Positions 1 to 64,000 of a DNA stretch of 64,000 bases are shown here, in pieces (positions within the stretch are counted from its first letter, which is position 1; the number at the start of each line of letters is the position of its first letter). The DNA is taken from NCBI GenBank assembly GCA_035610835.1, contig CM069448.1, positions 4,775,607-4,839,606 on the forward strand, in the 5' to 3' direction. The notes under the pieces were generated by a model. That model had not been told where the DNA came from. It worked only from the letters and a program-made list of their open reading frames with translations, and did not search any database. The stretch is from Ophiura sarsii (lineage: Eukaryota; Echinodermata; Ophiuroidea; Amphilepidida; Ophiuridae). A program made the translations under genes and the position numbers.

Positions 1-1032
1 ATTATTTTCAGCAAAAATTAAGGCGTTGTACTGGCCAATTCAAGAACAAAAGAAGGTTATTTTTTCCTCTTTGAGTTCGTCAGGGGGTGATCGAAAAGAT
101 CGACATTGAAACTTACGCCGCTGAAAGCTTCCTGCTCACCAAAATCGGCACTTACGCCTCAACTAACGTCAGACGTAGGCTAAACTGCAGCTGATCTTTT
201 TTCGTGCACTCGGCCATTGGAGTCTAATGATTAAATAGTGAAGATTTATGTGGCAGAACTCTGCTATTCACACCCCTGCACAGTAGGACACCTCAATTAT
301 ACACACCCCGTTCACAGTAGGACACCTCTAACTCTTAAGTTTGTAAAATGTATTATAAGATAGACAATCGTCTACTAAACACACACACACCAAGTTGGGA
401 TATAATTACAGTGCTGTAATTAATTTATTCCTTATAAGTCATACTAATATCACGATTATATTTGGTAATCTTTACTCTGAAGTTACTTATAAAGTCACAG
501 CAAATGGCTAGCTTGCAAAATTGCATAATTGGGAGGAAAGTATACAATATTGAATCGATCAGTCCTTCCCCATTAAGATGATTATCCTTCCTCATTAAGA
601 CGATATAAACGTTGGCCTATGAACATTTTGTTCATGGAGATCGAGAGGGAAGTAGTGTTGTTTTATACCCAAACGAAAAATTATAGCTTGTGGACACTAT
701 GTACATAATAATAAGTGAATTAATGGTTTGGGCCCTTATCAAGGAGTGGTGTATGTCCAAACGGCACTCTTATATAACCTATGTTTTGTGTTATAACCTT
801 AGCTTAATATAAGGCTCAGATCATTTTGAGATATAGTTATTACATAGTGTGCCTTAACCCAAGAGGAAAATATTTATCGCGGACTGTTCTACAAAAAAAC
901 CTTTGAATGTGGGTTTTAAAGACTGTGGACTAGTTAGTTGTACAATTTATCATGTTTATTACACTTATTATGTTTTTGTGACACCATGTCGTGCATGGTC
1001 TCAAACTCTCAAGTCTAAGCTGAACAGGAGTC
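1..1032. other. No gene seen
   Basis: AT-rich sequence with stops in all frames. Two near copies of CACAGTAGGACACCTC lie at about 278-293 and 313-328, and a short (AC)n run lies near 380-390. I see no recognisable coding, RNA or transposon-end signal. The last ~100 bases could be upstream retroelement sequence now separated by the Harbinger-type insertion, but this is not supported by a recognisable motif. Confidence 0.5.
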
Positions 1033-1356
1033 TAAGGGCGTGTTCACACTATAACTTTTTCCTCAACCCGGGTCGGACCCGGGTCGAACCCGGATTTATC
1101 GATATTTCATTTTCTGTTCACACTAGCGCAATGTATGTGTTGAAGTTGTATCCGTATTGGCAAATTGGTTTATTGAACCTGGAAGTCAGTAAAATTCTTG
1201 TATCAATGACCTAGGACCTAGCTTGCTCATCATGGAGGGTATAAATAACAAGCAACAGTGGCTGGTAATGAAATACCGCCGAAAACATCAGCGACAACGT
1301 GCCAGAGGCCGTAGAAAGTGGCAGGAATAAAGCGGGCAACCATTATCAATCTTTTT

Positions 1357-1727
1357 AGGTTATCTACTTCCGGCAACCCGGGGCCGAAACAGCGATTTCT
1401 GTTCACACTACAGTCGATGCGGGTTGAACCCGGGTTGAACCCGGGTTCTACCCTTCACTTTCGCAGGGTTGTAATTTTCGACCCGGGTCGGTGTTTTGAG
1501 CCTATTTTTCTGTTCACACCAGGCTTCAACCCGGGTCCGACCCGGGTCGAACCGGGTTGAAGTATAGTGTGAACAGAAAAATAGGCTCAAAAACCCGACC
1601 CGGGTCGAAAATTACAACCCTGCGAAAGTGAAGGGTAGAACCCGGGTTCAAACCGGGTTCTACCCGGGTCGACTGTAGTGTGAACAGAAATCGCTGTTCG
1701 ACACGGGTTGGCGGAAGTAGCTAACCT
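1357..1727. repeat. Nested long palindrome (fold-back MITE) inside the Harbinger-type element
   Basis: Arms at about 1357-1520 and 1564-1727 are reverse complements with a few mismatches. They read outward from AGGTTA and CTACTTCCG, with GTTCACACTACAGTCG and a CTTCACTTTCGCAGGG stretch. The centre (1521-1563) again carries CAACCCGGGTCCGACCCGGG. The repeated GTTCACAC and ACCCGGGT modules are the same as in the outer element's ends, so this is probably a related non-autonomous copy that inserted into its relative. No clear target duplication was found. Open frames of 60-80 codons across it are by-products of the palindrome. Confidence 0.75.
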
Positions 1728-1837
1728 GACTGCTAACCTCTGACCGTATTTGTATACGTCAGTTTTCAACTTTGCTTCGCACGCTCTCGTATCGTCTGCT
1801 TCTGGTTCTGGTTGAAATCTTTATCAAATTTATCAAA

Positions 1838-2030
1838 ATGGCAAATAAATGGAGTCAAATTGAAACGGAAGCCATGATGGAACTCTGGGCGGATGAGACC
1901 GTGCAAATTAGTTTGAACTCAATGATCCACAATAAGGATATTTACGACAATATATCACGCCAGATATAGGCAATGGGTTTTCACCGTAACATTGAGCAAT
2001 GTCTGGGGTGGAACCCAAATCATTCTTTGG
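1838..2030 (+). pseudogene. Myb/SANT-like DNA-binding protein of a Harbinger element, N-terminal fragment with in-frame stop
   Basis: From ATG 1838 the frame reads MANKWSQIETEAMMELW, then DETVQ, HNKDIYDNIS and a stop at 1967-1969. It continues in the same frame as AMGFHRNIEQCLGW. The spaced Trp, the ALLEIW-like block, the IYD.IS helix and the G..R...QC end are the pattern of Myb_DNA-bind_4 domains carried by Harbinger transposons, where the protein helps transposase enter the nucleus and bind ends (known for the family). Here the domain is interrupted by TAG and the rest of the protein is missing, so it is a pseudogene. An in-frame upstream start near 1772 would add about 22 residues and is less likely. 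Confidence 0.7.
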
Positions 2031-2329
2031 ATTTGCCAGTGTTTTAGAATGTAGATTGCATGTTATGTTCTGCACCAGATATTTTGTTTCAGACCGGCGT
2101 ACAGAATCCCTACATACGTATTTCATAAACTTAGCTTAAAAACCGTTTGAGATAAAGCTTAAATATCCAGTTAAAAAAACCCAAAAAACACGACCAGCAC
2201 TTGCAACAAACAGACTTTGACATACATAGCGCTAGTGTGAACAGAAAATGAATTATCGATCAATCCGGGTTAGACCCGGGTCCGACCCGGGTTGAGGAAA
2301 AGCTATAGTGTGAACATGCCCTAAGTGAA

Positions 2330-3172
2330 TACGAAAGAAAACCAAGTTGACTGGCATAAAGGCTATGAACAAGCAATCAAACAGTCGCCATCAAAATGGT
2401 CTGTTATAAAACAAACTGTCAAAAATCTTATCACCGACAATCGTCGTACCTTTTGGCGCGACTACATTAAACCGCTTGTCCAGCAGGGTAACTTCCTTAA
2501 CACTTTCCACGCGGCAGGCAGCTGCAGACGACATTCCAAAATGTCACAAAATGTTTAAAAAATATCAAAATTATGGAATGTCATTACCATATTTGGAATC
2601 ATCTTGAGAAATGCATTGACATAAGTACAAACATGCCTAGTATCGGGTCAGTAATCCTTGAGATAGACTTTGAAAATTGTGAAAGGTTTCTGAAAAATCT
2701 GTTTTGAGTATGGTAAAATAATAGCCGCGTGGAAAGTGTTAAGCTCATTGAGCTTGAGAAGTCAGATTTAACATGGAGATCCATAATGTACAATCTCCCA
2801 AGGGTCTCAGCTTTGCCGTCCGTTCTGCCATTTATTAGTTGCCGATTTTAGCGACATAGGGAAAAAGAAATCAAACTAAATGCAAACTCTGCTTCGTGTT
2901 CTAGCTTTGAACCAAGGACGATACATGGCGCCATAATTCAATTCGCAGGCATACCTTGTTCACCAACACCGGGCTTATTGAAATCAATGACATTATGATC
3001 TTTTGCGATATTGCCGGCTTCACGACAGCAGGGAGTACCCTACCTGTCAATGTTATTGTTTCCAAACTGAGACCCGATATGGTGATCTACAATAAGCAGA
3101 AAAAATCAATCCATCTTGTCGAACTTACTGTGTCTTTTGAAGCCAACATCAGCAAAGCCCACGAACGTAAAT
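2330..3172 (+). pseudogene. C-terminal remnant of a non-LTR-type reverse transcriptase protein, split by a MITE
   Basis: Several decayed blocks lie in one order. 2330-2500 gives a basic helical stretch (WHKGYEQAIKQSPSKWSVIK). After removal of the TTAA insertion the frame resumes at 2743 with LIELEKSDLTWRSIMYNLPR. Near 2875-2935 follows a degenerate GKKKSN and NQGRY block with stops. 2956-3172 reads through RPDMVIYNKQKKSIHLVELT and ends SKAHERK. This order matches the C-terminal region of reverse-transcriptase-associated proteins common in marine invertebrate genomes. There a small zinc-knuckle block precedes a domain with a PD...ELT motif reminiscent of PD-(D/E)XK nucleases. Family assignment rests on remembered motifs. 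Stops and frameshifts show it is dead. Confidence 0.6.
2501..2738. mobile_element. piggyBac-type MITE
   Basis: A 238-bp element with 15-bp perfect inverted ends (CACTTTCCACGCGGC and its reverse complement) is flanked on both sides by TTAA (2497-2500 and 2739-2742), the target duplication of piggyBac-type elements. The interior is AT-rich and has no coding potential. It interrupts the reverse-transcriptase remnant between ...GGTAACTTCC and GCTCATTGAG. Joining the flanks at one TTAA restores an open frame across the site, so the insertion is later than the retroelement. Confidence 0.85.
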
Positions 3173-3299
3173 AATTTACAAGAAATACCTTGACATTGTG
3201 TTTTTTATTTATGTAAAATCGCCCTAAGGTTGGTTTCAAGGTTAGGTCGATTAATGAATCGCTATTATTATTAGTAGTAGTATTGCGCAACCTTAATTG

Positions 3300-3710
3300 G
3301 GGTCAAAGATCTTTATATCTGTCACGTGCAACATAATACGTTGATACCACTTGCACAGATGCATGGTCATTGACCAGTGTTTACTAGGTTCTCATAGATT
3401 TGGGGTCAAACGTATTTGTAGGAGAGAGCAGACCCATCGTTGGTATACTGATAGAACATTAGGTGTACAGGGGATCTATAGTGGTTTTGACCCCATAGGT
3501 CAAAGTTCATGGGTCATAGGTCAGATTTTCAATATTCTCCGATTGAGCTCAAATTCAATAGGAATGATCCTTGTAACATTCTAAACATGTTAAAAATAAT
3601 CTGGAGGTCATTCGAGGTCAAAGGTCATCAGTGGTCAAATTATAAAGTTACTCCGATTGAGCTGATATTTAACAGGAATGATCCTTGTGACATTCTGAAC
3701 ATATAGCAAA
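3300..3710 (+). repeat. Isolated fragment of the 54-55 kb GGTCA repeat family
   Basis: Blocks such as TGCACAGATGCATGGTCATT, CATTAGGTGTACA, GGTCAAAGTTCATGGGTCA and AGGAATGATCCTTGTGACAT recur in the same order at about 54.56-55.08 kb. It is a dispersed copy fragment without terminal hairpins. It shows that this GGTCA family is interspersed and not only tandem. Confidence 0.8.
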
Positions 3711-4255
3711 CAGACATGCACATTTATATCAACAACATGCATATTCATTCTTGTATCATGGGTTGCTTAAGGTTATATGCCTATGAAAAGGTTGACTATG
3801 TCAGCTGTTATAGTCAAGTGGGATTTGCTAAGGCCCGTGTTCACGTGTGACCACAATATCTAGTTTATCTTTGTTTTATTGGAGTTCCTTTAGTATACCC
3901 TACCACTGCATGTTTTCAATGGGGTCTACAAATGGTAGTGTATTCTAAAGCTTTTTATTTACTATTAAATAATTAAAATGTGGTAACTTACCGGGGTAAC
4001 TTAATTGGACAGATAGTAGCAGTACACAACGCATAGAGCTCCATTGGCCCAATGCTGATAAAGATTCTCTGATACAAATTGTATACACGGCTAGCCCTCG
4101 CCGACAATGCTCTGTGCTGATTAACACTCAGTCGCTTGGCAACAAGCAATCGATATTTGAACAATGTGTGCATAGTGTTTTGTATGATTAAATTCGATAT
4201 CATTGGATGCAAAATCTAATCGCTTATCGTTCAGCGAGTGACCTTCCAAAACGAG
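3711..4255. other. No gene seen
   Basis: Unremarkable AT-rich sequence. Open frames on the minus strand (3945-4212) lack any recognisable motif or low-stop codon structure beyond chance. Confidence 0.5.
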
Positions 4256-4309
4256 CTATGCAATTAGCATTAAATACTGTTGACAGTACACTGAAAACAT
4301 TATTTAGTC

Positions 4310-4610
4310 ATTTGACAACAACAAATTTGTCATGCAGACTGTCTTATATGACAAATTAAATATTTGTCTTTCCACCTAAACAATTGGTCATGCAGCGTGA
4401 AATGACAAATTATAATTTGTCATGAAAAGGTGTCTTATTCGACAAATTAAAAAAATAATTTGTAATGCAACAAAATTAGTTTGTATTGCAACAAAATTAA
4501 TTTGTATTGCAACAAAATATATTTGTCATGCTAGCAGTGTAATTTGTCATGTGACAAACATTAATTTGTCATGCTAGCAGTTTAATTTGTCATGTGACAA
4601 ACATTAATTT
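4310..4610 (+). repeat. AATTTGTCATG short repeat tract
   Basis: AT-rich tract built of AATTTGTCATG, GACAAATT and TTGTATTGCAACAAAATT blocks. Three near copies of the last lie at about 4455-4525. A ~44-bp unit containing GTCATGCTAGCAGT and GTCATGTGACAAAC is present twice at about 4525-4610. Many half-palindromes (GTCATGTGAC) could form small hairpins. No coding content. Confidence 0.75.
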
Positions 4611-5446
4611 GTCACATTATTTACATCATATTTTAAGGTATTGTACTGATTATTGTAATTTTTCTTCTATGTAAAATAGAGTGCGTGAAAATGAATCATT
4701 CAGGGCGCCCGGCCGAGATGTTTTATGTTACATGGCTGTATGTGTACTGTTTTAAGTAGCCTACAAGTTAATCAGCATATAGGGCCTAATATTTACACTC
4801 ACTCAACACACATCAGGAACAATTGCAAAATGTGTCTCACGGCCCATTGAACCCGTTCATTAATTCATTAAACAATATCAATAATAAAACTACATTAAAT
4901 AATAAAACCAATGCCTTATAGTTTGTATAGAAACGGCAGTCACAACAAGATCACTGATATTCCCCGCTATTTACGGCCTCTAGAAGTAATTCTCGATTTG
5001 CAAATCAAGCGCTCGTATTACAAACAACCAGTATGCCATACATGCACTGCACGACGTATTTCTGCGCAAAACCCGGGTTTTTCGTAGTCTGCGAAAAACC
5101 CGGGTTTTGCGCAGAAACACATGCACAAAACCCGGGTTTTGTGCAGCAAGGCCCCGTTTTTGTATGCGCAAAACTGGGGCATGCGCAAAACCCGGGTTTT
5201 GCGCAGGGCAAATTTCGGGATTTTGCGCAAACCCTGGTTTTGGACGCAGCACCGGTTAGCTTATACATTGCAGACTATCTCAGCAGACAAGGTATACAGC
5301 ACACCACAACATACAACCATGTAACATAAATCATCTCGGCCGGGCGCCCTGACTGATTCATTTGTCATGCACTATATTTTACATACCACAAGAAAAATTA
5401 CAATAATCAGTTACAATACCTTAAAATACGATGTAAATAATGTGAC
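4611..5446. mobile_element. Fold-back DNA transposon (MITE) with ~130-bp inverted ends
   Basis: The ends are long imperfect inverted repeats. The left starts GTCACATTATTTACATC and the right is its reverse complement ending at 5446. Homology extends about 130 bp inward and includes CAGGGCGCCCGGCCGAGATG on both sides. The core holds several near-perfect palindromes centred on AAAACCCGGGTTTT. No transposase is encoded, and the 60-98 codon frames across 4980-5329 on both strands mirror each other because of the palindromes. The superfamily is unknown, because no target duplication is evident. Confidence 0.8.
5059..5117. repeat. Perfect 26-bp inverted repeat with 7-nt loop
   Basis: Arms 5059-5084 and 5092-5117 are exact reverse complements around TAGTCTG, each containing GCAAAACCCGGG. 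Shorter perfect palindromes of the same type follow at 5123-5144 and 5183-5204. They would extrude as hairpins and are probably subterminal or recognition repeats of the fold-back element. Confidence 0.9.
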
Positions 5447-5463
5447 TTCTGCCTGCTGGCCGC

Positions 5464-6253
5464 TAGTCTACTCGTATGCCTTGTATAATTTCACTGTCAC
5501 ACAATCGAACAACACCCCCTGATACTTCTCCCATCCGAGAACCGACCAAATACAAGGTCTACTGGCATTAGATTTACAAAAGAACTGTGCTTGAGCACAC
5601 TAGGGATTACTAGGGACGATGCTTTTTATGCGTCACGATAGTATCACACCCCTTCATAACGCGCTAATATTGAATTTGCTGTTTGTACATCTAGAAACGC
5701 GTGAAGGGGGTATTTCTGTGGCTGTGTAAGAGTCTCTAGTTATCGTAAACAATGATCAAATTATTTGTCTCTGTTTAAACATAAAAAGGTTTTTTATTAC
5801 ACGGTATTGAAAGATAGGAAATAGCATGGAAATAGTCACATATGCGGAAATGTAGCTATGTCTCTGAGGAACATATTTTGGGCGAGAACCAATGTCAAAG
5901 ATAACTCCTAAAGTGTGATTTTAGACCGAAACTATACAGTGCCAGAAAATCGACATTTTGAATTTATCAAGTGAGCAAGATTCGTCTCTCTGCGAAGACG
6001 TATATAAATATTCATATACTTCGTATTTATCGTGTCTGCCATTGGTTAATTTTGAACCCCACGCGAACAAATTGCTCATTACGTATGCGTCCAATTTTTG
6101 GACGAGCACTAATGTAAAAGTATACGGAGGTCAACGAGGTCAATCCAATGCAAGTAGACCTTTTTTCCCGGGGTGAGATCAGAGGATGGGGAGCGGTCCA
6201 TGGGGAGTGAGCCCTCTATCGGTAAAAGGAAAAAGGTATACTAAAGCAGACTA
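5464..6253. mobile_element. Mutator-like (or Merlin-like) non-autonomous DNA transposon, longer copy
   Basis: Starts TAGTCTACTCGTATGCC and ends with the reverse complement of TAGTCTGCT. It is flanked by a 9-bp duplication GCTGGCCGC at 5455-5463 and 6254-6262, which fits Mutator-like (typically 9 bp) or Merlin (8-9 bp) elements. The first ~92 and last ~89 bp match, on the opposite strand, a 180-bp copy at 12981-13160. The interior encodes nothing recognisable. Confidence 0.75.
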
Positions 6254-6262
6254 GCTGGCCGC

Positions 6263-6830
6263 CGACTCACAATTACAATGGCGGCCACGAGGAAAAAAAC
6301 GCAATCCTGCAAGACATCGCGGTAAACCCCGCAAACCGTGATTGTGATTGCAAACTTGTATCGTTTATTGTATTTTAATTCGTACTGCTCAAATTAAGTT
6401 GTCATGCAATTTGTTTTGCAAGCAATACCTCGGCACTTCTAGTCTAACTGACGATGTTTTTTTGTCAAGTATGCAATGGTAGGGTTGTCAAATCAATCGA
6501 ATTAGTTTAGCATTGTTTTTAATTTGTATCGCAATTCCAATGATTCGTATCATATCTTGTTTGATTCATAGGCCACAGTAACATAATCGTTACATGACAA
6601 GTTTCCTGCATTACAATTTTTATTCATTCGTTTGACGAATTTTCTTCAACAAATGACGAAATAATATTTTCAGTGTATACGAACCAGTTCATGACATGAC
6701 ATGATACACATCATGCACATTGCTCTTATTAAAACAAAAAGGATGTATGCTACGTGTCAATTGGGTGCAGTTACTTTCGTCTTCGTGGTAGGCCTTGTCT
6801 ATAGCACACCAAATCGTACTCCAGTTAAAA
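6263..6830. other. No gene seen
   Basis: AT-rich sequence with a short GC-richer start (ATGGCGGCCACGAGG at 6278). The frame from that ATG is short and unrecognised. AATTTGTCATG-like words (near 6400 and 6590-6650) resemble the tract at 4.3-4.6 kb. Confidence 0.4.
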
Positions 6831-6898
6831 TCCACACGTCATAGGTCTTGACGTGTGGATTTTTTACACATCATAGGTCTTGAGTGGAAGCATTTGGA
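6831..6898 (+). repeat. Micro-copies of the protease exon's splice-acceptor region
   Basis: CACGTCATAGGTCTTGA appears at about 6834-6850 and CATCATAGGTCTTGAGTGGA at about 6869-6888. Both match the acceptor and first exon bases at 7672-7692. The first copy lies in a 10-bp-stem hairpin (6831-6859, TCCACACGTC with GACGTGTGGA). Confidence 0.75.
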
Positions 6899-7660
6899 AG
6901 TATCATCCACAGGGGGAGTATAAACTTCAAATGGAATGAACACATTAGGCATGCTCATTTGAATCTATACACCTTCTGAGAAAGATTCAACCTGAATAGT
7001 CCTCAGAGGGTGTATGAGTTTCAAATAGAATTGCTTAATGGACTTATTCATTACGTGAAGGTTGGAATAATCATAGTGCAGATGACCGAAATTTCGTTGC
7101 AGGTGGTTTTGAAATGTTCATATATGAGACAATTTTTTTACCATTGTTGAATACACATACACACGATCCATGTCGATGACATAAAAAAAATTAAAAATTG
7201 GCGCAAACCATGGCATAACCATGATCTGTTCAATGCCAAACCTCAATAACAATAGAATCTTTTTGATTAATTTTATTTATTTATAGGTCATCATGGTCAT
7301 GAAAACTTGAAACAAACGTCAATTTGATTTTTTTGCGGGGGTTGCTGAAGTTCCGAAATGTGAACCCTTTAAAAAAAATCAAAATGGGCACAACAAGTAG
7401 ACTTTCCCCCCTTTATTGGGTTTTTTTCGACATTTTTATACTAAAAAGGGGATCTTTGTTAACCTCTGCTGCCGCACCCCCGCATGCCCCCACGCCCCTG
7501 TGCTCCACAGAAACCCGGACAAGTCGGCCAATTTGATTTTGAGATTTAAAATGCTAATAGCACAAGCCTTAAAATGATGTATCACATGTTAGTGTTACTC
7601 AACCATTTGCCAATAAAACAAACTATTCCTGTTCAAAATGTCTTTGTTTTCTTTTTCTTT
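6899..7660. other. Probable intron or intergenic sequence
   Basis: AT-rich sequence with T and A homopolymer runs and no recognisable coding. Two loose copies of a GGGTGTATGAGTTTCAAAT-like block lie at about 6911 and 7007. The 7650-7681 end has the polypyrimidine character of a 3' splice site for the exon that follows. Confidence 0.5.
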
Positions 7661-7681
7661 TTTTGATTTTACACGTCATAG

Positions 7682-7869
7682 GTCTTGAGTGGATTCAAAA
7701 TAATCATCAAAAACCAGCCGTGATATCCATGTCGCTAGGCGGAAAACATAGTTCCATCAGTGAAACCAAAGCTGTGAATAAGTTACATGATGATGGTGTA
7801 GTGGTAGTTACTTCATCCGGTAACGACAACGAGGATGCCTGTGACTATTCTCCAGGTTCAATTAGTAAG
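7682..7869 (+). CDS. Subtilisin-family (S8, proteinase K-like) serine protease, single internal exon
   Basis: The open frame reads GLEWIQNNHQKPAVISMSLGG, then a helix with AVNKLHDDGVVVV, then TSSGNDNEDACDYSPGS. These are the hallmarks of the stretch between the catalytic His and Ser of proteinase K-like subtilases: a V(I/V)xMSLGG strand, a surface helix, the SGN oxyanion-hole Asn, and the CxYSPxS block. The exon is bounded by a T-rich tract plus AG (7680-7681) and by AAG|GTATGC after 7869. It starts in phase 1 (a split Gly codon) and ends in phase 0, 188 nt in all. A donor at 7865 (GTAAGG) is an alternative. The exons for the catalytic Asp, His and Ser are not seen in the window. It is either one exon of a long gene extending outside or an orphan pseudo-exon. 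No stop or frameshift is present within it. The product would be a secreted or vacuolar endopeptidase if the gene is intact. Confidence 0.7.
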
Positions 7870-7939
7870 GTATGCAAATACAGTACGTGGTGCATCAAGC
7901 TCCGATCAAGCTAAATGAAACGTTGGTCGCGATTTATTA

Positions 7940-8115
7940 CCAGTCGTGACAGAAAGTTACGACTGGTTTTGTTTTCCGTTCGTTTCTTCTTCTTTACCTA
8001 AGTACTGTATCGCTACTTATTCTTTCTTCTTACCTTGATTTTTCAAAAATCAAGGTTCTCTATCTCTGCCGTTTCTTTCTTCTTTCTTACCTTGATTTTT
8101 TCCAAAAATCGAGGT
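7940..8115 (+). repeat. Stack of solo Helentron-like 5' ends at the left edge of the array
   Basis: Successive hairpins, each followed by CTGTNTC/CCGTTTC and a TTCTT tract. At 7940-7966 CCAGTCGT pairs with ACGACTGG. At 8032-8056 ACCTTGATTTTT pairs perfectly with AAAAATCAAGGT. At 8089-8115 a near copy has one change. A weaker pair (AAGTA/TACTT) lies near 8000-8018. Each follows TT or TTA. They look like 5' termini without their own bodies. Confidence 0.7.
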
Positions 8116-9818
8116 TCTGTATCTCTGCCGTTTCTTTCTTCTTCTTTCTTTCTTTCTTTCTTTCTTTCCTCAAACCCATCTAAAAAATGCTATTTTTTCT
8201 ACAGTTTACATGCTGCAATCACCAGACTTGGTCAGTGGAACCCCCCACCTGACCTTCATATAGGGTCTTCACAGTTTGGGGTCAAAGGTCACACAGGGGT
8301 CACTAGGGGTCAAAAGGTGATTTTCACTTAAAACGCATTTCCAATTTAGTGAAATGACCTAGGATCGTCAAAATTGGTCCACATATTCCTTTTGACCATA
8401 CGCATATACAAAAGAACGGTTTTTAAAATTAAAAATCATTTGGGGTCACTAGGGGTCAAAATGTAAATTTGTACTCCTCGCACTGAAAATGCTATTTTTT
8501 CGGGAGGAAATGACCTATGATTGTCAGAATTGGTCAAAAGATTCCTTGTATCCATGTACATATAGGGTCTTCAGCGATTAAAAGTGACATGTCATATGGG
8601 GTCACTAGGGGTCATTGACCTAAACAAGGGTAAAATGTAAGACATGCTCCGATTTTGACCGGTCATGTTTCATTTTGTAGGCATTGATAAGACAAGAAAA
8701 AAAGTCAATCATTTTCATGGGGTCAAAGATCAACCTAGGTCACTAGGGGTCAAAAGGTCAATTTTCATTCCTCGCACTCAAAATGCTATTTTTTCTACAG
8801 TTTACATGCTACAATCACCAGATTCGGTCAGTAGGACCCCCTACCAGACCTACATATAGGGTCCTCACAGTTTGGGGTCAAAGGTCACACAGGGATCAAA
8901 AGGGGTCAAAACGTGATTTTCACTTAAAACGCGTTTGCAATTTAGTGAAATGACCTAGGATCGTCAAAATTGGTCCACTTATTCCTTTTGACCGTACGCA
9001 TATACAAAAGAACGGTTTTTAAAATTAAAAATCATTTGGGGTCACTAGGGGTCAAAATGTAAATTTTCAATTCGATCACTTAAAATGCATCTTGTCTCAG
9101 AGGAAATGACTCATGACCATCATAATTGCTTAAAAGATTCCTTGGGTCCATGTTCATATAGGGTCATCAGCGATTAAAAGTGACATGTCACACGGGGTCA
9201 CTAGGGGTCATTGAACTTTACAGGGGTAAAAGTTAAGACATGCTCTGATTTGAACCGGGTTTGTTGCATCTTGTTTGGATCGATGAGCCATGAAAATAAG
9301 TTAATAATATTGACCAGGTCAAAGGTCATGAAGGGGTCACTAGGGGTCATTGAACTTTACAGAGGTAAAAGTTAATACATGCTCCGATTGGGACCGGGTT
9401 TGTTGTATCTTGTTTGAATTGATAAGCCGAGAAAATAAGTCAATCATATTGACCAGGTCAAAGGTCAAGAAGGGGTCACTAGGGGTCATTGAATTTTACA
9501 GTAGTAAAAGTTAAGACATGCTCCGATTTGGACCGGGATTGTTGCATCTTGTTTGGATTGATGAGCCAAGAAAAAAAGTCAATCATATTGACCAGGTCAA
9601 AGGTCAAGAAGGGTCAATACGGGGTCATTGAACTTTAGAGGGGTAAAAGTTAAGACATGCTCCGATTTGGACCGGGTTGTTGCATCTTGTTTGATTTGAT
9701 GAGCCAAGAAAATAAGTCAAATATTTTAATCAGGTCAAAGGTCAAGAAGGGGTCACTAGGGATCATTTTCTCATAAAAAAATCAAGGTAGCCTGGTCTTA
9801 GACCGGAGCAAGATCTAG
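8089..9818 (+). mobile_element. Array unit A1, Helentron-like
   Basis: Begins with the ACCTTGATTTTT hairpin and a (CTTT)n tract. The GGTCA-rich body has three ~300-bp sub-blocks and then four ~140-bp repeats (about 9230-9770). The 3' end has AAAAATCAAGGT (complement of the 5' arm), hairpin CTGGTCTTAGACCGG at 9792-9806, AGCAAGAT and CTAG at 9815-9818. First complete unit of the array, family A. Confidence 0.75.
9230..9770 (+). repeat. ~140-bp minisatellite inside unit A1
   Basis: Four tandem copies, each containing GGGTCATTGAACTTTACAG, GACATGCTCCGATTTGGACC, GTTGCATCTTGTTTG and the exact direct repeat AGGTCAAAGGTCA (first at 9316-9328). The same minisatellite recurs at 12.7-13.9 kb in unit A3. 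Confidence 0.85.
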
Positions 9819-11209
9819 TTCTTTCTTCTTTCTTTCTTCTTTCTATCAGACCCATCTAGAAAATGCTATTTTTTCTACAGTTTACATGCTACAATCACCA
9901 AACTTGGTCAGTAGGACCCCCTACCTGACTTACATATAGGGTCTTCAAAGTTAGGGGTCAAAGGTCACACAAAGGTCACTAGTGGTCAAAACGTGATTTT
10001 CACTTAAAACGCATTTCCAATTTAGTGAAATGACCTAGGATTGTCAAAATTGGTCCACATATTCCTTTTGACCGTACGCATATACAAAAGAACGGTTTTT
10101 AAAATTAAAAATCATTTGGGGTCACTAGGGGTCAAAATGTAAATTTTTACTCCTCGCACTGAAAATGCTATTTTTTCGGGAGGAAATGACCTATGATTGT
10201 CAGAATTGGTCAAAAGATTCCTTGTATCCATGTACATATAGGGTCTTCAGCGATTAAAAGTGACATGTCATATGGGGTCACTAGGGGTCATTGACCTAAA
10301 CAGGGGTAAAATGTAAGACATGCTCCGATTTTGACCGGTCATGTTTCATTTTGTAGGCATTGATAAGACAAGAAAAAAAGTCAATCATTTTCATGGGGTC
10401 AAAGGTCAACATAGGTCACTAGGGGTCAAAAGGTCAATTTTCATTCCTCGCACTCAAAATGCTATTTTTTTTACAGTTTACATGCTACAATCACCAGATT
10501 TGGTCAGTAGGACCCCCTACCAGACCTACATATAGGGTCTTCACAGTTTGGGGTCAAAGGTCACACAGGGATCATAAGGGGTCAAAACGTGATTTTCACT
10601 TAAAACGCGTTTGCAATTTAGTGAAATGACCTAGGATCGTCAGAATTTGTCAACATATTCCTTTTGACCGTACGCATATATGATAGTTCGGTTTTTAAAA
10701 TCAAAAAATATTTGGGGTCACTAGGGGTCAAAATGTAAATTTTTAATCCTCGCACTAAAAATGCTATTTTTTCGAGAGGATATGACCCATGATTATCAGA
10801 ATTGATCAAAAGATTCCTTGGATCCATGTACATATAGGGTCTTAAGCGATTAAAGGTGACATGTCATATGGGGTCACTAGGGGTCATTGACCTAAACAGG
10901 GGTAAAATGTAAGACATGCTCCGATTTTGACCGGTCTTGTTTCATTTTGTAGGCAATGATAAGACAAGAAAAAGAGTCAATCATTTTCATGGGGTCAAAG
11001 GTCAACATAGGTCACTAGGGGTCAACAGGTCAATTTTCACTCCTAACACTCAAAATGCTATTTTTTCGGGAGGAAATGACCCATGATTGTCAGAATTGGT
11101 CAAAAGATTTCTTGGATCCATTAAAAGTGACATGTCATATGGGGTCACTAGAGGTCATTAATCCATAAAAAATCAAGGTGTCCTGGTCTCAGACCAGATC
11201 CATGTCTAG
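9819..11209 (+). mobile_element. Array unit A2, Helentron-like
   Basis: 1391 bp. It starts directly with the CTTT/CTTC tract, without a 5' hairpin. The body is close to A1 but lacks the 140-bp minisatellite. The 3' end has AAAAATCAAGGT at 11168-11179, hairpin CTGGTCTCAGACCAG at 11183-11197 and CTAG at 11206-11209. The loop and one stem pair differ from A1 while pairing is kept. Confidence 0.75.
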
Positions 11210-11211
11210 TT

Positions 11212-11580
11212 GCATTTGACATCTAAATGCTCTGTTTTTACCGCGTTCTTTGCCTTAGCTATTTGAGCAAATGGCTAAGGGTCTGTGTTGCCGTGTTTCT
11301 TCTTGCCTTAGCAAATAACAAATTTGCTATAAGGCTCTGTTTTTCCTGTGTTGTTTCTTTCTTTATATATATTAGTCGAGAAACGACTAATATACTGTAT
11401 TCTACCTGTTTCTTCTTTCTTCTTTCTTATATTAGTCGAGAACTTTCTTATATTAGTCGAGAAACGACTAATATACTGTATTATATTAGTCGAGAAACGA
11501 CTAATATACTGTATTCGTCCTGTTTCTTTCTTCTTCTTCTTTCTTTCTTTCTTTACCTTGATTTTTTCAAAAATCGAGGT
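11212..11580 (+). repeat. Seven or more stacked 5' hairpin termini of several families
   Basis: In order: GCATTT/AAATGC hairpin at 11212-11230; CCTTAGC..ATTTG hairpin at 11253-11280; GCCTTA..GCAAAT hairpin at 11305-11335; ATATTAGTCG hairpin at 11369-11393; a truncated copy at 11429-11442; full copies at 11450-11474 and 11483-11507; ACCTTGATTTTTT hairpin at 11555-11580. Most are followed by CTGTNTTC...(C)TGTTTC and a pyrimidine tract. Open frames of 104-146 codons here are artefacts of these repeats. Confidence 0.8.
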
Positions 11581-12689
11581 ACTGTATCTGTACTGTTTCT
11601 TTCTTCTTTCTATCAAACCCATCTACAAAATGCTATTTTTTCTACAGTTTACATGCTACAATCATAAAACTTGGTCAGTAGGACCCCCTACCTGACTTAC
11701 GTATAGGGTCTTCAAAGTTAGGGGTCAAAGGTCACACAGGGGTCACTAGGGATCAAAAGGTGATTTTCACTTAAAACGCATTTCCAATTTAGTGAAATGA
11801 CCTAGGATCGTCAAAATTAGTCCACATATTCCTTTTGACCGTACGCATCTACAAAAGAACGGTTTTTGAAATTAAAAAATATTTGGGGTCACTAGGGGTC
11901 AAAATGTAAATTGTCACTACTTTCATTCAAAATGCTTCTGCTATATCAGGAAATGTTTGATTACTGTCAGAATTGGTCAAAAGATTCCTTACATCCATGT
12001 ACATATAGGGTTTAAAGCCCTTAAAACTGTCATGTTAAATGTGCTCACTAGAGTTATTCATCTGAAAATGTACATGATATTCTTGAGAAAAGCCGTAAAT
12101 AAGTCAAAAGTAGCCCAATATTGCGGCCTAACCGAGGTACTGGCAACATTTAATAAATCGCATTTGATATTTAAGTAATTAATCAACTGGCAGTTTAAGA
12201 AAGAATCATTCCAAAAGAACGAAAGCGCTCCATTTGGCCACATTCTGTTTTTACAGACACATTAAAAGTTTACATGCTACAATCACCAGACTTGGTCAGT
12301 AGGACCCCCTACCAGACCTTCATTACAGGACCTCACAGTTTGGGGTCACTAGGGGTCAAAACGTGATTTTCACTTAAAACGCATTTCCAATTTAGTGAAA
12401 TGACCTAGGATCGTCAAAATCGGTCAACATATTCCTTATGACCGTACGCATATATACTAGTTTGGTTTTTACAATCAACAAATATTTGGGGTCACTAGGG
12501 GTCAAAATTTTGGTTTTTCTTACCATTTCACTTAAAATGCTTCTTGTCTCAGAGGAAATGGCTTATGAATGTCAGAATTGGTCAAAAGATTCCTTAGGAC
12601 TATGCACATACAGCGATCTCAGCGATTAAAATTGACGTGTCATGCGGGGTCACTAGAGGTCATTAACCTATACAGTGGTAAAACGTGAG

Positions 12690-13930
12690 ATATGCTCCGA
12701 CTGGAACCGGGTTTATTGCATCTTGTTTGGATTGATGAGCCAAGAAAATAAGTTAATCATATTGACCAGGTCAAAGGTCAAGAAGGGGTCAATACGGGTC
12801 ATTGAACTTTACAGAGGGAAAAGTTAAGACATGATCCGATTGGGACCGGGTTTATTGCATCTTGTTTAGATTGATGAGCCAAGAAAATAAGTCAATCATA
12901 TTGACCAGGTCAAAGGTCAAGAAGGGGTCAATATGGGTCATTGAACTTTACAGGGGTAAAAGTTAAGACATGATCCGATTTAGTCTGCTCTAGTATACCT
13001 TTTTCCTTGTACCGATAGAAGGCTCACTCCCCATGGACCGCTCCCCATCCTCTGATCTCACCCCGGGAATTTGTATTTGGTCGGTTCTCGGATGGGAAGT
13101 ATCAGGGGGTGTTATTCGATTGTGTGACAGTGAAATTATACAAGGCATACGAGTAGACTAGATCCGATTTGGACCGGGTTTGTTGCATCTTGTTTGGTTT
13201 GATGAGTCAAGAAAATAAGTCAATCGTAATTGACCAGGTCAAAGATCAAGAAGGGGTCAATATGGGTCATTGAACTTTGCAGGGGTAAATGTTAAGACAT
13301 GCTCCGATTTGGACCGGGTTTGTTGCATCTTGTTTGGTTTGATGAGCAAAGAAAATAAGTCAATCGTAATTGACCAGGTCAAAGATCAAGAAGGGGTCAA
13401 TAGGGGTCATTGAACTTTACAGGGATAAAAGTTAAGACATGATCCGATTTGGACCGGGTTTGGTGCATCTTGTTTGGTTTGATGAGTCAAGAAAATAAGT
13501 CAATCATATTGACCAGGTCAAAGGTCAAGAAGTGGTCAATAGGGGTCATTGAACTTTACAGGGGTAAAAGTTAAGACATGATCCGATTTGGACCGAGTTT
13601 GTTGCATCTTGTTTGGTTTGATAAGATAAGAAAATAAGTCAACCATATTGACCAGGTCAAAGGTCAAAAAGGGGTCAATAGGTCATTGAACGATGTTCCG
13701 ATTTGGACCGGGTTTGTTGCAACTTGTTTGGATTGATGAGCCAATAAAATAAGTCAACATATTGACCAGGTCAAAGGTCATGAAAAGGTCACTAGGGGTC
13801 ATTGAACTTTACAGGGGTAAAAGTTAAGACATGCTCTGATTTGGACCGGGTTTATTGCATCTTGTTTGAATTGATGAGCCAAGAAAATAAGTCAATTATT
13901 TTAATCAGGTCAAAGGTCAAGAAGGGATCA
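12690..13930 (+). repeat. ~140-bp minisatellite inside unit A3
   Basis: About eight tandem copies of the block also seen at 9.2-9.8 kb, with AGGTCAAAGGTCA or close variants near 12772, 12911, 13520, 13659, 13778 and 13909. Interrupted at 12981-13160 by a MITE. Confidence 0.85.
12981..13160. mobile_element. Mutator-like MITE, internally deleted copy
   Basis: 180 bp with inverted ends TAGTCTGCTCTAGTATACC and TAGTCTACTCGTATGCC. It is flanked by the exact 9-bp duplication GATCCGATT (12972-12980, 13161-13169) of the minisatellite it interrupts. It equals the two ends of the 5464-6253 element joined with about 610 bp missing, in the opposite orientation. Confidence 0.9.
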
Positions 13931-14027
13931 ATAGGGGTCAAAATGTGATTTTCATTTAAAACGCTCTTGCATTTTAATGAAACGACACAGGAACTTAAGA
14001 ATCTGTCAATATATTCACGATTACCAT

Positions 14028-14066
14028 CCTAACCCTAACCCTAACCCTAACCCTAACCCTAACCCC
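14028..14066 (-). repeat. Interstitial telomeric repeat (TTAGGG)n
   Basis: About six CCCTAA units on the + strand, sitting where sister copies have ACCGTACGCATATATAATAG. It replaces or expands that short segment within unit A3. It fits telomerase-type repair of a break or a chance expansion. Confidence 0.9.
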
Positions 14067-14469
14067 TATATAATACTCGGGTCTTTAAAATCGAAATATG
14101 TTCGGGGTCACTAGGGGTCAAAATGTAAATTTTCACTCTATTCATTCAAAATGATACTTGTCCGAGAGGAAATGACTGATGATTGTCAGAATTGGTCGAA
14201 GGATTCCTCATATCAATGCTGATATAGGTTGCTCCTGCACTAAAAGTGACATGTCACTAAGGGGTCACTAAGGGGCATTGACCTATACAGGGGTAAAATT
14301 GAAGACATTCTCTGATTTTAACCGGACTTGTTTCTTCTTGTGCGCATTGATAAGCCACGAAAAAAGTCAATCATTATAACCAGGTCAACGGTCAAGAAGG
14401 GGTCACTAGGGATCATTTTCTCATAAAATAAATCAAGGTAGCCTGGTCTTAGACCAGAACAAGATCTAG

Positions 14470-15516
14470 TTCTTTCTTTCTTCCGTCATGGGACCTATAG
14501 CTCCGTAACCATTAAGCCGATTTTGACCATATTTGGTCATAAGACCACTACTCAGGTTGTAAAGCATAAGGGGTCAAAGGTCACACAAGGGTAACTAGGG
14601 GTCAAAACGTGTTTTCACTTAAAACGCATTTGCAATTAAGTGAAATGACCTAGGATCATCAGAATTGGTCAACATATTCCTTTTGACCGTACGCATATAT
14701 AATAGTTCGGTTTTTAAAATCAAAAAATATTTGGAGTCACTAGGGGTCAAAATGTATATTTTCAATCTTCGCACTAAACATGCTATTTTTTCGAGAGGAA
14801 ATGACCCATGATTATCAGAATTAGTCAAAAGATTCCTTAAATCCATGTTCACATAGGGTCTTAAGCGAGTAAAAGTGACGTGTCATATGGGGTCACTAGG
14901 GGTCATTAACCTAAACAGGGGTAAAATATAAGACATGCTCTGATTTTGACCGGTTATGTTTCATCTTGTAGGTATTGATAAGACAAGAAAAAAAGTCAAT
15001 CATTATCTTGGGGTCAAAGGTCAACAAGGCATCACTATAGGTCAAAATGTCAATTTTCACTCCAGTCACTCAAAATGCTATTTTTTCGAGGGGAAATGAC
15101 CCATGATTATCAGAATTGGTCAAAAGATTGCTTGTATCCATGTACACATAGGGTCTTAAGCGATCAAAAGTGACATGTCATATGGTGTCACTAGGGGTCA
15201 TTGACCTAAACAGGGATAAAATGTTAGACAAGCTCCGATTTTGACCGGATTTGTTTCATCGTGTGTTCACTGATAAGTCAAGAAAAAATGTGAATACTGA
15301 ACTTGGGGTCAAAGGTCAAAAAAAGAAACTTGGGGTCAAAATGTAAATTTTCATTTATTTCAGACATGCAATTGCTATTGTCCAATAGGAGATGACTGAT
15401 GATTGGCAAACTTAGTCACAATGTTCCATACGAATGAGAGAGTATTGCCATCAGCAGGTCAAAGGTCAACGCAACCTCGACTAATATCCGTGATCTCCGA
15501 TCACAATTATCTCTAG
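14470..15516 (+). mobile_element. Array unit B1, Helentron-like (short form)
   Basis: 1047 bp. Starts with the CTTT tract and GTCATGGGACCTATAGCTCC, no 5' hairpin. The 3' end has CGACTAATAT, hairpin GTGATCTCCGATCAC at 15490-15504, AATTATCT and CTAG at 15513-15516. First family B 3' end in the array. It combines the long-form loop (TCC) with the short-form tail. Confidence 0.75.
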
Positions 15517-16782
15517 TTCTACCTGTTTCTTCTTTCTTCTTCTTCTTATATTAGTCGAGAAACGACTAATATACTGTATTCGTCCTGTTTATATTAGTCG
15601 AGAAACGACTAATATACTGTATTCGTCCTGTTTCTTTATATTAGTCGAGAAACGACTAATATACTGTATTCTAGCTGTTTCTTCTTCTTTCTTATATTAG
15701 TCGAGAAACGACTAATATACTGTATTCTAGCTGTTTCTTTCTTCTTTCTTTCTTTCTTACGTCATGGGACCTATAGCTCCGTAACCATTCAGCCGATTTT
15801 AACCATATTTGGTCATAAGTACCCTTATGTGCACCACTACTCAGGTTGTAAAGCATAAGGGGTCAAACGTCACACAAGGGTAACTAGGGGTCAAATCGTG
15901 ATTTTCACTTAAAACGCATTTGCAATTTAGTGAAATGACCTAGGATCGTGAGAATTGGCCAACATATTCCTTTTGACCGTACGCATATATAATAGTTCGG
16001 TTTTTTAAATCGAAAAATGTTTGGGGTTACTAGGGGTCAAAATGTAAATGTTATTCCATTCACTCAAAACCCTACTTGTCCGAGGGAAAATGACTGATGA
16101 TACTCAGAATTGGTCAAAAGATTCCTTGGATCCATGTACATATAGGGTGCTTCTCCACTAAAAGTGAAATGTCAAACGGGGTCACTAGGGGTCATTGAAC
16201 TTTACAGAGGGGAAATATAAGGCATGCTCCGATTTTGACCGGGTTTCTTTTATTTTGTGGGCATTAATAAGACAAGAACAAAAGTCAATCATACCGTTAA
16301 GGTCAAAGGTCAAGAAAAGGTCCCTAGAGGTCAAAATGTACATTTTCACTCCGCGCACTCAAAATACTACTTGTCCGAGACGAAAAGACCGATGATTGTC
16401 AGAATTTGTCAAAAGATTCCTCTTATCCATGTTCATATAGGGTGCTTCTCCATTAAAAGTGACATGTCAAACGGGGTCACTAGGGGTCATTGAACTATAC
16501 AGGTGTAAAACTGAAGACATGCCCTGATTTTGACCGGACTACTTTTTTCCTGTGCGCATTGATAAGCCAAGAAAAAAAGTCAATTATAAGTTTGGGGTCA
16601 AAGGTCAAGAAAAGGTCATTAGGTTCAAAATGTATTTTTTAACTACTTCAGGGCTGAAATTTATAAAAACAATTATCAAATAAAGTACAACTTAAGGTTA
16701 TTGCCCTTTGACAACATAAAGCAAGGTCAAAGGTCAAAGCCCTCGACTTATATCCGTGATCTAAGATCACAATTATCTCTAG
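15517..16782 (+). mobile_element. Array unit B2, Helentron-like with four stacked 5' hairpins
   Basis: 1266 bp. Four full ATATTAGTCG/CGACTAATAT hairpins lie at 15548-15572, 15591-15615, 15638-15662 and 15694-15718, separated only by CTGTATTC..CTGTTTC pyrimidine tails. The body is the short form. The 3' hairpin is GTGATCTAAGATCAC, with CTAG at 16779-16782. An exact AGGTCAAAGGTCA lies at 16724-16736, just before the 3' end. Confidence 0.8.
16724..16736 (+). promoter_or_regulatory. Exact DR1 motif (AGGTCAAAGGTCA), example of many
   Basis: Two AGGTCA half-sites spaced by one A form the consensus DR1 site known to bind HNF4, RXR heterodimers and COUP-TF class nuclear receptors. This copy lies in the 3' region of unit B2, and each short-form unit has one at the same place. 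Further exact copies occur in the 140-bp minisatellite (for example 9316-9328). Long-form units have GGGTCAAAGGTCA near matches. Binding is inference only. Confidence 0.5.
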
Positions 16783-17821
16783 TTTCTTTCTTTCTTACGT
16801 CATGGGACCTATAGCTCCGTAACCATTGAGCCGATTTTGACCATATTTAGTCATAAGTACCCTTATGTGCACCACTACTCAGGTTGTAAAGCATAAGGGG
16901 TCAAAGGTCACACAAGGGTAACTAGGGGTCAAAACGTGATTTTCACTTAAAACGCATTTGCAATTTATTGAAATGACCTAGGATCTTGAGAATTGGCAAA
17001 CATATTCCTTTTGACCGTACGCATATATAATAGTTCGGTTTTTTAAATCGAAACATTTTTGGTGTTACTAGGGGTCAAAATGTAAATTTTACTCCATTCA
17101 CTCAAAACCCTACTTGTCCAAGGGAAAATGACTAATGATACTCAGAGTTAGTCAAAAGATTCCTTGGATCCATGTACATATAGGGTGCTTCTCCACTAAA
17201 AGTGAAAGGTCAAACAGGGTCAGTAGGGTTGATTGAACTTTACAAGGGGAAAATGTAAGGCATGCTCCGATTTTGACCGGGTTTCTTTTATTTTGTGGGC
17301 ATTGATGAGACAAGAACAAAAGTCAATCATACCGTTAAGGTCAAAGGTCAAGAAAATGTCCCTAGGGGTCCAAATGTACATTTTCACTCCGCGCACTCAA
17401 AATACTACTTGTCCGAGACGAAATGACCGATGATTGTCAGAATTTGTCAAAAGATTCCTCTCATCCATGTTCATATAGGGTGCTTCTCCATTAAAAGTGA
17501 CATGTCAAACGGGGTCACTAGGGGTCAGTGAACTATACAGGTGTAAAACTGAAGACAGGCTCTGATTTTGACCGGACTACTTTTTTCTTGTGCGCATTGA
17601 TAAGCCAAGAAAAAAAGTTAATTATAAGTTTGGGGTCAAAGGTCAAGAAAAGGTCATTAGGGTTCAAAATGTATTTTTTAACTATATAAGGGCTGAAATT
17701 TATAAAAACAATTATCAAATATAGTACAACTTAAGGTTATTGCCCTTTGACAACATATAGCAAGGTCAAAGGTCAAAGCCCTCGACTTATATCCGTGATC
17801 TAAGATCACAATTATCTCTAG
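16783..17821 (+). mobile_element. Array unit B3, Helentron-like (short form)
   Basis: 1039 bp, no 5' hairpin, CTTT tract at once. 3' hairpin GTGATCTAAGATCAC, tail AATTATCT, CTAG 17818-17821. The subterminal arm reads CGACTTATAT, one base off the consensus CGACTAATAT, as in B2. Confidence 0.8.
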
Positions 17822-18945
17822 TTATATTAGTCGAGAAACGACTAATATACTGTATTCGTCCTGTTTCTTTCTTCTTCTTTCTTCTTCTTTCTTCTTCTTC
17901 TTTCTTCTTCTTTCTTCCGTCATGGGACCTATAGCTCCGTAACCATTGAGCCGATTTTGACCATATTTGGTCATAAGTACCCTTATGTGCACCACTACTT
18001 AGGTTGTAAAGCATAAGGGGTCAAAGGTCACACAAGGGTAACTAGGGGTCAAAACGTGATTTTCACTTAAAACGCATTTGCAATTTATTGAAATGACCTA
18101 GGATCGTGAGAATTGGCCAACATATTCCTTTTGACCGTACGCATATATAATAGTTCGGTTTTTTAAATCGAAAAATGTTTGGGGTTACTAGGGGTCAAAA
18201 TGTAAATTTTTACTCCATTCACTCAAAACCCTACTTGTCCGAGGGAAAATGACTGATGATACTCAGAATTGGTCAAAAGATTCCTTGGATCCATGTACAT
18301 ATAGGGTGCTTCTACTCTAAAAGTGACATTTCAAACGGGGTCACTAGGGGTCATTGAACTATACAGGTGTAAAACTGAAGACATGCTCTGATTTTGACCG
18401 GACTACTTTTTTCTTGTGCGCATTGATAAGCCAAGAAAAAAAGTCAATCATAAGTTTAGGGTCAAAGGTCAAAAAAATGTCACTCGGGGTCAAAATGTAA
18501 TTTTTCACTCCATTCACTCAAAATACTACTTGTCCGAGAGGAAATGACTGATGATTGTCAGAATTAGTCAAAAGATTCCTCGTATCAATGTTCATATAGG
18601 GTGCTCCTCCACTAAAAGTGACATGTCTACACGGGGTCACCATTGAACAATACAGGTGTAAAACTGAAGACATGCTCTTATTTTGACCGGACTACTTTTT
18701 TCTTGTGCGCATTGATAAGCCAAGAAAAAAAGTAAATCATAAGTTTGAGGTCAAAGGTCAAGAAAAGGTCATTAGGGTTCAAAATTTATTTTTTTAACTA
18801 CTTCAGGGCTGAAATTATCAAACAATTATCAAATATAGTACAATTTAAGATATTATAAGGTTATTGCCCTTTGACAACATATACCAAGGTCAAAGGTCAA
18901 AGCCCTCGACTAATATCCGTGATCTAAGATCACAATTATCTCTAG
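17822..18945 (+). mobile_element. Array unit B4, Helentron-like
   Basis: 1124 bp. 5' hairpin ATATTAGTCG at 17824-17848, then a long TTTCTTCTTC tract. 3' end of the short type with CGACTAATAT and CTAG 18942-18945. The 5' arm and 3' subterminal arm are exact reverse complements. Confidence 0.85.
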
Positions 18946-19859
18946 TATGTTTTTGTATTTGTACGACAAAAACAAGAAATCTTCTTTCTTCCGTCATGGG
19001 ACCTATAGCTCCGCAACCATTGAGCCGATTTTGACCATATTTGATCATAAGTACCCTTATGTGCACCACTACTCAGGTTGTAAAGCATAAGGGGTCAAAG
19101 GTCACACAGGGGTCACTAGGGTCAAAACGTGATTTTCACTTAAAACGCATTTGCAATTTAGTGAAATGACCTAGGATCTTCAGAATTGGTCAACATGTTC
19201 CTTTTGACCGTACGCATGTACTATAGTTCGGTTTTTTAAATCAAAAAATATTTGGGGTCACTAGGGGTCAAAATGTAAATTTTGCTCCATTCACTCAAAA
19301 CCCTACTTGTCCGAGGGGAAATGACTGATGATACTCAGAATTGGTCAAAAGATTCCTTGGATCAATGTTCATATAGGGTGCTCCTACACTAAAAGTGACA
19401 TGTCAAACGGGGTCACTAGGGGTCATTGAACTTTACAAAGGGAAAATATAAGGCATGCTCCGATTTTGACCGGGTTTCTTTTTTTATGTGAACATTGATG
19501 AGACAAGAACAAAAGTCAATCATACCGTTAAGGTCAAAGGTCAACAAAAGGTCCCTAGGGGTCAAAATGTACATTTTCACTCCGCGCACTCAAAATACTA
19601 CTTGTCCGAGACGAAATGACCGATGATTGTCAGAATTTGTCAAAAGATTCCTATTATCCATGTTCATATAGGGTGCTTCTCCATTAAAAGTGACATGTCA
19701 AACGGGGTCACTAGGGGTCATTGAACTATACAAGTGAAAATCTTAAGACATGCTCCGATTTTGACGGAACTACTTTTTTCTTGCGCGCATTGATAAGCCA
19801 AGAAAAAAAGTCAATCATAAGTTTGGGGTCAACGGTCAAGAAAAGGTCAATAGGGGTCG

Positions 19860-20560
19860 AAACGTACATTTTTACTCCATTAGGACTCCTAGTGACCTTT
19901 TCTTGACCTTTGACCCCAAACAAATGATTGACTTTTTTTCTTGTCTCATCAATGCCTACAAAATGGGCCATGACCGGTGAAAATCGGACCAAGTCTTAAA
20001 TTTTACCCTGTATAAACCTTTTAAAAAAATCTGCGGTCTTAATAATTATTCAATTTAAAAAAAAAGTTATACAAGGTAAAATGTAAGACTTGCTCCGATT
20101 TTGACAAGTTATGGCTCATTTTGTAGGTATTGATGAGACAAGCAAAAAAGTCAATCATTTTTTTGGTGTCAAAGGTCAAGAAAAGGTCACTAGGGGTCGA
20201 AATGTACTTTTTTACTACATTAGGACCCCTAGTGACCTTTTCTTGACCTTTGACTCCCATAAAATGATTGACTTTTTTTCTTGTCTCATCAATGCCTACA
20301 AAATGAGCCATGACCAGTGAAAATCGGAGCAAGTCTTAAATTTTACCCTGTATAAACCTTTTAAAAAAATCTGCGGTCTTAATAATTATTCAATTTAAAA
20401 AAAAAAGTTATACAAGGTAAAATGTAAGACTTGCTCCGATTTTGACTGGTCATGGCTCATTTTGTAGGCATTGATGAGACAAGCAAAAAAGTCAATCATT
20501 TCTTTGGGGTCAAAGGTCAAGAAAAGGTCACTAGGGGTCGAAATGTACATTTTTACTACA
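19860..20560. repeat. Tandem pair of inverted GGTCA blocks
   Basis: Minus-orientation copies of the array block start at about 19884 and 20226 (CCTAGTGACCTTTTCTTGACC). Each is joined through an AT-rich spacer with ATCTGCGGTCTTAATAATTA to a plus-orientation copy. The unit is repeated with a period near 342 bp. These are the only clear inversions in the array and could form long cruciforms. Confidence 0.85.
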
Positions 20561-20595
20561 TTAAATAAAACGTGAAATAAAAATAATAAAACATC

Positions 20596-20664
20596 TGGAC
20601 CTGGACTCGAACCCGCAACCTTTCGTTACCAAAGCGAGATTTTATCCAATTACGCCATGGAGAG
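20596..20664 (-). other. tRNA-derived sequence (pseudo-tRNA or SINE head)
   Basis: On the minus strand an A box TGGCGTAATTGG (20646-20657) and an exact B box GGGTTCGAGTCC (20603-20614) are spaced as in tRNA genes. The anticodon-loop region TCTCGCTTTGG resembles tRNA-Pro(UGG). The acceptor and T stems do not pair well, so it is not a functional tRNA. It may drive RNA polymerase III transcription of a SINE. Confidence 0.55.
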
Positions 20665-20711
20665 ATTCCTTGCATAATGATTGTGTTTTTAAAACTCTAT
20701 ACTATTCAGGT

Positions 20712-21173
20712 AGCACACCTCTAAATCACGTCTACACGCGTTTCTATGCAATATGCGTCATTTTCCGGCGATCAGAACTCGAGTTAGCCACATACGATAT
20801 TTATGAATATGGTATGAAAATTTAGCCCTGATTCAACTCTTTCAAATAAGATTGTAAAAACTATACGGATAACAGTTAGATTTTTCACAATTTCGTGTCG
20901 AACCAGTGCATGCGAGATTCACGCATTGTCATCCACATGGGACGGGGTAACAAGATACGAAATAGTGCCTCTATATTATCAACAAAAACTGATAAAATCG
21001 ATTCCTCACGCGCATTTTTCAATTCTACATATTCTCAACTTTATTTTGGTACCACATTCAGATAGTCAATCTTAATACTTTTACAAATATCAACATTTCA
21101 TGCAGCGTAGCGTTTTATACTATTGCGCAAGAAGAGTTGCAAGTTTTCGCCTGGAACTATTTAGAGGCGTGCT
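20712..21173. mobile_element. MITE with 15-bp inverted ends inside unit B5
   Basis: Ends AGCACACCTCTAAAT and the reverse complement of AGCACGCCTCTAAAT (21159-21173). 462 bp with an AT-rich, non-coding interior. No clean target duplication is seen. The superfamily is unknown. Confidence 0.6.
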
Positions 21174-21955
21174 AAAGGGTGTCGGAACCGATGCAAATTA
21201 GATTTAGGCAAAATGTAAATTTTTACTCCATTCACTCAAAACCCTACTTGTCCGAGGGAAAATGACTGATGATACTCAGAATTAGTCAAAAGATTCCTTG
21301 GATCCATGTACATATAGGGTGCTTCTCCACTAAAAGTGAAATGTCAAACGGGGTCACTAGGGGTCATTGAACTTTACAAAGGGAAAATATAAGGCATGCT
21401 CCGATTTTGACCGGGTTTCTTTTATTTTGTGGGCATTGATGAGACAAGAACAAAAGTCAATCATACCGTTAAGGTCAAAGGTCAAGAAAAGGTCCCTAGG
21501 GGTCAAAATGTAAATTTTCACTCCGCGCACTCAAAATACTACTTGTCCGAGACGAAATGACCGATGATTGTCAGAATTTGTCAAAAGATTCCTCTTATGC
21601 ATGTTCATATAGGGTGCTTCTCCATCAAAAGTGACATGTCAAACGGGGTCACTAGGGGTCATTGAACTATACAGGTGTAAAACTGAAGACATGCTCTGAT
21701 TTTGACCGGACTACTTTTTTCTTGTGCGCATTGATAAGCCAAGAAAAAAAGTCAATTATAAGTTTGGGGTCAAAGGTCAAGAAAAGGTCATTAGGGTTCA
21801 AAATGTATTTTTTAACTACTTCAGGGCTGAAATTTATAAAAACAATTATCAAATATAGTACAACTTAAGGTTATTGCCCTTTGACAACATATAGCAAGGT
21901 CAAAGGTCAAAGCCCTCGACTAATATCCGTGATCTAAGATCACAATTATCTCTAG

Positions 21956-23786
21956 TATGTTTTTGTATTTGTACGACAAAAACAAGAAATCTTCTTTCTT
22001 CCGTCATGGGACCTATAGCTCCGCAACCATTGAGCAGATTTTAACCATATTTGGTCATAAGTACCCTTATGTGTACCACTACTCAGGTTGTAAAGCATAA
22101 GGGGTCAAAGGTCACACAAGGGTAACTAGGGGTCAAAACGTGATTTTCATTTAAAACGCATTTGCAATTTAATAAAATGACCTAGGATCGTCAGAATTGG
22201 CCAACATATTCCTTTTGACCGTGCGCATATATAATAGTTCGGTTTTTTAAATCGAAAAATGTTTGGGGTTATTAGGGGTCAAAATGTAAATTTTACTCCA
22301 TTCACTCAAAACCCTACTTGTCTGAGGGAAAATGACTGATGATTCTCAGAATTAGTCAAAATATTCCTTGGATCAATGTTCATATAGGGTGCTTCTACAC
22401 TAAAAGTGACATATCAAACAAGGTCACTAGGGGTCATTGAACTTTACAGGGGGGAAATATAAGGCATGCTCCGATTTTGACCAGGTTTCTTTTATTTTGT
22501 GGGCATTGATGAGACAAGAACAAAAGTCAATAATACCATTAAGGTCAAAGGTCAAGAAAAGGTCCCTAGGGGTCAAAATGTACATTTTCACTCCGCGCAC
22601 TCAAAATACTACTTGTGTCCGAGACGAAATGACCGATGATTGTCAGAATTTATCAAAAGATTCCTCTTATCCATGTTCATATAGGGTGCTTCTCCATTAA
22701 AAGTGGCATGTCAAACGGGGTCACTAGGGGTCTTTGAACTTTACAGGGGGAAATATAAGGCATGCTCCGATTTTGACCGGGTTCCTTTTATTTTGTGGGC
22801 ATTGATGAGACAAGAACAAAAGTCAATCATACCATTAAGGTCAAAGGTCAAGAAAAGGTCCCTAGGGGTCAAAATGTACATTTTCACTCCGCGCACTCAA
22901 AATACTACTTGTCCGAGACGAAATGACCGATGATTGTCAGAATTTATCAACAGATTCCTCTTATCCATGTTCATATCGCACTCAAAATACTACTTGTCCA
23001 AGAGATAATGACCTATGATTGTCAGAATTAGTCAAAAGATTCCTCTTATCCATGTCCATATAGGGTCCTTCTCCATTAAAAGTGACATGTCACACGAGGT
23101 CACTAGAGGTCATTGAACTATACAGGTGAAAATCTTAAAACATGCTCCGATTTTGACGGGACTACTTTGTTCTTGTACGCATTGATCAGCCAAGCAAAAA
23201 AGTCAATTACAAGTTTTGGGTCAGAGGTCAAGAAAAGGTCACTAGGGGTCAAAACGTGATTTTCACTAAAAACGCATTTGCAATTTAGTGAAATGACCTA
23301 GGATCGTCAGAATTGGTCAACATATTCCTTTTGACCGTACGCATGTACAATAGTTCGGTTTTTAAAATCAAAAAATATTTGGGGTCACTAGGGGTCAAAA
23401 TGTAAATTTTCACTCCATTCACTCAAAATGCTACTTGTCCGAGAGGAAATGACCTATGATTGTCAGAATTAGTCAAAAGGTTCCTCTCATCCATGTTCAT
23501 ATAGGGTCCTTCTCCACTAAAAGTGACATGTCACACGGGGTCACTAGAGGTCATTGAACTTTACAAGTGAAAATCTTAAAACATGCTCCGATTTTGACGG
23601 GACTACCTTTTTCTTGTGCGCATTGATCAGCCAAGCAAAAAAGTCAATTACAAGTTTTGGGTCAGAGGTCAAGAAAAGGTCACTAGGGGTTCAACTGTAT
23701 TTATTTACTCCATTTACCACTCGAAGGGGTTAACATGTAACACACCCGACTAATATTCGTGATCTCCGATCACAGGTCATGTCTAG
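21956..23786 (+). mobile_element. Array unit B6, Helentron-like
   Basis: 1831 bp. 5' end of the TGTTTTTGT/ACAAAAACA type. The body has an extra duplicated sub-block (22437-22980). This is the first unit with the long-form 3' end: CCCGACTAATAT, hairpin GTGATCTCCGATCAC, AGGTCATGT and CTAG 23783-23786. Confidence 0.8.
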
Positions 23787-24839
23787 TTATTTCTTTCTCC
23801 TGTCATAAGACCTATAGCTCCGTAACCATTAAGCCGATTTTGACCATATTTGGTCATAAGTACCCTTATGTGCACCACTACTTAGGTTGTAAAGCATAAG
23901 GGGTCAAAGGTCACAAAAGGGTAACTAGGGGTCAAAACGTGATTTTCACTTAAAACGCATTTGCAATTTAGTGAAATGACCTAGGATCGTCAGAATTGGC
24001 CAACATATTCCTTTTGACCGTCCGCATATATAATAGTTCGGTTTTTTAAATCGAAATTTTATTTGGGGTTACTAGGGGTCAAAATTTAAATTTTTTCTCC
24101 ATTCACTTAAAACCCTACTTGTCCGAGGGGAAATGCCTGATGATACTCAGAATTGGTCAAAAGATTCCTTGGATCCATGTACATATATGGTGCTTCTATA
24201 CTAAAAGTGAAATGTCAAACGAGGACACTAGGGGTCATTGAACTTTACAAGGGGAAAATATAAGGCATGCTTCGATTTTGACCGGGTTTCTTTTATTTTG
24301 TGGGCATTGATGAGACAAGAACAAAAGTCAATCATATTGTTAAGGTCGAAGGTTAAGAAAAGGTCCCTAGGGGTCAAAATGTACATTTTTACTCCTCGCA
24401 CTCAAAATACTACTTGTCCGAGAGAAAATGACCTATGATTGTCAGAATTATTCAAAAGATTCCTCGTATCAATGTTCATATAGGGTGCTTCTCCACTAAA
24501 AGTGAAATGTCACACGGGGTCACTAGGGGTCATTGAACAATACAGGTGTAAAACTGAAGACATGCTCAGATTTTGACCGGACTACTTTTTTTCTTGTGCG
24601 CATTGATAAGCCAAGAAAAAAAGTCAATTATAAGTTAGGGGTCAAAGGTCAAGAAAAGGTCGTTAGGGTTCAAAATGTATTTTTTAAACTACTTCAGGGC
24701 TGAAATTTATAAAAACCAATTATCAAATATGGTACAATTTAAGATATTATAAGGTTATTGCCCTTTGACAACATATACCAAGGTCAAAGGTCAAAGCCCT
24801 CGACTAATATCCGTGATCTAAGATCACAATTATCTCTAG
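23787..24839 (+). mobile_element. Array unit B7, Helentron-like (short form)
   Basis: 1053 bp, no 5' hairpin. 3' hairpin GTGATCTAAGATCAC, CTAG 24836-24839. Carries the private variant AAGGTCGAAGGTTAAG near 24342, shared with unit B25 some 25 kb away. Confidence 0.8.
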
Positions 24840-26448
24840 TTCTTCTTTCTTTCTTTCTTTATATTAGTCGAGAAACGACTAATATACTGTATTTGTCCTG
24901 TTTCTTTCTTATATTAGTCGAGAAACGACTAATATACTGTATTCGTCCTGTTTCTTCTTATATTAGTCGAGAAACGACTAATATACTGTATTTGTCCTGT
25001 TTCTTTCTTCTTCTTTCTTTCTTTCTTTCTTTCTTTCTTTTTCTGTCATGGGACCTATAGCTCCGTAACCGTTGAGCCGATTTTAACCATATTTGGTCAT
25101 AAGAACCCTTATGTGCACCACTACTCAGGTTGAAAAGCATAAGGGGTCAAAGGTCACACAGGGGTCACTAGGGGTCAAAACGTGATTTTCACCTTAAAAC
25201 GCATTTGCAATTTAGTGAAATGACCTAGGATCGTCAAAATTGGTCCACATATTCCTTTTGACCGTACGCATGTACAAAAGAACGGTTTTTAAAATTAAAA
25301 ATCATTTGGGGTCACTAGGGGTCAAAATGTAAATTTTACTCCATTCACTCAAAACCCTACTTGTCCGAGGGAAAATGACTGATGATACTCAGAATTTGTC
25401 AAAAGATTCCTTGGATCAATGTTCATATAGGGTCCTTCCACACTAAAAGTGACATGTAAAACAGGGTCACTAGGGGTCATTGAACTTTACAAGGGGAATA
25501 TATAACGCATGCTCCGATTTTGAATGGGTTTCTTTTATTTTGTGGGCATTGATGAGACAAGAACAAAAGTCAATCATATTGTTAAGATCAAAGGTCAAGA
25601 AAAGGTCACTAGGGGTCAAAATGTACATTTTCACTCCTCGCACTCAAAATACTACTTGTCCAAGAGATAATGACCTATGATTGTCAGAATTAGTCAAAAG
25701 ATTTCTCTTATCCATGTCCATATAGGGTCCTTCTCCACTAAAAGTGACATGTCACACGAGGTCACTAGAGGTCATTGAACTATACAGGTGAAAATCTTAA
25801 GACATGCTCCGATTTTGACAAGACTACTTTTTTCTTGTGCGCATTAATCAGCCAAGCAAAAAAGTTAATTACAAGTTTTGGGTCAGAGGTCAAGAAAAGG
25901 TCACTAGGGGTCAAAACGTGATTTTCACTATAAACGCATTTGCAATTTAGTGAAATGACCTAGGATCGTCAGAATTGGTCAACATATTCCTTTTGACCGT
26001 ACGCATGTACAATAGTTCGGTTTTTAAAATCAAAAAATATTTGGGGTCACTAGGGGTCAAAATGTAAATTTTCACTCCATTCACTCAAAATGCTACTTGT
26101 CCGAGAGGAAATGACCTATGATTGTCAGAATTAGTCAAAAGGTTCCTCTCATCCATGTTCATATAGGGTCCTTCTCCACTAAAAGTGACATGTCACACGG
26201 GGTCACTAGAGGTCATTGAACTTTACAAGTGAAAATCTTAAAACATGCTCCGATTTTGACGGGACTACCTTTTTCTTGTGCGCATTGATCAGCCAAGCAA
26301 AAAAGTCAATTACAAGTTTTGGGTCAGAGGTCAAGAAAAGGTCACTAGGGGTTCAACTGTATTTATTTACTCCATTTACCACTCGAAGGGGTTAACATGT
26401 AATACACCCGACTAATATTCGTGATCTCCGATCACAGGTCATGTCTAG
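24840..26448 (+). mobile_element. Array unit B8, Helentron-like with three stacked 5' hairpins
   Basis: 1609 bp. ATATTAGTCG hairpins at 24861-24885, 24911-24935 and 24960-24984, each after TT and followed by CTGTATT(C/T)GTCCTGTTTC. Long-form 3' end, CTAG 26445-26448. Confidence 0.85.
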
Positions 26449-28033
26449 TTATATTAGTCGAGAAACGACTAATATACTGTATTCGTCCTGTTTCTTCTTC
26501 TTTTTCTGTCATGGGACCTATAGCTCCGTAACCGTTAAGCCGATTTTGACCATATTTGGTCATAAGAACCCTTATGTGCACCACTACTCAGGTTGAAAAG
26601 CATAAGGGGTCAAAGGTCACACAGGGGTCACTAGGGGTCAAAACGTGATTCAACATGCTCCGATTTTGCTCAAACTTTGACACTTTGTGCGCATTGACAA
26701 GAAAAGAAAAAAAGTCAATCATGACCTTGGGGTCAAATGTCAAACAGGGGTCATTAGGGGTCAAAACGTGATTTTCACTAAAAACGCATTTGCAATTTAG
26801 TGAAATGACCTAGGATCGTCAAAATTGGTCCACATATTCCTTTTGACCGTACGCATGTACAAAAGAACGGTTTTTAAAATTAAAAATCATTTGGGGTCAC
26901 TAGGGGTCAAAATGTAAATTTTACTCCATTCACTCAAAACCCTACTTGTCCGAGGGAAAATGACTGATGATACTCAGAATTCGTCAAAAGATTCCTTGGA
27001 TCAATGTTCATATAGGGTCCTTCCACACTAAACGTGACATGTCAAACAGGGTCACTAGGGGTCATTGAACTTTACAGGGGGAAAATATAACGCATGCTCC
27101 GATTTTGACCGGGTTTCTTTTATTTTGTGGGCATTGATGAGACAAGAACAAAAGTCAATCATACCGTTAAGATCAAAGGTCAAGAAAAGGTCACTAGGGG
27201 TCAAAATGTACATTTTCACTCCTCGCACTCAAAATACTACTTGTCCAAGAGATAATGACCTATGATTGTCAGAATAGGTCAAAAGATTCCTCTTATCCAT
27301 GTCCATATAGGGTCCTTCTCCATTAAAAGTGACATGTCACACGAGGTCACTAGAGGTCATTGAACTATACAGGTGAAAATCTTAAGACATACTCTGATTT
27401 TGACGGGACTACTTTTTTCTTGTGCGCATTGATCAGCCAAGCAAAAAAGTCAATTACAAGTTTTGGGTCAGAGGTCAAGAAAAGGTCACTAGGGGTCAAA
27501 ACGTGATTTTCACTAAAAACGCATTTGCAATTTATTGAAATGACCTAGGATCGTCAGAATTGGTCAACATATTCCTTTTGACCGTACGCATGTACAATAG
27601 TTCGGTTTTCAAAATCAAAAAATATTTGGGGTCACTAGGGGTCAAAATGTAAATTTTCACTCCATTCACTCAAAATGCTACTTGTCCGAGAGGAAATGAC
27701 CTATGATTGTCAGAATTAGTCAAAAGATTCCTCTCATCCATGTTCATATAGGGTCCTTCTCCACTAAAAGTGACATGTCACACGGGGTCACTAAAGGGCA
27801 TTGAACTTTACAGGTGAAAATCTTAAAACATGCTCCGATTTTGACGGGACTACCTTTTTCTTGTGCGCATTGATCAGCCAAGCAAAAAAGTCAATTACAA
27901 GTTTTGGGTCAGAGGTCAAGAAAAGGTCACTAGGGGTTCAACTGTATTTATTTACTCCATTTACCACTCGAAGGGGTTAACATGTAACACACCCGACTAA
28001 TATTCGTGATCTCCGATCACAGGTCATGTCTAG
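26449..28033 (+). mobile_element. Array unit B9, Helentron-like (long form)
   Basis: 1585 bp. One ATATTAGTCG hairpin at 26451-26475. An extra ~120-bp block (26650-26770) precedes the usual body. Long-form 3' end, CTAG 28030-28033. Confidence 0.85.
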
Positions 28034-29483
28034 TATGTTTTTGTATTTGGTTGACAAAAACAAGAAATCTTTCTTTTTCTGTCATGGGACCTATAGCTCC
28101 GTAACCATTGACCCGATTTTGACCATATTTGGTCATAAGAACCCTTATGTGCACCACTACTGAGGTTGTAAAGCATAAGGGGTCAAAGGTCACACAGAGG
28201 TCACTAGGGGTCAAAACGTGATTTTCACTTAAAACGCATTTGCAATTTAGTGAAATGACCTATGACCGTCAGAATTGGTCAACATATTCCTTTTGACCGT
28301 ACGCATGTACAAAAGAACGGTTTTTAAAATTAAAAATCATTTGGGGTCACTAGGGGTCAAAATGTAAATTTTACTCCATTCACTCAAAACCCTACTTGTC
28401 CGAGGGAAAATGACTGATGAAACTCAGAATTGGTCAAAAGATTCCTTTGATCAATGTTCATATAGGGTCCTTCCACACTAAAAGTGACATGTCAAACGAG
28501 GTCACTAGAGGTCATTGAACTTTACAGGGCAAAAATATAAGGCATGCTTCGATTTTGACCGGGTTTCTTTTATTTTGTGGGCATTGATAAGACAAGAACA
28601 AAAGTCAATCATACCGTTAAGATCAAAGGTCAATAAAAGGTCACTAGGGGTCAAAATGTACATTTTTACTCCTCGCACTCAAAATACTACTTGTCCAAGA
28701 GATAATGACCTATGATTGTCAGAATTAGTCAAAAGATTCCTCTTATCCATGTCCATATAGGGTCCTTCTCCACTAAAAGTGACATGTTACACGAGGTCAC
28801 TAGAGGTCATTGAACTATACAGGTGAAAATCTTAAGACATGCTCCGATTTTAACAAAACTACTTTTTTCTTGTGCGCATTGATCAGCCAAGCAAAAAAGT
28901 CAATTACAAGTTTTGGGTCAGAGGTCAAAAAAAGGTCACTAGGGGTCAAAACGTGATTTTCACTAAAAACGCATTTGCAATTTAGTGAAATGACCTAGGA
29001 TCGTCAGAATTGGTCAACATATTCCTTTTGACCGTACGCATGTACAATAGTTCGGTTTTTAAAATCAAAAAATATTTGGAGTCACTAGGGGTCAAAATGT
29101 AAATTTTCACTCCGCGCACTCAAAATGCTACTTGTCCGAGAAGAAATGACCTATGATTGTCAGAATTAGTCAAAAGGTTCCTCTCATCCATGTTCATATA
29201 GGGTCCTTCTCCACTAAAAGTGACATGTCACACGGGGTCACTAGAGGTCATTGAACTTTACAAGTGAAAATCTTAAAACATGCTCCGATTTTGACGGGAC
29301 TACCTTTTTCTTGTGCGCATTGATCAGCCAAGCAAAAAAGTCAATTACAAGTTTTGGGTCAGAGGTCAAGAAAAGGTCACTAGGGGTTCAACTGTATTTA
29401 TTTACTCCATTTACCACTCGAAGGAGTTAACATGTAACACATCCGACTAATATTCGTGATCTCCGATCACAGGTCATGTCTAG
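28034..29483 (+). mobile_element. Array unit B10, Helentron-like (long form)
   Basis: 1450 bp. 5' hairpin TGTTTTTGT/ACAAAAACA. The body carries variant Y (GATAAGACAAG and GGTCAATAAAAGG). 3' end CTAG 29480-29483. Confidence 0.85.
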
Positions 29484-30923
29484 TATGTTTTTGTATTCGT
29501 CCCGTTTCTTCATTCTTCTGTCATGAGACCTATAGCTCCGTAACCATTGAGCCGATTTGGACCATATTTGGTCGTAAGTACCCTTATGTGCACCACTACT
29601 CAAGTTGTAAAGCATAAGGGGTCAAAGGTCACACAGGGGTCACTAGGGGTCAAAACGTGATTTTCACTTAAAACGCATTTGCAATTTAGTGAAATGACCT
29701 AGGATCGTCAGAATTGGCCAACATATTCCTTTTGACCGTACACATGTATAATAGTTCGGTTTTTAAAATCAAAGAATATTTGGGGTCACTAGGGGTCAAA
29801 ATATAAATTGTTACTCCATTCACTCAAAACCCTACTTGTCCGAGGGAAAATGACTGATGATACTCAGAATTGGTCAAAAGATTCCTTGGATCAATGTTCA
29901 TATAGGGTCCTTCCACACTAAAAGTGACATGTCAAACAGGGTCACTAGGGGTCATTGAACTTTACAAAAGGAAAATATAACGCATGCTCCGATTTTGACA
30001 GGGTTTCTTTTATTTTGTGGGCATTGATGAGACAAGAACAAAAGTCAATCATACCGTTAAGATCAAAGGTCAAGAAAAGGTCACTAGGGGTCAAAATGTA
30101 CATTTTCACTCCTCGCACTCAAAATACTACTTGTCCAAGAGATAATGACCTATGATTGTCAGAATAGGTCAAAAGATTCCTCTTATCCATGTCCATATAG
30201 GGTCCTTCTCCATTAAAAGTGACATGTCACACGAGGTCACTAGAGGTCATTGAACTATACAGGTGAAAATCTTAAGACATGCTCTGATTTTAACAGGACT
30301 ACTTTTTTCCTGTGCGCATTGATCAGCCAAGCAAAAAAGTCAATTACAAGTTTTGGGTCAGAGGTCAAGAAAAGGTCACTAGGGGTCAAAACTTGATTTT
30401 CACTAAAAACGCATTTGCAATTTAGTGAAATGACCTAGGATCGTCAGAATTGGTCAACATATTCCTTTTGACCGTACGCATGTACAATAGTTCGGTTTTT
30501 AAAATCAAAAAATATTTGGGGTCACTAGGGGTCAAAATGTAAATTTTCACTCCATTCACTCAAAATGCTACTTGTCCGAGAGGAAATGACCTATGATTGT
30601 CAGAATTAGTCAAAAGATTCCTCTCATCCATGTTCATATAGGGTCCTTCTCCACTAAATATGACATGTCACACGGGGTCACTAGAGGTCATTGAACTTTA
30701 CAGGTGAAAATCTTGAAACATGCTCCGATTTTGACAAAACTACCTTTTTCTTGTGCGCATTGATCAGCCAAGCAAAAAAGTCAATTACAAGTTTTGGGTC
30801 AGAGGTCAAGAAAAGGTCACTAGGGGTTCAACTGTATTTATTTACTCCATTTACCACTCGAAGGGGTTAACATGTAACACATTCGACTAATATTCGTGAT
30901 CTCCGATCACAGTCCATGTCTAG
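29484..30923 (+). mobile_element. Array unit B11, Helentron-like (long form), chimeric 5' end
   Basis: 1440 bp. The 5' end reads ATGTTTTTGTATTCGTCCCG: the first half of the TGTTTTTGT family joined to the CGTCCTGTTTC tail of the ATATTAGTCG family, with both hairpins lost. Body variant X. 3' end CTAG 30920-30923, with AGTCCATGT in place of AGGTCATGT. Confidence 0.85.
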
Positions 30924-32395
30924 TTATATTAGTCGAGAAACGACTAATATACTGTATTCGTCCTGTTTCTTCTTCTTTCTTCTTCTTCTTCTGTCATGGG
31001 ACCTATAGCTCCGTAACCATTGACCCGATTTTGACCATATTTGGTCATAAGAACCCTTATGTGCACCACTACTCAGGTTGTAAAGCATAAGGGGTCAAAA
31101 GTCACACAGGGGTCACTAGGGGTCAAAACGTGATTTTCACTTAAAACGCATTTCCAATTTAGTGAAATGACCTAGGATCGTCAAAATTAGTCCACATATT
31201 CCTTTTGACCGTACGCATGTACAAAAGAACGGTTTTTAAAATTAAAAATCATTTGGGGTCACTAGGGGTCAAAATGTAAATTTTACTCCATTCACTCAAA
31301 ACCCTACTTGTCCGAGGGAAAATGACTGATGATACTCAGAATTGGTCAAAAGATTCCTTGGATCAATGTTCATATAGGGTCCTTCCACACTAAAAGTGAC
31401 ATGTCAAACAGGGTCACTAGGGGTCATTGAACTTTACAGGGGGAAAATATAATGCATGCTCCGATTTTGACCGGGTTTCTTTTATTTTGTGGGCATTAAT
31501 GAGACAAGAACAAAAGTCAATCATACCGTTAAGATCAAAGGTCAAGAAAAGGTCACTAGGGGTCAAAATGTACATTTTCACTCCTCGCACTCAAAATACT
31601 ACTTGTCCAAGAGATAATGACCTATAATTGTCAGAATTGGTCAAAAGATTCCTCTTATCCATGTCCATATAGGGTCCTTCTCCACTAAAAGTGGCATGTC
31701 ACACGAGGTCACACGAGGTCATTGAACTATACAGGTGAAAATCTTAAGACATGCTCCGATTTTAACGGGACTACTTTGTTCTTGTGCGCATTAATCAGCC
31801 AAGCAAAAAAGTTAATTACAAGTTTTGGGTCAGAGGTCAAGAAAAGGTCACTAGGGGTCAAAACGTGATTTTCACTAAAAACGCATTTGCAATTTAGTGA
31901 AATGACCTAGGATCGTCAGAATTGGTCAACATATTCCTTTTGACCGTACGCATGTACAATAGTTCGGTTTTTAAAATCAAAAAATATTTGGGGTCACTAG
32001 GGGTCAAAATGTAAATTTTCACTCCATTCACTCAAAATGCTACTTGTCCGAGAGGAAATGACCTATGATTGTCAGAATTAGTCAAAAGATTCCTCTCATC
32101 CATGTTAATATAGGGTCCTTCTCCACTAAAAGTGACATGTCACACGGGGTCACTAGAGGTCATTGAACTTTACAGGTGAAAATCTTAAAACATGCTCTGA
32201 TTTTGACGGGACTTCCTATTTCTTGTGCGCATTGATCAGCCAAGCAAAAAAGTCAATTACAAGTTTTGGGTCAGAGGTCAAGAAAAGGTCACTAGGGGTT
32301 CAACTGTATTTATTTACTCCATTTATCACTCGAAGGGGTTAACATGTAACACACCCGACTAATATTCGTGATCTCCGATCACAGGTCATGTCTAG
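30924..32395 (+). mobile_element. Array unit B12, Helentron-like (long form)
   Basis: 1472 bp. ATATTAGTCG hairpin at 30926-30950. Body variant X. Long-form 3' end, CTAG 32392-32395. Confidence 0.85.
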
Positions 32396-33890
32396 TTATA
32401 TTAGTCGAGAAACGACTAATATACTGTATTATATTAGTCGAGAAACGACTAATATACTGTATTCGTGCTGTTTCTTCTTCTTCTTCTTCTTCTTGGCCTT
32501 CTGACCTCTGACCTCCTGCGCCGTAACCGTTGGGCCGATTTTGATCAAACTTGGTCACAAGTACACTTGTGTGCACCACTACTCAGGTTTCAAAGCACAA
32601 AAGGTCAAAGGTCACACAGGGGTCACAGGGGTCAAAAACGTGATTTTTCACTTAAAACGCATTTGCAATTTAGTGAAATGACCTAGGATCTTCAGAATTG
32701 GTCAACATGTTCCTTTTGACCGTACGCATGTACAATAGTTCGGTTTTTAAAATCAAAATATATTTGAGGTCAGTAGGGGTCAAAATGTAATATTTTCTCC
32801 ATTCACTCAAAACCCTACTTGTCCGAGGGAAATTAACTGATGATACTCAGAATTGGTCAAAAGATTCCCCTTGACCATGTACATATAGGTTGCTCCTGCA
32901 TTAAAAGTGACATGTCACACGGGGTCACTAGAGGTCATTGAACTATACAGGTGAAAATCTTAAGACATGCTCCGATTTTAACATGACTACTTTTTTCTTG
33001 TGCGCATTGATAAGCCAAGAAAAAAAGTCAATCATAAGTTTTGGGTCAAAGGTCAAGAAAAGGTCACTAGGGGTCAAAATGTAAATGTTCACTCCATTCA
33101 CTCAAAATGCTACTTGTCCGAGGGAAAATGACTGATGATACTCAGAATTGGTCAAAAGATTCCCCTTGACCATGTACATATAGGTTGCTCCTGCATTAAA
33201 AGTGACATGTCACACGGGGTCACTAGAGGTCATTGAACTATACAAGTGAAAATCTTAAGACATGCTCCGATTTTGACGGGACTACTTTTTTCTTGTGCGC
33301 ATTGATCAGCTTAGAAAAAAAGTCAATCATAAGTTTTGGGTCAAAGGTCAAAAAAAGGTCACTAGGGTTTAAAATGTAAATGTTCACTCCATTCACTCAA
33401 AATGCTACTTGTCCGAGGGAAAATGACTGATGATTGTCAGAATTGGTCAAACGATTCCTCTTGACTATGTTCATATAGGTTGCTCCTGTACTAAAAGTGA
33501 CATGTCACACGGGGTCACTAGAGGTCATTGAACTATACAGGTGAAAATCTTAAGACATGCTCCGATTTTGACGGAATTACTTTTTTCTTGCGCGCATTGA
33601 TAAGCCAAGAAAAAAAGTCAATCATAAGTTTGGGGTCAAAGGTCAAGAAAAGGTCACTAGGGGTCAAAAAGTGATTTTCACTTAAAACGCCGTTGCAATT
33701 TAGTGAAATTACCATAGGATCGTCAGAATTGGCCAACATATTCCTGTTGACCGTACGCATATACAATAGTTCGGTTTTTAAAATCAAAACTGAACGCTGA
33801 TTGGTTCCAACAAATACGCACATCCCCGCTCTCTAACTACCAAATCCGCTAGACTAATATCCGCGATCTCCGATCGCAGCTTATGTCTAG
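32396..33890 (+). mobile_element. Array unit B13, Helentron-like, distinct body and GCGATC 3' end
   Basis: 1495 bp. Two ATATTAGTCG hairpins (32398-32422, 32431-32455), the second inserted after the TT of the first tail. The body start differs (GGCCTTCTGACCTCTGACC), and three ~300-bp sub-blocks carry ATATAGGTTGCTCC. The 3' hairpin is GCGATCTCCGATCGC (33863-33877) with AGCTTATGT and CTAG 33887-33890. Its last ~110 bp recur in B26. Confidence 0.85.
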
Positions 33891-35608
33891 TTCGTCTTCT
33901 TTCTTTTTCTGTCATGGGACCTATAGCTCCGTAACCGTTGAGCCGATTTTGACCATATTTGGTCATAAGAACCCTTATGTGCACCACTACTCAGGTTGAA
34001 AAGCATAAGGGGTCAAAGGTCACACAGGGGTCACTAGGGGTCAAAACGTGATTTTTACTAAAAACGCATTTGCAATTTAGTGAAATGACCTATGATCGTC
34101 AAAATTGGTCCACATATTCCTTTTGACCGTACGCATGTACAAAAGAACGGTTTTTAAAATTAAAAATCATTTGGGGTCACTAGGGGTCAAAATGTAAATT
34201 TTACTCCATTCACTCAAAACCCTACTTGTCCGAGGGAAAATGACTGATGAAACTCAGAATTGGTCAAAAGATTCCTTTGATCAATGTCCATATAGGGTTC
34301 TTCCACACTAAAAGTGACATGTCAAACGAGGTCACTAGAGGTCATTGAACTTTACAGGGGAAAAATATAAGGCATGCTTTGATTTTGACCGGGTTTCTTT
34401 TATTTTGTGGGCATTGATAAGACAAGAACAAAAGTCAATCATACCGTTAAGATCAAAGGTCAATAAAAGGTCACTAGGGGTCAAAATGTACATTTTTACT
34501 CCTCGCACTCAAAATACTACTTGTCCAAGAGATAATGACCTATGATTGTCAGAATTAATCAAAAGATTCCTCTTATCCATGTCCATATAGGGTCCTTCTG
34601 CACAAAAAGTGACATGTCACACGAGGTCACTAGAGGTCATTGAACTATACAGGTGAAAATCTTAAGACATCCTTCGATTTTAACGGGACTACGTTTTTCT
34701 TGTCCGCATTGATAAGCCAAGAAAAAAAGTCAATCATAACTTTTGGGTCAAAGGTCAAGAAAAGGTCACTAAGGGTCAAAATGTAAATGTTCACTCCATT
34801 CACTCAAAATGCTACTTGTCCGAGGGGAAATGACTGATGATCGTCAGAATTATTCAAAAGATTCCCTTTGACCATGTTCATATAGGTTGCTCCTGCACTA
34901 AAAGTGACATGTCACACGGGGTCACTAGAGGTCATTGAACTATACAGGTAAAAATCTTAAGACATGCTCCGATTTTGACGGGACTACTTTTTTCTTGTGC
35001 GCATTGATCAGCCAAGCAAAAAAGTCAATTACAAGTTTTGGGTCAGAGGTCAAGAAAAGGTCACTAGGGGTCAAAACGTGATTTTCACTAAAAACGCATT
35101 TGCAATTTAGTGAAATGACCTAGGATCGTCAGAATTGGTCAACATATTCCTTTTGACCGTACGCATGTACAATAGTTCGGTTTTTAAAATCAAAAAATAT
35201 TTGGGGTCACTAGGGGTCAAAATGTAAATTTTCACTCCATTCACTCAAAATGCTACTGGTCCGAGAGGAAATGACCTATGATTGTCAGAATTAGTCAAAA
35301 GATTCCTCTCATCCGTGTTCATATAGGGTCCTTCTCCACTAAAAGTGACATGTCACACGGGGTCACTAGAGGTCATTGAACTTTACAGGTGAAAATCTTA
35401 AAACATGCTCCGATTTTGACGGGACTACCTTTTTCTTGTGCGCATTGATCAGCCAAGCAAAAAAGTCAATTACAAGTTTTGGGTCAGAGGTCAAGAAAAG
35501 GTCACTAGGGGTTCAACTGTATTTATTAACTCCATTTACCACTCGAAGGGGTTAACATGTAACACACCCGACTAATATTCGTGATCTCCGATCACAGGTC
35601 ATGTCTAG
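33891..35608 (+). mobile_element. Array unit B14, Helentron-like (long form)
   Basis: 1718 bp, no 5' hairpin. Variant Y body plus one sub-block of the B13 type (34660-34980). It looks like a recombinant between neighbouring forms. Long-form 3' end, CTAG 35605-35608. Confidence 0.8.
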
Positions 35609-36697
35609 TTATATTAGTCGAGAAACGACTAATATACTGTATTCGTCCTGTTTCTTTCTTATATTAGTCGAGAAACGACTAATATACTGTATTTGTCCTG
35701 TTTCTTTCTTCTTCTTCTTTCTTCTTTCTTCTTCTGTCATGGGACCTATAGCTCCGTAACCATTGACCCGATTTTGACCATATTTGGTCATAAGAACCCT
35801 TGTGTGCACCACTACTCAGTTTGAAAAGCATAAGGGGTCAAAGGTCACATAGGGGTCACTAGGGGTCAAAACGTGATTTTCACTTAAAACGCATTTACAA
35901 TTTAGTGAAATGACCTATGATCGTCAGAATTGGTCAACATATTCCTTTTGGTCGTACGCATGTACAAAAGAACGGTTTTTAAAATCAAAAAATATTTGGG
36001 GTCACTAGGGGTCAAAATGTAAATTTTACTCCATTCACTCAAAACCCTACTGGTCCGAGGGAAAATGACTGATGATACTCAGAATTGGTCAAAAGATGTC
36101 TTGGATCAATGTTCATATAGGGTCCTTCCACACTAAAAGTGACATATCAAACGGGGTCACTAGGGGTCATTGAACTTTACAGTGGGAAAATATAACGCAT
36201 GCTCCGATTTTGACCGGGTTTCTTTTATTTTGTGGGCATTGATGAGACAAGAACAAAAGTCAATCATATTGTTAATATCAAAGGTCAAGAAAAGGTCACT
36301 AGGGGTCAAAATGTACATTTTCACTCCTCGCACTCAAAATACTACTTGTCCAAGAGATAATGACCTATGATTGTCAGAATTAGTCAAAAGATTCCTCTTA
36401 TCCATGTCCATATAGGGTCTTTCTCCACTAAAAGTGACATGTCACACGAGGTCACTAGAGGTCATTGAACTATACAAGTGAAAATCTTAAGACATGCTCC
36501 GATTTTGACGGGACTACCTTTTTCTTGTGCGCATTGATCAGCCAAGCAAAAAAGTCAATTACAAGTTTTGGGTCAGAGGTCAAGAAAAGGTCACTAGTGG
36601 TTCAACTGTATTTATTTACTCCATTTACCACTCGAAGGGGTTAACATGTAACACACCCGACTAATATTCGTGATCTCCGATCACAGGTCATGTCTAG
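35609..36697 (+). mobile_element. Array unit B15, Helentron-like, one sub-block shorter
   Basis: 1089 bp. ATATTAGTCG hairpins at 35611-35635 and 35661-35685. Body variant X' (CAGTGGGAAAATATAACGC and GTTAATATC), shared with B17 and B20. It lacks one internal sub-block but keeps the long-form 3' end, CTAG 36694-36697. Confidence 0.85.
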
Positions 36698-38147
36698 TAT
36701 GTTTTTGTATTTGGTTGACAAAAACAAGAAATCTTTCTTCTTCTGTCATGGGACCTATAGCTCCGTAACCATTGACCCGATTTTAACCATATTTGGTCAT
36801 AAGAACCCTTGTGTGCACCACTACTCAGGTTGAAAAGCATAAGGGGTCAAAGGTCACACAGGGGTCACTAGGGGTCAAAACGTGATTTTCACTTAAAACG
36901 CATTTGCAATTAAGTGAAATGACCTAGGATCTTCAGAATTGGTCAACATGTTCCTTTTGACCGTACGCATGTACAAAAGAACGGTTTTTAAAATTAAAAA
37001 TCATTTGGGGTCACTAGGGGTCAAAATGTAAATTTTACTCCATTCACTCAAAACCCTACTTGTCCGAGGGAAAATAACTGATGATACTCAGAATTTGTCA
37101 AAAAATTCCTCTGATCAATGTTCATATAGGGTCCTTCCACACTAAAAGTGACATGTCAAACGAGGTCACTAGAGGTCATTGAACTTTACAGGGGAAAAAT
37201 ATAAGGCATGCTTCGATTTTGACCGGGTTTCTTTTATTTTGTGGGCATTGATAAGACAAGAACAAAAGTCAATCACACCGTTAAGATCAAAGGTCAATAA
37301 AAGGTCACTAGGGGTCAAAATGTACATTTTTACTCCTCGCACTCAAAATACTACTTGTCCAAGAGATAATGACCTATGATTGTCAGAATTGGTCAAAAGA
37401 TTCCTCTTATCCATGTCCATATAGGGTCCTTCTCCACAAAAATTGACATGTCACACGAGGTCACTAGAGGTCATTGAACTATACAGGTGAAAATCTTAAG
37501 ACATGCTCCGATTTTGACAAGACTACTTTTTTCTTGTGCGCATTTATCAGCCAAGCAAAAAAGTCAATTACAAGTTTTGGGTCAGAGGTCAAAAAAAGGT
37601 CACTAGGGGTCAAAACGTGATTTTCACTAAAAACGCATTTGCAATTTAGTGAAATGACCTAGGATCGTCAGAATTGGTCAACATATTCCTTTTGACCGTA
37701 CGCATGTACAATAGTTCGGTTTTTAAAATCAAAAAATATTTGGGGTCACTAGGGGTCAAAATGTAAATTTTCACTCCATTCACTCAAAATGCTACTTGTC
37801 CGAGAGGAAATGACCTATGATTGTCAGAATTAGTCAAAAGGTTCCTCTCATCCATGTTCATATAGGGTCCTTCTCCACTAAAAGTGACATGTCACACGGG
37901 GTCACTAGAGGTCATTGAACTTTACAAGTGAAAATCTTAAAACATGCTCCGATTTTGACGGGACTACCTTTTTCTTGTGCGCATTGATCAGCCAAGCAAA
38001 AAAGTCAATTACAAGTTTTGGGTCAGAGGTCAAGAAAAGGTCACTAGGGGTTCAACTGTATTTATTTACTCCATTTACCACTCGAAGGGGTTAACATGTA
38101 ACACACCCGACTAATATTCGTGATCTCCGATCACAGGTCATGTCTAG
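36698..38147 (+). mobile_element. Array unit B16, Helentron-like (long form)
   Basis: 1450 bp. 5' end of the TGTTTTTGT/ACAAAAACA type. Body variant Y. CTAG 38144-38147. Confidence 0.85.
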
Positions 38148-39619
38148 TTATATTAGTCGAGAAACGACTAATATACTGTATTCGTCCTGTTTCTTCTTCG
38201 TCTTCTTTCTTCTTCTGTCATGGGACCTATAGCTCCGTAACCATTGACCCGATTTTGACCATATTTGGTCATAAGAACCCTTATGTGCACCACTACTCAG
38301 GTTGTAAAGCATAAGGGGTCAAAGGTCACACAGGGGTCACTAGGGGTCAAAACGTGATTTTCACTTAAAACGCATTTCCAATTTAGTGAAATGACCTAGG
38401 ATCGTCAAAATTGGTCCACATATTCCTTTTGACCGTACGCATGTACAAAAGAACGGTTTTTAAAATTAAAAATCATTTGGGGTCACTAGGGGTCAAAATG
38501 TAAATTTTACTCCATTCACTCAAAACCCTACTTGTCCGAGGGAAAATGACTGATGATACTCAGAATTGGTCAAAAGATTCCTTGGATCAATGTTCATATA
38601 GGGTCCTTCCACACTAAAAGTGACATATCAAACGGGGTCACTAGGGGTCATTGAACTTTACAGTGGGAAAATATAACGCATGCTCCGATTTTGACCGGGT
38701 TTCTTTTATTTTGTGGGCATTGATGAGACAAGAACAAAAGTCAATCATATTGTTAATATCAAAGGTCAAGAAAAGGTCACTAGGGGTCAAAATGTACATT
38801 TTCACTCCTCGCACTCAAAATACTACTTGTCCAAGAGATAATGACCTATGATTGTCAGAATTAGTCAAAAGATTCCTCTTATCCATGTTCATATAGGGTC
38901 CTTCTCCACTAAAAGTGACATGTCACACGAGGTCACTAGAGGTCATTGAACTATACAGGTGAAAATCTTAAGACATGCTCCGATTTTAACGGGACTACTT
39001 TTTTCTTGTGCGCATTGATCAGCCAAGCAAAAAAGTCAAATACAAGTTTTGGGTCAGAGGTCAAGAAAAGGTCACTAGGGGTCAAAACGTGATTTTCACT
39101 AAAAACGCATTTGCAATTTAGTGAAATGACCTAGGATCGTCAGAATTGGTCAACATATTCCTTTTGACCGTACGCATGTACAATAGTTCGGTTTTTAAAA
39201 TCAAAAAATATTTGGGGTCACTAGGGGTCAAAATGTAAATTTTCACTCCATTCACTCAAAATGCTACTTGTCCGAGAGGAAATGACCTATGATTGTCAGA
39301 ATTAGTCAAAAGGTTCCTCTCATCCATGTTCATATAGGGTCCTTCTCCACTAAAAGTGACATGTCACACGGGGTCACTAGAGGTCATTGAACTTTACAAG
39401 TGAAAATCTTAAAACATGCTCCGATTTTGACGGGACTACCTTTTTCTTGTGCGCATTGATCAGCCAAGCAAAAAAGTCAATTACAAGTTTTGGGTCAGAG
39501 GTCAAGAAAAGGTCACTAGGGGTTCAACTGTATTTATTTACTCCATTTACCACTCGAAGGGGTTAACATGTAACACACCCGACTAATATTCGTGATCTCC
39601 GATCACAGGTCATGTCTAG
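38148..39619 (+). mobile_element. Array unit B17, Helentron-like (long form)
   Basis: 1472 bp. ATATTAGTCG hairpin at 38150-38174. Body variant X'. CTAG 39616-39619. Confidence 0.85.
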
Positions 39620-41058
39620 TATGTTTTTGTATTCGTCCCGTTTCTTCATTCTTCTGTCATGAGACCTATAGCTCCGTAACCATTAAGCCGATTTTGACCA
39701 GATTTGGTCATAAGTACCCTTATGTGCACCACTACTCAGGTTGTAAAGCATAAGGGGTCAAAGGTCACACAGGGGTCACTAGGGGTCAAAACGTGATTTT
39801 CACTTAAAACGCATTTCCAATTTAGTGAAATGACCTAGGATCGTCAAAATTGGTCCACATATTCCTTTTGACCGTACGCATGTACAAAAGAACGGTTTTT
39901 AAAATTAAAAATCATTTGGGGTCACTAGGGGTCAAAATGTAAATTTTACTCCATTCACTCAAAACCCTACTTGTCCGAGGGGAAATGACTGATGATACTC
40001 AGAATTGGTCAAAAGATTCCTTGGATCAATGTTCATATAGGGTCCTTCCACACTAAAAGTGACATGTCAAACAGGGTCACTAGGGGTCATTGAACTTTAC
40101 AGAGGGAAAATAAAACGCATGCTCCGATTTTGACCGGGTTTCTTTTATTTTGTGGGCATTGATGAGACAAGAACAAAAGTCAATCATACCGTTAAGATCA
40201 AAGGTCAAAAAAAGCTCACTAGGGGTCAAAATGTACATTTTCACTCCTGGCACTCAAAATACTACTTGTCCAAGAGATAATGACCTATGATTGTCAGAAT
40301 TGATCAAAAGATTCCTCTTATCCAAGTCCATATAGGGTCCTTCTCCACTAAAAGTGACATGTCACACGAGGTCGCTAGAGGTCATTGAACTATACAAGTG
40401 AAAATCTTAAGACATGCTCCGATTTTGACGGGACTACTTTTGTCTTGTGCGCATTGATCAGCCAAGCAAAAAGGTCAATTACAAGTTTTGAGTCAGAGGT
40501 CAAGAAAAGGTCACTAGGGGTCAAAACGTGATTTTCACTAAAAACGCATTTGCAATTTAGTGAAATGACCTAGGATCGTCAGAATTGGTCAACATATTCC
40601 TTTTGACCGTACGCATGTACAATAGTTCGGTTTTTAAAATCAAAAAATATTTGGGGTCACTAGGGGTCAAAATGTAAATGTTCACTCCCTTCACTCAAAA
40701 TGCTACTTGTCCGAGAGGAAATGACCTATGATTGTCAGAATTAGTCAAAAGATTCCTCTCATCCATGTTCATATAGGGTCCTTCTCCACTAAAAGTGACA
40801 TGTCACACGGGGTCACTAGAGGTCATTGAACTTTACAGGTGAAAATCTTAAAACATGCTCCGATTTTGACGGGACTACCTTTTTCTTGTGCGCATTGATC
40901 AGCCAAGCAAAAAAGTCAATTACAAGTTTTGGATCAGAGGTCAAGAAAAGGTCACTAGGGGTTCAACTGTATTTATTTACTCCATTTACCACTCGAAGGG
41001 GTTAACATGTAACACACCCGACTAATATTCGTGATCTCCGATCACAGGTCATGTCTAG
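39620..41058 (+). mobile_element. Array unit B18, Helentron-like (long form), chimeric 5' end
   Basis: 1439 bp. Same ATGTTTTTGTATTCGTCCCG junction as B11 and body variant X. B11 and B18 are therefore copies of one recombinant. CTAG 41055-41058. Confidence 0.85.
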
Positions 41059-42509
41059 TATGTTTTTGTATTTGGTTGACAAAAACAAGAAATCTTTTTT
41101 TCTTCTGTCATGAGACCTATAGCTCCGTAACCATTAAGCCGATTTTGACTATATTTGGTCATAAGAACCCTTATGTGCACCACTACTCAGTTCGAAAAGC
41201 ATAAGGGGTCAAAGGTCACACAGGGGTCACTAGGGGTCAAAACGTGATTTTTACTAAAAACGCATTTGCAATTTAGTGAAATGACCTATGATCGTCAGAA
41301 TTGGTCAACATATTCCTTTTGATCGTACGCATGTACAATAGTTCGGTTTTTTAAATCAATAAATATTTGGGGTCACTAGGGGTCAAAATGTAAATTTTAC
41401 TCCATTCACTCAAAACCCTACTTGTCCTAGGGAAAATGACTGATGATACTCAGAATTGGTCAAAAGATTCCTTTGATCAATGTTCATATAGGGTCCTTCC
41501 ACACTAAAAGTGACATGTCAAACGGGGTCACTAGAGGTCATTGAACTTTACAGGGGAAAAATATAAGACATGCTTCGATTTTGACCGGGTTTCTTTTATT
41601 TTGTGGGCATTGATAAGACAAGAACAAAAGTCAATCATACCGTTAAGATCAAAGGTCAATAAAAGGTCACTAGGGGTCAAAATGTACATTTTCACTCCTC
41701 GCACTCAAAATACTACTTGTCCAAGAGATAATGACCTATGATTGTCAGAATTGGTCAAAAGATTCCTCTTATCCATGTCCATATAGGGTCCTTCTACACT
41801 AAAAGTGACATGTCACACGAGGTCACTAGAGGTCATTGAACTATACAGGTGAAAATCTTAAGACATGCTCCGATTTTAACAAGACTACTTTTTTCTTGTG
41901 CGCATTGATCAGCCAAGCAAAAAAGTCAATTACAAGTTTTGGGTCAGAGGTCAAGAAAAGGTCACTAGGGGTCAAAACGTGATTTTCACTAAAAACGCAT
42001 TTGCAATTTAGTGAAATGACCTAGGATCGTCAGAATTGGTCAACATATTCCTTTTGACCGTACGCATGTACAATAGTTCGGTTTTTAAAATCAAAAAATA
42101 TTTGGGGTCACTAGGGGTCAAAATGTAAATTTTCACTTCATTCACTCAAAATGCTACTTGTCCGAGAGGAAATGACCTATGATTGTCAGAATTAGTCAAA
42201 AGGTTCCTCTCATCCATGTTCATATAGGGTCCTTCTCCACTAAAAGTGACATGTCACACGGGGTCACTAGAGGTCATTGAACTTTACAGGTGAAAATCTT
42301 AAAACATGCTCTGATTTTGACGGGACTACCTTTCTCTTGTGCGCATTGATCAGCCAAGCAAAAAAGTCAATTACAAGTTTTGGGTCAGAGGTCAAGAAAA
42401 GGTCACTAGGGGTTCAACTGTATTTATTTACTCCATTTACCACTCGAAGGGGTTAACATGTAACACACCCGACTAATATTCGTGATCTCCGATCACAGGT
42501 CATGTCTAG
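41059..42509 (+). mobile_element. Array unit B19, Helentron-like (long form)
   Basis: 1451 bp. 5' end of the TGTTTTTGT/ACAAAAACA type. Body variant Y. CTAG 42506-42509. Confidence 0.85.
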
Positions 42510-43928
42510 TTCTTCTTCTTTTTCTGTCATGGGACCTATAGCTCCGTAACCGTTGAGCCGATTTTGACCATATTTGGTCATAAGAACCCTTATGTGCACC
42601 ACTACTCAGGTTGAAAAGCATAAGGGGTCAAATGTCACACAGGGGTCACTAGGGGTCAAAACGTGATTTTCACTTAAAACGCATTTACAATTTAGTGAAA
42701 TGACCTAGGATCGTCAAAATTGGTCCACATATTCCTTTTGACCGTACGCATGTACAAAAGAACGGTTTTTAAAATTAAAAATCATTTGGGGTCACTAGGG
42801 GTCAAAATGTAAATTTTACTCCATTCACTCAAAACCCTACTTGTCCGAGGGAAAATGACTGATGATACTCAGAATTAGTCAAAAGATTCCTTGGATCAAT
42901 GTTCATATAGGGTCCTTCCACACTAAAAGTGACATATCAAACGGGGTCACTAGGGGTCATTGAACTTTACAGTGGGAAAATATAACGCATGCTCCGATTT
43001 TGACCGGGTTTCTTTTATTTTGTGGGCATTGATGAGACAAGAACAAAAGTCAATCATATTGTTAATATCAAAGGTCAAGAAAAGGTCACTAGGGGTCAAA
43101 ATGTACATTTTCACTCCTCGCACTCAAAATACTACTTGTCCAAGAGATAATGACCTATGATTGTCAGAATTAGTCAAAAGATTCCTCTTATCCATGTCCA
43201 TATAGGGTCCTTCTCCACTAAAAGTGACATGTCACACGAGGTCACTAGAGGTCATTGAACTATACAAATGAAAATCTTAAGACATGCTATGATTTTAACG
43301 GGACTACTTTTTTCTTGTGCGCATTGATCAGCCAAGCAAAAAAGTCAATTACAAGTTTTGGGTCAGAGGTCAAAAAAAGGTCACTAGGGGTCAAAACGTG
43401 ATTTTCACTAAAAACGCATTTGCAATTTAGTGAAATGACCTAGGATCGTCAGAATTGGTCAACATATTCCTTTTGACCGTACGCATGTACAATAGTTTGG
43501 TTTTTAAAATCAAAAAATATTTGGGGTCACTAGGGGTCAAAATGTAAATTTTCACTCCATTCACTCAAAATGCTACTTGTCCGAGAGGAAATGACCTATG
43601 ATTGTCAGAATTAGTCAAAAGGTTCCTCTCATCCATGTTCATATAGGGTCCTTCTCCACTAAAAGTGACATGTCACACGGGGTCACTAGAGGTCATTGAA
43701 CTTTACAAGTGAAAATCTTAAAACATGCTCCGATTTTGACGAGACTACCTTTTCCTTGTGCGCATTGATCAGCCAATCAAAAAAGTCAATTACAAGTTTT
43801 GGGTCAGAGGTCAAGAAAAGGTCACTAGGGGTTCAACTGTATTTATTTACTCCATTTACCACTCGAAGGGGTTAACATGTAACACACCCGACTAATATTC
43901 GTGATCTCCGATCACAGGTCATGTCTAG
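42510..43928 (+). mobile_element. Array unit B20, Helentron-like (long form)
   Basis: 1419 bp, no 5' hairpin, short TTCTTCTTC tract. Body variant X'. CTAG 43925-43928. Confidence 0.85.
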
Positions 43929-45346
43929 TTCTTTCTTTTTCTGTCATGGGACCTATAGCTCCGTAACCGTTGAGCCGATTTTGACCATATTTGGCCATAC
44001 GAACCCTTATGTGCACCACTACTCAGGTTGAAAAGCATAAGGGGTCAAAGGTCACACAGGGGTCACTAGGGGTCAAAACGTGATTTTCACCTTAAAACGC
44101 ATTTGCAATTTAGTGAAATGACCTAGGATCGTCAAAATTGGTCCACATATTCCTTTCGACCGTACGCATGTACAAAAGAACGGTTTTTAAAATTAAAAAT
44201 CATTTGGGGTCACTAGGGGTCAAAATGTAAATTTTACTCCATTCACTCAAAACCCTACTTGTCCGAGGGAAAATGACTGATGATATTCAGAATTGGTCAA
44301 AAGATTTCTTTGATCAATGTTCATATAGGGTCCTTCCACACTAAAAGTGACATGTCAAACGAGGTCACTAGAGGTCATTGAACTTTACAGTGGAAAAATA
44401 TAAGGCATGCATCGATTTTGACCGGGTTTCTTTTATTTTGTGGGCATTGATAAGACAAGAACAAAAGTCAATCATACCGTTAAGATCAAAGGTCAATAAA
44501 AGGTCACTAGGGGTCAAAATGTACATTTTTACTCCTCGCACTCAAAATACTACTTGTCCAAGAGATAATGACCTATGATTGTCAGAATTGGTCAAAAGAT
44601 TCCTCTTATCCATGTCCATATAGGGTCCTTCTCCACTAAAAGTGACATGTTACACGAGGTCACTAGAGGTCATTGAACTATACAGGTGAAAATCTTAAGA
44701 CATGCTCCGATTTTAACAAGATTACTTTTTTCTTGTGCGCATTGATCAGCCAAGCAAAAAAGTTAATTACAAGTTTTGGGTCAGAGGTCAAGAAAAGGTC
44801 ACTAGGGGTCAAAACGTGATTTTCACTAAAAACGCATTTGCAATTTAGTGAAATGACCTAGGATCGTCAGAATTGGTCAACATATTCCTTTTGACCGTAC
44901 GCATGTACAATAGTTAGGTTTTTAAAATCAAAAAATATTTGGGGTCACTAGGGGTCAAAATGTAAATTTTCACTCCATTCACTCAAAATGCTACTTGTCC
45001 GAGAGGAAATGACCTATGATTGTCAGAATTAGTCAAAAGATTCCTCTCATCCATGTTCATATAGGGTCCTTCTCCACTAAAAGTGACATATCACACGGGG
45101 TCACTAGAGGTCATTGAACTTTACAGGTGAAAATCTTAAAACATGCTCCGATTTTGACGGGACTACCTTTTTCTTGTGCGCATTGATCAGCCAAGCAAAA
45201 AAGTCAATTACAAGTTTTGGGTCAGAGGTCAAGAAAAGGTCACTAGGGGTTCAACTGTATTTATTTACTCCATTTACCACTCGAAGGGGTTAACATGTAA
45301 CACACCCGACTAATATTCGTGATCTCCGATCACAGGTCATGTCTAG
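43929..45346 (+). mobile_element. Array unit B21, Helentron-like (long form)
   Basis: 1418 bp, no 5' hairpin. Body variant Y. CTAG 45343-45346. The body is nearly the same as B22, including the extra C in CACCTTAAAACGC. Confidence 0.85.
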
Positions 45347-46816
45347 TTATATTAGTCGAGAAACGACTAATATACTGTATTCGTCCTGTTTCTTTCTTCT
45401 TCTTCTTTTTCTGTCATGGGACCTATAGCTCCGTAACCGTTGAGCCGATTTTGACCATATTTGGTCATAAGAACCCTTATGTGCACCACTACTCAGGTTG
45501 AAAAGCATAAGGGGTCAAAGGTCACACAGGGGTCACTAGGGGTCAAAACGTGATTTTCACCTTAAAACGCATTTGCAATTTAGTGAAATGACCTAGGATC
45601 GTCAAAATTGGTCCACATATTCCTTTTGACCGTACGCATGTACAAAAGAACGGTTTTTAAAATTAAAAATCATTTGGGGTCACTAGGGGTCAAAATGTAA
45701 ATTTTACTCCATTCACTCAAAACCCTACTTGTCCGAGGGAAAATGACTGATGATATTCAGAATTGGTCAAAAGATTCCTTTGATCAATGTTCATATAGGG
45801 TCCTTCCACACTAAAAGTGACATGTCAAACGAGGTCACTAGAGGTCATTGAACTTTACAGAGGGAAAATATAAGGCATGCTTTGATTTTGACCGGGTTTC
45901 TTTTATTTTGTGGGCATTGATAAGACAAGAACAAAAGTCAATCATACCGTTAAGATCAAAGGTCAATAAAAGGTCACTAGGGGTCAAAATGTACATTTTT
46001 ACTCCTCGCACTCAAAATACTACTTGTCCAAGAGATAATGACCTATGATTGTCAGAATTGGTCAAAAGATTTCTCTTATCCATGTCCATATAGGGTCCTT
46101 CTCCACTAAAAGTGACATGTTACACGAGGTCACTAGAGGTCATTGAACTATACAGGTGAAAATCTTAAGACATGCTCCGATTTTAACAAGACTACTTTTT
46201 TCTTGTGCGCATTGATCAGCCAAGCAAAAAAGTCAATTACAAGTTTTGGGTCAGAGGTCAAAAAAAGGTCACTAGGGGTCAAAACGTGATTTTCACTAAA
46301 AACGCATTTGCAATTTAGTGAAATGACCTAGGATCGTCAGAATTGGTCAACATATTCCTTTTGACCGTACGCATGTACAATAGTTTGGTTTTTAAAATTA
46401 AAAAATATTTGGGGTCACTAGGGGTCAAAATATAAATTTTCACTCCATTCACTCAAAATGCTACTTGTCCGAGAGGAAATGAACTATGATTGTCAGAATT
46501 AGTCAAAAGGTTCCTCTCATCCATGTTCATATAGGGTCCTTCTCCACTAAAAGTGACATGTCACACGGGGTCACTAGAGGTCATTGAACTTTACAAGTGA
46601 AAATCTTAAAACATGCTCCGATTTTGACGGGACTACCTTTTTCTTGTGCGCATTGATCAGCCAAGCAAAAAAGTCAATTACAAGTTTTGGGTCAGAGGTC
46701 AAGAAAAGGTCACTAGGGGTTCAACTGTATTTATTTACTCCATTTACCACTCGAAGGGGTTAACATGTAACACACCCGACTAATATTCGTGATCTCCGAT
46801 CACAGGTCATGTCTAG
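45347..46816 (+). mobile_element. Array unit B22, Helentron-like (long form)
   Basis: 1470 bp. ATATTAGTCG hairpin at 45349-45373. Body variant Y, sister of B21. The difference in length from B21 is mainly the added 5' hairpin. CTAG 46813-46816. Confidence 0.85.
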
Positions 46817-47855
46817 TTCTTTCTTTCTTCCGTCATGGGACCTATAGCTCCGTAACCATTAGGCCGATTTTGACCATATTTGGTCATAAGAACCCTTATG
46901 TGCACCACTACTCAGGTTGTAAAGCCTAAGGGGTCAAAGGTCACACAAGGGTAACTAGGGGTCAAAACGTGATTTTCACTTAAAACGCATTTGCAATTTA
47001 TTGAAATGACCTAGGATCTTGAGAATTGGCCAACATATTCCTTTTGACCGTACGCATATATAATAGTTCGGTTTTTTAAATCGAAAAATGTTTGGGGTTA
47101 CTAGGGGTCAAAATGTAAATTTTACTCCATTTACTCAAAACCCTACTTGTCCGAGGGAAAATGACTGATGATACTCAGAATTGGTCAAAAGATTTCTTGG
47201 ATCCATGTACATATAGGGTGCTTCTCCACTAAAAGTGAAATGTCAAACGGGGTCACTAGGGGTCATTGAACTTTACAGGGGGAAAATATAAGGCATGCTC
47301 CGATTTTGACCGAGTTTCTTTTATTTTGTGGGCATTGATGAGACAAGAACAAAAGTCAATAATACCGTTAAGGTCTAAGGTCAAAAAAAGGTCCCATGGG
47401 GTCAAAATGTACATTTTCACTCCGCGCACTCAAAATACTACTTGTCCGAGACGAAATGACCGATGATTGTCAGAATTTGTCAAAAGATTCCTCTTATCCA
47501 TGTTCATATAGGGTGCTTCTCCATTAAAAGTGACATGTCAAACGGGGTCACTAGGGGTCATTGAACTATACAGGTGTAAAACTGAAGACATGCTCTGATT
47601 TTGACCGGACTACTTTATTCTTGTGCGCATTGATAAGCCAAGAAAAAAAGTTAACTATAAGTTTGGGGTCAAAGGTCAAGAAAAGGTCATTAGGGTTCAA
47701 AATGTATTTTTTTAACTACTTCAGGGCTGAAATTTATAAAAACAATTATCAAATATAGTACAACTTAAGGTTATTGCCCTTTGACAACATATAGCAAGGT
47801 CAAAGGTCAAAGCCCTCGACTAATATCCGTGATCTAAGATCACAATTATCTCTAG
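46817..47855 (+). mobile_element. Array unit B23, Helentron-like (short form)
   Basis: 1039 bp, no 5' hairpin. 3' hairpin GTGATCTAAGATCAC with AATTATCT, CTAG 47852-47855. Close to B3. Confidence 0.85.
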
Positions 47856-48909
47856 TTCTTCTTCTTTCTTTCTCCTGTCATTAGGCCTATAGCTCCGTAA
47901 CCATTGAGCCGATTTTGACCATATTTAGTCATAAGTACCCTTATGTGCACCACTACTCAGGTTGTAAAGCATAAGGGGTCAAAGGTCAAACAAGGGTAAC
48001 TAGGGGTCAAAACGTGATTTTCACTTAAAACGCATTTGCAATTTATTGAAATGACCTAGGATCTTGAAAATTGGCCAACATATTCCTTTTGACCGTACGC
48101 ATATATGATAGTTCGGTTTTTTAAATCGAAAAATGTTTGGGGTTACTAGGGGTCAAAATGTAAATTTTACTCCATTCACTCAAAACCCTACTTGTCCGAG
48201 GGAAAATGACTGATGATACTCAGAATTAGTCAAAAGATTTGTTCGATCCATGTACATATAGGGTGCTTCTCCACTAAAAGTGGAATGTCAAACAGGGTCA
48301 CTAGGGGTCATTGAACTTTACAGGGGAAAAATATAAAGCATGCTCCGATTTTGACCGGGTTTCTTTTATTATGTGGGCATTGATAAGACAAGAACAAAAG
48401 TCAATCATACCGTTAAGGTCAAAGGTCAAGAAAAGGTCCCTAGGGGTCAAAATGTACATTTTCACTCCGCGCACTCAAAATACTACTTGTCCGAGACGAA
48501 ATGACCGATGATTGTCAGAATTTGTCAAAAGATTCCTCTTATCCATGTTCATATAGGGTGCTTCTCCATTAAAAGTGACATGTCAAACGGGGTCACTAGG
48601 GGTCATTGAACTATACAAGTGTAAAACTGAAGACATGCTCTGATTTTGACCGGACTAGTTTTTTCTTGTGCGCATTCATAAGCGTAGAAAAAAAGTCAAT
48701 TATAAGTTTGGGGTCAAAGGTCAAGAAAAGGTCATTAGGGTTCAAAATGTATTTTTTAACTACTTCAGGGCTGAAATTTATAAAAACAATTATTACAAAT
48801 TATCAAATATAGTACAACTTAAGGTTATTGCCCTTTGACAACATATAGCAAGGTCAAAGGTCAAAGCCCTCGACTAATATCCGTGATCTAAGATCACAAT
48901 TATCTCTAG
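47856..48909 (+). mobile_element. Array unit B24, Helentron-like (short form)
   Basis: 1054 bp, no 5' hairpin, leader TTCTTCTTTCTTTCTCCTGTC. Short-form 3' end, CTAG 48906-48909. Confidence 0.85.
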
Positions 48910-49965
48910 TTCTTCTTCTTTCTTTCTCCTGTCATTAGGCCTATAGCTCCGTAACCATTAAGCCGATTTTGACCATATTTAGTCATAAGTACCCTTATGT
49001 GCACCACTACTCAGGTTGTAAAGCATAAGGGGTCAAAGGTCAAACAAGGGTAACTAGGGGTCAAAACGTGATTTTCACTTAAAACGCATTTGCAATTTAT
49101 TGAAATGACCTAGGATCTTGAGAATTGGCCAACATATTCCTTTTGACCGTACGCATATATAATAGTTCGGTTTTTTAAATCGAAAAATGTTTGGGGTTAC
49201 TAGGGGTCAAAATGTAAATTTTACTCCATTTACTCAAAACCCTACTTGTCCGAGGGAAAATGACTGATGATACTCAGAATTGGTCAAAAGATTTCTTGGA
49301 TCCATGTACATATAGGGTGCTTCTCCACTAAAAGTGAAATGTCAAACGGGGTCACTAGGGGTCATTGAACTTTACAGGGGGAAAATATAAGGCATGCTCC
49401 GATTTTGACCGAGTTTCTTTTATTTTGTGGGCATTGATGAGACAAGAACAAAAGTCAATCATATTGTTAAGGTCGAAGGTTAAGAAAAGGTCCCTAGGGG
49501 TCAAAATGTACATTTTTACTCCTCGCACTCAAAATACTACTTGTCCGAGAGAAAATGACCTATGATTGTCAGAATTATTCAAAAGATTCCTCGTATCAAT
49601 GTTCATATAGGGTGCTTCTCCACTAAAAGTGAAATGTCACACGGGGTCACTAGGGGTCATTGAACAATACAGGTGTAAAACTGAAGACATGCTCAGATTT
49701 TGACCGGACTACTTTTTTTCTTGTGCGCATTGATAAGCCAAGAAAAAAAGTCAATTATAAGTTTGGGGTCAAAGGTCAAGAAAAGGTCGTTAGGGTTCAA
49801 AATGTATTTTTTAACTACTTCAGGGCTGAAATTTATAAAAACCAATTATCAAATATAGTACAATTTAAGATATTATAAGGTTATTGCCCTTTGACAACAT
49901 ATACCAAGGTCAAAGGTCAAAGCCCTCGACTAATATCCGTGATCTAAGATCACAATTATCTCTAG
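48910..49965 (+). mobile_element. Array unit B25, Helentron-like (short form), recombinant
   Basis: 1056 bp. The 5' half matches B23/B24. The 3' half carries the private variants of B7 (AAGGTCGAAGGTTAAG, GAACAATACAGG), so it is a B24/B7 recombinant. CTAG 49962-49965. Confidence 0.8.
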
Positions 49966-49968
49966 TTC

Positions 49969-49999
<31 letters not shown>

Positions 50000-51528
50000 G
50001 TCATGGGACCTATAGCTCCGTAACCATTAGGCCGATTTTGACCATATTTGGTCATAAGAACCCTTATGTGCATTACTACTCAGGTTGTAAAGCCTAAGGG
50101 GTCAAAGGTCACACAAGGGTAACTAGGGGTCAAAACGTGATTTTCACTAAAAACGCATTTGCAATTTAGTGAAATGACCTAGGATCGTCAGAATTGGTCC
50201 ACATATTCCTTTTGACCGTACGCATGTACAAAAGAAGGTTTTTAAAATTAAAAATCATTTGGGGTCACTAGGGGTCAAAATGTAAATTTTACTCCATTCA
50301 CTCAAAACCCTACTTGTCCGAGGGGAAAAGACTGATGATACTCAGAATTGGTCAAAAGATTCCTTGGATCAAAGTTCATATAGGGTCCTTCCACACTAAA
50401 GGTGACATGTCAAACAGGGTCACTAGGGGTCATTGAACTTTACAGAGGGAAAATATAACGCATGCTCCGATTTTGACCGGGTTTCTTTTATTTTGTGGGC
50501 ATTGATGAGACAAGAACAAAAGTCAATCACACCGTTAAGATCAAAGGTCAAAAAATGGTCACTAGGGGTCAAAATGTACATTTTCACTCCTCGCACTCAA
50601 AATACTACTTGTCCAAGAGATAATGACCTATGATTGTCAGAATTGGTCAAAAGATTTCTCTTATCCATGTCCATATAGGGTCCTTCTCCACTAAAAGTGA
50701 CATGTCACACGAGGTCAATAGAGGTCATTGAACTATACAAATGAAAATCTTAAGACATGCTCCGATTTTGACGGGACTACTTTTTTCTTGTGCGCATTGA
50801 TTAGTCAAGCAAAAAAGTCAATAACAAGTTTTGGGTCAGAGGTCACGAAAAGGTCACTAGGGGTCAAAACGTGATTTTCACTAAAAACGCATTTGCAATT
50901 TAGTGAAATGACCTAGGATCGTCAGAATTGGTCAACATATTCCTTTTGACCGTACGCATGTACAATAGTTAGGTTTTTAAAATCAAAAAATATTTGGGGT
51001 CACTAGGGGTCAAAATGTAAATTTTCTCCATTCACTCAAAATGCTACTTGTCCGAGAGGAAATGACTATGATTGTCAGAATTAGTCAAACGATTCCTCTC
51101 ATCCATGTTCATATAGGGTCCTTCTCCACTAAAAGTGACATGTCACACGGGGTCACTAGAGGTCATTGAACTATACAGGTGAAAATCTTAAGACATGCTC
51201 CGATTTTGACGAAACTACTTTTTTCTTGCGCGCATTAATAAGCCAAGAAAAAAAGTCGATCATAAGTTTGGGGTCAAAGGTCAAGAAAAGGTCACTAGGG
51301 GTCAAAAAGTGATATTCACTTAAAACGCCGTTGCAATTTAGTGAAATTACCATAGGATCGTCAGAATTGGCCAAAATATTCCTGTTGACCGTACGCATAT
51401 ACAATAGTTCGGTTTTTAAAATCAAAACTGAACGCTGATTGGTTCCAACAAATACGCACATCCCCGCTCTCTAACTACCAAATCCGCTAGACTAATATCC
51501 GCGATCTCCGATCGCAGCTTATGTCTAG
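49966..51528 (+). mobile_element. Array unit B26, Helentron-like with GCGATC 3' end
   Basis: 1563 bp, no 5' hairpin. Body like variant X, but the last ~110 bp equal those of B13: GGTTCCAACAAATACGCACA, hairpin GCGATCTCCGATCGC at 51501-51515 and CTAG 51525-51528. Confidence 0.85.
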
Positions 51529-52586
51529 TTTCTTCTTTCTTCAGCCATGGGACCTATAACTCCGTAACCATTGACTCGAATTTGATCATATTTAGTCATA
51601 AGAACCCTTATGTGCACCACTACTAAGGTTGTAAAGCATAAGGGGTCAAAGGTCACACAGGGGTCACTAGGGGTCAAAACGTGATTTTCACTAAAAACGC
51701 ATTTGCAATTTAGTGAAATGACCTATGATCGTCAGAATTGGTCAACATATTTCTTTTGACCGTACGCATATATAAAAGAACGGTTTTTAAAATCAAAAAA
51801 TATTTGGGGTCACTAGGGGTCATAATGTAAATTTTCAATCCTCGCACTAAAAATGCTATTTTTTCGAAAGGAAATGACCCATGATTATGAGAATTGGTCA
51901 AAAGATTCCTGTATCCATGTACACATAGGGTCTTAAGCGATTAAAAGTGACATGTCATATGGGGTCACTAGAGGTCATTGACCTAAACAGGGGTAAAATG
52001 TAAGACATGCTCTGATTTTGACTGGTCATGTTTCATTTTGTAGGCATTGATGAGACAAGAAAAAGAGTCAATCATTATCCTGGGGTCAAAGGTCAACAAG
52101 GGGTCACTAAAGGTCAAAATGTCAATTTTCACTCCAGTCACTCAAAATGCTATTTTTTCGAGAGGAAATGACCCATGATTATGAGAATTGGTCAAAAGAT
52201 TCCTTGTATCCATGTACACATAGGGTCTTAAGCGATTAAAAGTGACATGTCATATGGGGTCACTAGAGGTCATTGACCTAAACAGGGGTAAAATGTAAGA
52301 CATGCTCCGATTTTGACCGGTCATGTTTCATTTTGTAGGCATTGATGAGACAAGAAAAAAGTCAATCATTATCTTGGGGTCAAAGGTCAACAAGGGGTCA
52401 CTATAGGTCAAAATGTCAATTTTCACTCCATTCACTCAAAATGCTACTTGTCTGAGAGGAAATGCTTGATGATTGGCAAAAATGGTCTCAAGGTTCCATT
52501 CAAATAAGAGCATACTGTCATCAGCAGGTCAAAGGTCAACACGCCCTCGACTAATATCCGTGATCTATGATCACAATTATCTCTGG
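51529..52586 (+). mobile_element. Array unit B27, Helentron-like, last unit
   Basis: 1058 bp, no 5' hairpin. The body is closer to the family A units at 8-11 kb (TATTTTTTCGAGAGG and GTGACATGTCATATGGGG). The 3' end has CGACTAATAT, hairpin GTGATCTATGATCAC (52560-52574), AATTATCT and CTGG at 52583-52586 in place of CTAG, which still fits CTRR. Confidence 0.8.
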
Positions 52587-53303
52587 TTCTTTCTTTCTTC
52601 TGTCAACATAATGAGCCGCTGTAGCCAATTACTTTTGTCAATTTGGACCAACGTTGCTCAGTTGGACCAATGGTCAGTGCAAAAAAATGCCGATTTGGGG
52701 TCAAATGTCATACAAAGGTCATAGGTCATAAAAGTCAAAAACGTGATTTTGCTTATTCTTCTACAAATTTGACAATTTTTAGATTTTGCATGACGTCATC
52801 TGTAAGCGCTAAGGCAAGTTTACGATAACATCAAGAAATGTGGTAATTTCATTGGTCAGATGCTCTAAAAAATAAACGAAATGTGACCGTTTTGATCAAA
52901 TTTCGTTCTAAAAATATAATTTTGTTTACCATGACAACAAGCAAAGATTTGAAAGGTGTACACTTTGGCCGCAAATGTGGTTCTTGTCCTATGAATAAAA
53001 GAATATGATTAAAATATTTACATCTTTGGTGCCATTACATAGTAAATATTTGCAGACTGATATAGTATGACATCTCAAAATTGATTATACATGATCATGA
53101 CATGATCAAGGTTGCCATGGAAATGGGCCAAAAACTCATAGAAGCACCCTTGTACATTTTGCACCCCATATTCAGAAGCCTGAGGGTCTCAGCTTCATTT
53201 TGGTATATAATTCTTACTATTAATTTTCGATGATGGGTTGGCTAAAAAAAGCCTCCCAGATTTCCTCCACCAATACCTTCTTTTCTTCAGTGGAGTGTGT
53301 GTC
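52587..53303 (+). other. Diverged array remnant, then unassigned DNA
   Basis: 52587-52760 continues with TTCTTTCTTTCTTCTGTC, GGTCAAATGTC, GGTCATAGGTCATAAAAGTC and AACGTGATTTT, a worn GGTCA unit with no 3' end. 52760-53303 is AT-rich with no gene or repeat that I recognise. Confidence 0.55.
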
Positions 53304-53306
53304 TAA

Positions 53307-53486
53307 GGGGCCATATCCAAACTCCAGTGATTTTAAAGCATTTTTCTACCGATTTTACCCCGGTATTCCAACGAAATAGAACGAAATACCGTTGGAATAC
53401 CGGGGATAGAACGAAATACCGTTGGAATACCGGGGTAAAATCGGTAGAAAAATGCTTTAAAATCACTGGAGTTTGGATATGGCCCC
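53307..53486. mobile_element. PIF/Harbinger-type hairpin MITE
   Basis: 180 bp, almost entirely inverted repeat. Arms of about 65-70 bp begin GGGGCCATATCCAAACTCC and the centre has a duplicated ~30-bp block with AACGAAATACCGTTGG. TAA is present at both flanks (53304-53306, 53487-53489), the Harbinger-type target duplication. The 104-110 codon frames read on both strands are mirror images caused by the palindrome. Confidence 0.85.
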
Positions 53487-53489
53487 TAA

Positions 53490-54074
53490 GCATGTTTCCA
53501 AAATCACGTCTAGATTGGCGCAGTACTGCTTTACAAGTTACGGCCTTAAATTCAAAAAATGACCGTAAATTTCGGTTACTTAGGCTAAAGATTGATATAA
53601 AACGTTTTTGATGGATCACAAAAACAAAACAAAATTAATTGGTTAAAATTACGTCAGTCAATCATTAAAGTACAATTTCTGAAAAAGGGGTACTTTTGAG
53701 AGGGCATCGCACTTTAGGGTATCCATTACAGCATCGAGGTATCGACGTTTAGGGGTACTAATGGTTGTATGTGTGATTTTTCACATACAGTATATACCAT
53801 ATCACATTCACATGCATATCTGTATAGATGTATGTAGGGATGTATGCATATCTGTATGAATGTCACATGATTATGAATTAAGATTATTTTGAGCATTACT
53901 GTATTACGCCATTACAGGGTGCATAATTGGGTATTGTTAACGCCGATTAGGGTAGGGTTTGTATTGTCTTACGCCCTTTAGGGGTATCAAAATAGTGTTC
54001 TGGTTTACGCCATTTAGGGTCCATTTCTGATGTGCTTATAACGCGCATGTGTACCCGCTTGGTATGTTCACTAA
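53490..54074. repeat. Low-complexity region with TTACGCC..TTAGGG degenerate repeat
   Basis: Four loose copies of (T/A)ACGCCNNTTAGGG lie at about 53906-54018. A hairpin with TGTATGTG/CACATACA lies near 53765-53787, and several ATGTATG/CATATCTGTAT words follow to about 53870. No gene is recognised. Confidence 0.5.
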
Positions 54075-54094
54075 CCCCCCCCCCCCCCCCCCCC
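54075..54094 (+). repeat. C20 homopolymer
   Basis: Twenty consecutive C. The opposite strand G20 could form quadruplex structures, and assembly length may be inexact. Confidence 0.9.
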
Positions 54095-54120
54095 GGTACT
54101 GGGTCACTACGTTTCTTGCA

Positions 54121-54170
54121 TTTGACATCTAAAGATGTCAAATTCTGTTGTTACCGCGTTCTTTCTTTCT
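54121..54170 (+). repeat. Solo Helentron-like 5' end, GACATC family
   Basis: Perfect hairpin with arms TTTGACATCT and AGATGTCAAA (54121-54142), then TTCTGTTGTTACCGCGTTC and a (CTTT)n tract. The leader and tail match the 5' end stacked at 11210-11250 (GCATTTGACATC and ACCGCGTTCTTT), with different stem pairing. Confidence 0.7.
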
Positions 54171-55190
54171 TTCTTCTTACCAGACGACTGATGGCCTTAT
54201 GGTTCTTTCTGATTCCTCTTCATTCTTTGATTCTGTCAATCACCATATTTGTTCTAGCATTGACATACTTTCTTCGATTTTGAACAAACTTGACCACAAG
54301 TATCACTGACTAGGGGGACACATGCCTTAAGACATTGACCAAGTCAAAGGTCACACAGAGGTCACACCGTCACAGGATCCAAAAACGTGATTTTATTATA
54401 AAATGTATCTTCTTTTACAAACAACACGTGATGATGACATGTGACTAGACATTAGTCGGTGTCTATGGGGTATTCACAGATTTGAGGTCAACGGTCATTT
54501 AGGGGTCATTTTCGGCCCGAGTCTAAATATTTTCAAAAAGTCATATCTGCTTTTGTGCAACATAGCACGTTGATGCCACTTGCACAGATGCATGGTTATT
54601 AACCAGTGTTCACTGGACTGTCACAGATTTTGGGTCATAGGTAATTTAGGGTCATTGCTGGTGGCAAAAAAATGGCGAACATTTGACAAAATCAGCTATA
54701 TCTAAGCCTCTGGAAGAAAGAGGAGACTCATGGTTATTATAATGATAGAACATTAGGTGTACATGGGGTATATGGTAATGTTGACCCGATAGGTCAAAGT
54801 TCATGGATCAAATGTCAGATTTTCAACTTGCTCCGATTTAGCTCAAATTCAACAGGAATGATCCTTGTCACATTCTAAACATGCTAACATATTTTGGAGG
54901 CCATTCGAGGTCATTAGGGGGTCATAAACGGGTCACTTCCTGTTTAGCATAAAATGTCCGATTGAGCTCAAATTAAACAGGAATGATCCTTGTGACATTC
55001 TTATCATGTTAAAAAATACTTTGGAGGTCACTCGAGGTCAAAGGTCACCAAGGGGTCAAATTATAAGCTTACTGTGATTAGGCATTCTGAACATTTGATA
55101 CCACTTGCTCAGATGCATGGTCACTGACCAGTGTTTACTGGGTTTGGTAGCACGTACGTCCGCGTTACTTTGTTGCTAAGAAAGAAGCTG
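54171..55190 (+). repeat. GGTCA repeat family C, proximal part
   Basis: Body of diverged repeats with TGCACAGATGCATGGTTATT, CAGTGTTCACTGG, GGGTCAAAGG-like words and AGGAATGATCCTTGTGACAT. It is homologous to the fragment at 3300-3710. No terminal 3' hairpin with CTAG was found before the next 5' end at about 55191. Confidence 0.7.
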
Positions 55191-56044
55191 CATGACATTA
55201 GTCGCGGCTGTTTTTTGTTTTCGTCAATTTCTTCTTTCTTTCTGGCAACATTTCAAATTGCTCTAGCTCTCACATACTTTGATGGATTTCGATCGTACCT
55301 GGTCTCAAGCATCATTTACCATTGCCATTAATGTCATATGACATTGCCCGGGTCAAAGGTCACGCAGGGGTTACAAGGGTCAAAAAACGTGATTTGGCTA
55401 TAAAATGTATCTTCTTCTACAAACAACACGTGATAATGACATGGGTTGGTCATTAGACTCGACATTAGTCGGTGTCTATAGGGTGTTCACATATTTGGGG
55501 TCAAAGGTCATTTAGGGGTCATTTCAGGTCTGAGACCAAAAACTTTTAAAAAATCTGGCACAAGTAACATAGCAGAGTGACCGCACTTGTACATAAGACT
55601 TATTATTAGCCACTGTCTATTGTGTAATGCCAGAGTTGGGGTCAAAGGTCACTAAGGGGGGAACTTCCGGTCTGAGACCACAAATTATTTCAATTTTTTT
55701 TTTTATCTCCCAATAACAACATAGCAGAGGGACGTGGTTTATATGCATTGCTATTACCCAGTGTCTATGGGATATTTTTAGAATTTGGCTCAAAGGTCAT
55801 TAAAGGGTCACTTCCGGTGTGAGACTAAATACCTTCAAAATGCCTCTTTTGCCACAAATAAAATAGCACATTAACGTCACTTGATCATATGCATTGCCGT
55901 TAGCCAGTGTCTATGGGGTGTTCACAGATTTGGGGTCAAAGGTCGTTTAGAGGTCATTTCCGGTCCGAGACCAAATTATTACAAAATACGTTCAATATTT
56001 CACGTAACTGCTGTTTTCGTATGCTCTGCATACAACAAGTCTAG
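55191..56044 (+). mobile_element. Family C unit C1, Helentron-like
   Basis: 854 bp. The 5' side has a degenerate TGACATTAGTC palindrome, then GGCTGTTTTTTG and a TTCTTTC tract. The body has ~180-bp GGTCA sub-repeats (CAGTGTCTATGGGGTGTTCAC). The 3' end has GCTGTTT, hairpin GTATGCTCTGCATAC (56019-56033), AACAAGT and CTAG 56041-56044, the same layout as families A and B. Confidence 0.65.
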
Positions 56045-56449
56045 TTAAACAGCTGTGACATTAGTCACTGTTTTTTTCCCGTCAATTTCTTTTAAATTAT
56101 TTCAAAAGTACTGTAATAATGTGTATTTCCCAATGATAACATAGCCTTACACATATGCATTGTTATTACCCAGTATCTACGGTAAATTTTTAGACTTAGG
56201 GTCAAAGGTCAGTAAGGGGTCATCTCCGGTCTGACACTAAATACCTTCAAAATTCCTCTTTTGCCACAAATAAAATAGCACAATAACGTCACTTGATCAG
56301 ATCCATTGCCGTTAGCCAGTGTCTATGGGGTGTTCACAGATTTGGGGTCAAAGGTCGTTTAGGGGTCATTTCCGGTCCGAGACCAAATTATTACAAAAAT
56401 ACGTTCACGTAACTGCTATTTTCGTATGCTCTGCATACAACAAGTCTAG
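56045..56449 (+). mobile_element. Family C unit C2, Helentron-like
   Basis: 405 bp, directly after C1. It starts TTAAACAGC, then hairpin GTGACATTAGTCAC (56055-56068). The 3' end has hairpin GTATGCTCTGCATAC (56424-56438), AACAAGT and CTAG 56446-56449. The 5' AAACAGC is the complement of GCTGTTT before the C1 hairpin. Confidence 0.65.
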
Positions 56450-57730
56450 TTAAACAGACGTGACATTAGTCACGGCTGGTTTTTTGTTGTACACATAGTT
56501 GTGGTCAAAGGTCATTACGGTGGGGCGCTACGGCTAGCGTCATATCTAAATTTAGATATAGTTACCTTGTCGGCCTATGGGTTCTTTTTCTTACGAGTTT
56601 CTTACTGATTCTTCTGGCAACCACGCAAAACGCTACTAGTGCAAAACGCTTGGGCCGATTTCAACCAAATTGGTCAGTAGAACCGTTGACCACTCCCATA
56701 CATGGATTGTTCACAGGTTGGGGTCAAAGGTCACGTAGGGGTCATAAGAGGTCAAAATCAAAATATCGATGCTTCTTCTCCTGCAAAACAGCATGCAACG
56801 ATCACGACGCCTTATACATATGCATCGGCTATCATGGTCAGTACGTATAGTTTGTTCACAGATTTGGGGTCAAAGGTATATTCAGATATGCATTGATACT
56901 ACCCACTGTATATGTGATATTTTTTTGATTTGGGGTCAAAGGTCATTAAGAGGTCACTTTCGGTATAAAACGGTTTAAAACCAAATATTTAATAATTTTT
57001 ATCTCCCAAAGTTAGCATAGTAGAGTGACCATATATTCAGATATGCATTGCTAAGACCCAGTGTATATGTGATATTATTCGATTTGGGGTCAAATGTCAT
57101 TAAGGGGTCACTTTCGGTTTAAAGCCAATTAAAACCAAATACCTTCAGTAATTTTTATCTACCAAAATTAGCATAGTAGAGTGACCATATATTCAGATAT
57201 GCATTGTTGCTACACAGGGTAATTATATTTTTGTATTTTAGGTCAAAAGTCATTAAGGGGTCACTTCCGTTTTAAACCCAAATATCTTCAATAATTTTTA
57301 TCTCCCAAAATGAGCCTAGTAGAGTGACCATATATTCAGATATGCATTGTTACTACCCAGTGTATATGTGATAATTTTTGATTTGGGGTCAAAGGTCATT
57401 AAGGGGTCACTTCTGGTTTAAAACTAAATCAATAATTGTTATCTCCCAAACTTAGCATAGTAGAGTGACGATATATTCAGATATTCAGTGTTGCCACCCA
57501 TTGTATATGTGATATTTTTGATTGGGGTCAAACGTCATTAAGGGTCACTTCCGGTCTAAAATAAAATATCTTCAATAATGTTTATCTTCCAAAATTAGCA
57601 TAGCAGAGTGACCCTATATTCAGATATCTATTATTGTTACCCATTGTATATGGGATCTTTTTAGATTTGAGGTCAAAGGTCATTAAGGGGTAATTTCCGG
57701 TCTTAGGTCAAATACCTTCAAAATGCTTCT
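56450..57730 (+). repeat. Family C, further 5' ends and ~140-155-bp tandem repeats
   Basis: A third TTAAACAG 5' end with palindrome CGTGACATTAGTCACG (56459-56474) is followed by two other palindromes: CGCTA/TAGCG at 56526-56539 and TATCTAAATTTAGATA at 56543-56558. From about 56880 come six tandem units with CATATATTCAGATATGCATTG, GGGGTCAAAGGTCATTAAGG and TTAGCATAGTAGAGTGAC. No final CTAG end is seen. Confidence 0.7.
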
Positions 57731-58500
57731 TCTGCGACAAATATCATAGTACAGTGAAGTAATTTGCGAATTTAATGTTGGCTCCACATCTCATTGGTTT
57801 AAAATCTCAAAAACTATAAAACCTATACAATTCAAATAGGGCTCATATTAAAGCTTATGAAAAGAGCTTTAACATGATGTTTTGACCTTTGACCTTTTTT
57901 AAAGGCTATGCAATCAAACTATTAAGATTGACCTTTGATTGACCTTTGACTTTGGTGATCAAAAGAGTATCCCCTGTGTATCATTCATCTCAAATATGAA
58001 CTTCATGGTACTTTTTTTAAACTTAAAAACAAATAAAAATCAATAAAATAAAAGTATAGTATTACTTAGTGAATAAAAGAAAACGGCATCTTGATCCGTT
58101 GCGTTGTCTTTTTCAAAGACATTTCTTGTTTGCACCACAAAAGTTTTGTTGGTTGGCTTGTTCCCAGAAAATCCTGTGACAATCGGTTTGTTTCTAGAAG
58201 AGGCCGGTTGTGTTGTGTTCTATGAACACAGTGTACTCTCGTTTTTTCCCCCATAAAAAGAGCCGTTTTTCAAAAATTATCTGCTCGAAAACCGCTGAAC
58301 CGATTTAAACGCTCCTTTTGCACAAGAACAACTGGCCCAAGCTTCATCTGGGCTATGGGTTGGGTTTGGGTTCAAAGGTCATTTGGTGGGAAAGTCACGT
58401 TGGGACCCTTTCTGAATAAAAAAGCAGTTAAAAGAAGCTACCATAAAATACTAGTAGCACAGAACAGAAACATTTATGGACGTCTATGACGTGCCATTTC
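57731..58500. other. No gene seen
   Basis: AT-rich DNA with inverse-strand GACCTTTGACC words near 57880-57955 (GGTCA motif in minus orientation). An open minus frame at 58066-58254 has no recognised motif. Confidence 0.45.
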
Positions 58501-58514
58501 TGTCATAAATGGTG

Positions 58515-59330
58515 AAATCGACATATATCAATTTCCTTCTGTGAAATCGACATATGTCGATTTTTCCAATAGGAGAGATTGTAATCGACATAAGTAAGCT
58601 AATTTACATAAAACCGACATATGTCGATTTAACCAAAGGAAATTGACATATTGTGTAGATTATTTCAAAAGCCGTGTCGAATTTAAGAATTTTGATTGGT
58701 GGCTGAACATTGTCATATGATTGGTTAAAAATGTCTTCAATTCAGAAATTTGTCGATTTCTAAATTGACATATGTCAATTTCAAATGGTGTTGCCAAGAA
58801 TGCGCCCAAAATATAACTGAGTTTTCCCGTGTTATGGTCCTGCATGGCTGTGAAACTACCGGTCAGCACGAATAGTCAGATTTCAGCTTATTGTCGCTAT
58901 GTGCTCAGATATTAACATTCTACATTTGTTCTATATTATTTTGCACCATGTGTTAAATCTACAACGTGCAACAGGGATGTGAGAGAACGAAATGATCTGC
59001 ATTCAAAATTAGTGTGTGCTTCTTCAACCTTGCACCATGTGCATTGTTATTACAACTTCTGTTCTCATGTTATGCACCATACAGAAATATCTGAACTCTG
59101 TTGGGAGTTGACCTTTCTCACCTTCGAAATAAACTAAACCACACACATTGAAGTCTTGCTATGCTGTAAAAATAATCCATGCACTCGGGGCATGCATAAC
59201 AGCTTCATATACATTGGGGGCATAACATATTAGCGTAGCAGGTTTGATTTTTTGGGGCGCATTGGTATCGTTGTGGGTGTATTTTTTTCGTCAACCAATC
59301 AACTGTCTTCAAATTGATATATGTCGATTT
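58515..59330. repeat. Cluster of 20-bp palindromes around CATATG
   Basis: Two perfect palindromes, AAATCGACATATGTCGATTT (58544-58563) and AAATTGACATATGTCAATTT (58762-58781). Three near copies lie at 58515-58534, 58611-58630 and 59311-59330, with several half-sites (TAATCGACATAAG near 58592, TTTGTCGATTT near 58750). The symmetric C/G to T/A change keeps dyad symmetry. They could be sites for a dimeric DNA-binding protein or short inverted-repeat ends. Confidence 0.8.
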
Positions 59331-59460
59331 ATCCCATAATAATTGTTGCGAACAATTTCAACCAATCAGGCATGACGAAGCAGTAAACAGCCAATCACAC
59401 TACGTAAAATATGCACGTGCTTAGCACTGAATAGATATTCTGTTTGTGCTGTTTCGTCTT
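58800..59460. other. No gene seen
   Basis: No coding or RNA signal found. One member of the CATATG palindrome set lies at 59311. Confidence 0.4.
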
Positions 59461-59477
59461 CGCCTTCTTCTTTCTCC

Positions 59478-60610
59478 TCAAGACATTTTTTGTGTCAAGC
59501 CTAGCGCTAAAACTAAAGCAGCTACAGAGTTCATCGTTTGTACACTAATAGCCCATGGCCCGTAGAAATGCCCGTTTGTAGTACCGACACCAGAGGTCAA
59601 AGGTCATGGGCCCCAGAGGGCCAAAGGTAAATATGAGGGGCATGTCTTTTCTCAGCAACTAAAGTAACCTCAGGGCCCAGCCTTGGTGAGGAGATACAGC
59701 TTGAGCTCTACTACATTCACATGTAGGCTCCATATAGGCCCCATAAATCGAAGGTCTTGGGGCCCCAGGGGCCCAAACGTATATATATATATATATATAT
59801 ATATGAGGGGCATGCTTTTTCTGAGTAACTAAAGCACCCTCATGGCCCAGCCTTGGTGTGGAGATACAGCTTGAGCTCTGCTACATTCACATGTGTATTT
59901 GGGCCTAGGGGCCCAAACGTAAATGTGAGCCAAGCTTGTTCTTAGCAACTAAAGCAACCTCAGAGCACCGAACTGGGGGTGTGGAGATAAGGCTTGAGCT
60001 CTTGCACATTCTCAAGGTGATAGTGACCGGCCCCATAGACTATTTTAATTGTTTGTAAATATTAGGGGCATAATTTTTTTCTCCGCAATTAAATCAAGCT
60101 CAGGGTCCAGACTTGATGTGGAGATAGGGCTTTTGTACATTCACATAATGTACTGATAAGACTTCATCCATGACACTGCCAAATTTAGGCCTGCCGCAGG
60201 GCAAAACAGGGCGGGCGGGTCACGGGCATAGATATTCGTATTTGTTCAAATACAACTGTCCTCAAGACATTTTTCGTCAAGCCTAGCGCAAAAACTAAAG
60301 TAGCTACAGAGCTCATAGTTGGTACATTGATAGCACATGGCCCCTAGAATTGCCCATTGGTAGTCTCGACTCCAGAGGTCAAATGTCATGCAACCTCAGG
60401 GCCCAGACTTGGTGTGGAGCTTAAGCTCTACTACATTCACATGTGCATACGGGTCCCATAGGTCAAAGATATCGGGCCTAGGGGCCCAAACGTAAATATG
60501 AGGGCATGCTTTTTCTCAGCAACTAAAGCAAGCTCAGGGACCAGAAGTGGTGTGTTGACGGGGCTTGAGCGTAGGACTTGACATTACATACACTCACATG
60601 GGCATAAATC
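59478..60610 (+). repeat. GGGCCC-rich repeat region, tandem duplication
   Basis: A leader (TCAAGACATTTTT, GTCAAGCCTAGCGC, AAACTAAAG.AGCTACAGAG) occurs at about 59478 and again at about 60253. Between and after are six or so ~120-170-bp blocks with AGCAACTAAAG, CTCAGGGCCCAG, TTGGTGTGGAGATA and CTACATTCACATG. The second leader is preceded by hairpin GTATTTGTTCAAATAC (60238-60253) and the first by CTGTTTCGTCTTCGCCTTC, both like Helentron-type 5' tails. No CTAG end was found. An (AT)n microsatellite lies at about 59781-59803. Confidence 0.75.
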
Positions 60611-61060
60611 ACCCCTTCAGAGCCTTAAATATTTGAAATTTTCGCGCAATATCTTACTAACGCTGAGTTTTGACTCAAATTGTTTTTTAATCGTCTAACT
60701 TTTTCTTTTGGCGAACAAAATTGAAATCCACCGTGCCGTTGGTGAGATAATTAGTTAGGGTCGGCATACAAAAATTGAAAAAACTACCGGGAATCACGGG
60801 ACTGTTTGTACTTATATATGTTCATATGCATATACACAACTAATTAATAACAATTAAAAATATGGAATTGATATTGATACGCAAGAATAACACAATACAA
60901 TCGCGATTCGAACCAGTGTGTATTGCTTTCACTTGTAAGCCTATACGCAATTAAATGCACTTAGGCATATATTCCGTAAAGTCTGGGATATGTATGAAAT
61001 GCATGGATTGCAAAATTACATCTTTTTGAAAGGAGCATTCAAAACAGTGGTTCATGTTCA
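60611..61060. other. No gene seen
   Basis: AT-rich. A GGTTCGAATC B-box-like word on the minus strand (60906-60915) has no convincing tRNA fold around it. Confidence 0.4.
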
Positions 61061-61061
61061 T

Positions 61062-62290
61062 CTTTACCTTTACCTTTACCTAGGCTTCGTCAACCTCTGT
61101 AGGCTGAAGCCCTCTTTCAGCATCTTCCCTCTGTGTCTGTCTTGTGCTTCTCTTGTCCATGTCGTTCCTCTGTATTCAGCTAGCTCGTCTCTCCATCTTT
61201 GTTTCTGCCTGCCTCTTCTTCTTTTGCCTGTACGGGGTTGCCACTCGGTTGTTCTTATTGTCCACCGATTATCCTTTTGTCATGCCCATCTCCATTTCAT
61301 TTGTTTGATTTTGTTGATGATGTCTTTTACCTTAGTTTTATTACGAATAGTAGTGTTCTTTTGTTTGTCTCGTATTGTTATTTTAACATCCTCCTTTCCA
61401 TGGCTCGCTGCGCTACTAGAAGTGTCTGCTCAATTTCTTTGGTTGTTGACCAAGTTTCGGCACCGTATGTCATGGTAGGTAGCACACCTTGTCCTTAATG
61501 TTATTGGTATGGTTTTATCGCATAGAATGGTTTTGTTTCTGTCGAAGCAGCTCCAGCCTGCCTTGATTTTTATCATGACTTCCTCTCTCGTATTGTTCTC
61601 CATTTTGATTTCCTTGCCAATATATTTGTAACTTTCTACCTTTTCTATCGGTTCCTTGTCGATTAGTCATGAATTTCGTTTTTCCTTTGTGCATTTTCAG
61701 ACCAACTTTTCTGCTTTCCGTATTCAGACAGTTTAGTTAGGCGGCCTCCTTTTCCTTCACTGAGTTAGCTAGCAAAGCCACGTCATCTGCGCTGCAAACC
61801 TGAGGTCTGTTTGCCGCTCTCCATCGATGAGTATCCCTCTTCCTTTCATGTCTATCTTCTTGAACACCTCTTCCATTGCAGCAGTGAAAATCTTTGGAGA
61901 GATTGTGTCGCCTTGTCTCACACCTCTGCTGATTTTGATGGGTTTTGAGACGTCCTCGTCGATATGGATTCTCGCTGTAGCGTTAGTGTATATATCCTCT
62001 AGAATTTGAACATATCCTTCATTTATTCCTATTTTCCTTAATGCTAGGAAGAGGTCACTGTGCTCAATTGAGTCAAACGCCTTTTCATAGTCGATGAATC
62101 CGATGCAGAGCTTCATTTGATACTCATTGGCTTTTCAATTAGCTGGCTCAAAGCCAGAAGATGGTCAATGGTTGAGAAGCCTTGCCTGAATCCTGCTTGT
62201 TCCCTTGGTTGGTTTTCATCAAGCACTCTCTTCATTCTGGTTTGAAGGATTCTTGTAAATATTTTGTATGGGTGGGAATGCTTCCTTCCA
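61062..62290 (-). pseudogene. RTE-like non-LTR retrotransposon, 5'-truncated and decayed reverse transcriptase
   Basis: Reading on the minus strand from about 62275: YKIFTRILQTRMKRVLDENQ, then REQAGFR.GFSTIDHL, a one-base frameshift near 62130, then IGFIDYEKAFDSIEH (RT motif A, catalytic Asp). Next come GVRQGDTISPKIFTAAMEEVF (motif B region) and TDLRFA, after which a frameshift near 61790 breaks the ADD motif. VALLANSVKEKEA and GLKMHKGKTKF follow with stops. The tail region 61.1-61.5 kb shows basic stretches typical of RTE C-termini. The 3' end carries three GGTAAA units (61062-61080), like the short tandem tails of RTE elements. The protein would copy its RNA at a nicked target. This copy is dead. 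Confidence 0.8.
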
Positions 62291-62462
62291 TTCCTTGGGT
62301 TCTACTTGTCTACAAATGAAAAATACAAATAAGACAGCTGAACTTGGCGGTACCACCAGCTGTTGTCTATAGTATTAGATCTTCCACCTGCTGGAGATGA
62401 CTTTGATCTACTTCCTGTTAAATAATAAATGACACTCATAAAGCGAAAAACAAAATGCACCA

Positions 62463-62527
62463 TCGGGACTCGAACTTGCCATCTCCGATTTAAAGTCCAC
62501 GAGAAACTCAGTGCGCCACTAAGTCGA
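62463..62527 (-). other. tRNA-derived sequence
   Basis: The minus strand has an A-box-like TGGCGCACTGAG (62507-62518) and a B-box AGTTCGAGTCC (62466-62476) at tRNA-like spacing. Stems pair poorly and the anticodon is unclear, so it is a pseudo-tRNA or SINE head. Confidence 0.45.
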
Positions 62528-62600
62528 TTGTGTGTAAACAACTACTTTTGTGCTTGTTGAACTAAACAGCAGACGATGACGCAATAACTGTTGTCAACTT

Positions 62601-62806
62601 TCTTTCTTCTTTCATTCTGTCTTTCTTTCTTTCATTCTGTCTTTCTTTCTTTCTTTCATTCTCTCTTTCTTTCTTTCTTTCATTCTTTCTTTCTTTCTTT
62701 CTTTCCTTCTTTCATTCTTTCATTCTTTCTTTCATTCTTTCTTTCTTTCTTTCTGTCTGTCTTTCTTTCATTCTGTCTTTCTTTCTTTCTTCTCCCTTCT
62801 TTCTTT
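62601..62806 (+). repeat. Imperfect (CTTT)n polypyrimidine tract
   Basis: CTTT units interspersed with ATTC and GTCT variants. It grades into the regular 14-bp array that follows. Confidence 0.9.
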
Positions 62807-63208
62807 CTTTCTTTCTTTTTCTTTCTTTCTTTTTCTTTCTTTCTTTTTCTTTCTTTCTTTTTCTTTCTTTCTTTTTCTTTCTTTCTTTTTCTTTCTTTCT
62901 TTTTCTTTCTTTCTTTTTCTTTCTTTCTTTTTCTTTCTTTCTTTTTCTTTCTTTCTTTTTCTTTCTTTCTTTTTCTTTCTTTCTTTTTCTTTCTTTCTTT
63001 TTCTTTCTTTCTTTTTCTTTCTTTCTTTTTCTTTCTTTCTTTTTCTTTCTTTCTTTTTCTTTCTTTCTTTTTCTTTCTTTCTTTTTCTTTCTTTCTTTTT
63101 CTTTCTTTCTTTTTCTTTCTTTCTTTTTCTTTCTTTCTTTTTCTTTCTTTCTTTTTCTTTCTTTCTTTTTCTTTCTTTCTTTTTCTTTCTTTCTTTTTCT
63201 TTCTTTCT
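62807..63208 (+). repeat. Highly regular 14-bp array CTTTCTTTCTTTTT
   Basis: About 28 nearly identical copies of a 14-bp unit made of two CTTT and one CTTTTT. All pyrimidine on the + strand, hence able to form triplex (H-DNA). The 233-codon Phe/Leu/Ser open frame through it is purely the repeat. Confidence 0.95.
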
Positions 63209-63278
63209 TCTTTTAATAGCCTTATGTGTTCAGATCAAAATTGGTATTTTTATTTCTGTTGTTGTCTTGGGATTTGTA

Positions 63279-63937
63279 CCGGGTGTCCCTAAAAAAGGGT
63301 GCACGTGTTTACCCAACTTGTTGACCATGAAGTTCTAACATTTGTAGTAAGATGTTTACATATATTGAAAGACCAAACACCTGGCTTTCAGATGCTGCTT
63401 ATTTCATCTGATTCGGATTTGTCAATCCTGAGATATGGACAATTATCTAGAGCTACCCAGAATCGATGTTGTGCCACTTTACAGTTTCAAAGGGTTCCTC
63501 CTAAGATACAACTTCCACTTGTACGATTGCCCTTCACCAGTGTTATGCAAAATAACATTTTTGCATCGAGATTAAATAGGTTTAAATAATAGAATGAGTG
63601 CCTGTGTATCCAAGCAGAACTGAATAGTAAAGATGTTTGTTACATGATTCGAACCAGTCCTTTTGACGAGGTTTCACAAAATGTTTATTGGGCCTACATT
63701 TTCAAAACAAGACAGACGTCTATATGGCTGGATGCGGCCTCAATTCATTAAAAGAGGGTGTTCATGGTCTTAAAATATCATGAAACGAGAAGTCCAGCAG
63801 AATTCACCAGAGAGTTTGCCATTCATTTCCCAAACACTCACGTACCATCCGTGTGTTTTACCATATTACATCAAACTTTAGGTCTTCATGGTCAACAAGT
63901 TGCGCAAACATGTGCACCCTTTTTTAGGGACACCCTG
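63279..63937. mobile_element. Tc1/mariner-type MITE
   Basis: 659 bp with ~55-bp inverted ends starting C(C/A)GGGTGTCCCTAAAAAAGG and including CAACTTGTTGACCATGAAG. TA flanks it on both sides (63277-63278, 63938-63939). The interior frame of 96 codons from about 63299 is unrecognised and overlaps the left inverted end, so probably not a gene. Confidence 0.85.
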
Positions 63938-63939
63938 TA

Positions 63940-64000
63940 TATTGAAGTTAAATGTACGCAATCGGGCAGTCATCAACAGTTAAAACGGAAGTTTAGCTTC
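63940..64000. other. No gene seen
   Basis: Only 61 bases remain to the window edge. No signal. Confidence 0.4.

What the first reader, a model, noticed from the sequence alone, without database searches (positions are those of the whole stretch)
8032..52586. A 44-kb head-to-tail array of ~30 Helentron-like units behaving as a satellite
Seen: CTRR ends recur at 30 positions (from 9815-9818 to 52583-52586), each 8-9 bases after a 15-nt hairpin and each followed by T. The next unit starts at once with a 5' hairpin or a CTTT tract, with no host DNA between. Known: Helentron/HINE elements (DINE-1 type) have 3' hairpins, CTAG-like ends, TT targets, microsatellite and internal tandem repeats, and have seeded satellites in Drosophila and bivalves. 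Inferred: this array is a tandem multimer of complete non-autonomous rolling-circle elements, not only of their internal repeats.
Basis: partly seen in the sequence, partly recalled or inferred. Interest (0 to 1): 0.9.

Follow-up and report, generated by a model that had tools for sequence, protein, structure and literature searches.

The report
Jumping elements stacked inside each other
In a genome that is probably a brittle star's, thirty copies of a rolling-circle jumping element lie head to tail in one 44-kb block, likely because new copies keep landing in the T-rich front end of older copies.

Summary
In detail: thirty hairpin-CTRR ends (29 CTAG, one CTGG), all followed by T, mark 30 same-strand units from ~8.0 to 52.6 kb. 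I fetched 20 of the 39 other near-full places carrying the delta-type 3' end: all 20 end CTAG|T, and 13 lie, by my reading, in host DNA. A Rep-PIF1-endonuclease Helentron elsewhere in the genome has the same kind of 3' end, and units U16 and U29 are internal-deletion derivatives of it. 'Satellite' fits in form only. Neighbours are no more alike than distant units; of three outside units compared, one matched the window units as well as they match each other, one slightly less, one much less. Likely builder: insertion at T|T in the T-rich 5' cap or tract of resident copies, which would also fix orientation. Locus L026 shows one such nest complete, and the window repeats it at U03/U04. It explains 12 capless units and stacked caps (1129 exact A-cap stacks genome-wide). 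Nesting-order statistics are weaker, and no empty site was obtained. Tandem Helitrons and multiple 5' termini are known: a new variant of a known kind.

The parts
7939..8143 (+). left-edge stack of 5' caps: J (7939), degenerate C ('K', about 7984, by reading), C (8032), C (8089), then TTTC tract
8020..9818 (+). U01, C cap, delta 3' end
9819..11209 (+). U02, capless, delta 3' end
11210..14469 (+). U03, caps F, G, H, A, A, A, C stacked (11213-11580) plus a partial A (about 11429), delta 3' end; foreign stretches inside
14470..15516 (+). U04, capless, A-family (alpha-like) 3' end; with U03 it has the topology of nested locus L026
15517..16782 (+). U05, starts with the remainder of an A-cap linker (15518), then four A caps; alpha 3' end
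16783..17821 (+). U06, capless, alpha
17822..18945 (+). U07, A cap, alpha
18946..21955 (+). U08, B cap, alpha; inverted duplication and foreign stretch inside
21956..23786 (+). U09, B cap, beta 3' end
23787..24839 (+). U10, capless, alpha
24840..26448 (+). U11, tract remainder then three A caps, beta
26449..28033 (+). U12, A cap, beta
28034..29483 (+). U13, B cap, beta
29484..30923 (+). U14, B' cap, beta
30924..32395 (+). U15, A cap, beta
32396..33890 (+). U16, two A caps (32397, 32430), gamma 3' end; internal-deletion derivative of the autonomous partner
33891..35608 (+). U17, capless, beta
35609..36697 (+). U18, two A caps, beta
36698..38147 (+). U19, B cap, beta
38148..39619 (+). U20, A cap, beta
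39620..41058 (+). U21, B' cap, beta
41059..42509 (+). U22, B cap, beta
42510..43928 (+). U23, capless, beta
43929..45346 (+). U24, capless, beta
45347..46816 (+). U25, A cap, beta; its junction with U24 (45297-45395) is the query
46817..47855 (+). U26, capless, alpha
47856..48909 (+). U27, capless, alpha
48910..49965 (+). U28, capless, alpha
49966..51528 (+). U29, capless, gamma 3' end; internal-deletion derivative of the autonomous partner
51529..52586 (+). U30, capless, A-family 3' end with CTGG
52587..52760 (+). capless, HINE-like head of a different family straight after U30 (by reading; no BLAST match to the array)
54116..57766 (+). second cluster of other Helentron-like families: F cap 54121, I caps 56055 and 56460, 3' ends 56044 and 56449
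3824..3863 (+). 3' end of the G/H-cap family (TTTGCTAAGGC subTIR, imperfect hairpin, CTAG|TT)

Best explanation
The 44-kb block is a head-to-tail array of 30 non-autonomous Helentron (HINE) units, related by their ends to a Rep-PIF1-endonuclease Helentron elsewhere in the same genome, and it was likely built by new copies inserting at T|T in the T-rich 5' cap and tract of copies already there. Shown: unit borders; dispersed copies with the same borders; T-rich, strand-biased insertion sites; one complete nested insertion (L026); the autonomous partner's 3' end and endonuclease; two units that are its deletion derivatives. Inferred: the Helentron protein nicks and copies the units by rolling-circle replication. 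Because insertion follows the T-rich strand, and a unit's own 5' tract is T-rich on its sense strand, each newcomer would land in the same orientation. It would separate the resident's cap (left behind as an extra, stacked cap) from its body (which becomes a capless unit). Repetition would give oriented arrays with no host DNA between units, and recombination among copies then scrambles caps and body variants.
For: Ends: 30 of 30 confirmed. SubTIR pairs: A cap with the alpha, beta and gamma ends, C cap with delta, G/H cap with the end at 3863, I cap with 56044 (1 mismatch; 2 at 56449). Dispersed delta copies: 20 fetched of 39 other near-full places; CTAG|T in 20, CTAG|TT in 18, C cap in 18, TT before the cap in 18 of 18; column conservation 1.00 inside and 0.48 outside at the 3' border, 0.88 and 0.43 at the 5' border. 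13 solitary sites: on average 13.5 T and 4.2 A per 24 flanking nt on the element strand. Nested L026; the exact pattern delta end|capless A body occurs at 2 places genome-wide, L026 and the window's U03/U04, control 0. A-cap stacks: 1129 exact, controls 0. Partner: Rep PF14214, PIF1 C-terminus, Exo_endo_phos 1.1e-9, 3' end CTAG followed by an A-capped unit; U16 and U29 equal its first ~1.07 kb joined to its 3' end. Orientation: 56 of 58 neighbour pairs within 100 kb on one strand; 37 of 39 for the 100 listed A-cap stacks merged to 69. No neighbour effect.
Against: Cap/body nesting order in the window is weak alone: the ballot condition holds in 16% of shuffled orders, and the typed version (0.0015) gains from families being clustered. 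Of two predicted split linkers, one is clear (15518) and one ambiguous (33891). U05 and U06, which share rare end variants, are not nearest in body. B/B' caps match no 3' subTIR that I could see. Same-family cap stacks could also be slippage. Both autonomous unit starts examined are capless; a capped one was not seen. One stack in the C1 cluster and one junction in the C4 cluster lie on the opposite strand. The TTTC-rich 616-bp stretch at 62598-63213 shows no unit border in my scans, so a T-rich tract alone is not enough. Body variants are strongly recombined (642 of 1275 site pairs incompatible), so exchange between copies is real. No empty site was obtained.
Confidence: 0.7

Rival explanations
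1. Classical satellite growth: one HINE was multiplied in place by unequal crossing-over and homogenised by gene conversion.
For: Long junction-spanning self-matches; r2 between body sites falls from 0.47 (<30 bp) to 0.10, and half of site pairs fail the four-gamete test. Two of three outside units are less like the window units than these are like each other (95.9 v 96.7%; 84%).
Against: Adjacent units are no more alike than distant ones (96.8 v 97.0%, Spearman p 0.56). A beta tail from contig C5 is 98.2% identical to window units against 97.7% among them. Different families (C-delta, A-alpha, F and G/H caps) are interleaved. Caps stack and bodies lose caps, which duplication of whole units does not give.
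Confidence: 0.15
2. Rolling-circle concatemers: circle replication or bypass of the 3' hairpin produced a multimer inserted once.
For: Exact head-to-tail joints; Helraiser circles join the ends the same way (PMC4778049 passages); bypass is the explanation given for bat and silkworm arrays (PMC4067079 section 15).
Against: Neighbouring beta units differ by about 3% and others belong to different families, so they are not copies of one circle. Stacked foreign caps and capless bodies need insertion.
Confidence: 0.1
3. Composite transposition: nests like L026 form once elsewhere, then blocks from an outer 5' cap to a 3' end are moved as one unit into arrays.
For: Proposed for multiple 5' termini in Fusarium (PMC5148889 section 16); autonomous unit starts on C1 and C5 share the same upstream beta end|capless joint at 98.5% over 1102 bp.
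Against: Inside the window both halves of a nest (stacked cap and capless body) lie together at U03/U04, and body identities of the beta units do not come in blocks.
Confidence: 0.1
4. Stacked caps come from slippage in the TTTC tracts and capless units from independent cap deletions, with no nesting.
For: Short-period cap duplications, e.g. 33 bp at 11448-11515 and 32396-32463 and 56 bp at 15631-15750; ballot test p 0.16.
Against: L026 and U03/U04 show a whole element between cap and body; a stack of F, G/H, A and C caps (U03) is not slippage.
Confidence: 0.05

Closest known systems
HINE / DINE-1-like elements and Helentrons (Thomas et al. 2014, PMC4067079)
   Same: palindromic subTIR at the 5' end, subTIR and palindrome near the 3' end, T-rich TT target, microsatellite and internal repeats, non-autonomous copies that are deletion derivatives of a Rep-helicase-endonuclease partner
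   Different: oriented arrays of about 30 units with stacked caps, capless bodies and interleaved autonomous copies; the parts of that paper I saw only suggest clusters as possible for Helentrons
Cg_HINE elements of oyster (PMC7492417)
   Same: 5' subTIR with complementary IR, mostly 4-nt microsatellite, central tandem repeats, 3' subTIR and palindrome
   Different: there single elements carry short internal arrays; here complete elements are the repeated unit
FoHeli with multiple 5' termini (PMC5148889)
   Same: several short 5' termini before one 3' terminus; self-insertion proposed; one case of three copies in tandem in Metarhizium
   Different: here both products of the nest (stacked cap and capless body) are seen together, at array scale and across families
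Tandem Helitrons of bat, maize and plant centromeres (PMC2267711 and PMC12628747 passages; Xiong 2016 seen only as cited)
   Same: head-to-tail CTAG|5' end joints, multiple 5' ends
   Different: A|T-target Helitrons; attributed to consecutive insertion or rolling-circle amplification of truncated copies, without the T-tract orientation rule

Membership tests
HINE (non-autonomous Helentron) | palindromic subTIR within a few nt of the 5' end | tested here: met
   A and C hairpins fold at -8.5 and -6.7 kcal/mol, z -4.6 and -4.4. The A hairpin follows T in 18 of 19 copies. Met by capped units only; 12 of 30 units lack a cap
HINE (non-autonomous Helentron) | matching 3' subTIR 38-60 bp and a palindrome 8-35 bp from the 3' end (figures given for the mite HINEs) | tested here: met
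   CGACTAATAT or AAATCAAGGT starts about 40 nt and ends about 30 nt before the 3' end, so by its inner edge slightly closer than the mite figure; 6-3-6 hairpin 8-9 nt before CTAG. The hairpins fold weakly: z -0.3, -2.1, -1.8
HINE (non-autonomous Helentron) | insertion within TT / T-rich sequence | tested here: met
   TT before the cap in 18 of 18, CTAG|TT in 18 of 20 dispersed copies; 13.5 T v 4.2 A per 24 nt at 13 sites
HINE (non-autonomous Helentron) | no target-site modification, shown by empty sites | not tested
   joined-flank queries did not complete
HINE (non-autonomous Helentron) | dispersed copies with the same borders | tested here: met
   20 of 39 other near-full delta places fetched, the best-scoring ones; 13 solitary by my reading. 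A-family solitary copies were not sampled
HINE (non-autonomous Helentron) | deletion derivative of an autonomous Helentron | tested here: met
   U16 and U29 match positions 40-1107 of the autonomous stretch (pieces of 88-93%) up to ...AACTACCAAATCC, then jump to its 3' end. Met for these two units; the others share head and ends
Helentron (autonomous partner) | Rep plus PIF1-like helicase plus C-terminal endonuclease in one ORF | tested here: met
   C1:47027350 open frame 2302 aa with PF14214; in-frame C-terminal 285 aa: PIF1 3.5e-5, Exo_endo_phos 1.1e-9. The middle of the ORF was not fetched
Helentron (autonomous partner) | both ends shared with the non-autonomous units | tested here: inconclusive
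   3' end matches (gamma-like) and the first ~1.07 kb of body matches; both copies examined lack their own 5' cap
Satellite DNA | homogenised tandem repeats, array mates more alike than outsiders | tested here: inconclusive
   no neighbour effect among 11 beta units; of three outside units one is as close as array mates, one slightly less, one much less

The most novel reading that the evidence does not exclude
A transposon family that carries its own landing pad: the T-rich 5' tract of each copy attracts and orients the next copy, so autonomous Helentrons and their passengers build largely strand-pure, nested arrays of 200 kb or more, satellite-like DNA made by transposition alone and holding its own transposase genes.
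Probability: 0.5. Interest if true: 0.75.

Novelty: new variant of a known kind. Interest (0 to 1): 0.62.

Why it matters
How transposons turn into satellite arrays is an open question, with unequal crossing-over, rolling-circle concatemers and insertion preference all proposed. Here each insertion would leave a readable trace (a stacked cap on the left, a capless body on the right), so the order of events can in principle be read from the sequence. It would also explain why whole arrays lie on one strand, and it places open transposase frames inside the arrays they would feed.

Tried and rejected
Rejected: chance hairpins. Local concerted evolution as main cause (few outside units). Caps inherited with their own body or with the upstream body (p 0.80 and 0.91). 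U05/U06 as sister elements proving a nest (bodies not nearest). A true tRNA inside U08 (ARAGORN 0). Led nowhere: three viral-contig scans and one genome-contig scan for window motifs found nothing. L059-L063, pieces around three other Rep copies including the one nearest the window on C8, gave one short BLAST match (75 bp) to the window and no cap-like hairpin that I recognised. L067 missed the unit start. Empty-site queries did not complete (L012; L022). One search was a script that stopped on an error of mine; one search repeated its last part.
Full report
WHERE IT IS. The window is contig C8, bases 4775607-4839606, of a 1,573,662,873-base genome in 748 contigs. Size and layout fit the brittle star Amphiura filiformis (1.57 Gb, nanopore reads, 20 chromosome-size scaffolds; passages of PMC11310086). 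A reverse-transcriptase fragment at 61772-62134 has a named Amphiura protein as hit 11 of 120 listed (81% identity over 77%). The species is an inference. If it is right, the long-read assembly makes a collapsed-repeat artefact less likely, but this was not tested.

OBSERVATION. Thirty 3' ends from 9818 to 52586 were found and all are followed by T; 29 are CTAG and one CTGG. A mechanical scan gave 31 perfect-stem hits on the + strand, against 3 on the - strand and a null mean of 0.27. The units fall into four 3' types. Alpha, beta and gamma share a GACTAATAT-type subTIR (TTATAT in U05 and U06); delta has AAATCAAGGT. The 5' caps are A (TATATTAGTCGAGAAACGACTAATATA plus linker CTGTATTCGTCCTG), B/B' (by reading, degenerate A), C (ACCTTGATTTTTTCAAAAATCGAGGT) and rarer F, G, H, J. 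A pairs with alpha, beta and gamma, C with delta, G/H with a 3' end at 3863, I with ends at 56044 (1 mismatch) and 56449 (2). Twelve units have no cap; six units (U01, U03, U05, U11, U16, U18) have more than one. U03 stacks seven caps (F, G, H, A three times, C) and a partial A; G and H are alike.

ARE THEY TRANSPOSON ENDS? Search with a 96-base delta end gave 41 rows: the window, 39 other near-full places and one partial (40 of 1355 candidates scored). I fetched 20 of the 39, mostly the best-scoring. All 20 end CTAG|T, 18 of them CTAG|TT. In 18 a C cap lies upstream and in 18 of 18 it is preceded by TT. Sequence conservation stops at both borders. By my reading 13 are solitary (L012 seemingly inside a palindromic repeat), 6 tandem or nested (L009, L015, L017, L023, L026, L027) and one unclear (L019, C cap only 702 bp upstream). 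At the 13 solitary sites the 24 flanking bases hold on average 13.5 T and 4.2 A on the element's strand. So insertion is at T|T with a strand preference.

PARTNER. Family PF14214 gives 150 scored matches of 249 candidates. One, C1:47027350 with an open frame of 2302 aa, was followed to its ends. The in-frame tail matches the C-terminus of PIF1 helicase (3.5e-5), then Exo_endo_phos (1.1e-9): the Helentron order. Then comes a gamma-like 3' end, GACTAATATCCGCGATCTCCGATCGCAG...CATGTCTAG, and directly an A-capped beta unit. Its 5' part is about 1 kb of HINE-like sequence beginning, without a cap, straight after a beta 3' end; a second, shorter HINE-like stretch lies in L064 near 1864-2060. Units U16 and U29 match the autonomous stretch from position 40 to 1107 (pieces of 88-93%), including a non-repeat end ...CTCTCTAACTACCAAATCC, and then jump to the 3' end. 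That is the definition of a HINE given for the mite (deletion derivative of a Helentron; PMC4067079 section 4). A second autonomous start on C5 has the same joint (98.5% over 1102 bp). Thus autonomous elements sit inside the same kind of arrays. A 99-base beta|A-cap junction query found 40 of 40 scored places at 100% (788 candidates). Placing these beside 102 Rep hits of the long-ORF class (the other 48 rows left out; they add one same-strand pair), neighbours within 100 kb are on one strand in 56 of 58 pairs; on C1 a 201-kb stretch reads Rep J Rep J Rep Rep J Rep J Rep J Rep, all +. Against this, one of 20 A-cap stacks listed for C1 46.8-47.2 Mb is on the - strand; over the 100 listed stacks, merged to 69, neighbours agree in 37 of 39 pairs. 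These lists hold only scored or first-listed hits, and that all the Rep hits belong to this family was not shown.

HOW THE ARRAY GREW. Eleven beta units with equal bodies (1387-1388 nt) are 95.4-98.8% alike. Adjacent pairs are not more alike (96.8 v 97.0%). Caps go neither with their body (p 0.80) nor with the upstream body (p 0.91). 642 of 1275 site pairs fail the four-gamete test and r2 falls towards background by about 300 bp. A beta tail from C5 is 98.2% identical to window units, against 97.7% among them; a C1 head 95.9 v 96.7%; a more distant unit (L027) 84%. This speaks against growth from local copies alone and for a genome-wide pool, on few outside units.

The direct evidence for nesting is L026: host DNA, an A cap (one base changed) with its tract, a complete 3-kb delta element with C cap, then TTTC tract and capless A-family body, CTAG, host DNA. 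The exact pattern 'delta end then capless A body' occurs at two places genome-wide, L026 and U03/U04 of the window, control 0. L009 shows three C caps, a delta body and a capless delta body. A-cap stacks number 1129 exact matches, the window's included, controls 0; same-family stacks alone could also be slippage. In the window a linker remainder (TCTACCTGTTTC) occurs outside a cap only at 15518, where a stack reading of U03 and U04 predicts the rest of the cut cap at 11449. A second case at 33891 is ambiguous. Counting caps (my own calls) as opening and bodies as closing brackets, the order never goes negative and one of 30 pairings mismatches; shuffled unit orders meet the first in 16% and both in 0.15%, but the latter is helped by families lying together. 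In caps and tracts TT is 196 per kb and AA 46; in bodies 98 and 124. Hence a T-strand-guided insertion into a tract would keep orientation.

CAP INVARIANCE. The A hairpin is identical in 19 of 19 full copies in 10 units of the window (up to 5 mismatches were allowed). In the first 330 nt of body of seven of these units no 27-nt window of 229 is invariant; but among the four A-capped core beta units 443 of 1309 windows are, and among all eleven core beta units 136 of 1309. At the body's singleton rate 1.8 to 3.5 changes would be expected. So the invariance is notable across subfamilies, modest within beta, and not absolute genome-wide (L026). Selection on the ends in the mobile pool is the simplest reading.

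LITERATURE. HINE structure: abstract, section 4 part 1, section 15 and passages of PMC4067079. Oyster HINE: abstract, sections 7 and 10 part 1 of PMC7492417. Multiple 5' termini and self-insertion: abstract, sections 6, 10, 16 and passages of PMC5148889. Circles and read-through: passages of PMC4778049. Maize pair: passages of PMC2267711. Reviews and satellitome: passages of PMC12628747 and PMC8268682. D. virilis repeats: passages of PMC3833285. Searches listed no paper that I recognised as describing oriented nested Helentron arrays with interleaved autonomous copies, or this genome's Helitrons; several listings were cut (one search showed 12 of 292), I saw mostly titles and starts of abstracts, and subscription papers are mostly not held.

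LIMITS. The whole-genome machine answered 5 queries. No empty site was tested.

Noticed in passing
window 7683-7870: Exon of a subtilisin-like protease (PF00082, 4.1e-6) with a GT just after it; the first cap begins about 70 nt further on, so the array may lie in an intron. No later exon was recognised by a motif scan of the window.
   Followed up: partly
window 8020-52586: Units are full of (A/G)GGTCA direct repeats: DR1-type 88 on the + strand and 2 on the - strand, DR4-type 181 and 0, window-wide (77 and 178 on + in the array). These resemble nuclear-receptor half-site pairs (recalled); possible decoy sites.
   Followed up: partly
window 62598-63213: 616-bp CTTT/TTC-rich stretch with no cap or unit 3' end in my scans: a natural counter-example to 'any T-rich tract attracts insertions'.
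   Followed up: no
window 5463-6253 and 12981-13161: A short element in U03 matches, inverted at about 97%, the two ends of a 791-bp stretch in the left flank: probably a MITE and its internally deleted copy.
   Followed up: no
window 19787-20563 and 20563-21200: U08 holds inverted copies of its own repeat and an unrelated 640-bp piece with a tRNA-like look; ARAGORN finds no tRNA.
   Followed up: partly
window 14028-14065: Six tandem CCTAAC units, telomere-like, inside U03.
   Followed up: no
window 61283-62301: Reverse-transcriptase pieces in separate frames on the - strand (PF00078 for 61772-62134, below cut-off for 62116-62301), a decayed LINE-like element.
   Followed up: no
G000:C2:60574724-60574780: A truncated A-cap hairpin joined straight to the last bases of an alpha 3' end (TATCTCTAG|T) before another A cap: a near-minimal element or deletion product.
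   Followed up: no
L059:3872-7600: N-terminal part of a long Helitron_like_N protein also matches DUF6570 and Herpes_teg_N.
   Followed up: no
G000: 150 scored Helitron_like_N matches (a lower bound), many in open frames over 2000 aa, often in same-strand clusters: the genome seems to hold many rolling-circle elements with open frames.
   Followed up: partly
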